Assembly: GCA_002705045.2 (NCBI GenBank)
Contig: PAHT02000076.1
Span: forward strand, 4,675-43,454
DNA from: Paracoccaceae bacterium
GTDB lineage: Bacteria > Pseudomonadota > Alphaproteobacteria > Rhodobacterales > Rhodobacteraceae
Length of the DNA: 38,780 nt
Direction: 5' to 3'
Made by a program: the position numbers and the translations under genes
Shown: in pieces, positions 1 to 38,780 of the stretch
Layout of the letters: each line of letters starts with the position of its first letter
Numbering within the stretch: the first letter of the stretch is position 1
The notes under the pieces: generated by a model
What the model saw: only the letters and a program-made list of their open reading frames with translations
Database searches by the model: none
What the model was told of the DNA's origin: nothing

Positions 1-16
1 AAAATAATAGTAGATC

Positions 17-1786
17 ATGTTTTTAGGTCTTCGATTTAAAAGTAAAGATACTATGAATAACGATACTGCCAAACCAAACCATCTTTCTCCATTTGCCCGT
101 AACCGGATAAAACTCATACTAAATATATTTGTGTTTGGTTTAATAACTGGTGTTTTAATGGCAATATTTGCGAACATTTTTGTCAATACCGTGAGTTTTA
201 TATCCTCTTACAGAACCACTCTTGATATTTTCACATTAGAAGTATTCGGAACAGCTATAAATTATCTCCCAATAATTACTTTAGTTTTAGCTGCGAGCGT
301 CATAATCATTATTCGAAATCATTTTGAAATAACTCGATGGAATGGACCGGCGGACTCTATATATGCCGCTCATCGGACAGATAACGAATTAGATACTAGA
401 GTAGGATATTTCTCTTCTTTAGTTGCATTAATAAGTGCAAGTGGAGGTTCATCAGTTGGACTTTATGGACCTCTTGTCCATTTAGGCGCAACGATCGGAA
501 CTTCGTTAAAGGCTATTACTAAAGATTTATTGTCAACGGATGTTTTCATAGGTTGTGGAGTAGCTGGAGCTATCTCAGCTGGATTTGGAGCTCCGCTTGC
601 AGGCATTATTTTTGCCCATGAAGCCGTCTTACGCCACTTTTCAATGCGCGCACTTGCCCCAATTGCCATAGCAAGTTTCACTGCAAGTGCAATAACCGAA
701 AAGATTTTTAATAAGTCATCGATTTTTCAAACTAATAACGAAATTCCTGAATTAGCAAATATTTTACCAGTCACTCTTGCTTGCAGTCCTATTTTCGCAA
801 TTTCAGCCATTGCATTCATGATGTGTATTCGTACCCTAACCCAAATAGCTGCAAAAAGTAATTTTTCACCAATAGTCCTGATTTACTCCGGTGCAATAAT
901 TTGCGGGGTGACCGGGATTTTTGTTCCACAAGTGTTGGGCCTTGGCACCGAAAGTATTAATCAAATGTTAAGTGGGAATTTTTTACTTAGTTTTCTGATA
1001 ATTATCCTCATTTTAAAAATCTTAATGACATCAATCTGTTTAAGCTCTGGCTTATTTGGAGGAATATTTGCTCCAGCACTATTTATTGGAACAGCTACCG
1101 GCTCAATAGTTGGAAAAATTGTCTCTATTCTTGGTTTTATTGGGGCCGGATCAGTACTACCCTTTTGTGGTATGGCGGCGGTTGGAGGGGCGATAATAGG
1201 CGCACCAGTCACCGCAGTGATAATAATAGTAGAGATTACTGGGTCCTATTCCTTAGGGCTTTCAACAATGGCGTCAGTAGCCGGTTGCTGCCTTATAACT
1301 CATCTATTTTTCGGTCACTCTTTTTTCGACCGACAACTTATCGATCGCGGAATAAATGTGAACTTAGGACGTGGGCATTTAAAGCTGATGGAAGAGCCCG
1401 TTTTGAATTATACTACGGATGATTTCTGCAGAATAGACAAATCAGAAACTGTTAATTCTGCCCTTCATAAAATGATAATTTCAAAATATACTGAAGCCTA
1501 TATTATGAATAAGGACAGTCAGTTTTTAGGAAAATTAATTATTAACGATTTAATCGATGCCAAAAAAACTTTAAACGTCCTAAGTTTTATAACACAAGAA
1601 CCTTTAACACTTAATCCGAATTTATCTGTTCTTCAAAGTATTGAGGCCTGTAGGTCATTTGTTGGCGAAAGCATCCCAATAGTGGACCCCGATTTGAAAA
1701 AATTTCACGGTGTTATTAGTGAAGCCGATTTATTTTCTGCCTATTTAGATCTGGATAAGCAGATAAAAGATCTTGAAAATGGATAA
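17..1786 (+). CDS. ClC-family chloride channel/transporter with C-terminal CBS pair
   Basis: Integral membrane anion channel or transporter of the ClC family. Residues about 30-440 hold many hydrophobic segments. The ClC signature regions are visible: an NGPAD segment in place of the usual GSGIP, then GLYGP (bases 458-472) in place of GREGP, and GGIFAP near base 1060 as the third filter motif. The C-terminus (about 460-589) looks like two CBS domains, which usually bind nucleotides and regulate gating. The gating glutamate of GREGP is replaced by tyrosine. This is recalled from a bacterial ClC subfamily and may favour channel-like rather than proton-coupled transport. The start is uncertain: an in-frame ATG at 53 would remove 12 residues, and neither start has a strong ribosome binding site. 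No flagellar link is evident; the gene marks the edge of the cluster. Confidence 0.88.
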   Translation: MFLGLRFKSKDTMNNDTAKPNHLSPFARNRIKLILNIFVFGLITGVLMAIFANIFVNTVSFISSYRTTLDIFTLEVFGTAINYLPIITLVLAASVIIIIRNHFEITRWNGPADSIYAAHRTDNELDTRVGYFSSLVALISASGGSSVGLYGPLVHLGATIGTSLKAITKDLLSTDVFIGCGVAGAISAGFGAPLAGIIFAHEAVLRHFSMRALAPIAIASFTASAITEKIFNKSSIFQTNNEIPELANILPVTLACSPIFAISAIAFMMCIRTLTQIAAKSNFSPIVLIYSGAIICGVTGIFVPQVLGLGTESINQMLSGNFLLSFLIIILILKILMTSICLSSGLFGGIFAPALFIGTATGSIVGKIVSILGFIGAGSVLPFCGMAAVGGAIIGAPVTAVIIIVEITGSYSLGLSTMASVAGCCLITHLFFGHSFFDRQLIDRGINVNLGRGHLKLMEEPVLNYTTDDFCRIDKSETVNSALHKMIISKYTEAYIMNKDSQFLGKLIINDLIDAKKTLNVLSFITQEPLTLNPNLSVLQSIEACRSFVGESIPIVDPDLKKFHGVISEADLFSAYLDLDKQIKDLENG

Positions 1787-1812
1787 AATCAGGGGCTACC
1801 CCTGATTTTATC
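1782..1812. terminator. Rho-independent terminator, probably bidirectional
   Basis: A perfect 14-bp inverted repeat (GATAAAATCAGGGG / CCCCTGATTTTATC) with a CTA loop overlaps the stop codon of the ClC gene. The GC-rich top of the stem is flanked by A-rich and T-rich arms, so it could stop transcripts from the ClC gene and from the opposing lipoprotein gene. Confidence 0.8.
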
Positions 1813-1854
1813 TATCCCGTTTTCCGTTATATTACTATTTGATCATTAGAACGT

Positions 1855-2271
1855 TCAGTGTGATCCAGGAGCATGAACATGATATGGCTTTTTCTTACAG
1901 ATATAAATTTTGCCTACCATTCCTGACGCTGAACTGTTCTCAGCCCAGCCAACCAACGCAATCGCATTTCCCCCCATTAAAAGGGCTCTATTTTTCAAAC
2001 CCATAATAACTTCAGAATAATTTATATTTGATGAATACGCCAATTTTAATACTTGCGTGCATGTAGACTCTAGTCTGAGCGATCTATCCGCATGCAAGCT
2101 TACATTTGCTATTCCTTCAATTGGAACGATACCTTCAGGAGCTGCGCCTACTGAATCCGATATTATTGTGCTTTGAACACTGGCAGCATTTGGAACCAAC
2201 CCAGTGTTGTTTAGACTATTTGTTTGACATCCTGCCAACACAAGCAAGAAAACAATCGAAAGATATTTCAT
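1855..2271 (-). CDS. Small lipoprotein, DUF4156/RcsF-like fold suspected
   Basis: A 138-residue predicted lipoprotein. The N-terminus MKYLSIVFLLVLAGC is a lipoprotein signal with an LAGC lipobox, so the mature protein should be anchored through its cysteine and face the periplasm. The later part has a conserved-looking pattern of an ALLMGGNAIALVGW segment followed by GKIYICKK, with cysteines at about residues 72 and 126. This resembles DUF4156/RcsF-type small lipoproteins; the match is from memory and weak. The ATG has a good AGGAG site 8 bases upstream. A FliA-type promoter element lies 40 bases upstream, so the gene may belong to the late flagellar regulon although its role is unknown. It converges with the ClC gene. 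Confidence 0.75.
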   Translation of the reverse strand: MKYLSIVFLLVLAGCQTNSLNNTGLVPNAASVQSTIISDSVGAAPEGIVPIEGIANVSLHADRSLRLESTCTQVLKLAYSSNINYSEVIMGLKNRALLMGGNAIALVGWAENSSASGMVGKIYICKKKPYHVHAPGSH

Positions 2272-2310
2272 AGAATTTCTCCTGAACCTTTTTATTTTGT
2301 CTCAGCTACG

Positions 2311-2337
2311 TAAACGACATTAATCCAAAAAAGTTTA
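2311..2337 (-). promoter_or_regulatory. FliA (sigma-28) type promoter of the lipoprotein gene
   Basis: On the minus strand TAAACTTT, then an 11-base gap, then GTCGTTTA. The -35 is one mismatch from TAAAGTTT with canonical spacing. The predicted start of transcription is about 33 bases before the ATG at 2271. The same GTCGTT -10 recurs upstream of six other genes in this window. Confidence 0.65.
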
Positions 2338-2483
2338 GTAATTATCCAGAAAAGATAGTAACAGGTATTTAAAAATAATTGTCAGAGAAAAGGTTGCCTT
2401 ACTACTGGCATCAGAATTGCTTAGGGAAGAGGCGCATTAAACTGCGTTATCATGAGTAATATCATGTGTAGCAACTTTAACTT

Positions 2484-2511
2484 ACCCTGGGTGATCATCC
2501 CAGGGTCTTTT
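2484..2511. terminator. Hairpin terminator after fliL
   Basis: Inverted repeat ACCCTGGG / CCCAGGGT with a 7-base loop, directly beyond the fliL stop codon. The T-rich tail (TCTTTT) lies on the plus-strand side. It therefore looks better as a plus-strand terminator, possibly of an unannotated small transcript, but may also end the fliL message. Confidence 0.55.
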
Positions 2512-3151
2512 AAGTTATAACGAACCGAATAAATAAAACCTTACTTATCTCAGGTTTTGACCCCAAGCTTTCAAGCTTTTGATTAATAACATCCCTTAGA
2601 TCGTTTAAGAGTTTTTTTTGAAAGTCAGCCGACTGTAATTCCTCTAAGGAATGAGCTCCCATGAAGTATAGTATGTCCGACCGAATAGCGGGTACAAACG
2701 CGTTAAAACTCTCAAAAAACCATTCCGCAGTAACCCCAGACTGAAAACTTGAAACTGCAAGTTCAAATGTCAGATTTTTTTTTGTATCCGGAATATTGAC
2801 GGCGAAAGCCATCGGAAATTGAAAATAATTGTGCGTATCCAAAAACCCTGCTTCGTCTGCATTCTCCGGAACCGCAGCCCCAGCCTCAGTCTGACCGCCC
2901 TCGTCATCATCAGAATTTTCTTGCTGAGAGTAGGACTGTAAAACTTCTTCAAGCTTAGCTTCATGGGCAAGGTCTGATGTCAGTAAAATTTTAGTCAAAA
3001 CAATATAAATGACGAAAATCAAAAGAAATGGACCAATGAAAAAATAAACCAACGGTCCTGGCATTTTTATCTTAAAACGTGGCTTTACTACCTCATCCTC
3101 TGATACTTCTGTATCCTCTTTGCTTTCTGACTGCTCTAATGCTTCCGACAT
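2510..3151 (-). CDS. fliL: Flagellar basal body-associated protein FliL
   Basis: FliL is an inner-membrane protein with a periplasmic domain that surrounds the stator units and supports torque. Here an acidic cytoplasmic tail of about 30 residues is followed by one membrane helix (roughly residues 36-60, PLVYFFIGPFLLIFVIYIVL). After it comes an acidic linker and a C-terminal domain with the family pattern: a beta strand ending in LTFELAVSS, a helix with VPAIRSDILYFMG, and a terminal ISKVLFIRFVIT strand. The length of about 213 residues is slightly above typical FliL because of the acidic linker. Two starts are possible: GTG at 3157 or ATG at 3151. An AGGTGG sits only 2 bases before the ATG, so the choice is unsure. 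A FliA-type promoter lies just upstream. The gene stands alone rather than with fliM/fliN. Confidence 0.85.
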   Translation of the reverse strand: MSEALEQSESKEDTEVSEDEVVKPRFKIKMPGPLVYFFIGPFLLIFVIYIVLTKILLTSDLAHEAKLEEVLQSYSQQENSDDDEGGQTEAGAAVPENADEAGFLDTHNYFQFPMAFAVNIPDTKKNLTFELAVSSFQSGVTAEWFFESFNAFVPAIRSDILYFMGAHSLEELQSADFQKKLLNDLRDVINQKLESLGSKPEISKVLFIRFVIT

Positions 3152-3191
3152 ATCCACCTAAACAATTATTCACATGTCTACTTAATAGTGT

Positions 3192-3217
3192 TAAACGACG
3201 TGTAAAGATTTTTTTTA
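3192..3217 (-). promoter_or_regulatory. FliA-type promoter of fliL
   Basis: Minus-strand TAAA, 14 bases, GTCGTTTA. It is located about 40 bases upstream of the fliL start, back to back with a matching element for the 3342 gene. Confidence 0.6.
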
Positions 3218-3276
3218 AATATAAATATAGAAATGCAATTTGTATATTCTGAATTAATTTAAATTAAACTTTTTAT

Positions 3277-3302
3277 TAAAATATTATTCACACGGTCGTT
3301 CA
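3277..3302 (+). promoter_or_regulatory. FliA-type promoter of the 3342 gene
   Basis: Plus-strand TAAA, 14 bases, GTCGTTCA, ending 39 bases before the ATG at 3342. It differs at one -10 position from the fliL copy. Confidence 0.55.
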
Positions 3303-3341
3303 CTTAAAGACGAGCTTGTAAATATAAGAAAAGGGACGCGA

Positions 3342-3668
3342 ATGAGTATACACCACACCGATCAACTAGACTGGGCCCCTAAGAAGAGTAAGGATATTCA
3401 ATCATTACAGAAGTTTCAAAAAAATATAGCATCATCCCTTCTACAATACACGGAGGACGAAGATGAAAATAAGACAAATTCGAAATTAGTTTCGGCTTTG
3501 CTATTTATGCTTCACATAAGCAGTGAAATTGTAAAGTCGTTTACCTATGGTGACGAAACCGATACTAAAGAGCTGCTAGATGAAGCAATCACCGAGGCAA
3601 ATTTTGCCTATAAAAACAGAGATGGTTTAGATTTAACAGACACTTTAAACAAAGCGAAAATGAATTAA
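3342..3668 (+). CDS. Small soluble protein of unknown function, likely FliA-controlled
   Basis: A 108-residue protein that I do not recognise. It has no signal peptide or membrane segment. It begins with a polar stretch, followed by a mostly helical pattern (SALLFMLHISSEIVKSF) and an acidic, helical C-terminus. The size and all-helical character would suit a flagellar chaperone or small regulator such as a FliS-like protein, but no diagnostic motif supports that. The ATG is preceded by AAGGGA at good spacing and by a FliA-type promoter, which is the only evidence tying it to motility. It is divergent from fliL and convergent with the membrane protein gene ending at 3711. Confidence 0.65.
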   Translation: MSIHHTDQLDWAPKKSKDIQSLQKFQKNIASSLLQYTEDEDENKTNSKLVSALLFMLHISSEIVKSFTYGDETDTKELLDEAITEANFAYKNRDGLDLTDTLNKAKMN

Positions 3669-3681
3669 ATTTATTCATTTT
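3657..3681. terminator. AT-rich hairpin between convergent genes
   Basis: AAAATGAAT / ATTCATTTT, a 9-bp stem with a 7-base loop that overlaps the stop codon of the 3342 gene and ends in T residues. The stem is weak because it is AT-rich, so its function as a terminator is uncertain. Confidence 0.4.
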
Positions 3682-3710
3682 TGTTAAATCACCTTACAAA
3701 GCTAAACAAG

Positions 3711-4427
3711 CTATAACTTAAACTTTATTCTTCCGTTGATAATCCATTCATCGTGAAGGCAAGCCACGGATATAGACTTGTTTAGCTCTTTTCTAGCTTG
3801 AATAGTAACAGTATTGATTATCGTATTGCGATCATTTCTGGCGTCTGTCTCCTTCTTAATCAATGCCTTCGCCCATACTTCTAAATCATAGTCCTCCAAT
3901 AAATCGTTCAAATTTGGGGGCAAGCCGGACTGATCATCAGATTTACTCATATCTGAGTCTATCTTGCTGCTAACAGTTTTTATATCTTCAAAAATTTCTG
4001 AACTACATTCACGAGATAAAAACGTACATATAGCTTTGTACTTTTCAGCAGTTTCAAAGAGATTTTTAAATTTACCATGGGAAACATTTTGTGTCTCATC
4101 GATTGTTCCTTTTGCGTCGTTCACATACATCAACTCCAAATCATCCAACTGCTCTAATAGCCAAGCCTCATGAGGCTTTATTGTTCCATACAAAAGAGTA
4201 CTTAACTCAAATAATTGAGGTGATGTCGGATCATCAAATTTCAACCGCTCAAACATACGTTCGCTCTCTTGTTCATAGAGCTTCTTTTCGTTCTTTTTTT
4301 TTATTTTTTGATCTTCATTGGACCAGACAATCCCAAGACCTATCACCATTGTGAGCAAACCGACATAAGGAGTGAACCAGAGCAACAAAAAGCCAACGAC
4401 AGCCATACTTGATCCTAAAAGAAGCAT
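3711..4427 (-). CDS. Membrane-anchored protein of unknown function
   Basis: About 238 residues. Two adjacent hydrophobic segments at the N-terminus (MLLLGSSMAVVGFLLLWF and VGLLTMVIGLGIVW) form a membrane hairpin. A charged, helical, probably cytoplasmic region of about 190 residues follows, including a KIKKKNEKKLYEQESERMFERL stretch that may be coiled coil. No known domain was recognised. The start at 4427 is preferred because GGTGGAGG lies 4 bases before the ATG; a longer TTG start at 4457 lacks a ribosome site. No FliA or sigma-54 motif was found upstream, so a flagellar role rests only on position. Confidence 0.65.
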   Translation of the reverse strand: MLLLGSSMAVVGFLLLWFTPYVGLLTMVIGLGIVWSNEDQKIKKKNEKKLYEQESERMFERLKFDDPTSPQLFELSTLLYGTIKPHEAWLLEQLDDLELMYVNDAKGTIDETQNVSHGKFKNLFETAEKYKAICTFLSRECSSEIFEDIKTVSSKIDSDMSKSDDQSGLPPNLNDLLEDYDLEVWAKALIKKETDARNDRNTIINTVTIQARKELNKSISVACLHDEWIINGRIKFKL

Positions 4428-4528
4428 CGATCCTCCACCAGTTAAGTCAATACCCAAAAATTAAATAGTGACTTCAATACCTTTTAACTATTTTAACCTA
4501 CTTCAATTACCTAGACTTTAGCAAACCT

Positions 4529-4594
4529 AGTTGACTTTTTTGAAAAGTAGTTTCCAAGCTTATAAACTTTAAAACTACTTTTTTGAAATCAACT
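4529..4594. repeat. Imperfect inverted repeat
   Basis: The outer arms AGTTGA / TCAACT and inner arms AAAAGTAGTTT / AAACTACTTTT are perfect complements, separated by slightly unequal linkers and an 18-base loop. As RNA or DNA it could form a hairpin of at least 17 bp. It may be a terminator-like structure, an operator or the remnant of a small repeat element. Confidence 0.6.
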
Positions 4595-4737
4595 CGGTTT
4601 CAGAAGCAGAATATTTGCTCACAATATTTGACAATATCATAATACAAAATGACGTAGCTGCAAATAGCGAATTGAAAATTACAAGAGCAGACTACCTACG
4701 CCAAAGTCAATCTAACAGTGTCTATAGGATTTTTTTT

Positions 4738-4766
4738 TTGATTTTGTAAAGAAAAAGTATTATATC
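4738..4766 (+). promoter_or_regulatory. Possible sigma-70 promoter of the RRF-like gene
   Basis: TTGATT, 17 bases, TATATC (8 of 12 consensus positions), 41 bases before the ATG at 4808. The call is weak in such AT-rich DNA. Confidence 0.3.
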
Positions 4767-4807
4767 TAACGCTAGCGTGCAAAAGTATATCGGAAAAGAG
4801 AGATATT

Positions 4808-5449
4808 ATGGCAGAGGAACCAGACTCCTACTCACTAGAAGCCGAAGCAAACATGGAAGTGTGCCTGGAAAATCTAATAGAAAATCTAAAAAGTGTTGGC
4901 TCAGCAGATGCATATAAAAACGCACTTTTTGGAATAAAATTGATGGTGGATAAAAAACAGAGACGCTTGTCAGACTTGTCAAGCATTGGCCCAGGACCAA
5001 TTCCACGATCATTAGAATTAATGGTGTTTAGTCGGGAATTAATACCTCAAATCGTCAAAGAAATTAAACTCGCTGGCTTCAGAAATGTTCAAGCAAATGA
5101 GGTTTTACAAAAAGTTGTGGTTGTGGTTCCAAAGCCAAACCTCGAAGAATTGCAGCAAGTTGCAGATGAAGTAACTCGACTTACTAGAAGTACTATTGGT
5201 CAGGTTGCAAAAATTAAAAGTAATTCTGCAATGCGACTGAAAGCTGGGCTGGAAAATGAGTACATTGAACCATTAACAGCAAGTAAAGCAACAAAAAAAC
5301 TTGATGCACTATTTGATAAATTTGCCGAGTTAACTAAGTTGCACACGATAAAAAAGAAAAAGGATCTGCTGGGAAGTCAATTTGAACCAGAAAACAAGGA
5401 AGAAATTGAACTCCTAGAAAAACTGAAAAAGAAAAAGCTAAAAAGCTAA
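4808..5449 (+). CDS. Divergent ribosome recycling factor-like protein
   Basis: A 213-residue soluble protein. Residues about 65-165 follow the order of ribosome recycling factor: a segment like the RRF 'vfdksl..aiekaI..sdLGlnp' strand-helix (MVFSRELIPQIVKEIKLAG), then a hydrophobic strand ending in proline (VVVVVPKPNLEELQQVADEV), then a long helix in the place of the 'RniRrda' helix (IGQVAKIKSNSAMRLK). The invariant arginines of that helix are largely replaced by lysines and other residues. The C-terminus is a lysine-rich helix. Canonical RRF is about 185 residues and essential, so this is more likely a paralog with another role. It starts with ATG after GGAAAAGAGAG. It converges with the flagellin-like gene with only 10 bases between the stops. 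The homology is inferred by eye and needs a profile search. Confidence 0.55.
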   Translation: MAEEPDSYSLEAEANMEVCLENLIENLKSVGSADAYKNALFGIKLMVDKKQRRLSDLSSIGPGPIPRSLELMVFSRELIPQIVKEIKLAGFRNVQANEVLQKVVVVVPKPNLEELQQVADEVTRLTRSTIGQVAKIKSNSAMRLKAGLENEYIEPLTASKATKKLDALFDKFAELTKLHTIKKKKDLLGSQFEPENKEEIELLEKLKKKKLKS

Positions 5450-5459
5450 GGCCCCTTTG

Positions 5460-8400
5460 TCAGGTAGATTTGATCAAGGCATATACATCGTCAGCAACTG
5501 CGTTTCCCGCTCTTGCCAACAAGCTTTGAATTTCATCTGCGATAATCATCTTGGCCGTTTTCTGAGACAAGTTTATAGCAGACGGAACATCCAATGCGTC
5601 TGCCTTGGTAGTATTTAAGCTATCTAAATAGTTTGATGTATCAAACTCACTAAATTCAAAAACCGCTCGTGACCTTGGAATATAATTTTCCTTGTAATCA
5701 GACACACTTTTAATTGCGAGAGCAATTCTTTCAGAAGCATTTTGTATTCTAAGAGTTTCACTTGTGCTAATCGGACTACTTCCTGAGAAGACCCCAAGTG
5801 TTTGTACTGTGGCATTTGATGTTTCCCAAAAACTAGTTCCGTTACTTTGTTCATTTTGCTGCAACAAAGAAAAGTTATCTTTAGAAAGTACGGTCACTTC
5901 GCCGGTTGAGAAAACTTCTTGCCCTGCCCCGCCTGTTAACGAAAATCCAGCTAAAGTTGCCGGAACATCAATGGCTTCAGTTGTACTTGATCCATTGCCA
6001 GTTATCGAAGTTACAGAAACCTGTGGGGTATAACTGGCATTAGATGCAGAAAAATTTAAATTTTCATACGTAACTCTTTCCTTTATTATGTCAAGAACAT
6101 CATCAGATATTGCGGAGACCGCAACGTCATCCACCCTAACTCTTGCACTTGAAATACCGTCACCATCATCGTCATAAGACCCCGCTAAGAATGCAATTTT
6201 ATAATCCCCAGAAGTAGAGACAGTGTGTGTCACGGTCTCCCACCCACTACTACTATTTTCAGTAGTATTTTTAAGCTCTTCAAAGGCATTATTTGCCGTA
6301 TTCACGAGATAAGCTTGGAAATCACCCTTTCCACCCGTAGTATCATCGATGCGCCAGCGAAAGGAGATCTGTTCATTACTATATAATCTAACATCACTCG
6401 CACTTTGTATCCCCATTCCCTTTATTAAATTATAGCCTACTGATGCTCCAACATTAGTTGCCAGCATTTGCGCTAAGTTATTGTTTCCATCGTCGATAGT
6501 CGTTGCAAGGCTTCCAGTGGTCATAGTGGTTTTATCTGTATCAACGTCGTTACTCAGATTAGATACAGTTGCACCAAAAGAACCAGATGTCGTAACATTA
6601 ATATTTGAGTCCAAAGGAGTTGTTGGTGAGTTGATAATTACTTGTGCCCCACTTCCTGTTGCGGTAAACCCCGTAGTACCAGTTCGATTATTTATGGACG
6701 TTCTGATCGCTTCTGCAGTTGCATTGTTATTAGAGTAAGTTATTGTTCCTGATATCAAATTAGTTTCATCAATTGTAATAGCAGAAAGAGTACTTGCCGT
6801 TAGATTTGGTGCTGACATATTTATTGTTCCAGAAGTAGTTAGACTTATAGAACTGTCACTAGGAATAGTGGAAGAGGAAATATTAATTTGTGCGCCAGAG
6901 CCACTAGCTGAATAACCAGTTGAACCAGTTTGATCGTTTATAGCAGTCCGAATAGCGGCAGCGGTTGTATTATTATCGACATAAGCAATTGTTCCAGAGA
7001 TAAGATTTGTGCCATCAACGGTGATCGCACTCAGTGTTCCGTCACTGCTATCGCCTGAATTCACGGACAGAGTACTGGTTGCAGTACCTGAGTCAATAGT
7101 TAAAGTACCATACCGCCCGACTATATTTTCACTTGGAAAAGAGGTGTCACGTTGAGTGGTTAAACCATCGATAGCTGTTGTTCCTGAAATAATTTGAGAA
7201 GACACCTTTGTCCAATTTGAGTCAGTATCAAATGTTCCATTTGTAAAAACTCTCGAATTCGCATTAAAATTTATTTGAAGAGAGTTGCCTCCGACCCCAT
7301 CATTCGTCGCATCAACCGCTCCAATCTGAGCTTGACCTCCTCCAGTTCCAATAAAAATATTTTTATTGGCATCTATTGAGACAGAACCAATGGAGGTGTC
7401 GCCAACGTTGAAAGTCGCTAAATTAATGTTCTCTGAGGTCAGATTTCCGACCATTCCAAAATTTAAACTTCCTCCCGCAAAACCAGCGTCTACATCATTA
7501 TAATCAACGCTCTGCCCCTCCAATAAAAAATCTGTTATCCCATCTCTTCTATCAACTGATACTGATAAACTTGTATCAGAAACAGAATGGACAAATGACG
7601 ATATACCAATATTTCCTCCATTTGGATCAGTTAAAATAATGTCATTATTCGTCGCACCCATTTTTGCAAAAATTCCAGTAACATCCGAATAGCCGTTCAC
7701 GGCAATTGCCAACTCTGAGAGATCATTCTTGTCAGCAATAGAAACACCGCTGATATTAACTGAACCCATACCTTGTTTCTCAGATGCTAACGAAAGAGCA
7801 ACTGTACCCGCATTTGTTAAGTCGTTTAGCCGTAGCGTACTTCTAGCAGATGCAGAAACTCCAATCGCTGTGTTTGCAGAAGCCTCAAGAACATTGATTC
7901 GAGCTGCAAGACTAGACGCTGACTCACCAGCTAATTGGTCAAAAGTGTTGGTTCCATCGGGGCCATTAATCGTAATTGTCTTGCTAGCAGTAATATTAGT
8001 ACCTGTTTTCTCCAAACCTCCTGCTAATGCTAGAGCTGAAAAAGTACGAAATGACGCCATTGTATCATAAACATTTTCAATTGAAATTGATGCGGGATCA
8101 GATTGTCCAGACCACATTGGAAAAACTCTATTTGTGAAGGTACCATCAATTAAATTTTGTTCATTAAGTTGTCTTTTTGATATGATAGCGGTTACCTCAT
8201 CACCAAATGAGCTTATTGCACTTGCTAGCGACACAGAATCAGATACTAGTGCTTGGTTATTATCTTCAGCGGCTTGGGCTTCTGATATCTTTTTACCCAT
8301 TCGCTCCAATACATTCAACACATCCTCATAAGCTGATGACGCAATGTTTAAAGCGTTTAACCCACTTCGCATATTACTTATACCGCTTCGGATCTCATTT

Positions 8401-8582
8401 ATCTCTGCAGTTAATCGATTGACGTACGCCGCCTGAACCGCATCCTCAGCAGAGAGTAATGTAGCTGCTCCCGTAAGCCTTGGACTTGCTTGCTGCCTAT
8501 CCTTATCTCGGTCTGATACATCTTTTTGTACTTTAGCAATGTAACCAGATAAAGGATCAATAATTTTAGTGAGCGAAATCAT
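5460..8582 (-). CDS. Giant flagellin-like surface protein (1040 aa)
   Basis: A secreted filament-type protein with recognisable flagellin ends. Residues about 35-150 match the D0/D1 pattern, including VNRLTAEINEIRSGISNMRS and a late SKRQLNEQNLIDGTF, equivalent to the 'tqFNGqkLLdG' of flagellins. The C-terminal 80 residues are a helix-rich D1/D0-like end. The central region is greatly enlarged. It contains a jelly-roll-like domain opening at about residue 442 (NGTFDTDSNW) and closing near 822 (GWETVT...GDYKIAFLAGSYDDDGDG...VRVDDVAV), with two 82-residue tandem repeats inserted inside it. Ordinary flagellins are 280-500 residues. The start is the ATG at 8582 with GGAG 8 bases upstream; a TTG four codons earlier is rejected. 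A FliA-type promoter and a 24-base A/T tract lie upstream. It might act as an adhesive minor filament protein. Confidence 0.8.
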   Translation of the reverse strand: MISLTKIIDPLSGYIAKVQKDVSDRDKDRQQASPRLTGAATLLSAEDAVQAAYVNRLTAEINEIRSGISNMRSGLNALNIASSAYEDVLNVLERMGKKISEAQAAEDNNQALVSDSVSLASAISSFGDEVTAIISKRQLNEQNLIDGTFTNRVFPMWSGQSDPASISIENVYDTMASFRTFSALALAGGLEKTGTNITASKTITINGPDGTNTFDQLAGESASSLAARINVLEASANTAIGVSASARSTLRLNDLTNAGTVALSLASEKQGMGSVNISGVSIADKNDLSELAIAVNGYSDVTGIFAKMGATNNDIILTDPNGGNIGISSFVHSVSDTSLSVSVDRRDGITDFLLEGQSVDYNDVDAGFAGGSLNFGMVGNLTSENINLATFNVGDTSIGSVSIDANKNIFIGTGGGQAQIGAVDATNDGVGGNSLQINFNANSRVFTNGTFDTDSNWTKVSSQIISGTTAIDGLTTQRDTSFPSENIVGRYGTLTIDSGTATSTLSVNSGDSSDGTLSAITVDGTNLISGTIAYVDNNTTAAAIRTAINDQTGSTGYSASGSGAQINISSSTIPSDSSISLTTSGTINMSAPNLTASTLSAITIDETNLISGTITYSNNNATAEAIRTSINNRTGTTGFTATGSGAQVIINSPTTPLDSNINVTTSGSFGATVSNLSNDVDTDKTTMTTGSLATTIDDGNNNLAQMLATNVGASVGYNLIKGMGIQSASDVRLYSNEQISFRWRIDDTTGGKGDFQAYLVNTANNAFEELKNTTENSSSGWETVTHTVSTSGDYKIAFLAGSYDDDGDGISSARVRVDDVAVSAISDDVLDIIKERVTYENLNFSASNASYTPQVSVTSITGNGSSTTEAIDVPATLAGFSLTGGAGQEVFSTGEVTVLSKDNFSLLQQNEQSNGTSFWETSNATVQTLGVFSGSSPISTSETLRIQNASERIALAIKSVSDYKENYIPRSRAVFEFSEFDTSNYLDSLNTTKADALDVPSAINLSQKTAKMIIADEIQSLLARAGNAVADDVYALIKST
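6543..6788 (-). repeat. 82-residue tandem repeat, second copy
   Basis: Encodes residues about 599-680 of the giant flagellin-like protein, beginning LSAITIDETNLISGTITY. It aligns without gaps to the preceding copy, with about half of positions identical, including SGTI, AIRT, SGSGAQ-like and TTSG motifs. Confidence 0.85.
6789..7034 (-). repeat. 82-residue tandem repeat, first copy
   Basis: Encodes residues about 517-598, beginning LSAITVDGTNLISGTIAY. It is followed directly by the second copy with a period of exactly 246 bases, indicating an in-frame tandem duplication. Confidence 0.85.
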
Positions 8583-8631
8583 TTTTTTCTCCAATGTGTA
8601 GCGACAAAATTTTAAAATTTTTTTACTTTTA

Positions 8632-8657
8632 CAAACGACCGAAAAAAAAATATTTTA
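8632..8657 (-). promoter_or_regulatory. FliA-type promoter of the giant flagellin-like gene
   Basis: Minus-strand TAAA, 14 bases including nine T, GTCGTTTG. The predicted transcription start is about 43 bases before the ATG at 8582. Confidence 0.65.
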
Positions 8658-8669
8658 GTAAAAATTAGA

Positions 8670-8693
8670 TTTTTTTTTTTTTTTTTTTTTTTT
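8670..8693. repeat. 24-base poly(T)/poly(A) tract
   Basis: An uninterrupted run of 24 T on the plus strand. It lies 13-36 bases upstream of the -35 of the minus-strand FliA-type promoter, which is the UP-element position, and 34 bases before the divergent FliA-type promoter. A tract of this length is prone to slipped-strand length change. Confidence 0.95.
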
Positions 8694-8716
8694 AGTTAAA
8701 TTTAGTATCGAAAACA

Positions 8717-8726
8717 GTATCGATAC
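8717..8726. repeat. Palindrome GTATCGATAC with a half-site repeat
   Basis: A 10-bp perfect palindrome, preceded 12 bases earlier (8705) by a direct copy of GTATCGA. It sits directly before the -35 of the plus-strand FliA-type promoter, so it could be a regulator-binding site. Confidence 0.45.
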
Positions 8727-8727
8727 C

Positions 8728-8753
8728 TAAAACTTTTTTTTGCAAGTCGTTAA
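8728..8753 (+). promoter_or_regulatory. FliA-type promoter facing the 8761 mini-gene
   Basis: Plus-strand TAAA, 14 bases, GTCGTTAA. The predicted transcription start (about 8759-8761) falls at or just before the ATG at 8761. Confidence 0.6.
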
Positions 8754-8760
8754 AGAAAGT

Positions 8761-8946
8761 ATGCTTATAGATACAACATTAAGAAGACGTTTAAATTTGC
8801 AAACAAATCAACCTCTACCAAGCTCTGATGAGGAAGTCTTGGAAGATACACTGATAGCCAATCCGCTGTCGTCAGGCGGTAAATTTGACAATAGATTTAG
8901 CGTTAGCGCGCAAGAATGGCTCAGCACATGGCGAATTACAGAGTGA
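8761..8946 (+). CDS. 61-residue hypothetical protein, possibly leaderless
   Basis: A short polar protein (MLIDTTLRRRLNLQTNQPL..., ending SAQEWLSTWRITE) with no signal or membrane segment and no recognised domain. A FliA-type promoter ends 7 bases before the ATG, so the message would have almost no leader. A TTG at 8740 would lie inside the promoter and is unlikely. It converges with the 62-residue gene. It is divergent from the giant flagellin-like gene, so it could act in handling that protein, but this is only a guess from position. Confidence 0.5.
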   Translation: MLIDTTLRRRLNLQTNQPLPSSDEEVLEDTLIANPLSSGGKFDNRFSVSAQEWLSTWRITE

Positions 8947-8971
8947 CATTAAAATTTATTTAATCAAATAA

Positions 8972-9160
8972 TTAGTGTTCATCTTTTCCTGGAAGATAAG
9001 CTTTTCCTTGAATCGACTTGGCTCCAAGTTTGTCGGTAAGTTCTTCATTCTTAACGATAACCGCATTTAAATGCTGATCAACTATCCTCTCTGCATCCTC
9101 TAACGTCGAAGCTTCAATTTCGGCTATTCCATCTATTATCCAATGAACTTTTACTTTCAT
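8972..9160 (-). CDS. 62-residue hypothetical protein
   Basis: A small soluble protein with the pattern KVHWIIDGIAEIEASTLEDAERIVDQHL, a compact strand-helix unit, and a polar C-terminus. I do not recognise the family. The ATG follows a very strong GGAGGG site 4 bases upstream, so the gene is probably real. It lies 19 bases after the Sel1-repeat gene and is the last gene of a three-gene operon that begins at 10188 under a FliA-type promoter. Confidence 0.65.
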   Translation of the reverse strand: MKVKVHWIIDGIAEIEASTLEDAERIVDQHLNAVIVKNEELTDKLGAKSIQGKAYLPGKDEH

Positions 9161-9179
9161 CTAACCCTCCATTGTTTAC

Positions 9180-9797
9180 TTACTTCATCGTTTCAGAAAT
9201 CTTAGTAAAAACTTCAAGTGCTTTACTCTGCAGATTTATGATATCTTTTCCTTCTAACTCTTTTTGAACTTTGTCACGTCGTGCTATAGCATTTTCTAAT
9301 TGAAATGCCGACGCGACGACGAACCACAGATATGCCTCTTTGTATTGAGGCTCTTCGGGTACTTGAAGAAAATAATCTCCCATTTGGGAGATTGCAACAG
9401 TATTCCCTGACTCGGCTCTGGTTTTAATGTAATTTTTGACTTCGTTTCTGATAATTCGTAGAGTTGGGTCCGGCACTATATCCTTTATCTCATCCACTAG
9501 TTTATTTGCAGCCTCAATTTTACCTAAAAGAGCAAGCCAACCCCATTTCAATGCATCTTTATAACTTTGGGGCCGCCCGCGTCCTGATTTTAGTAATAAA
9601 GCTATGTTATACTGTGCATCGGCTTCATTATTCTCCGCTAAAACTTCAAAAATTTCAATTGCTTCTTTGTAACGACGATCTTTTACCGCTTTCGTCGCCT
9701 CCTCAAACATTATATCACTTTCAGAAAAATCGCCAGCTTGAGAATACTTTGTCATTAGACAAAGCATTATCGTTACAGCAAGAAATAATCTTATCAA
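9180..9797 (-). CDS. Periplasmic Sel1/TPR-repeat protein
   Basis: 205 residues with a cleavable signal peptide (about residues 1-21, ending YSQAG). Sel1-type helical repeats follow: the AVKDRRYKEAIEIFEVLAEN unit, then EADAQYNIALLLKSGRG, and later SGNTVAISQMGDYFLQ with AYLWFVVASAF. Sel1 repeats are protein-interaction scaffolds. In Vibrio the stator-recruiting T-ring protein MotX is a periplasmic Sel1 protein, so a role at the basal body periphery is possible but not shown. Translation starts at a TTG immediately after the stop of the upstream gene, within a GGCGGGGCGGTGAG sequence, implying translational coupling. The gene is part of the FliA-type operon from 10188. Confidence 0.75.
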   Translation of the reverse strand: MIRLFLAVTIMLCLMTKYSQAGDFSESDIMFEEATKAVKDRRYKEAIEIFEVLAENNEADAQYNIALLLKSGRGRPQSYKDALKWGWLALLGKIEAANKLVDEIKDIVPDPTLRIIRNEVKNYIKTRAESGNTVAISQMGDYFLQVPEEPQYKEAYLWFVVASAFQLENAIARRDKVQKELEGKDIINLQSKALEVFTKISETMK

Positions 9798-9798
9798 C

Positions 9799-10188
9799 TC
9801 ACCGCCCCGCCATCATCACCAACTGTAAATACAAAACTCTTAACCTAAACTTCGAATTTTCTTTACGTTCATAAACTACTATTCTTGGTCTGTCTGAGTC
9901 AGCTTTTTGAAATTCTATTGACATGGTACCTGGAAGAAATACTCCACCTTTTTCGAGTGTCGCTTGTGGATCTTTCGAAAAACTTCGATGAAAAATCGGA
10001 TCAATCCACACACGCGCAAGCACTTTACCTAATATATCAGGCAAAAGACTACGTACATCGTCCCTGGTTTCAAAATGGATATTGCCAGAAACTAATTCAA
10101 AGTTTTTTGTCTTCGAGTCTTTCTCTTTTAAGGCTAAAGGCTGCCGTTTTGGAACTGGTACTAAAGCATTCTTTGAATTACTTGACAT
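9799..10188 (-). CDS. Protein with nitrile-hydratase-alpha/NHLP-leader-like domain
   Basis: 129 residues. The first 45 are polar. Residues about 50-105 read LARVWIDPIFHRSFSKDP, then a QATLEKGG-x-FLPG turn and an IEFQKADSDRPRIVVYE strand. This is the layout of the nitrile hydratase alpha-like leader (NHLP/TOMM propeptide) family: 'A.aW.DpaFr..LladP.aaL.e.G..lP.gv...v..nt....hlvlP'. In that family the domain occurs either in nitrile hydratase subunits or as leader peptides of modified peptides. No catalytic CxxC(S)C metal motif is present. The basic C-terminal tail replaces any core peptide, so neither enzyme nor bacteriocin seems likely. It is the first gene of a FliA-type operon and is followed after 1 base by the Sel1 protein. 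The domain call is from memory. Confidence 0.6.
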   Translation of the reverse strand: MSSNSKNALVPVPKRQPLALKEKDSKTKNFELVSGNIHFETRDDVRSLLPDILGKVLARVWIDPIFHRSFSKDPQATLEKGGVFLPGTMSIEFQKADSDRPRIVVYERKENSKFRLRVLYLQLVMMAGR

Positions 10189-10281
10189 TATAAACTCACT
10201 AAAATTTATGATTTTACAGCTACTTTTGATCGATAATATCCTCTAATCTATATTTCTAAATTTATTTGTAAAGTGGTTATA

Positions 10282-10308
10282 GAAACGACAGAACTTCAAA
10301 AAATTTTA
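10282..10308 (-). promoter_or_regulatory. FliA-type promoter of the 10188 operon
   Basis: Minus-strand TAAA, 15 bases, GTCGTTTC. It would drive the leader-like, Sel1 and 62-residue genes with a leader of about 87 bases. Confidence 0.55.
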
Positions 10309-10322
10309 CTAAAAACAGAGTT

Positions 10323-10338
10323 TGGCACAAATTATGTA
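10323..10338 (+). promoter_or_regulatory. Degenerate sigma-54 promoter of the 10368 gene
   Basis: TGGCAC followed by AAATT and ATGTA. The -24 GG is intact, but the -12 GC is GT. The position, 30 bases before the ATG, is right, so it may be a weak site. Confidence 0.35.
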
Positions 10339-10367
10339 TTAAAATGATTTAAAATCTGGAGAAAATC

Positions 10368-11150
10368 ATGTTTTCAATCATCAGAAGTGGTCTGGATACG
10401 GCAAATAAAGAGATATCAGTGGTATCAAATAATATTGCTAATGCGAACTCTACTGGTTTTAAAAAAAGTAGAACCCAATTTGAAGATATTTTCTCCAAAA
10501 TTGACGAGCAAAGAAACGCATCAATAACTGGATTGGGCTCTCGTTCCGAAGATCCAAAAAGATTGCACTCACAAGGCTCCTTGAAACAAACTGGCGGAGC
10601 GTTGGATCTTGCTGTAAGTGGCATTGGACTTTTTGCCTTGTCGGGGACAGAAGGTACAACACTCGACTCATATACTAGGGATGGGTCATTTCAATTAGAT
10701 AGAACACAAACCATTGTAACAACTGATGGAATTCCGCTTCTTGGAACAAATAACGAACCAATATCAGTACCTTTTTCGATTCAAAATCAAGATGGATCAA
10801 TTGAGTACCTTTCAGAGCTTAAAGTAACAGCAAATGGGCAAATAAAAGCTTCCTATGCAGCGACGAAAGACCTTGATATGGGTCAACTTCTACTTGCAAA
10901 ATTTGACGATGAAAGTGCTTTAAGATCAATTGGAAACAATCGTTATATTGCTACAGACAAATCTGGCAACGCACAAACCGGCGCTGCGATGACTGGGGGG
11001 TTTGGTGAAGTCCAAGCAGGAAGTTTAGAAATGTCTAATGTCGATATTACCAACGAACTTGTTTCCTTGATAAGAGCTCAGCAATCCTTCAACGGGGCTG
11101 CTCGTATTATGCAGGCAGAAATTGAAATAGCAAATAAATTTACTCGTTAA
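10368..11150 (+). CDS. Extra flagellar rod/hook family protein (FlgE/F/G-like)
   Basis: 260 residues of the flagellar rod/hook superfamily. The N-terminal rod motif reads SNNIANANSTGFKKSRTQFE, the middle has GALDLAVSGIGLF followed by YTRDGSFQLD, and the C-terminus has GSLEMSNVDITNELVSLIRA. These are the standard signatures of FlgE, FlgF and FlgG. Dedicated flgE, flgF and flgG genes are also present in the window, so this is a fourth family member. Its C-terminus (SNVDITNELV) is closer to the FlgE here (SNVDITEELV) than to the local FlgG (SNVNVVQELV), while its length is that of a rod protein. It might form an adaptor layer or replace a rod subunit. The ATG follows TGGAGAAAA. The stop is 2 bases from the stop of the convergent gene. 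Confidence 0.85.
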   Translation: MFSIIRSGLDTANKEISVVSNNIANANSTGFKKSRTQFEDIFSKIDEQRNASITGLGSRSEDPKRLHSQGSLKQTGGALDLAVSGIGLFALSGTEGTTLDSYTRDGSFQLDRTQTIVTTDGIPLLGTNNEPISVPFSIQNQDGSIEYLSELKVTANGQIKASYAATKDLDMGQLLLAKFDDESALRSIGNNRYIATDKSGNAQTGAAMTGGFGEVQAGSLEMSNVDITNELVSLIRAQQSFNGAARIMQAEIEIANKFTR

Positions 11151-11152
11151 AT

Positions 11153-11563
11153 TTAGGTTAGGGGCATAATCCAAGATACATCAACTATTTTTAAATTCTT
11201 TTCTTCAGACAATATTAAATCTCCCACAGAACTTATTTCAAGTTCCTGATCCAAAATTATCACAGAGGTTATTGGTCTTGGAAATGGTCCCCTGAAAAGG
11301 TTAATAGTTTTTTCAAAATTCTCTTTTTTAATGAAAATTTCTCCATTCATAATTGGTCTATCAATAGAAATTTTAAGCCAACCAATAGCGCCTACGATAT
11401 TTTCTCGCACTGCTTTGACTTGAATATGGCAATTACCTCTAGCAATACTCATCAGCGAAAAAGATAAATTAAGCTCTTCAACGTGCTCTGCTCCATAAAT
11501 CTGAACTTCAGCTGTTTGCAAAGACATCTGAATAGCTTTCGTATGGTGATGATCTTTTGGCAA
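11153..11563 (-). CDS. Unknown protein co-transcribed with fliA
   Basis: 136 residues, not recognised. The pattern is mostly alternating hydrophobic beta strands (AEVQIYGAEHVEELNLSF, HIQVKAVRENIVGAIGWLKI, SVIILDQELEISSVGDL). There is no signal peptide and no membrane segment. The proposed start is TTG at 11563, because AGGGA lies 7 bases upstream and overlaps the fliA stop region. An internal ATG at 11527 has no good ribosome site. It is the last gene of the flhA-flhF-flhG-fliA operon, so a role in flagellar gene control or assembly is likely from context only. Confidence 0.65.
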   Translation of the reverse strand: MPKDHHHTKAIQMSLQTAEVQIYGAEHVEELNLSFSLMSIARGNCHIQVKAVRENIVGAIGWLKISIDRPIMNGEIFIKKENFEKTINLFRGPFPRPITSVIILDQELEISSVGDLILSEEKNLKIVDVSWIMPLT

Positions 11564-11573
11564 CAGAATATCC

Positions 11574-12281
11574 CTAAAACTCTTCTTTCGTAATTAGATC
11601 TCTCAGTTTTCCAATAGCCGCTTTCTTTATTTGTGAAACCCTACCAGTTGTAACATTAAGTACCTCAGCAATTTCGTATATGTTAAGTTCTTCAACATAA
11701 TAAAGCTGAATAACCATTAACTCTTTTTCGGGGAGCTTGCCTAAAACGGTTCTGAGTGTTTTCTTTAATTGGGCAGTTTCAATTTTTTTTTCAGCGCCAT
11801 CTTCATTTAAGACAAAAAACATCGAATATTCGTCATAGACAGCATCCAAGGACTGATGAACATTCGCTGCGAACGCATGCTGCCATTCACTATATTCAGC
11901 GTCACTCAAACCCGCTGCGGTAGCAACTTCATTCGGAAGTGGTTCCCGACCTAGGGATTGTCTAAGGCTCACTTCCGTAGCTTTGACTTTCTGTTGCATC
12001 TGGATTGTCGTTCGACACAGGTTAGAATTTTTTCTAAAAAAATCTATAATCGCTCCTCTAATCCTAATTGAAGCGTAACTTGCAAAAGGAATACCTTCTT
12101 TTTGTACAAAGTTGTTCGCCGCAATTACAAGCCCAGTATAGCCAATTTGAATCAGATCTTCGATTTCTAATGCGCCTCGCACCCGCCCATGTAAATGCCA
12201 AGCGATCTTCTTAACCAAACCAAGGTTGTTCTTTATTAAATCCTCTGTATTTAATTCAGTTGCCTGATAGTTTTGCGACAT
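11574..12281 (-). CDS. fliA: Flagellar sigma factor FliA (sigma-28)
   Basis: Sigma factor for late flagellar genes, held inactive by FlgM. The sequence shows region 2 (LVKKIAWHLHGRVRGALEIE followed by DLIQIGYTGL), the FASYASIRIRGAIIDFFRK segment that reads the -10, region 3 (SLGREPLPNEVATAAGLSD), and a region 4 helix-turn-helix (IYEIAEVLNVTTGRVSQIKK). The length of about 235 residues is normal. The start at 12281 is preferred because AAGGA lies 9 bases upstream; a TTG at 12302 overlapping the flhG stop codon and an ATG at 12290 are alternatives. The seven TAAA-N14/15-GTCGTT motifs in the window are its probable targets, including the promoter of its own anti-sigma factor gene flgM. Confidence 0.97.
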   Translation of the reverse strand: MSQNYQATELNTEDLIKNNLGLVKKIAWHLHGRVRGALEIEDLIQIGYTGLVIAANNFVQKEGIPFASYASIRIRGAIIDFFRKNSNLCRTTIQMQQKVKATEVSLRQSLGREPLPNEVATAAGLSDAEYSEWQHAFAANVHQSLDAVYDEYSMFFVLNEDGAEKKIETAQLKKTLRTVLGKLPEKELMVIQLYYVEELNIYEIAEVLNVTTGRVSQIKKAAIGKLRDLITKEEF

Positions 12282-12298
12282 AGATAACATTCCTTGAC

Positions 12299-13084
12299 TC
12301 AAATTGTACTCTTATTAAAAAAAGTAATACCAGATGCTTTATTATTTGGCGAGGAAAGAAGTTCTTTAGACATCGATTTAAATAATAAACTCTCTCTCCC
12401 CTTGTTATCACTAATCACTAGTGGTTTTCGTTTCACTATTGACGATCGCAAACTTCGAGAATGAGGTAAGTATCCGATGAAACGCAAATTTACATCGAGA
12501 AAATTTAAGGCTGTTTTATTAAATTTATTAAATGTCTCTTTAGCTTGTTTTTCATTATCTGCCATATTAACCACTATTGAAAACTCCTTAACTCCTCCTT
12601 CAACGTACGCAGCCTTCACCATGGTATACGCATCCATAAAACTCGTAGGCTCACCTACTAAAACTATCAGTACTTTATCTGAGGCGTTAACAAATGAAAG
12701 TGAACTGTCCGAGGCTCCAGCAGGAACATCTACAAAAAAGACGTCACACTTTTCAGCTAAAGGGTCAAAACTCCTAATTAAATTAAATCTTGTCGATCGA
12801 TCTAAATTTAATAATTCTAATAAACCATTACCTCCTGATATTAATTGGAGGCCCAGTGGTCCCTTGGTAATACTATCAGTTAGGTCACTTTTTCCTGTAA
12901 TTGCTTCTCGCACGGTTTTGGCAGGATTATAACCCATAAGTAAATGAGCGTTTGCCAAGCCAAAATCAGCATCAAGAAAAGTGACTCGAGAGCCGAGTGA
13001 TGCCATCGTGAGCGCTAAGTTAACAGCGATACTTGTCTTACCTACACCACCTTTACCACTAGCTATTGAAATAGAAATCGGCAT
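12299..13084 (-). CDS. flhG: Flagellar number regulator FlhG (MinD-like ATPase)
   Basis: A ParA/MinD-family ATPase that limits flagellar number, usually by opposing FlhF. The deviant Walker A motif GKGGVGKTS is at residues 10-18, the switch I-region aspartates are in TFLDADFGLANAHLLMG, and Walker B/switch II is FFVDVPAGASDSS, where the usual D-x-GAG is DVPAG. The length of 261 residues is typical. The C-terminal 20 residues do not form a clear membrane-targeting amphipathic helix. It lies between flhF and fliA; the TTG/TGA overlap with fliA suggests coupling. The combination with flhF points to a controlled number of polar flagella. Confidence 0.93.
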   Translation of the reverse strand: MPISISIASGKGGVGKTSIAVNLALTMASLGSRVTFLDADFGLANAHLLMGYNPAKTVREAITGKSDLTDSITKGPLGLQLISGGNGLLELLNLDRSTRFNLIRSFDPLAEKCDVFFVDVPAGASDSSLSFVNASDKVLIVLVGEPTSFMDAYTMVKAAYVEGGVKEFSIVVNMADNEKQAKETFNKFNKTALNFLDVNLRFIGYLPHSRSLRSSIVKRKPLVISDNKGRESLLFKSMSKELLSSPNNKASGITFFNKSTI

Positions 13085-13120
13085 GCTCTTTCTTTCTTTT
13101 TATTTAAGTATAACATCATT

Positions 13121-14245
13121 TTAGCAATTTTCTAATAGATACTGAGTAAGTATTTCTTTGTTACAAATGGATACTCCACCTGAAATTAATTTTGAACCAG
13201 TCAGGTAATGTATTTTCATAGAGTTCAAGAAAAATTCTGACATTTCAATTGAAGTAAGATCACATTCATCTAACTTGGTAAGTGTCAATTCCGAATGCAG
13301 ATCTTTGTAAAGATTTGCTTGTCCACGAATAAACGAGCTGCTGGAGCCACCAGGAATTGCTATTATTGACGATATTTCACTTGCAGATAGAAATTCAATT
13401 GCATTTAAAATTGAATTTACTCCATCGTTAGGCTCAAGCGATACATCGATAATTATTTTACCTTTAATTGAACAGAGAGTTTCCATTAAGTTATCTGGAT
13501 TTAACCACAAAACAGGTTTATTCAGGAGACGGCTATGCGACCGAAGAAAGTCATCTTTAGTGTCTGTTTTATAACCAAGCTTGGCTAAACTTATCTGGCC
13601 TGAATAATTTTCTTGTTCGCTAACGCTCATTTTTGCGGTTAACGTACTTTTTCCAACACCAGAAAGCCCACTGATAAATGTGACTCTTTTAAGCTTATTT
13701 TCAACATCTGGAACAGTTAACTTTTTTGCCAATGCGTTCATAAATGCGGTTCTGCCTCTTTCAAAATTTAGTCCTGAAAAAGACGGACTCAATGCTTTAA
13801 TTACGGAAGTTGCAAAGCCTGCCTTTTCAAATTTTATAAACGATGACTCGCCAAGCTCAACACCTAAACCATTAGATCCAGTAATATACATTCCTTTAAT
13901 TTCGTTTGTTAAGCTCTCAATTTTTTCAGTTAGCAATGACAAATTAGACTCAGTGGCTTTTGATCCAATTTCATGATAATCTGGAACCGAACCAAGTGAC
14001 CGATGCGTTGGTTTGGGTAAAGGAAACTCCGCAACATTTCCAAGTTCCTTTTTAATCAAGTTTGAGAATTTTTTCTTGGGTTTTTCTGAATATTTCTTCA
14101 ATTCTATAGGATCATTTGTAGCTTCAATTTCAACACCTCCCTCCTTTGAAGTGGTTGAGAGTATAAAAGCGTCCGCTCCCAACTTTTTTGAAACTTCTTC
14201 CATTGCCGTTGATGAGTCTCTTGCCGTAATCTTTATCGTAGTCAT
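13121..14245 (-). CDS. flhF: Divergent FlhF, SRP-type GTPase for flagellar placement
   Basis: FlhF marks the cell pole for flagellar assembly. The N-terminal domain (MTTIKITARDSSTAMEEVSKKLG) is typical. The P-loop GLSGVGKST (about residues 193-201) and the G4 motif TKLDE (about 322-326) are present. The family motifs between them are not recognisable: the DTYRIGA guanine-binding motif is replaced by a KLGYKTDTKDDF segment, and the G3 DTAGR motif by IIIDVSLEPNDG. The total of 374 residues is short for FlhF (usually 420-500). GTP hydrolysis may therefore be weak or lost while nucleotide or partner binding remains. The ATG follows AAGGAT. The gene sits between flhA and flhG, as in polar flagellates, supporting the assignment. 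Confidence 0.88.
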   Translation of the reverse strand: MTTIKITARDSSTAMEEVSKKLGADAFILSTTSKEGGVEIEATNDPIELKKYSEKPKKKFSNLIKKELGNVAEFPLPKPTHRSLGSVPDYHEIGSKATESNLSLLTEKIESLTNEIKGMYITGSNGLGVELGESSFIKFEKAGFATSVIKALSPSFSGLNFERGRTAFMNALAKKLTVPDVENKLKRVTFISGLSGVGKSTLTAKMSVSEQENYSGQISLAKLGYKTDTKDDFLRSHSRLLNKPVLWLNPDNLMETLCSIKGKIIIDVSLEPNDGVNSILNAIEFLSASEISSIIAIPGGSSSSFIRGQANLYKDLHSELTLTKLDECDLTSIEMSEFFLNSMKIHYLTGSKLISGGVSICNKEILTQYLLENC

Positions 14246-14272
14246 ATCCTTTTATCCTTCAATTTCTCAAGG

Positions 14273-16366
14273 TTAAACGTCATTGCTTATGGTTGCCACA
14301 ATATTTATTTTCCTGTGTTCAGGAAGCTCAGTAAATGCTAATACCAATAAATCATCGATATGCTGGCGCGTAATATGTGATAGCTGTCTTCGAATTTCAG
14401 GCGAGACAACTAAAACAGCCTGTTTACCATCGGCACTAAATTTTTGACTGGTTTCAGAAATACTCTGTAACAATTTCTTAGCTAAGGTGCTATCAAGAAC
14501 TAAGCCTTCCTCGCCACTCTGCCGAGACATTGTAATCAACATGTGCTCTAACTCAGAGTCAAAAGTAATAATTGGCAGAGCCTCATTTAATGGCGCAACT
14601 TGTTGGATCAATAAGCCCGCTAAAGCTGGTCTAATAGCCTCTGCTGTCTCAACTATTGAGAGGTTTTTAGCCAGTAAACTAGGTAACACTTCTAATATAC
14701 GTTTGAGATCACTGATGGGAACCCTCTCATTGAGTAATTCTCTTAAAATACCCGTCAAAGTATGTAAAGGAACCAATTTGGGAACAACCGACTGAACAAG
14801 GTTTGGTGAGGTCTGAGCAAGATTATCCAAAAGCTCTTGTACGTCATCCTGACCAATTAACTCTCCCGCATGTTTGTAAACCACTTGACTAAGATGCGTC
14901 GCCATTACCGATTCTGGATTTATAATCACATATCCTTTATTTTCTGCATCAGACACGTTAGCTGGTAATATCCAAAAAGCATCAAGTCCAAATGACGGAT
15001 CTTTTACCTCCACTCCTGCTATTTTGACGTTACTGTCATCACCAGGGATAGCAAGTTTTCGGTCAGGAAATATTTTGTCCTCACCAACAATTGTTTGACC
15101 AATACGAATCCGGTATTGATTCGCCTCCAGCGTAAGATCGTCTCGAATTCTGACTGCCGGGACAACGAAACCAAGAGTTTTGGAAATTTGTCTTCTAATA
15201 CCTGTAACTCTTGTTATCAATGGACCTGACACATCATCGGCAACCATCTCTACTAAACCGTATCCAAGCTGAATTGAAACTGGGGAGTAATCTGTCACGT
15301 CTTTAAGTGAAATACTATGCTGATTATCCTCTCCATCTTCCTCATCAGAGTTTTCTCCCATCTCTCCCTGAGTTGACTCCAGTTTCTCCCGTTGTTGGGT
15401 AAAGTATCCCACCATAGCGGCAATAAATGCCGCCCCTAAAAACAATAAATTGGGCATTCCAGGAACAAATCCGATTAAAAGGAGCACAGCTGATACTGGC
15501 AACCAAGCTCTTGAGAGGCTAACTTGCTTTCCAATATGATCGGCCATATCACCAGTAGCGGAAACACGAGTAACAATAATAGCAGTTGCGATCGCGAGTA
15601 ACAGAGATGGAATTTGCGCAACAAGACCGTCACCTATTGATAACAGAGTGTAGGTTTCGGCCGCTACGCCTGCAGATAGATCAAATTGAGTGATACCGAT
15701 GATTAAACCACCGACAATGTTAATCACTAGTATCAAGATTCCAGCAATAGCATCACCTTTTACAAATTTTGAAGCACCATCCATAGAACCATAAAAGTCA
15801 GCCTCTGTGGTAAGTTCCTCGCGTCGAAGTGTGGCTTCCTCTGGCGTCAGAATTCCGGCATTAATATCAGCATCAATAGCCATTTGCTTACCAGGCATTG
15901 CGTCAAGTGTGAAACGCGCAGTGACCTCTGATACCCGACCTGCGCCCTTAGTTATTACAACTAGATTAATGATTACGAGAATAACAAAGACAAATATTCC
16001 AACTGCGAAATTTCCAGCAATAACGAAATTTCCAAAGGCTTCTATCACTTTTCCAGCAGCATCAGTTCCAGTATGCCCCTTACTAAGCACTACCCGAGTT
16101 GAGGCAACATTTAGCGCTAATCGCAAAATAGTTGCTATCAATAGGAGACTAGGGAAACTTGAAAAATCTAGAGGCCTATTGGTATGCATTGCTACCATAA
16201 GTACTAAAAGTGATACCAAAATGTTTGAGACAAAGAATAAATCTAAAAGAAAAGCAGGTAACGGTAGTACCATCATGGCAACTATTGCAAGAATTCCTAA
16301 AGGTAAAATTCCACCTTTCAATAACTCTGGAAAATTAAAGGGGACTGCTTGTGTAGATGAACTCAT
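14273..16366 (-). CDS. flhA: Flagellar type III export gate protein FlhA
   Basis: Core of the flagellar protein export apparatus in the inner membrane. The N-terminal half has about eight membrane segments, and the conserved FHIPEP stretch includes RLALNVASTRVVL, then GRVSEVTARFTLDAMPGKQM, IDADINAGILTPEEA and EADFYGSMDGASKFVKGDA. The cytoplasmic C-terminal half ends in the nonameric ring domain that docks chaperones and substrates. At 697 residues it is full length. A highly acidic linker (ENSDEEDGEDN) joins the two halves. A sigma-54 promoter element lies about 140 bases upstream. It is the first gene of the flhA-flhF-flhG-fliA operon; flhB is not in the window. Confidence 0.98.
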   Translation of the reverse strand: MSSSTQAVPFNFPELLKGGILPLGILAIVAMMVLPLPAFLLDLFFVSNILVSLLVLMVAMHTNRPLDFSSFPSLLLIATILRLALNVASTRVVLSKGHTGTDAAGKVIEAFGNFVIAGNFAVGIFVFVILVIINLVVITKGAGRVSEVTARFTLDAMPGKQMAIDADINAGILTPEEATLRREELTTEADFYGSMDGASKFVKGDAIAGILILVINIVGGLIIGITQFDLSAGVAAETYTLLSIGDGLVAQIPSLLLAIATAIIVTRVSATGDMADHIGKQVSLSRAWLPVSAVLLLIGFVPGMPNLLFLGAAFIAAMVGYFTQQREKLESTQGEMGENSDEEDGEDNQHSISLKDVTDYSPVSIQLGYGLVEMVADDVSGPLITRVTGIRRQISKTLGFVVPAVRIRDDLTLEANQYRIRIGQTIVGEDKIFPDRKLAIPGDDSNVKIAGVEVKDPSFGLDAFWILPANVSDAENKGYVIINPESVMATHLSQVVYKHAGELIGQDDVQELLDNLAQTSPNLVQSVVPKLVPLHTLTGILRELLNERVPISDLKRILEVLPSLLAKNLSIVETAEAIRPALAGLLIQQVAPLNEALPIITFDSELEHMLITMSRQSGEEGLVLDSTLAKKLLQSISETSQKFSADGKQAVLVVSPEIRRQLSHITRQHIDDLLVLAFTELPEHRKINIVATISNDV

Positions 16367-16506
16367 AATACTATTTTTTCCTAATCGATACCATCGTCAA
16401 AAAAATGACTCTTAACCAAAATTTAATTTTAGCTATATTAATCAGATAGTTAATCAATATTTAGACCTCATGTTTAAAATTCAAACTTTTTAGCTATTGA
16501 TATTAA

Positions 16507-16522
16507 GGCAAAACTAGTGCCA
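16507..16522 (-). promoter_or_regulatory. Sigma-54 promoter of the flhA operon
   Basis: Minus-strand TGGCACTAGTTTTGCC, matching TGGCAC-N5-TTGC, with the invariant GG and GC ten bases apart. It is divergent from the flgP promoter in the same 250-bp gap. Confidence 0.8.
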
Positions 16523-16558
16523 AACCCAAAAATGATCTGAAAGTTTTATATTTTCATG

Positions 16559-16574
16559 TGGCATACATTATGCA
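16559..16574 (+). promoter_or_regulatory. Sigma-54 promoter of the flgP operon
   Basis: TGGCATACATTATGCA. The GG and GC positions are intact, with one mismatch (A for the first T of TTGC). It lies 40 bases before the flgP ATG. Confidence 0.75.
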
Positions 16575-16613
16575 TCCTTCCCTGCAAAGTTAGACTTCAC
16601 ATTGGAGAAAAAA

Positions 16614-17162
16614 ATGGTGCCATTTGGAAAAAGAGTATTAACCACTGCATTAATGTCGATGTTATTAGCGGGGTGTCAAAGCAATTTGTTCAGGGCAAAC
16701 TTGTCGAGTCCAAGCGATACGATTTCAGCTGTGGAGCCGCAAATTGAAATATTAAGTACAAGTAATCAAAACGCAACAATGTCTGATGTAGCGGCAATTA
16801 ACGAAACGCTTGACGCGAGTGTCATGGAAATTCCAACAATAAACGCAGTGGGGTACGCAGTCGTTTCATCGCAACCTGGTCGATCCGAAAACCAAAAGCG
16901 CCTAATGGCAATCAGGTCTGCGAGAATGGCGGCAATGCGGGAGCTCGCAGAGCAAATACATGGTTTAAAAGTTGAAGGTAACACCACCGTCATAGATTTG
17001 ATGGTCCAAAATGATACTTTTAGAGGTGTTGTTACTGGAACAATACGAGGAGCAAGAACTGTTCGGATAAACCCCACCGGTTCCGATACTTATGAAGTAG
17101 TTCTGGAAATTGACAATGAAATGATCTCTGGCCTGATAAAATCTGCTAGAAAATTTTCCTAA
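16614..17162 (+). CDS. flgP: Flagellar H-ring lipoprotein FlgP
   Basis: Outer-membrane lipoprotein of the LPP20 family that helps build the H ring around the L/P rings of sheathed or polar flagella. The lipobox is LLAGC (about residue 21). The family pattern follows: VGYAVVSSQPGRSENQKRLM, then AIRSARMAAMRELAEQIHGL, IDLMVQND, and GTIRGARTVRINPTGSDTYE. The length of 182 residues is as expected. The ATG at 16614 is chosen because GGAG sits 7 bases upstream; a TTG at 16602 overlaps that site. A sigma-54 element precedes the gene, and flgT follows after 33 bases. A classic flgO is not seen in the window. Confidence 0.92.
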   Translation: MVPFGKRVLTTALMSMLLAGCQSNLFRANLSSPSDTISAVEPQIEILSTSNQNATMSDVAAINETLDASVMEIPTINAVGYAVVSSQPGRSENQKRLMAIRSARMAAMRELAEQIHGLKVEGNTTVIDLMVQNDTFRGVVTGTIRGARTVRINPTGSDTYEVVLEIDNEMISGLIKSARKFS

Positions 17163-17195
17163 TTAATCCTAGTTGAGAGAGTCAAGAAATATAAA

Positions 17196-18335
17196 ATGAA
17201 TGCAGAATTAAAAAGTTATATTTATTATTTTTGTATGTCCGCTCTCATGCTGTTCTCTAGTTCTGTCAATGCAGAACCAAGAATTAAGTTTGTAGAAACT
17301 ACTGGACGTGCAGTCATTACCGATGACGCGTCGATGACAGAAGCCAGACGAACCGCTCTTGAAGATGCAATATTTTTAGCTGCGATCCACGGAGGGGCTA
17401 AAATAGACGGTTTTAGCTCGATTGATAGAGAAACAAATCTCACTGATCATTTTACACTGAGACCTGCGGGACAATTATTAGATTATGCAATCCTTGATGA
17501 AAGTATAGAGGATGAACATTACAAAACAACAATTCGTGCAGCAGTGGGCGAAATAAATGAAACAGAATGCTCCAGTCGAAAAGTAGCGCAGATAACAAAA
17601 TTTGGTGCTGAATTCAATTTTTCTGCAAAAGTTCCAGCTTGGTTAAGACAAATTGCTAGTGAAGTTGACGTAACTCTCGCGGAATTGTTAAGAATGCATA
17701 ATTCGGCAATATTGACCCAAGTCGTACCAGCAAAATTAAATATAAATAAATTGGCATCAACAAACGACTCATTTGATTACGAATCTCTCACTCGTGGAAG
17801 AATACGCGTCAAGAGTGGCGATTTTGCATTAGTGCCCTCAATCTCTATGCAAATCATCAAATCAAAAAAAAATATAGAAACGGAACTCTTTTTAACAGTT
17901 TCAATTTATTCGAAACTTTTTCGAGGAGAAAACTATAGTTTAGCTGAAAGTGCAAACTATGATCTTACAATAAAATTGCGAAGTGAGACCCCCTGGCGAT
18001 CCTTTGACATCTTAGGAAAAAAAACTCGGGACCAGATCAAACTATCAATAAAAAGTGGACTTGATGAGCACATCAATGAGTTAATGAAAAAATTAAAATG
18101 TATCCCATTAACTGGAAAAATTAAACTCCAAGAAAATAAATTGGTGGTAGACTTAGGTCAGAGCCATGGTGTTTCCATAAATAGTTTGGCTGTTTCCTCT
18201 GGAACTAATACGGCATATTCTATTCTCCATGTTACTGAAATATTTCCTAATCAAGCAGTGATTGAACCGTTAAATAAATCACTTGAACTAAGCTCACTCA
18301 TTGGAAAAACAATTAATTTTATGGGGTCAAACTAA
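17196..18335 (+). CDS. flgT: Flagellar H-ring periplasmic protein FlgT
   Basis: A periplasmic H-ring component that in Vibrio is needed to recruit the MotX/MotY T ring and stabilise stators. It has a signal peptide (about residues 1-27, ending SVNAE). The N-terminal domain has the pattern ETTGRAVITDDASMTEARRTALEDAIFLAA, shortened here to its key parts, typical of FlgT. The middle domain has alternating strands, and the C-terminal part is a small beta domain (GKIKLQENKLVVDLGQSHGV). The length of 379 residues matches the family. The stop codon overlaps the next start in TAATG, implying coupling with the LysM protein. It is part of the sigma-54 operon starting at flgP. Confidence 0.85.
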   Translation: MNAELKSYIYYFCMSALMLFSSSVNAEPRIKFVETTGRAVITDDASMTEARRTALEDAIFLAAIHGGAKIDGFSSIDRETNLTDHFTLRPAGQLLDYAILDESIEDEHYKTTIRAAVGEINETECSSRKVAQITKFGAEFNFSAKVPAWLRQIASEVDVTLAELLRMHNSAILTQVVPAKLNINKLASTNDSFDYESLTRGRIRVKSGDFALVPSISMQIIKSKKNIETELFLTVSIYSKLFRGENYSLAESANYDLTIKLRSETPWRSFDILGKKTRDQIKLSIKSGLDEHINELMKKLKCIPLTGKIKLQENKLVVDLGQSHGVSINSLAVSSGTNTAYSILHVTEIFPNQAVIEPLNKSLELSSLIGKTINFMGSN

Positions 18336-18781
18336 TGAAATTAAGAAATAGCTTGCTGGCATTCATTTATCTTTTATTCAATCTCTTTTCCACAAACTTT
18401 AGCTACGCTGAACCACTCATAGTCCTGGAGTTTAGCAGCCAAAGCCAGTTTTCAGAAGGAGATGGAAACAACCTATTTTCTGTAGATCCAGACCATTCAG
18501 AGGAATATATTGTAAAAACAGGCGATAGTTTAAACTCAATTTTAAAACAGTTTTATAAAGGGAGTGGTCTTGACTGGCGCTTCGTTCAGTTAGCAATTGT
18601 TATTGCGAACCCGAAAGCTTTCGCAAAAAATAATCCAAATTTTTTGTTTTCAGATAAAACTTTATATTTACCCGGAAGAGCTGATATCGCAAAACTGCTC
18701 GTGGGTAAAAAAATACGCAACTCAAGTCACCAGGAAGATAATCGATCTTTTGGTCAAAATATCTACTTTTTTGGAGGTTAA
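18335..18781 (+). CDS. Periplasmic LysM-like (FimV N-domain-like) protein
   Basis: 148 residues with a signal peptide (about 1-25, ending FSYAE). Residues about 52-112 form a LysM-type module: EYIVKTGDSLNSILKQFY, then AIVIANPKAFAKNNPN and TLYLPG. The 'NP.AF..nN.n.L..g..L.lP' pattern is that of the FimV/TspA N-terminal peptidoglycan-binding domain. It should bind the cell wall near the basal body. The location between flgT and flgA, with 1-base overlap at the start and 2 bases between its stop and the flgA start, suggests a dedicated part of the H-ring/P-ring assembly. I do not know a standard gene name for it. Confidence 0.75.
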   Translation: MKLRNSLLAFIYLLFNLFSTNFSYAEPLIVLEFSSQSQFSEGDGNNLFSVDPDHSEEYIVKTGDSLNSILKQFYKGSGLDWRFVQLAIVIANPKAFAKNNPNFLFSDKTLYLPGRADIAKLLVGKKIRNSSHQEDNRSFGQNIYFFGG

Positions 18782-18783
18782 AG

Positions 18784-19497
18784 TTGCGATCCCTTTTATA
18801 CATTCTACCAATAATTTATGTCACATTTCCTATGACGACATCCATGGCAAATATGCTAACAGGAGAGATGATTCGTGGCCAAATAGTAGAAACATTGCAA
18901 AGTAAAAATCTTTCCGCCCACCCAGCAATCGATAGAGCGCGGAGATTCCCAGATTGCTCTAAACCTATTTCTATTAAAAGCATTTTTGGGTCCTGGAAAA
19001 CTGTACAAATAAGTTGCCCTACAAGTAATTGGAAAATCGCTGTCCGAACAAATATTAATAAAAGCAGCCCGTTTATACGAAATATGGATTTAAAAAGTCA
19101 AAATAAATCCCAGCATTTAATTACTTTAAACACAAGTCTTGATAGGGGAGATATTATTAAAGAAACTCACTTAGCACGAATACCTCAAACAAAAAATTTT
19201 GGTGGCGGTGTATTTAATGAAAAAACCCAACTAATTGGGCGAACTTTAAAGCAAGCTCTCTCAGTGGGAACTATTGTAAAAGCGCGCCATTTAAATCCCG
19301 ACTGGATAATCCTGAAAGATCAGGTAGTGGATATCGAGCATCAGGTTGGCAACATTACAATTAATGCACAAGGGATAGCCCAAGAGCCTGGGCAAATTGG
19401 GCAACGAATATTGGTAAAGAACTTTAATTCTGGAAAAAAAGTGTTATGCTGGGTAGAGAATGATAAAAAAGTAACTACAAATGCTAAAGTTTATTAA
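18784..19497 (+). CDS. flgA: P-ring assembly chaperone FlgA
   Basis: Periplasmic chaperone for polymerisation of the FlgI P ring. It has a signal peptide (about 1-22), an N-terminal domain with paired cysteines (FPDCSKPISI and VQISCPTSNWKIAV), and a C-terminal SAF domain with RGDIIKETHLARIP, LIGRTLKQALSVGTIVKARH, and GNITINAQGIAQEPGQIGQR. The length of 237 residues is standard. The start is a TTG at 18784, supported by GGAGG 6 bases upstream and the two-base gap from the previous stop. The flgA end overlaps the FliA-type promoter of flgM. Confidence 0.95.
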   Translation: MRSLLYILPIIYVTFPMTTSMANMLTGEMIRGQIVETLQSKNLSAHPAIDRARRFPDCSKPISIKSIFGSWKTVQISCPTSNWKIAVRTNINKSSPFIRNMDLKSQNKSQHLITLNTSLDRGDIIKETHLARIPQTKNFGGGVFNEKTQLIGRTLKQALSVGTIVKARHLNPDWIILKDQVVDIEHQVGNITINAQGIAQEPGQIGQRILVKNFNSGKKVLCWVENDKKVTTNAKVY

Positions 19498-19511
19498 GTT
19501 TGCGTCGTTTA
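19485..19511 (+). promoter_or_regulatory. FliA-type promoter of flgM
   Basis: TAAAGTTT, 11 bases, GTCGTTTA. The -35 is a perfect match to the enteric FliA consensus. The element overlaps the end of flgA and ends 23 bases before the flgM ATG. It anchors the interpretation of the other six GTCGTT elements, since flgM is a classic FliA target. Confidence 0.8.
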
Positions 19512-19534
19512 ACACCGTGTAGGAGGTCAAAAAA

Positions 19535-19834
19535 ATGGTCGATTCAATTAAAAACTTGAATAATAGAATAAATATTCAAGTGAGAAATGAAAATAAAGTC
19601 GCTACAAATTCTAAGAACCTTAACGGGACTAATGTTAATTCAACGAATGCGGACAAAGTTGAAGTTGGGGGGACTGCAGGAGCCGTGGCAGCTCTAGAGC
19701 TTGCAAAAACACCGCATGTTGACTCTGCCGCAGTCAGTAGAATTAAACAAGCAATTTCGCAGGGGGATTATCCTGTTGATGTCGATAGAATAACCGATGC
19801 ACTAATGGATGCCTATCTGGAATTAAAAAGCTGA
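19535..19834 (+). CDS. flgM: Anti-sigma-28 factor FlgM
   Basis: A small protein that binds FliA and is exported through the completed hook. It is 99 residues: a polar, disordered first half rich in asparagine, then the conserved C-terminal helices VDSAAVSRIKQAISQGDYPV and ITDALMDAYLEL. The ATG follows a perfect AGGAGG. The FliA-type promoter directly upstream gives the usual FliA-FlgM feedback. flgN follows 14 bases later. Confidence 0.93.
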   Translation: MVDSIKNLNNRINIQVRNENKVATNSKNLNGTNVNSTNADKVEVGGTAGAVAALELAKTPHVDSAAVSRIKQAISQGDYPVDVDRITDALMDAYLELKS

Positions 19835-19848
19835 CTTAAGAACTCAGG

Positions 19849-20151
19849 ATGCTGAGACAAATGACTATTAAAGATTTTTTAAACGCGTGTGAGCAACAAC
19901 TCGGACGCGCTGAAGGCGTTGTAGAGAAGCCCATACAGCTGCAACGCGAATTGGAGAGTCTTGACGAACTCTTGAGAAATGAATGGCCAGATGTTATGGT
20001 TCGGATTAAAGATTTAAATTTAAAACAGGAAGAAACAGAAAAAATAGTTATAATCTTTGAAAGAATAAAGAAACTCGAACTAAAAGCAAAAACAAGAATT
20101 TCAATTTATCATGGAATTGAAGATTTTATGCAGCAACCAAGAAACCAGTAA
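19849..20151 (+). CDS. flgN: Flagellar chaperone FlgN
   Basis: Export chaperone for the hook-filament junction proteins FlgK and FlgL. It is 100 residues, entirely helical, with the family-like FLNACEQQLGRAEGVVEKPI start and LESLDELLRNEW segment. Sequence conservation in FlgN is low, so the assignment leans on size, helical character and position after flgM. Two starts are possible: ATG 19849 or ATG 19861. An AGGA lies just before the first and 11 bases before the second. Confidence 0.8.
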   Translation: MLRQMTIKDFLNACEQQLGRAEGVVEKPIQLQRELESLDELLRNEWPDVMVRIKDLNLKQEETEKIVIIFERIKKLELKAKTRISIYHGIEDFMQQPRNQ

Positions 20152-20202
20152 TTGTGAATATTAGCGTTCAATCGAAGGGTGTTAGGAATACAGGAAACCA
20201 AT

Positions 20203-20634
20203 ATGACCGATATCATTAGATTTGACTTGTTATTTGATGTAAATAGAATCGCTCTGTTAGTTCTGGTTGCCAGTGTAGCAATTATTTTAATAATTTTGGT
20301 TTGGAATAATAAACAAATTGATAAATCCATTAGGCGTTTGCAAGTGGACCTTGCTGAAAATAAAAAGCATATTGATGTCCAAGGTACCTATCTTTCTCAA
20401 TTTAACGATCACTTCAGTCTGTTAGATCGCAAACTAAAAAATATAGAAGAAACCACATCTATCATAAATAGAGACATTTCTTCAATGGCGGAAGGCATAA
20501 CTGGGGAAGTTGGGGTAGGAAAAGCAATCGAACTTGCGCGACGTGGGGCCTCAGTCGATGAAATATTGGAAACATCCAATCTCAGACAAGATCAAGCGGA
20601 ATTGATTGTAAAGTTTCATGGATCGGATAAATAG
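20203..20634 (+). CDS. DUF2802 membrane protein of flagellar clusters
   Basis: 143 residues: one N-terminal membrane helix (about 13-34, IALLVLVASVAIILIILVW), a coiled-coil-like helical stretch, and a C-terminal small helical unit GVGKAIELARRGASVDEILE followed by LRQDQAELIVKFHG. This is the signature of the DUF2802 family, commonly encoded with flagellar genes in Gammaproteobacteria and of unproven function. The ATG at 20203 has AGGAA 7 bases upstream; a GTG at 20179 would only add eight residues. It is the last gene of the flgP operon. Confidence 0.85.
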   Translation: MTDIIRFDLLFDVNRIALLVLVASVAIILIILVWNNKQIDKSIRRLQVDLAENKKHIDVQGTYLSQFNDHFSLLDRKLKNIEETTSIINRDISSMAEGITGEVGVGKAIELARRGASVDEILETSNLRQDQAELIVKFHGSDK

Positions 20635-20653
20635 TTAGGTCCAAAGCTAACTA
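20632..20653 (+). terminator. Weak hairpin after the DUF2802 gene
   Basis: TAGTTAG / CTAACTA, a 7-bp stem with an 8-base loop starting at the stop codon. No T tract follows, so it may be an RNA end-stabilising hairpin rather than a true terminator. Confidence 0.3.
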
Positions 20654-20754
20654 CAGAAAATCTCAAGGTAAATTTGTTAAAAAGCATTGTGACTTTCAAT
20701 AAACAGTATCCATCCGAAATAAAGTTAAATGCTGACAAATAAAATTAAAACTAA

Positions 20755-21714
20755 TCATTTTTTTGAGGAATCGGGTTCTAAGTCAAAGCCTGCTAAAAGA
20801 TCTTCGGCCGACTGAGGTTCCTCATCACTTTGTGAGTCTAAATCACCCTTTATCTCAGGATCCTTATTAGATTTTGATTCTTTGTTCCTTTTAATTTTAC
20901 TTTTTGTTTTCTTGGCCTCTTTTGGATCGCTAGCAGTCTCAGTATCACCATCTAGGTTAATAATATCATTATCTTCAGCTACCTCCTCAGAGTTTTTTGA
21001 AGGGATTTTCCTAGTTTCTTTTCCATCAATCGGTAGCTGCCCACTGGTATCATGCTCTGTTTCAGATTCCTCGTTACCGATAGCGCTTTCCTCTAGCGTT
21101 AAGATGTCCGACTCTTCCTGAGAAGCGTCTGCGATTTTGCTTTGATCACTATTATCACCTTCAATTTCCAAAGTTTTCTCGATCGGATCTTGCGATTTTT
21201 TAGCACTTTTTTTCTTTAAATTTAAATCAGACTTAACATCGGCAATTTCGTCCTCTTCAACATAACTAGCCTTTCCACTCTCCAACAGTCTGTCTCCATC
21301 TTCCTGAGAAACATCAATCACCACACCTTTTGGAAACCTAACTCCATTAATCTCACTATTTTCAATAATGCGAAGACGAACCCAATCAGACAAATTTGGA
21401 CTTGTTATCACTATCTCACTTGAATCTTCTTCAAATTTGTGTTCTTCGGTGTCTTCTTCTGTAAAACTATCTAAATTTACTTCAGTTGGATTATCGGAAA
21501 TTTGAGAAATTCTCATTCTTAATATCTCTACTCTAGCCGCCATTGCTCCTAAACGCTTTACAGTATCTTCCTCGTTTTCCACCACATCTTTAACAAATTT
21601 CGCCATAATATCTAATGGCTCATTAGCAAATTTCTTAATTATAGAATTTCTTATTCTTCGAACCTCAGGCGATAACGCTGTTTCTCTTAAATCTTCATTA
21701 TCATTTGGAGCCAT
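20755..21714 (-). CDS. Acidic protein of unknown function
   Basis: 319 residues. Residues about 1-75 are helical (SPEVRRIRNSIIKKFANEPL, AARVEILRMRISQI). Residues about 110-155 form a compact unit, WVRLRIIENSEINGVRFPKG then VVIDVSQEDGDRLLESGKA. This resembles the short 'G..y.kGdvvevs.eeA..Li.sG.A' modules common in phage head and tail gene products. The rest is a low-complexity acidic and lysine-rich tail. There is no signal peptide. It is divergent from flgB and convergent with the flgP operon. The ATG follows AAAGGAT. I cannot give a function; a cytoplasmic structural or scaffold role is a guess. Confidence 0.65.
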   Translation of the reverse strand: MAPNDNEDLRETALSPEVRRIRNSIIKKFANEPLDIMAKFVKDVVENEEDTVKRLGAMAARVEILRMRISQISDNPTEVNLDSFTEEDTEEHKFEEDSSEIVITSPNLSDWVRLRIIENSEINGVRFPKGVVIDVSQEDGDRLLESGKASYVEEDEIADVKSDLNLKKKSAKKSQDPIEKTLEIEGDNSDQSKIADASQEESDILTLEESAIGNEESETEHDTSGQLPIDGKETRKIPSKNSEEVAEDNDIINLDGDTETASDPKEAKKTKSKIKRNKESKSNKDPEIKGDLDSQSDEEPQSAEDLLAGFDLEPDSSKK

Positions 21715-21745
21715 TTTTTAATCCTTTTGTTAATAGTTTAACATT

Positions 21746-21761
21746 TGGCATCCTACTTGCA
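21746..21761 (+). promoter_or_regulatory. Sigma-54 promoter of the flgB operon
   Basis: TGGCATCCTACTTGCA, a near-perfect TGGCAY-N5-TTGCA, ending 47 bases before the flgB ATG. Confidence 0.85.
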
Positions 21762-21808
21762 AAAATCGATCCATCAAACGAGTTTTTGTCGACGCCAAGG
21801 AATATAAT

Positions 21809-22195
21809 ATGCCCAGTATAACAGAACATCTTTCTTTTCACGCAGCCAGTCTTGGACTCCGGTCGAGAAGAAACGAAATATTGGCCTCAAATATTGCAAA
21901 TGCGGCTACCCCGCATTTTAAAGCACGAGACATAAGTTTTGAGGAAGAAATGCTAAAGCAAGAAAAAATTGGACCTCTTCACACAAGTAATAATCGGCAT
22001 TACGCACTTGCATCCATCAATACCGGAGAAGAGACGCTCTATCGTCAGCCTATTAATCCCTCATTGGACGGAAATACAGTGGAGATGGCTGTCGAGCAAA
22101 TAGAATTTTCCGAAAATGTGATACGTTACCAGACGTCATTAACTTTCCTGAATAATAGAATTTCCGGTCTTCTAAGCGCAATTAAAGGTGAATAA
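21809..22195 (+). CDS. flgB: Flagellar proximal rod protein FlgB
   Basis: A rod subunit exported through the type III apparatus, without a cleaved signal. It is 128 residues: the N-terminal rod motif is RNEILASNIANAATPHFKAR and the C-terminal helix is IEFSENVIRYQTSLTFLNNR. The length is normal. It is the first gene of the flgBCDEF run under a sigma-54 promoter, and its stop overlaps the flgC start in TAATG. Confidence 0.96.
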   Translation: MPSITEHLSFHAASLGLRSRRNEILASNIANAATPHFKARDISFEEEMLKQEKIGPLHTSNNRHYALASINTGEETLYRQPINPSLDGNTVEMAVEQIEFSENVIRYQTSLTFLNNRISGLLSAIKGE

Positions 22196-22611
22196 TGAGT
22201 GAGGTAAAAAACATATTTGATATTTCTGGGAGAGCAATGTCTGCCCAGTTACTCCGGTTAAATACCGTAGCCTCTAACCTAGCAAATGCAAATAACGTTT
22301 CTGGTTCAGCAGAGGACGCATATCGTGCAATAAAACCAGTGTTTGAAACAAAGTACGCAGAAAGCTTTGAACGTAGCGGTATAGCGACTGTGGACGCAGT
22401 CAATGTAAAAGCAATCAACCGTCTTCCTGAAAAAGTTTTTATGCCGGAGCATCCAAAGGCCGACAATGAAGGTTTTATATACAACGCAGCCGTAAACATT
22501 GAAGAAGAAATGGTTGAGATGCTCGAAGCTAGCAGACAATATCAAAACAATGTCGAAGTAATATCAACACTTCGTGCGCTAATGATGCGTACGATCCAAA
22601 TGGGTAAATAG
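22195..22611 (+). CDS. flgC: Flagellar proximal rod protein FlgC
   Basis: Rod subunit of 138 residues: RLNTVASNLANANNVSGSAE at the N-terminus is the rod motif, and the C-terminal EEEMVEMLEASRQYQNNVEV is characteristic of FlgC. The internal proline-rich VFMPEHPKADNEGF region is also typical. It overlaps flgB by one base. Confidence 0.96.
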   Translation: MSEVKNIFDISGRAMSAQLLRLNTVASNLANANNVSGSAEDAYRAIKPVFETKYAESFERSGIATVDAVNVKAINRLPEKVFMPEHPKADNEGFIYNAAVNIEEEMVEMLEASRQYQNNVEVISTLRALMMRTIQMGK

Positions 22612-22629
22612 GGATTTAGAGGGATTATC

Positions 22630-23355
22630 ATGTCAGGAATTGAGTCAACATCAAACAAGTCACTTAACAACATCCTAGATAAATTAGGGATAAGATCATC
22701 TGATACCAAAGTATCAAAAAAAAGTGATAGCCTAGGTCAAGAGGATTTTTTGAAGTTAATGACAACACAGCTTCAAAATCAAGATCCATTCTCTCCCATG
22801 GAGAATGGTGATTTTATTGCACAAATGGCACAATTCTCTACTGTAACTGGTATTACAGAGATGAGTGAAAGCCTCAAAAGTTTATCTGGTCAGCTTGGAG
22901 AATTTAGAATCGCAACCGCTTCAAGCATGCTTGGTAATTCTGTGTTAGTTCCGGGCAATACGGCACGACCAGATGCCAATGGTGAAATCCATGGCGTCAT
23001 AGATATGCCGGTGGCTTCCAGCGCAACCAATGTTTCCTTTTCCAATGCGGCGGGGGAAATTTTGCACAACATCGACTTAGGGGCTCAAGCTTCTGGTCTA
23101 GTAGGTTTCGAATGGACAAATATTCCACCAGCAGTTCTAGAAGCAAATAAAACGTTAACTGTAAAAGCATATATGAACGGAGCAGAGGGATTAGAGGAAG
23201 TTAGTCCATCAATTTTTGCGGAGGTAATGGCTGCTTCCACTGGTACGGATCAAACCGGCGTAGTTTTAAATGTCAAAGACTATGGCGCCATAAATGCTTC
23301 TGACGTTCCAACTTTTAGATCAAACAAAGCACGGTTGGATACTTATAAAAATTAA
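22630..23355 (+). CDS. flgD: Hook assembly scaffold FlgD
   Basis: The hook cap that polymerises FlgE. It is 241 residues. The conserved N-terminal region reads GQEDFLKLMTTQLQNQDPFS then MENGDFIAQMAQFSTVTGI. The C-terminal FlgD Ig-like/tudor part includes GLVGFEWTNIPP. The ATG follows AGAGGGA. Confidence 0.96.
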   Translation: MSGIESTSNKSLNNILDKLGIRSSDTKVSKKSDSLGQEDFLKLMTTQLQNQDPFSPMENGDFIAQMAQFSTVTGITEMSESLKSLSGQLGEFRIATASSMLGNSVLVPGNTARPDANGEIHGVIDMPVASSATNVSFSNAAGEILHNIDLGAQASGLVGFEWTNIPPAVLEANKTLTVKAYMNGAEGLEEVSPSIFAEVMAASTGTDQTGVVLNVKDYGAINASDVPTFRSNKARLDTYKN

Positions 23356-23411
23356 GAATTTTAAAAATTTAAAAATTAAAACTTATTAACTGAACTTTAC
23401 GGAGTAACAAA

Positions 23412-26400
23412 ATGTCATTTTATACCGCACTTACTGGACTTAACGGGTCTTCTGCAGATATCTCGGCGACATCCAACAATATTGCTAACGTTGGAACCAC
23501 TGGATTTAAGCGAAGTCGCGCAGAATTTGGTGACATCTTCGCTACTTCTCCTCTACAAAACTCATCCTCGTCAATTGGTTCTGGTACTATTCTCAAAGGT
23601 ATTAAGCAGCAGTTTACTCAGGGAAACATTGCTTCCTCTCTTAATGCATTGGATTTAGCAATATCTGGCCAAGGTTTTCTTTCGTTAAAACCATCTCTTA
23701 CTTCGGCACAAACAGTTTACACGAGAAACGGTTCATTGAATGTAAACAATGATAGGTACGTGGTGGACTCGGCTGGTCAATATCTTCTAACATACCCAGT
23801 GAACGAAGATGGTTCTGTTACTGCAAAAGATTTAGTTAGTGCCGTTCCGCTTCAGCTACCGGTTACTTCTGGAGATCCAAAAGCGACAAGTAATATAAAA
23901 CTAGGCGTGAACTTACCTGCGGCAGCTTCAGTCGTTACAGACCAAGCAATATTCGCAGATGGCTACACATTTAATCCCGATAATCCGGATACTTTTACCA
24001 ATTCAACATCAATTACTATCTTTGATGATTTGGGAAATCCAACTATTGCTTCAATTTATTTCATAAAAACTCAGGCAGCAGATGCGGCGGACCCAACCAA
24101 TAAATATGATACACGCCTTGTGGTGGGTGATACAGTAATCGACCCACAATTAGTTAGCGCGGTGGATGATACAGGAAACCAAATATTTATTGATCGTTTT
24201 GGAAAGCAAACAACAAGTGTTCCTGATGATAACTACTTCATTGAAGGAAAAGGCTCAGCACTATATAAAAAAGATGATCTAAACACTCTCGTTCCATCTC
24301 AGAGGGCCAAAGTTACTGGAGACCAAACTGCGTTTGATTTTGGCGAAGAAGGTGACAAACTTGTGGAAATCGTAACCGATCCATTAAGATTTAATTCTAC
24401 TGTGGAAGGAGGATCATCAAGCACTGACAAATACTGGGGTAAAAATTTTCTTACTCTGAATGTCGATAGTGCAGACCAACCAGTTAACATAGATATTAGG
24501 CCAGGAAAATACAATGCAACTCAGCTCTCTGCAGAGGTTGAGCGAGCAATAAATGAATCATACGGTGACGACAGAAAAATTCAAATCGTTAGAAATGTTG
24601 ATGACAAGATTACCATCGATTTGTTTAAACTCAATGCTGACGGAACTACGTCTTCGCTCGATACTGGAGTAATTTCAGTAGATCTTTTGCAGGATAGTTT
24701 TGTTACAAATACCGCTGTTGGCGACCCGTCAGCGCCTCGTGTGGACTTAACCGGTGCTTCTCCTGATTTTGCTCGAGAAGAGTTTTTAGCACACACTCAA
24801 TCAAGAATAAACACTGCTCTTAATGAGTATGCCCAAACTGGGTCAAATGCAACATCGCTGGGAGTAACAAATAAACAATTTAATAGAGCGGTCGGAAATA
24901 CAATGACTTCGATATATACTCAAACTGAAATTGTTTCTTTTACTCATAAAAATAGTTCCAATGCTGAAACGCCAAAGTTCCTCTCATACTCATACTTTGA
25001 CAATACACCATCGCTATCAGTATATGATAAGAAAGCAACAAACAAAGCCGCAAATTCAGATCTTGTACAAGTGACAGGAAACTCATCAGGCCAATCAATT
25101 GTTTACGACTCAAAAAATAATACCATGAATATCTATCTTACAGGATTGGACTCTAGATCACCAAAATTTGCCGCTAACGATAAAATTCGTCTCGCTGCTA
25201 ACTGGGACGCAACAACAACTGAGGCCCAAACGGGTAATGCCTATTTGAATGGCCGCGAATTCACGGTATCTAATGTGGTATACGACTCCATTGGAGCGGC
25301 TGGATCTACTGGATATATCCAAATTGATACGACTGGGCTTGGACTCCCTGATAATGATTTCAGCTTAACAACAGGAGCTACTGCTACCGCAGGGGAACTG
25401 GCTATTTTAAGTAGCGCGGCAACAAATGTGGAAGCATTTTTTGAAGGAGCAAGTAACGTTTTTGAGGGTTCAACAACCAATTTTTCAAGTAAAAAAATTG
25501 TTATGAGGGAAGTGGATAGTACTGCTGGCACTGGAAGTTTCAAAACGTTTGCCACAACATTTGGAGCCGCCTCAGTCTTAACTGACTTAGGTTTAAACAG
25601 TATGGAAGCCGCCGCTAGCAACTCAACTGACTGGGTCGATGAACTTAATCCACCAATAAAGGTAAGCTATGATGAAATTAATCAAAGATTACAGTTTACA
25701 GTTGATAGAACAGTTCTTGGAACAGGAACAGATAGTAACTTTAATTCCTTTACTGTGACAGGTAACGCCACCGCAACCAGTACAAATAATATCGGAATAC
25801 CTCCTTCGGACAAAGCTGAACAAACGCTTATTCGTGGTGGTGAAATTTTATCTACCGAAAGTTTTGTCGCAGATGGCGAGGAAATACAACTCAATGATAA
25901 ACGCTACGGTATTCAGGTTGATTATAGTAGTGATGTAAAAGCATTCGTAATCTCAAGTGGTTCAACAGGCGAAACAATACCTGCGAATGGGGCACTTGGC
26001 GTAACCACTGCTCAAAAGCCATCTACTATACAAGTCGGAAGATATGCTTTGAATGCTCAAGGCGAGGTAAATGCGTCCAATGCAAGTGACTATTTTGCCA
26101 GCGATAATAATCTCATTGGTGTTGGTGCATCCAAAACTGACGCGATAGCAACCGATGGAACAGGTCTCGCTTCTAGCCCGGCCATCGCTGTCGGAGCAGC
26201 TGCTAAGGAGTCTTTAACAGACGTCTTCAGGCTCTCAAGCACCGCAAATGAAAATGTTTTTAATGTTTCGGTAAACGGAATTAATGGGGTTGTCACAATC
26301 CCACCTGGATTTTATGTTGGCTCTACTTTAGCAGAGGCATTAGAGGAAAGAATAAATCAGATTATGGATCCGGTAACTGGTGATACAGTTGGCGGTGTTC

Positions 26401-27191
26401 GGGCTACTTACGATGCTGCAGCAAATAGCTTTACCTTTACGACAGGAACACAAGGTGCAGACTCAACTATTAAAGTTAAAGGAACTGCTAGACTTGGTCT
26501 TGATGATGTTCCACTTGGTGTTGGAACTGTACCAGAGATTTATAATCTTGTTCAGGCAACGAACGCAGATGGTATTGCTCTTTATGTTAATGAAAATGGC
26601 GATGTGGTGGAAACTCCTCCAGCGAACCTAGTTACCGGATATTATCCTTTGTACATCGATGAAGGCGAATTAACTTTTGACAAGTCAGGTTCTCTCGTAA
26701 GTCCAATTAACAATGTCAGATATGAGAAGCAGGAACAAGGGTTTTCAATATCACTTGATATGGATTACAGCTCCTCAACACAGTTCGCACAACCATTTTC
26801 AGTGCTCTCTGTTGATCAGGATGGTTTCACTTCCGGGAGGCTAGACGGTTTGGAAATTGATAGTTCGGGAACAATTCGAGCTAATTATACCAATGGTCAA
26901 AATAACCCATTGGGTAAAATTGTTCTAGCAAACTTTAACAACCAAAATGGTTTGAAACAAATTGGTAATGCTACTTACGTTGAAACAGCCGTTTCCGGTT
27001 CAGCACAAGTTGGTGAGGCTGGTGCTGAAGGCTTCGGTACGGTTCTATCAGGTTCATTAGAAAGATCTAATGTCGATATAACAGAAGAATTAGTTAATTT
27101 GATTACCGCTCAGAGAAACTTCCAAGCCTCCGCTAAAGCTATTGAAACATTTGGTTCTCTAACTCAAACTATTATTCAAATTAGGCAGTAA
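23412..27191 (+). CDS. flgE: Giant flagellar hook protein FlgE (1259 aa)
   Basis: Hook subunit. The N-terminus (SATSNNIANVGTTGFKRSRA) and C-terminus (GTVLSGSLERSNVDITEELV, then TAQRNFQASAKAIETFGSL) are standard for FlgE. The classic FlgE is about 400-470 residues; here about 800 residues are inserted in the surface-exposed middle. Two insert regions share a pattern I-x-PG-x-Y, then L-x-x-x-[LV]-E-x-x-IN (VNIDIRPGKYNATQL near residue 357 and VTIPPGFYVGSTLAEALEE near 960), which suggests a duplicated module. The frame is intact throughout. The ATG follows a GGAG site. flgD is 56 bases upstream with no promoter recognised. Confidence 0.95.
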   Translation: MSFYTALTGLNGSSADISATSNNIANVGTTGFKRSRAEFGDIFATSPLQNSSSSIGSGTILKGIKQQFTQGNIASSLNALDLAISGQGFLSLKPSLTSAQTVYTRNGSLNVNNDRYVVDSAGQYLLTYPVNEDGSVTAKDLVSAVPLQLPVTSGDPKATSNIKLGVNLPAAASVVTDQAIFADGYTFNPDNPDTFTNSTSITIFDDLGNPTIASIYFIKTQAADAADPTNKYDTRLVVGDTVIDPQLVSAVDDTGNQIFIDRFGKQTTSVPDDNYFIEGKGSALYKKDDLNTLVPSQRAKVTGDQTAFDFGEEGDKLVEIVTDPLRFNSTVEGGSSSTDKYWGKNFLTLNVDSADQPVNIDIRPGKYNATQLSAEVERAINESYGDDRKIQIVRNVDDKITIDLFKLNADGTTSSLDTGVISVDLLQDSFVTNTAVGDPSAPRVDLTGASPDFAREEFLAHTQSRINTALNEYAQTGSNATSLGVTNKQFNRAVGNTMTSIYTQTEIVSFTHKNSSNAETPKFLSYSYFDNTPSLSVYDKKATNKAANSDLVQVTGNSSGQSIVYDSKNNTMNIYLTGLDSRSPKFAANDKIRLAANWDATTTEAQTGNAYLNGREFTVSNVVYDSIGAAGSTGYIQIDTTGLGLPDNDFSLTTGATATAGELAILSSAATNVEAFFEGASNVFEGSTTNFSSKKIVMREVDSTAGTGSFKTFATTFGAASVLTDLGLNSMEAAASNSTDWVDELNPPIKVSYDEINQRLQFTVDRTVLGTGTDSNFNSFTVTGNATATSTNNIGIPPSDKAEQTLIRGGEILSTESFVADGEEIQLNDKRYGIQVDYSSDVKAFVISSGSTGETIPANGALGVTTAQKPSTIQVGRYALNAQGEVNASNASDYFASDNNLIGVGASKTDAIATDGTGLASSPAIAVGAAAKESLTDVFRLSSTANENVFNVSVNGINGVVTIPPGFYVGSTLAEALEERINQIMDPVTGDTVGGVRATYDAAANSFTFTTGTQGADSTIKVKGTARLGLDDVPLGVGTVPEIYNLVQATNADGIALYVNENGDVVETPPANLVTGYYPLYIDEGELTFDKSGSLVSPINNVRYEKQEQGFSISLDMDYSSSTQFAQPFSVLSVDQDGFTSGRLDGLEIDSSGTIRANYTNGQNNPLGKIVLANFNNQNGLKQIGNATYVETAVSGSAQVGEAGAEGFGTVLSGSLERSNVDITEELVNLITAQRNFQASAKAIETFGSLTQTIIQIRQ

Positions 27192-27228
27192 ATAACGATA
27201 AATTTATAAATTTTTAAAGGATTATCTA

Positions 27229-27984
27229 ATGGATAAAATGATCCATACAGCGCTTAATACGCTTAATAATATTCATATGAATAGGTCTGTAAAATCACAG
27301 AATCTTTCAAATATTAATGTTCCAGGATTTAGACGCGATTTAGGAACGAGCTTTGGTGCAGGTTTCTTAGAACAACTGGATCAATTTCCCTCTCGAGTTT
27401 TTGCACTCCATGAAGGTGCAAATATTTTTTCTGCCAAACCTGGGAATATAAAATCAACTGGCCAGCAAACGGATTTAGCAATTAAAGGCCCTGGATTTTT
27501 TATTACAAAACCAATTAGTGGAGAACCATCCCTCTCCAGACGAGGTGATTTGGGAGTTTCTAGTGATGGGTTTCTAACAAATGGTGCAGGAGCTCAAATG
27601 CTTAATTTAAATCAAGCGCCAATTGCCGTTCCACCATTCAGAAAGTTAGTAGTGAGTGAAACTGGTGAAATGTTTATAGAACCTCTCGGGTCAGAAGAAG
27701 GAACTAGAGTACCGTTAGGTACCTTAGCAACAACATCAGGATCAGAAACTCCCATGAAAAAAGATACGGATGGGGAGATTCGTCTAGTTGGAGGTGGAGT
27801 ACCAGCCCCAGATCAAAATTCCGTGATAGCTCAAAGTTTTCTTGAAGAAAGTAACGTCAACGCTGTTGAGGAACTCGTCGATACCTTATCACAACAACGA
27901 CAATTTGAAATTAACGTAAAATTCATTTCACTATCGAAGGAAATGGATGAGGGAAGTGCCGGAATAATGAGAATGCCAAATTAA
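27229..27984 (+). CDS. flgF: Flagellar rod protein FlgF
   Basis: 251 residues of the rod family. The N-terminus (MNRSVKSQNLSNINVPGFRR) is a less canonical rod motif typical of FlgF. The middle has QQTDLAIKGPGFFITK and SRRGDLGVSSDGFLT, and the C-terminus has LEESNVNAVEELVDTLSQQR. It lies between flgE and flgG, the normal place. AAGGAT precedes the ATG. Confidence 0.93.
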   Translation: MDKMIHTALNTLNNIHMNRSVKSQNLSNINVPGFRRDLGTSFGAGFLEQLDQFPSRVFALHEGANIFSAKPGNIKSTGQQTDLAIKGPGFFITKPISGEPSLSRRGDLGVSSDGFLTNGAGAQMLNLNQAPIAVPPFRKLVVSETGEMFIEPLGSEEGTRVPLGTLATTSGSETPMKKDTDGEIRLVGGGVPAPDQNSVIAQSFLEESNVNAVEELVDTLSQQRQFEINVKFISLSKEMDEGSAGIMRMPN

Positions 27985-27992
27985 ACTTTGTT

Positions 27993-28008
27993 TGGCATAT
28001 TGATTGCA
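27993..28008 (+). promoter_or_regulatory. Sigma-54 promoter of the flgG operon
   Basis: TGGCATATTGATTGCA, with full GG and TTGC elements, 36 bases before the flgG ATG. It splits the flgB-flgL run into two transcription units. Confidence 0.82.
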
Positions 28009-28044
28009 ATCCTAATTATAAAATAGCGTTAGGAGAGCCACTTT

Positions 28045-28833
28045 ATGTCAAATAGTTCAATGCATGTAGCCAAAACCGGTTTAAACTCACAACAAACAAG
28101 AATGCAAGTTATCGCCAATAATCTTGCTAACGTCAATACAACGGGTTTTAAAAAAGACCGAGCAAATTTTGAGTCCCTACTTTATCAAATAAAAAGAGCC
28201 AGTGGTGATCAAACCTCCGCTGATACAGATCTAAATTCAGCTTTCGCGGTAGGGACTGGTGTAAGAGTCGTGAATACACAAAAGATGTACACCCAAGGAA
28301 GCTTAGTTAATACGGATAACGCTCTCGATTTAGCGATAGATGGATCTGGTTTTTTTCAAGTTCTTATGCCTGATGGTCGGGTTGGTTATACCAGAAATGG
28401 ATCTTTCTCCCGTAACGCCGAAGGTACATTGACGACGGGAAGTGGTTACGTCCTTCAGCCAGAAATACAGATTCCTGAAAGCGTTACCCAAATAAACGTT
28501 TCTGCCGATGGAATAGTTAGTGTTCAAATAGCTGGACAGGTTGATGCTGAAGAGGTAGGACAAATAACTTTATCAGACTTTGCTAATAGGTCAGGTTTGC
28601 AACCGGTTGGGGAAAGCTTCGTTGTTGAAACAGGAGCCAGTGGGGCAGCAGCAGTTGGAAATCCAATCGAAGGTGGATTCGGCAAACTCGTTCAAGGAGC
28701 GCTAGAAGGTTCGAATGTAAACGTAGTTCAAGAGCTTGTGGATATGATAGAAACTCAAAGAGCTTATGAAGTTGCTTCCAAATCAATTTCATCATCTGAT
28801 GAAATGATGCAATATATCAATAATAATATCTAA
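28045..28833 (+). CDS. flgG: Flagellar distal rod protein FlgG
   Basis: Distal rod subunit of 262 residues. Signatures: VIANNLANVNTTGFKKDRAN, NALDLAIDGSGFFQV, GYTRNGSFSRNAEG, and QGALEGSNVNVVQELVDMIE with TQRAYEVASKSISSSDEMMQ. Highly canonical in length and motifs. AGGAGA precedes the ATG. It starts the flgGHIJKL unit. Confidence 0.97.
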   Translation: MSNSSMHVAKTGLNSQQTRMQVIANNLANVNTTGFKKDRANFESLLYQIKRASGDQTSADTDLNSAFAVGTGVRVVNTQKMYTQGSLVNTDNALDLAIDGSGFFQVLMPDGRVGYTRNGSFSRNAEGTLTTGSGYVLQPEIQIPESVTQINVSADGIVSVQIAGQVDAEEVGQITLSDFANRSGLQPVGESFVVETGASGAAAVGNPIEGGFGKLVQGALEGSNVNVVQELVDMIETQRAYEVASKSISSSDEMMQYINNNI

Positions 28834-28852
28834 TTTCTATTAAGGTGATCCA

Positions 28853-29527
28853 ATGCCATTTTTTAAACATCCTCTGTTTTATTTGCCTGTCTTGTTAACT
28901 AGTATCAGTGGTTGTGCCACCCACGTTGAAAGTCTTGCATCGGAAAAATACGAGCCAATTATTCCACAAATAGCCAAGAACAACGGATATTTAAAGCCAT
29001 CAGGCGGAATTTACACTACTGAGGGTGGCGGGTTATTCGCAACCGATCGAAGGGCCTCAGCAGTAGGTGACATTCTGACAGTACAATTAACTGAAAATTT
29101 TGCTGCATCAAAATCTCAATCAGCATCAGCCGCGAAAAGTGACTCTTTTTCAGTTGATCTTCCAGCAATTATTGATGCAAACGGAAACGATGCTAACTTG
29201 ACTGCAGGAGGGGCAACCACCTTTTCTGGCACTGGAGCTGCAGCTCAAACGAACTCGCTGCGGGGCCAGATATCTGTTACTGTGACGCAAGTGCATCAAA
29301 ATGGAAATATGAACATCATAGGCCAAAAGAAATTGCTATTAAATAATGGAGATGAATACATCCGTTTAAGTGGAATAGTAAGGCCAGAAGATATTTCTGC
29401 TGATAATATTATAGTGTCCAATAGAATTGCAAATGCAGAAATTTCCTACATTGGTGCTGGTGATACTGCTGATACAGGAAAAAAAGGTTGGCTAAGCCGA
29501 GCTTTATCTACAATTTCTCCACTTTAG
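28853..29527 (+). CDS. flgH: Flagellar L-ring lipoprotein FlgH
   Basis: Outer-membrane L-ring subunit of 224 residues. Lipoprotein signal with SISGC lipobox (about residue 21). Family segments: [20 protein letters not shown], then [20 protein letters not shown] and [20 protein letters not shown], ending [20 protein letters not shown]. Presence of L and P ring genes shows a diderm cell. Confidence 0.97.
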
Positions 29528-29543
29528 CTACGAAAGATATCTT

Positions 29544-30671
29544 ATGAAATTATTCTATCACTTAGTTATTATCCTGATTTCTTTTCTTATCAGTAGTAAT
29601 CCCGCAACTGCCGATCGGTTGAAAGATTTAACATCCATTGCTGGGGTACGCTCCAATCAACTGGTTGGATACGGAATTGTTGTAGGATTAGCAGGAAGTG
29701 GTGATGGAAATAGTGGACTGACATTGCAGTCAATGCAGTCAATGGTATCCCGTTTCGGTTTAGTAACTGAAACTTCTGGATTAAATGGACAGAATACTGC
29801 TGCGGTAATGGTTACTGCAGAGTTACCACCTTTTGTCAAACCAGGACAAACCTTAGATGTAACTGTATCAACTTTAGGTAAAGCGAAATCGCTTCGCGGT
29901 GGAACGTTACTAATGACCCCTCTTCTTGGTGCAGATGGCGAAACCTATGCGGTTGCTCAGGGCAATATGGTTGTTGGCGGTTTAGGGGTCGAGGGAGCTG
30001 ATGGATCCTCAGTTATCGTAAATATACCGACTGTTGGTCGTGTACCAAGAGGCGCGTCAGTAGAACGAATGGTGGAAAATCCTTTTTTAGAAAATGATAA
30101 TATCGTTTTAAATTTGCATCAAGGCGATTTTAGTACTGCGCTAATCGTTACCGAAGCAATAAATGATATTTTTGGTCCAGATGTTGCTGTTCCACTCGAC
30201 TCAACTTCTGTAAAAGTTCGTGCTCCAAAAGATCTCTCACAAAAGGTAGCTTTTGTGAGCCTGCTTGAAAATATCGAGGTAGAACCAGCGTCTCCAAAAG
30301 CAAAAGTCATTGTGAATGCCCGAACAGGAACGATAGTAATTGGTGGGAATGTAAGGGTTACTCCAGCTGCAGTAACTCATGGATCACTAACGGTTAGAAT
30401 AAATGAAAGCCAGACTGTGACACCGACCGGAAATACGGCAGTCAATGAAAACCAGGTCGTATCAACTCCAGGTGACGCCGTTGTTACTCCTGAAACAGAA
30501 ATCGGCATTGATCAAGAAAACGCAAGGGCATTTATATTCGACCCTGGAACAGAATTATCGACTATTGTGGAGTCAATAAACGCAGTCGGTTCTAGCGCAG
30601 CTGATTTAGTGGCCATTCTTGAGGCACTCCGTGAGGCGGGATCTCTACGAGCTGAACTCATTATAATATAA
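29544..30671 (+). CDS. flgI: Flagellar P-ring protein FlgI
   Basis: Periplasmic P-ring subunit, 375 residues with a signal peptide (1-23, ending PATA). Conserved features: [50 protein letters not shown], and [20 protein letters not shown]. The length matches the family. Its assembly chaperone flgA is in the flgP operon. A weak GAAAGAT serves as ribosome site. Confidence 0.98.
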
Positions 30672-30693
30672 GCTACAGGATAGGAATAATGAA

Positions 30694-30987
30694 ATGTCAC
30701 CTATGAACCTTCCAAAAATTCAGCAAGAAACTGGTTTCTCACTCTACCGTCGGAACAACGACAATGTCCAATTAAGTCAAGTTGCAGAAGAATTTGAAGC
30801 TCTCTTTGTGACACAAATGCTAAAACAAGCATACCAAAGTAAGCTTGCTGAAGGAATTTTTGATAGCTCAGAGAATGAAACTTTTCGATCAATGCTAAAT
30901 CAAGAATTAGGTCGTAAATTTGCAACAAACTCCAACTTTGGCATAGCGGATGCATTAAAGATGCAATTCAAATCTAACCCAAAGTAA
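30694..30987 (+). CDS. flgJ: Single-domain rod-binding FlgJ
   Basis: 97 residues corresponding only to the N-terminal rod-cap domain of FlgJ (VAEEFEALFVTQMLKQAYQS, then SENETFRSMLNQELGRKFAT). The C-terminal muramidase domain of enteric FlgJ is absent, so a separate lytic enzyme must open the cell wall for the rod. Single-domain FlgJ is normal in Alphaproteobacteria and several other groups. It lies 22 bases after flgI. Confidence 0.93.
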   Translation: MSPMNLPKIQQETGFSLYRRNNDNVQLSQVAEEFEALFVTQMLKQAYQSKLAEGIFDSSENETFRSMLNQELGRKFATNSNFGIADALKMQFKSNPK

Positions 30988-31000
30988 ATGAGGCAATCTA

Positions 31001-34000
31001 ATGCCGGGCCTTTTTGACGTCGGAAAAACCGCTTTACAATCTTATCGTCAGTCCCTGTCAGTGACCGGTCAAAATATTGCAAACATAAATACTGAAGGGT
31101 ACAAACGAAGAGACGCTAACTTAGAGGAAATATCTGGCTCTCAGGGAGGAATTACAAGTGTTGCGAGCCAAGCAGGTCTTGGAGTTCGTGTTGAAGAGAT
31201 CCGAAGAGCTTTTGACGCTTACGTTGTTGATCGCACGCGAAGCGCTAATGCCAACTATGAGTTGAATGATACTCTTCTAAACAAACTTTCCGAACTTGAG
31301 GATATTTTACTACCTCAGGACTCAAATTTAGGAATTTTTATCGGTCGATTTTTTAACTCGCTCCAAGAAATAGCTACCGCCCCCGGCGACACTGCTCCGC
31401 GAATTGTTGCTCTTGAAACGGGTCATGCCCTAGCAGATTCTTTCCGTCAAACAATTACGGTTGCAGACGATTTACTGATGGGTACTCTTAAACAGTCTAA
31501 GCAAGATTTAGTGTCAGTAAATGTGCTAGCTGACGAATTAGTAAAAATAAATGCCTCTCTGATGTCATCTGGTAAAAGTGGAAACGCAAATAATTCGATG
31601 CTTGACTCTCGTGATCGCATCATCGACGAGATAAGCAAATTCATAGAAGTAACAACAGACTTAGACAGTCGAGGAGCGGCTACTTTGAGAATTGGTAATT
31701 CGGGAAATGGTCCGATTTTTGTTTCTAATGATAGTAAAGCACCCTTATCAGTCGCCGAAACGTTTGATGGAATTCAATACTCTCTGACTGCGGGTGGTAA
31801 AGAAACCCCAACTTCTCAAATTAACAGTGGCGCACTTAAAGGTTACTCAGATGCCTTCACACTAATCAAAAAAACTATTACTGATATCGATGAAATGGCG
31901 TTTGCATTTTCACAGCAAGTTAATCAACAACATCGCCAAGGAATTGATTTAAATAACGAAAAAGGAAGAGATTTGTTTGGGTCCACGGGATTTTCAATTA
32001 CTGAAAATCCAACAAATATAAGTAACATTTCGGCTGAGATTAAAATTACTGACATATCTAAAGTGTCAGGTAAACAAATTAGCGTCAGCTACGATGAAAA
32101 TAAAAAAGCCTGGATTGCCTATGACGAGGCCAGAACTCAACTGTCAGCAGGTCGAAGCACAATTATAATGCCTGGTTATGAAATAAAAATAGCCGGTGCT
32201 GCCCTTAACGGTGAAGAGTTCTATGTTTCAGCATCGGATGGGTATGCAAAAAATCTTAATTTTATAATTTCAAAGCCAGAAAACATCGCAGCGGCTTCAA
32301 CAAAAATCGTTTATGCAGATAATAATAATAAAAGCTCAGCTGATATATCCGCAACAAGAATTTCAAAGAGCGCGCCCCCAAGCATTCCAGAGATAAATAA
32401 AGTTCTGACAAATTCATTTTCAGCAATCTCAGCAAGTGAATTTTACAAGACTGGTGCCATCGCTCATATACCAGCTAACACTGAAGCAATAGAGTTAGCA
32501 AGTTTGAAACAGCAACCTCAAATAAAGTTTAGCTTAACAGATACACAACTTGCAAATGCTTCTACATTGTCATTTTCTCGAGCAACTCCAACTTCTCAAA
32601 CATACCAATTCAACATAGCATATGGAGACCTTTTTCAAGGTGAATCAGGAACATGGCCTGGAGCAGAAACGATTGCACAATACCTTAATCAAGGGTCCCT
32701 AACAACATCCGCGGATACTGATGGAATATCAGTTAGCACAACGATGACCGCAGCCGGAAATCTGACGATAGGTGGAGTATTAACGACATCCGGCACTGCA
32801 AGTTTTGTCGATCCACGCCGTATTTCAGTTACTTCCGCAGCTAATGACTTGGGTCGTTCATTTACGATAGTTGGAACAGACGCAAATGGCTCTAGTCAAT
32901 CAGAGGTAGTTTTTGGTACTAACGCATCAACTGTCATAAGCACAAAGAGTTTTAAAACCGTCACAAGCGTACGTGTTGATGGAGCAACAGCCGGTAATGT
33001 CAGTGCTGGAGTAACTGGACTGAGAATATCAGATTTAGGGATTCATGCATCTGGTAAACAGGGAAACCTCTCACTAGCCCTGGCAACTGGTACTCTTGCG
33101 ACTACTACTCCGAAGATTATGAGTAGCGGAACAGCAATAACTGGTTCAATTACAAACGGAAGTACAGCGTCAAAATTGCAGATTTTCACTCGAGAAGGTC
33201 GCCATATTTCAGGCTCACCTTTAACTGATGAAGAAGTAAATACTTTAATGGTTTCGGGTAATGGTTTCAGCGAAGATGCGTCTTACAGAGCAGATTATCT
33301 CAATGGTTACGGTGAAACAGGTTATCGGGGTATCAAACTTGAAAGAACAAATAACACGGCTGACAGTGTAATTTCAATAGGTGGAGATGGTAACTCAGCT
33401 CGGGCATTTTCTGCTCCAACCATCTTACCCGATAGTCCGACCGAACCCTGGAAAATCACAGTTGGTGGAACAAAAATTATCGAAGTCACGGCAGGCTCAT
33501 CTGCAGGACACGCGGCGAAAATTATTAATGAACAGAGTTCTAAATTTGGTGTAATGGCAACTGCGACAAGCATTGTTGAACTAAAAAATGGTGGAGACAG
33601 TGGAACAGTCTCATTTAAGCTTGGGTCAGATAATACAGATTTTATAAAAATTGAAGCTAGAGTCAGTGCGGCAAGCATGAATACTCTTGCAGAAAAAATA
33701 AATCTTTTTACTAACAACACCGGTGTATCAGCAACGGTTTCAACAGATCAAACCCGACTAATCATGGAAAATAAAAATGGAACTGATATAAATATCACTG
33801 ATTTTGATTTTGACGGCAATTTGGGCGAAACAATTACCGCCACCGTTATAGATAAGTTTGCCAAAACAGTTTCTCCAGCGATTAACTTAGGAGGACTTCA
33901 AGACGAGCTAAAATTTTCATTAACTGATGGACAAGTCAGTAAAGCACAAACATTGTCCTTCACCATTGGTAGTACACTTTACAACTTTGATATATCGTAT

Positions 34001-35938
34001 TTATCTACGATGGGAAGTGCTGGAGAATGGGGCGACATAAGTGACATTGCCAAACATTTAAATCGTGGCAATATGGTATCTGGAAGTACAAAGCTTTCAG
34101 ACCTCGGTATTTATGCCGAAGGCAGCTATGGCGATATAAGTTTAAGAATGAATGAAAATACTTTCGCGGCCACGACACCTGTCTTAACTTCAACAGGAGA
34201 AAGTAACCTTAACGGAACCATTTCAGGGTCATCACGGATCGGTGCTGCAAAATTTTCCGGTCATTTAGAGCTCATTTCACCTGAGGCTTTTTCTGTCGCA
34301 GTAGATAATCAAACTATATCAAGTAGCGTTGATGAACGACAAAACTCACTAATAACGCAAACACCGACTAAAGCAGGCGATAAAACCCAACTGTTTTTTA
34401 ATGTCTTCGAGGCAATTGACTCAAACGGTTCGGACAAAGACGGTTTACTAGCGAATGCGGCCGAGGCAACTTACACAGTAACTCTCCCCTCATCTGGAAC
34501 AGGGCCAAATTTTTCGGCAACTGTAAAATCTTCAACCTTAAATCCTGCAACTCCTATAGAACTTGGCAAAAAAATGTCTGAAGAGTTAAGATCCCTTTCC
34601 CCAATCCCCTCTCTCTCTGGTGCAGTAGCCCTATCCACATTACCGGAAGACACGGACAGCGTGATGATATCTTTCGACAAGAAAAATTATACGCTGACGG
34701 TACGCTATGATGATCCTACAGTAAAAGCAAATCCAGAAATATCAATCACCGGTGGTGAGGAAGGGCGTCTCACAGCCTATTTTGACTCAAATAAAAGATT
34801 ACAGCTTTCAGCTTCGGATGGAAGTATTTCTGCAGCTCAATTCGCAGTCTTGGGTAATTCAGTCGTTTCAGGAAATGAAAGTGCTTCAAAGCGATTTGGT
34901 CTGACGGATGATACGGCTGTGGCAATTAGAAGTCTTACTGGTAGGGAATTTACACCATCTGCAGCAGCTGAAACAACTGCATTTAAAGTTAATGGAGCAA
35001 ATGTAACCCTAACTATTACGCCGAACGGAAGTGGTTCATATACACTTTCATCGAGTAGTGCCACAGTCACACCAGTGTTTGCTGATACTGGAACAGCCAC
35101 TACATCAGCAACATTCCCAAAAATTATACTCAAAACGAATGAAAATGCAGGATTGATAACTGACCTTGGTAAAGATACCAATTCAGCTACCAAATTTGGT
35201 ATACAAATAGGGGACTACTCACTCTCAAATGAAAAGGATCACTTAATAATAAATTCAACCACAGATACGGCCCTCGCAGTCTCAACATCAGCTTCCAGCT
35301 TAGTCGATCAGCGGGTAAAATTAACTAATCTCCCGCCTGAAGATCTCATTATTCTTTTATCAGGAAGTGGCGCGAATCGGATCACCGGAAACTACGATAT
35401 TACACCAAATATAAACTTAGAAATTGAAGACAACTTAACTGTCAAAGTTATGGATGATACAGGTGTAAATATTGAAATTTTAGACGCAAAAACCGGTCAT
35501 TCCATCGCCTCACGTTCATTAGACGGAAATCTTTCAACTCAAGCAGAGGGCTATTTTATTCAATTAACCGATAAAGGTCAAAAAGACGATACATTTCAAA
35601 TAGCAACTAACAAAGACGGAACCGGCGATGCTAGAAATCTTGATGAAATTTTAAAACTACAAAGTGGAAATCCAAGTAATAATGTAAGTGGTAATTTCCA
35701 AGAAATATTTTCAGGTATAGTTGCAACAATTGGATCGAGCGTGCAAGCTAGTAAATTGCGAACAGAATCTGCAGAAGCTTTGAAAGACTCAGCAGAAGGC
35801 TTTGAGTCCCAGTTTTCAGGAGTAAATCTAGATGAGGAAGCCGCTAATCTTATTGAACAACAACAAGCATATCAAGCTTCAGCAAGAATTCTTTCAACGG
35901 CGCGAGAACTCTTTGATACGCTTTTAGAATCTGTGTGA
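31001..35938 (+). CDS. flgK: Giant hook-filament junction protein FlgK (1645 aa)
   Basis: First hook-filament junction protein. The N-terminus (SVTGQNIANINTEGYKRRDA) and C-terminus (NLIEQQQAYQASARILSTAR) are canonical, and a typical FlgK region to about residue 330 includes NSMLDSRDRIIDEISKFIEV. Usual FlgK is 450-680 residues; here over 900 extra residues fill the variable domain. Inside, a block starting KFSLTD-x-Q occurs twice, and a segment at about residues 600-675 resembles a phage virion module. The frame is intact. A GAGG site precedes the ATG, and flgL follows with 10 bases between. Confidence 0.94.
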   Translation: MPGLFDVGKTALQSYRQSLSVTGQNIANINTEGYKRRDANLEEISGSQGGITSVASQAGLGVRVEEIRRAFDAYVVDRTRSANANYELNDTLLNKLSELEDILLPQDSNLGIFIGRFFNSLQEIATAPGDTAPRIVALETGHALADSFRQTITVADDLLMGTLKQSKQDLVSVNVLADELVKINASLMSSGKSGNANNSMLDSRDRIIDEISKFIEVTTDLDSRGAATLRIGNSGNGPIFVSNDSKAPLSVAETFDGIQYSLTAGGKETPTSQINSGALKGYSDAFTLIKKTITDIDEMAFAFSQQVNQQHRQGIDLNNEKGRDLFGSTGFSITENPTNISNISAEIKITDISKVSGKQISVSYDENKKAWIAYDEARTQLSAGRSTIIMPGYEIKIAGAALNGEEFYVSASDGYAKNLNFIISKPENIAAASTKIVYADNNNKSSADISATRISKSAPPSIPEINKVLTNSFSAISASEFYKTGAIAHIPANTEAIELASLKQQPQIKFSLTDTQLANASTLSFSRATPTSQTYQFNIAYGDLFQGESGTWPGAETIAQYLNQGSLTTSADTDGISVSTTMTAAGNLTIGGVLTTSGTASFVDPRRISVTSAANDLGRSFTIVGTDANGSSQSEVVFGTNASTVISTKSFKTVTSVRVDGATAGNVSAGVTGLRISDLGIHASGKQGNLSLALATGTLATTTPKIMSSGTAITGSITNGSTASKLQIFTREGRHISGSPLTDEEVNTLMVSGNGFSEDASYRADYLNGYGETGYRGIKLERTNNTADSVISIGGDGNSARAFSAPTILPDSPTEPWKITVGGTKIIEVTAGSSAGHAAKIINEQSSKFGVMATATSIVELKNGGDSGTVSFKLGSDNTDFIKIEARVSAASMNTLAEKINLFTNNTGVSATVSTDQTRLIMENKNGTDINITDFDFDGNLGETITATVIDKFAKTVSPAINLGGLQDELKFSLTDGQVSKAQTLSFTIGSTLYNFDISYLSTMGSAGEWGDISDIAKHLNRGNMVSGSTKLSDLGIYAEGSYGDISLRMNENTFAATTPVLTSTGESNLNGTISGSSRIGAAKFSGHLELISPEAFSVAVDNQTISSSVDERQNSLITQTPTKAGDKTQLFFNVFEAIDSNGSDKDGLLANAAEATYTVTLPSSGTGPNFSATVKSSTLNPATPIELGKKMSEELRSLSPIPSLSGAVALSTLPEDTDSVMISFDKKNYTLTVRYDDPTVKANPEISITGGEEGRLTAYFDSNKRLQLSASDGSISAAQFAVLGNSVVSGNESASKRFGLTDDTAVAIRSLTGREFTPSAAAETTAFKVNGANVTLTITPNGSGSYTLSSSSATVTPVFADTGTATTSATFPKIILKTNENAGLITDLGKDTNSATKFGIQIGDYSLSNEKDHLIINSTTDTALAVSTSASSLVDQRVKLTNLPPEDLIILLSGSGANRITGNYDITPNINLEIEDNLTVKVMDDTGVNIEILDAKTGHSIASRSLDGNLSTQAEGYFIQLTDKGQKDDTFQIATNKDGTGDARNLDEILKLQSGNPSNNVSGNFQEIFSGIVATIGSSVQASKLRTESAEALKDSAEGFESQFSGVNLDEEAANLIEQQQAYQASARILSTARELFDTLLESV
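32522..33190 (+). repeat. FlgK internal duplication, copy 1 (with insertion)
   Basis: Encodes IKFSLTDTQLANASTLSF, later an Y-x-F-x-I-x-Y strand, W-x-x-x-x-x-IA-x-x-LN-x-G, then SDLGIHASGKQGNLSLAL and TTP. The same ordered motifs recur at 33908-34270. Copy 1 is longer because about 100 residues of a phage-like module are inserted in its middle. Confidence 0.65.
33908..34270 (+). repeat. FlgK internal duplication, copy 2
   Basis: Encodes LKFSLTDGQVSKAQTLSF, YNFDISY, EWGDISDIAKHLNRGN, SDLGIYAEGSYGDISLRM and ATTPVLTSTG in the same order as copy 1, but without the inserted module. Confidence 0.65.
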
Positions 35939-35948
35939 GGATAAAAAA

Positions 35949-37229
35949 ATGCAAATAAGCTCAAAACTATTCAATCAGCAATCGGTACGAAACTTTGAAA
36001 AGTTAAATGAAGGAATCCAAAAAACTCAGGAAAAAATATCAACAGGCCAAAATATTCTTTCAGCGTCAGACGATCCAGTTGCGGCGGTAAATCTCTCTGT
36101 TGCAAAAGAGCAACGAGACCTTCTCTCCCGTTATCAAGCAAACGCCGACGCAGCAAAGAACCGTCTAAATTTGTCAGACGAAATTTTTGATCAATCAATC
36201 ATAACCTTAACTCGGATAATGGAACTTACTGTACAAGCTGGGAATGGTACTGGCGACACTACAGCAATCTTGCAAGAAATTGACGCGTTAAAAGAAGTAA
36301 TGCTAGAAATGGCTAATACAAAGGACTCTCAAGGCCAAGCACTTTTTTCCGGATTTCGAACCAATTCTGTTCCATTTGAAATTCAGCTCGATGGCTCAGT
36401 TGACTACAAAGGCGACAGAGGGCAACACTCCGTCCAGCTCTCTGAAAGTATGAAAGTTAAAACTAGCATAGACGGTGGTTCGGCATTCATGAGGATTAAA
36501 ACTGCTGACGGAACGCATGGTGTCTTTGATATTATTGATAACAGTTTTAATTCTGTTAAAACCTCGAATGTGTATAAAAGACAAGCCTCGGCTAATACGC
36601 ATGCTGAAGTTAAATTTACACTCCCGCCTAATCCACAAAAGTGGACTTTCAATTTGCAGGGGAGCCAAGGACGCGTTTCGATTTCAACGGAACTAGCAAG
36701 CGGTAAGCTAGACGACACCTTAATTCCAGTTATTAATGCTAATACTGACAAGACAGGTATTACTGCGTCTCTTAATACAACGACTGGTGCAGTAGTTTTA
36801 AAAGACAGCTTCAATGGCGAAATTATTATGAGTGACGTTGAAATAGACGGGATAGAATTCGGTTCTGGTGACGTTCAGTATTTCGCAGAACTAAACAGTT
36901 ATGATGGTTTAGGCGAAGTAGTGGGTGCACCTCGCCGTCTCACCGATAGCGACCAGTTGGTATCGTCGGCAACTAATTATTTACAAAACGCACTTAACCA
37001 TTTGAGCGACCAACGTGCCTTTATTGGAGCGCAGCAGAACAAAGTAACCCAACAAGAAAGTGTTCTTCAGGAACGCCAATTCATTGTAAGTGATAAAATT
37101 TCCGAAATTGGTGATGCTGATTTAGCAAGCTTAGTAACTCGACTTCAGACAATGCTGCTAAATAGGGATGCCTCCCATGCTGCTTTTGCTAAAATTGGTC
37201 AACAAAGTCTATTTGATTTCCTCCGATAA
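35949..37229 (+). CDS. flgL: Hook-filament junction protein FlgL
   Basis: Second junction protein, a flagellin relative. N-terminus: LNEGIQKTQEKISTGQNILS with ASDDPVAAVNLSVAKEQRDL. C-terminus: ALNHLSDQRAFIGAQQNKVT, then LQTMLLNRDASHAAFAKIGQ and a terminal FDFLR. At 426 residues it is longer than the usual 300-400, again from the variable middle. GAGGA precedes the ATG. Last gene of the flgG operon. Confidence 0.95.
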   Translation: MQISSKLFNQQSVRNFEKLNEGIQKTQEKISTGQNILSASDDPVAAVNLSVAKEQRDLLSRYQANADAAKNRLNLSDEIFDQSIITLTRIMELTVQAGNGTGDTTAILQEIDALKEVMLEMANTKDSQGQALFSGFRTNSVPFEIQLDGSVDYKGDRGQHSVQLSESMKVKTSIDGGSAFMRIKTADGTHGVFDIIDNSFNSVKTSNVYKRQASANTHAEVKFTLPPNPQKWTFNLQGSQGRVSISTELASGKLDDTLIPVINANTDKTGITASLNTTTGAVVLKDSFNGEIIMSDVEIDGIEFGSGDVQYFAELNSYDGLGEVVGAPRRLTDSDQLVSSATNYLQNALNHLSDQRAFIGAQQNKVTQQESVLQERQFIVSDKISEIGDADLASLVTRLQTMLLNRDASHAAFAKIGQQSLFDFLR

Positions 37230-37237
37230 ATAAGCGT

Positions 37238-37253
37238 TGGCACGCATATTGCA
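37238..37253 (+). promoter_or_regulatory. Sigma-54 promoter of the flagellin gene
   Basis: TGGCACGCATATTGCA, identical to the sigma-54 consensus TGGCACG-N4-TTGCA, the best site in the window. It lies just after the flgL stop and gives a leader of about 60 bases. Confidence 0.9.
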
Positions 37254-37300
37254 CCTTAACTCACGAGTAAAAAGGTTTTTTTTAAACCATAAATTTTTAA

Positions 37301-37316
37301 CTTTACAACGGTAAAG
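37301..37316 (+). promoter_or_regulatory. Leader hairpin overlapping the flagellin ribosome site
   Basis: CTTTAC-AACG-GTAAAG, a perfect 6-bp stem. Its right arm includes the first bases of the AAAGGTGAG ribosome-binding site (37313-37321) of the flagellin, so folding would partly hide the site. Confidence 0.4.
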
Positions 37317-37323
37317 GTGAGTT

Positions 37324-38780
37324 ATGACGAACATATTGACAAATTCAGCGGCGTTAAAGTCCTTGTATTACTTACAAAAGAATGATGGGGCAGCAACCGA
37401 AGCAACCGAACGACTTGCTTCAGGAAAACGCATAAATAAAGCCGGTGACGATGCAGCTGGTGCAGCAATTGTCAATAGAATGACATCCCAAATTTCAGGC
37501 ATGGAGGTAGCAATTAGAAATGCCGGTGATGCCATTTCGATGGCTCAAACAGCGGAGGGCGCACTCGGAGAAACTTCAGAGATACTGCAACGAATGCGGG
37601 AGCTGGGAGTCCAGGCAGCAAACGGAACATATTCGGGAGCGGACCGCGTTTCATTAAACGCAGAGATCGTTCAACTCAAGAAAGAATTAATTAGAATTGG
37701 CGAAGCCACAACTTTTAATAATACCAAACTTCTCAACGGAACGTTTCAAGATACAGAATTCGAGCTTGGTTTTGATGAGTCTCCACAGCACACTCACACA
37801 TTGACAATAGATGACGTTCGTCCAAGCCAGCTTGGTGTTTGGAATATGTCGTCTCAGCTTGAGAAAACCGCCACTGTGGCTGCTAACGGTGCAGCTGCAT
37901 TAGGAGCTGCAGCTGTTATAACTACATCCGCATCACACGGTTTCGTCGCAAACGATCAGGTTACATATGAAGCTGGTGGAACTGCAGGCGTAGGTGGCAT
38001 TCCTGGCCTTATCGATGGCCGCACTTATGTTGTGAGTTCTGCACCGGCCAGTACTACCTTCACCTTAACAGAACTTGATGGAACCGCCATAACGTATGGT
38101 GCAGTAGGAAATTTAGATGGCGAAGGAGCAAAGTTTCACTTGGCTACTCTAGCTGGAGCGCCCAGTGTCGCGGAAGCAACGCTCACGGCTCCCTCCTCAT
38201 CACATGATATTACGGAGTCGTTAACAATTTATGGACATGTTGGAACAGAAACAGTTTCAGTGCCGGACGGATCAAGTTCGAGAGTAATCGCTGAAGCTGT
38301 CACAGCCAAATCTGGTACTACTGGAGTGACTGCTTATTCAGAAACAAATGCTCGGATAACTGTTTCACCAAATAATACAACTGATCTGTCTGGCAACACA
38401 ATAATCTCATTCACTCTTCAGGGAATGAATGCAACTCCTGTTACAATATCTTCGACCATGAAATTTGGTACCGGAGAAACAACACCTGTTCACGCTCCAG
38501 ACTTAAGTGATTTGAGAGATAAAATAAATGGTTACTCTGGAGATACTGGAATATCAGCTACAATCTCATACGATAGAACTTCTATAGATATTACATCGCC
38601 AGATGGATACGATATTGTAATAGATGATTTCGACATCGTTGCAAATAATGATACAACGTTTACTGCGGCAACTATAGTCAATGGTGCCGCTGGGACCAAC
38701 GCTGCAACAAATATGCTTGATAATACAACTGATAATACACAAACTATATTTCACAGCAGATCTAATTCAACCACTGCTGT
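37324..38780 (+). CDS. fliC: Flagellin (partial, runs off the window)
   Basis: Filament subunit; 485 codons are visible and the C-terminus is missing. The N-terminus is canonical: ATERLASGKRINKAGDDAAG, then AAIVNRMTSQISGMEVAIRN, AISMAQTAEGALGETSEILQ, RMRELGVQAANGTYSGADR, and FNNTKLLNGTFQ. After about residue 150 the variable domain starts. Residues about 190-262 hold a module (SASHGFVANDQVTYEAGG, then GLIDGRTYVV and TTFTLTELDGT) that resembles domains in viral and adhesin proteins. Further repeats of beta-rich sequence follow to the edge. The product is over 485 residues, so larger than a minimal flagellin. ATG follows AAAGGTGAG. Transcription by sigma-54 rather than FliA parallels the major flagellin FlaA of Vibrio. 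Confidence 0.95.
   Translation, partial: MTNILTNSAALKSLYYLQKNDGAATEATERLASGKRINKAGDDAAGAAIVNRMTSQISGMEVAIRNAGDAISMAQTAEGALGETSEILQRMRELGVQAANGTYSGADRVSLNAEIVQLKKELIRIGEATTFNNTKLLNGTFQDTEFELGFDESPQHTHTLTIDDVRPSQLGVWNMSSQLEKTATVAANGAAALGAAAVITTSASHGFVANDQVTYEAGGTAGVGGIPGLIDGRTYVVSSAPASTTFTLTELDGTAITYGAVGNLDGEGAKFHLATLAGAPSVAEATLTAPSSSHDITESLTIYGHVGTETVSVPDGSSSRVIAEAVTAKSGTTGVTAYSETNARITVSPNNTTDLSGNTIISFTLQGMNATPVTISSTMKFGTGETTPVHAPDLSDLRDKINGYSGDTGISATISYDRTSIDITSPDGYDIVIDDFDIVANNDTTFTAATIVNGAAGTNAATNMLDNTTDNTQTIFHSRSNSTTA

Follow-up and report, generated by a model that had tools for sequence, protein, structure and literature searches.

A GTCGTT -10 element at putative sigma-28 promoters of late flagellar genes in a Paracoccaceae locus

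The 38,780-nucleotide stretch of Paracoccaceae DNA analysed here (the window) carries seven copies of the element TAAA-N14/15-GTCGTT. From sequence comparison, we hold it highly probable that these are promoters read by the FliA encoded in the same locus, and that they make up a late flagellar regulon with an altered -10 dialect. Few alternative sigma factors are as widespread as sigma-28, whose -10 element is, to our knowledge, regarded as nearly universal.

Seven elements in the window

An exact-pattern search of the window found the element at all seven predicted places, on the predicted strands, and no further exact match (Table 1). The spacer between TAAA and GTCGTT is 14 bases at four sites and 15 at three, the 15-base gap being predominant at flgM of relatives. 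In dinucleotide shuffles the chance expectation per window is 0.16 + 0.18 = 0.34 matches, and no shuffle equalled the observed counts. Each element precedes a correctly oriented start codon, lying from 9 nt (mini-gene) up to ~95 nt (NHLP-like gene) beyond the -10 hexamer, and the flgM site has the complete -35 TAAAGTTT, both as originally proposed. A further proposal, that the preferred -10 is GTCGTTWA, holds for the hexamer (7/7) but not for the trailing WA, which is poorly conserved: the next two bases at the seven sites are TA, TA, CA, TG, AA, TC and TA, so that only 4/7 continue as GTCGTTWA and the conserved part is the hexamer.

A scoring matrix built exclusively from the flgM promoters of other species gives its top seven window scores to these same sites (17.8-20.6); the next score is 13.8, and simulated windows contain a mean of 0.09 sites scoring at least 17.8. 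All seven sites have the TAAA -35 of sigma-28 promoters, which in relatives reads TAA(A/C). The sigma-28 -10 GCCGATAA, with its essential CGA, is absent; CGT stands in its place at all sites, and hence we term them a variant.

Table 1. Putative sigma-28 promoters, and the genes discussed, in window coordinates
Feature	Position	Strand	Remarks
Sigma-28 promoter TAAACTTTTTTGGATTAATGTCGTTTA	2311..2337	-	Upstream of 138-aa lipoprotein gene; matrix score 17.9
Lipoprotein gene	1855..2271	-	138 aa; weak DUF4156
Sigma-28 promoter TAAAAAAAATCTTTACACGTCGTTTA	3192..3217	-	Upstream of fliL; matrix score 17.8
fliL	2510..3157	-	PF03748
Sigma-28 promoter TAAAATATTATTCACACGGTCGTTCA	3277..3302	+	Upstream of 108-aa gene; matrix score 20.1
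108-aa gene	3342..3668	+	No family match; conserved among few relatives
Sigma-28 promoter TAAAATATTTTTTTTTCGGTCGTTTG	8632..8657	-	Upstream of giant flagellin-like gene; matrix score 20.1
Giant flagellin-like gene	5460..8594	-	Flagellin_N; likely start ATG 8582
Sigma-28 promoter TAAAACTTTTTTTTGCAAGTCGTTAA	8728..8753	+	Upstream of mini-gene; mRNA predicted leaderless
Mini-gene (small protein)	8761..8946	+	61 aa; conserved family, C-terminal STxxWLQTWR-type motif
Sigma-28 promoter TAAAATTTTTTGAAGTTCTGTCGTTTC	10282..10308	-	Upstream of NHLP-like/Sel1/62-aa operon; top matrix score 20.6
NHLP-leader-like protein	9799..10188	-	129 aa; TIGR03793 under cut-off
Sel1-type exported protein	9180..9797	-	Weak MotX similarity
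62-aa gene	8972..9160	-	Third position in operon
Sigma-28 promoter TAAAGTTTATTAAGTTTGCGTCGTTTA	19485..19511	+	Upstream of flgM; overlaps end of flgA
flgM	19535..19834	+	Anti-sigma-28 factor (PF04316)
fliA	11574..12302	-	Sigma-28; region 2.4 is DFFRKNSNLCRTTIQMQQ, E. coli DELRSRDWVPRSVRRNAR

Distribution in the genome and conservation in relatives

The original prediction had named equal frequency of the motif in coding DNA, genome-wide, as the outcome that would count against it. That outcome was not observed: in the source genome, examined by pattern searches and on selected stretches, 17/30 GTCGTT sites checked are intergenic, compared with 0/30 for the reversed pattern, 1/30 for canonical GCCGWT and 0/6 for GTCGTA (Fisher test, 6e-7 versus the reversed pattern and 8e-6 versus GCCGWT). 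The remaining 13/30 fall inside coding sequence, presumably without function, and at about five of the intergenic sites the downstream gene is not recognisably flagellar. The raw whole-genome count was dropped as a test in favour of this classification: it shows no excess (31 motif sites, 40 of the reversed pattern) because the reversed control holds TTGCTG, a common coding word, and it is therefore misleading. Beyond the window, GTCGTT sites stand upstream of fliS and of three flagellin genes (Flagellin_N), so the regulon is not a local one as had been supposed. Judged by position, the sites would drive late genes (flgM, fliL, the flagellin-like gene, the flagellins and fliS), as sigma-28 does; the site upstream of fliL adds that gene to the set.

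The motif is kept upstream of the flgM, fliL, lipoprotein, 108-aa, NHLP-like and mini-gene orthologs in other Rhodobacteraceae and in SAR116 genomes, and six of the seven target families were recovered independently in relatives. For the lipoprotein, FliL, 108-aa and NHLP orthologs together, it occurs in 32/111 upstream regions, as against 0/876 for the remaining genes of the locus. By family, it is found at 10/16 fliL and 5/8 108-aa homologs, at 8/19 lipoprotein homologs with a score of at least 13 (18/19 at 11 or above), and at 9/68 NHLP-like homologs with a score of at least 13 (28/68 at 11 or above). None of the 51 homologs of the 62-aa gene with upstream sequence has a motif of its own. 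An Rfam search gave no match. In a survey of ~1.3 Mb from relatives, window included, the strong sites cluster upstream of flgM (44), fliL (11), the lipoprotein gene (9), the NHLP gene (6), the 108-aa gene (5) and the mini-gene. Comparison with relatives supports the prediction of FliA promoters with a GTCGTT -10 and of the named genes as late genes. For the giant flagellin-like gene, no homolog with an upstream region was found among the relatives' loci compared, and so it is the motif itself that argues for a promoter there.

Homologs of the mini-gene were found by protein-level search; a DNA-level search of three relatives with the mini-gene stretch gave no match. Wherever a homolog has a promoter of its own, the ATG lies exactly 9 nt past the -10. 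Sigma-28 transcription starts ~6 bp past the -10 octamer, and the mini-gene mRNA is predicted to be leaderless.

FliA region 2.4, the -10 dialect and other readings

Both fliA and flgM lie within the same locus as the promoters. The Pfam match of the window FliA comprises sigma regions 2, 3 and 4, its best PDB matches are FliA structures, and it scores 189.2 bits with the NCBIfam FliA/WhiG model, whose curated cut-off is 189.6. The positions of E. coli FliA R74, D81 and R91 are kept. In region 2.4, the gamma/betaproteobacterial signature DWxPRSV is absent and SNLCRTT is found; in a related family, ATLTRGA replaces the DWxPRSV helix. FliA proteins of the SNLCRTT or ATLTRGA type go with CGT, and those with DWxPRSV go with CGA. 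On the tree this association counts as roughly a single evolutionary split, and the link between region 2.4 and the -10 is therefore a correlation.

Position 5 of the -10 is T in 43/43 distinct flgM promoters collected, in a search that permitted A, and A in 25/27 gamma/betaproteobacterial promoters. Position 2 is loose, since some clade members with SNLCRTT FliA carry GCCGTT or GACGTT. A lineage-specific GT at positions 1-2 was rejected, as gammaproteobacterial flgM promoters also have GTCGATAA. We likewise dropped the idea that the residue after R91 (RTT versus RNT/RKT) selects T or C at position 2, because FliA with RTT also occurs with GCCGTT (L130, L149) and GACGTT (L096, L105). The base that distinguishes the clade from other sigma-28 promoters is position 5 (CGA to CGT) rather than position 2 (C to T), and the GTCGTT preference is very probably common to a large alphaproteobacterial clade, both marine and freshwater. 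GTCGTT was not found as a sigma-28 -10 in a literature search whose scope excluded key studies (Koo 2009 and a sigma-28 structure paper).

One could instead regard the elements as ordinary enteric-type sigma-28 promoters in which GTCGTT reflects base-composition drift in an AT-rich genome, FliA specificity being unchanged. Sigma-28 does tolerate some variation, and the flgM promoter of one gammaproteobacterium (G210) reads GCCGTT with an ordinary DWVPRSV FliA, a congener with the identical helix having GCCGAT. This explanation is nevertheless unlikely: CGT is also found in G+C-rich flgM regions of relatives (e.g. G031, Rhodovulum) and in family f13, position 5 divides the two groups as described above, and mutation of the CGA motif in an E. 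coli sigma-28 promoter abolishes activity (PMC2859248).

A different sigma factor could also be at work, for example EcfG, with the flagellar neighbours merely following from the position of the sites in a flagellar locus. EcfG, the alphaproteobacterial general stress sigma, reads GGAAC-N16/17-CGTT, and the core CGTT is identical to its -10; GGAAC, however, is absent, with TAA(A/C) in its place at 7/7 sites and at the flgM promoters of relatives, and the targets are flgM, fliL, flagellins and fliS in a genome whose flagellar locus encodes FliA. We consider this reading very improbable. That some of the seven sites are chance matches and not promoters seems to us very improbable too, even with 13/30 genome matches in coding sequence and no homolog with which to compare the giant flagellin-like site, given the excess over shuffled sequence, the correct placement and orientation of every site, and the independent recovery of six target families.

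Proposed mechanism and relation to known systems

The sequences themselves show the motif, where it lies, its retention ahead of orthologs and its association with FliA region 2.4. The preferred reading, that the locus's own FliA serves these promoters, leads us to infer binding, transcription and FlgM control as follows. RNA polymerase carrying this FliA would read the seven elements, region 4 recognizing the -35 TAA(A/C) and the altered region 2.4 the -10 GTCGT(T/A). FlgM, itself the product of one such promoter, would keep hold of FliA up to completion of the hook and its own export, after which the late set would be switched on: flgM, fliL, the lipoprotein gene, the 108-aa gene, the small protein, the NHLP-like/MotX-like/62-aa operon and the giant flagellin-like gene, along with the three flagellins and fliS elsewhere. 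The dialect would be used by the whole alphaproteobacterial clade of fla1-type FliA. Set against other sigma-28 promoters, what is specific to the lineage is the change of the core -10 from CGA to CGT, accompanied by the disappearance of DWxPRSV from region 2.4, and region 2.4 may be what alters the preference.

We lean, by a small measure, towards a broader joint reading: that, through replacement of the DWxPRSV part of region 2.4, this FliA clade re-specified the core -10 of sigma-28 promoters from CGA to CGT, making the dialect orthogonal to enteric sigma-28, and that the regulon includes a previously unrecognised small protein with a leaderless mRNA, its start codon placed, from genus to genus, at the very point where sigma-28 transcription begins. 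If so, a core base differs throughout a large clade at a place where enteric promoters tolerate no change. The CGT dialect would account for the failure of enteric matrices to pick up late flagellar genes in these bacteria (canonical GCCGWT being intergenic at only 1/30 sites here), and it lets one ask directly which residues of region 2.4 determine sigma-28 specificity. The late flagellar programme would also gain genes with no assigned function, namely those for the lipoprotein, the 108-aa protein, the small protein and the NHLP-like/MotX-like operon.

Among known systems, Rhodobacter sphaeroides Fla1 (FliA/FlgM, FleQ/FleT, FlgP, FlgT; PMC7277832) is a similar case, an alphaproteobacterium with polar flagellar genes of the gamma type, with FlgM-checked FliA and with FlgT and FlgP-like genes; the passages of this review that were consulted make no mention of the -10 dialect. 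The Rhodobacter flgM promoters examined have TCCGTW and their FliA SSLCRATI, whereas the source genome keeps GTCGTT. Sampled gammaproteobacterial sigma-28 promoters with GTCGATAA/T share GT at -10 positions 1-2 with the window but retain A as the fifth base and a FliA of the DWxPRSV type. The enteric consensus is TAAAGTTT-N11-GCCGATAA (PMC2859248). The window elements differ from it in the core CGT, in GC often being GT, in their weakness at -35 positions 5-8 and -10 positions 7-8, and in a spacer one base shorter at 4/7 sites; they resemble it in the TAAA -35, the TAAA-N15-hexamer spacing, a -10 beginning with GNCG, and their position ahead of flgM and flagellin genes.

GTCGTT sites in the window and across the genome

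The pattern TAAA-N14/15-GTCGTT was found to match the window exactly seven times (chance expectation 0.16 and 0.18 for the two spacings), and all seven matches lie where the original prediction placed them, each with a start codon downstream on the correct strand. The GTCGTTWA octamer proposed as the -10 element survives only in part: the hexamer is present in 7/7 sites, but the trailing WA is not constant, since the next two bases vary (TA, TA, CA, TG, AA, TC, TA). A weight matrix was trained on flgM promoters from other species (43 distinct sequences), with the window and a congener excluded. Run on the window, it returns these sites as its top seven (17.8 to 20.6; next match 13.8), and simulated windows contain 0.09 sites at that score level. 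The pattern used to gather the promoters partly dictates the T, A, A, G, C and G of the matrix. In the -10 hexamer, position 2 was free, as were position 5 (within T or A) and position 6; among the 43 promoters, position 2 is T in 37, position 5 is T in all 43, and position 6 is A or T in all 43.

A plain count over the 90 contigs (2.24 Mb) of the host genome shows no excess of the GTCGTT pattern over its reversed form (31 versus 40). Nevertheless, the motif is not equally common in coding DNA: with ORFs of 100 codons or more taken as coding, 17/30 GTCGTT sites were intergenic, compared with 0/30 for the reversed pattern (Fisher, 6e-7), 1/30 for the canonical TAAM-N-GCCGWT (8e-6) and 0/6 for TAAM-N-GTCGTA. 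Outside the window, intergenic sites precede three Flagellin_N-domain genes, one FliS gene and one lipoprotein gene; about five have no recognisable flagellar gene downstream. Among the latter, C8:10678, C83:28051, C32:31268 and C78:6386 (contig:position in genome G000) possibly mark further late genes or non-coding RNAs.

Conservation at orthologous targets

In 62 related loci in which flgM was located, TAA(A/C)-N15-GTCGT(T/A) lies immediately upstream in nearly all, overlapping the end of flgA; the exceptions have GCCGTT, GACGTT or, in Rhodobacter, TCCGTW. The Rhodobacter-type loci L133, L148, L150, L151 and L153, whose FliA helix reads SSLCRATI, have lost the first G, and their TCCGTW is a further drift of the GTCGTT dialect.

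Upstream regions of orthologs of every window gene were scored with the flgM matrix. Strong sites precede orthologs of the lipoprotein gene, fliL, the 108-aa gene and the NHLP-like gene (counts in the table), against 0/876 for the remaining genes of the locus. Strong sites in approximately 1.3 Mb of related flagellar DNA concentrate upstream of flgM, fliL and the lipoprotein, NHLP-like, 108-aa and small-protein genes. The predicted late assignment is supported at orthologs for the lipoprotein, 108-aa, small-protein and NHLP-like genes; for the giant flagellin-like gene, which has no relative in the related loci, the promoter is a candidate read from the motif itself. What does not hold is that the regulon is local, as flagellin genes and fliS carry the motif elsewhere in the genome, and relatives carry it too.

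Window features and strong matrix sites upstream of their orthologs
Feature	Coordinates	Strong site upstream	Remarks
Lipoprotein gene		8/19	
fliL		10/16	
108-aa gene		5/8	
NHLP-like gene		9/68 (28/68 at laxer cut)	
NHLP-like/Sel1/62-aa operon	8972-10188		Late flagellar operon: NHLP-leader-like protein, Sel1 protein (weak MotX similarity), 62-aa protein; conserved beside fliA in >50 alphaproteobacterial loci
Small-protein gene	8761-8946		C-terminal STxxWLQTWR-type motif; conserved family
RRF-like protein gene	4808-5449		Weak similarity to the ribosome recycling factor (RRF) domain (Pfam PF01765, 32 bits); within flagellar locus
Hook protein gene flgE	23412-27191		Unusually large, 1259 aa
Hook-associated protein gene flgK	31001-35938		Unusually large, 1645 aa; with FlgE, accompanies the giant (1040-aa) flagellin-like protein in the same locus

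A predicted leaderless mRNA

The small protein has no Pfam or NCBIfam match, and its family, previously unrecognised, is found in the window and in related loci L085, L086, L087, L096, L102, L105, L106, L116, L119, L120, L128 and L131. Every homolog with its own sigma-28 site has an in-frame ATG exactly 9 nt past the -10 hexamer (a few have an extra one nearer to it), and these 9 bases show neither conservation nor a ribosome-binding site. At flgM, in contrast, the ATG is mostly 20-25 nt from the -10, with a Shine-Dalgarno-like sequence in 47/47. Given that transcription of E. coli aer starts at a mapped position 6 bp past the -10 octamer (PMC2859248), the start here would fall at the ATG or one to two bases before it. 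This promoter-ATG spacing predicts a conserved leaderless mRNA. Eleven other loci have the gene with no sigma-28 site of its own; ten of them place it directly 3' of fliL, itself a sigma-28 target.

The -10 core and FliA region 2.4

In gamma- and betaproteobacterial flgM promoters, -10 position 2 is C or T and position 5 is A in 25/27 (one C, one T); in alphaproteobacterial ones (fla1-type, and the five members examined of f13, a related family), position 5 is T. In E. coli sigma-28 promoters the CGA motif is described as strongly conserved, and promoters mutated in it lose their activity (PMC2859248). Region 2.4 reads DWxPRSV, or nearly so, in FliA proteins partnered with CGA, and SNLCRTT-like or ATLTRGA in those partnered with CGT, with the exception of the gammaproteobacterium G210. 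The residues at E. coli positions R74, D81 and R91, reportedly described by Koo et al. in 2009 as having a role in -10 contact, are unchanged in the window FliA. On the FliA tree the CGT label requires two changes, one being G210 alone; therefore, the association amounts to essentially one evolutionary event, and region 2.4 type correlates with the CGT or CGA core without this being proof of cause.

Taken together, the GTCGTT promoter finding is supported and reaches well beyond the window. Judged by sequence comparison, these sites are best read as sigma-28 promoters whose -10 has a changed core, in use by an alphaproteobacterial clade, such that a known promoter type appears here in an altered, clade-wide form. 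Close FliA proteins are absent from most sampled members of the host's family, the nearest being in SAR116 and Rhodobacteraceae genomes. The window encodes FlhA, FlhF, FlhG, FliA, FlgA, FlgM, FlgB-FlgL-type proteins, the FlgH/FlgI rings and a FlgT-like protein, a set resembling the Rhodobacter sphaeroides Fla1 system, which is regarded as being of gammaproteobacterial origin, by acquisition (PMC7277832).
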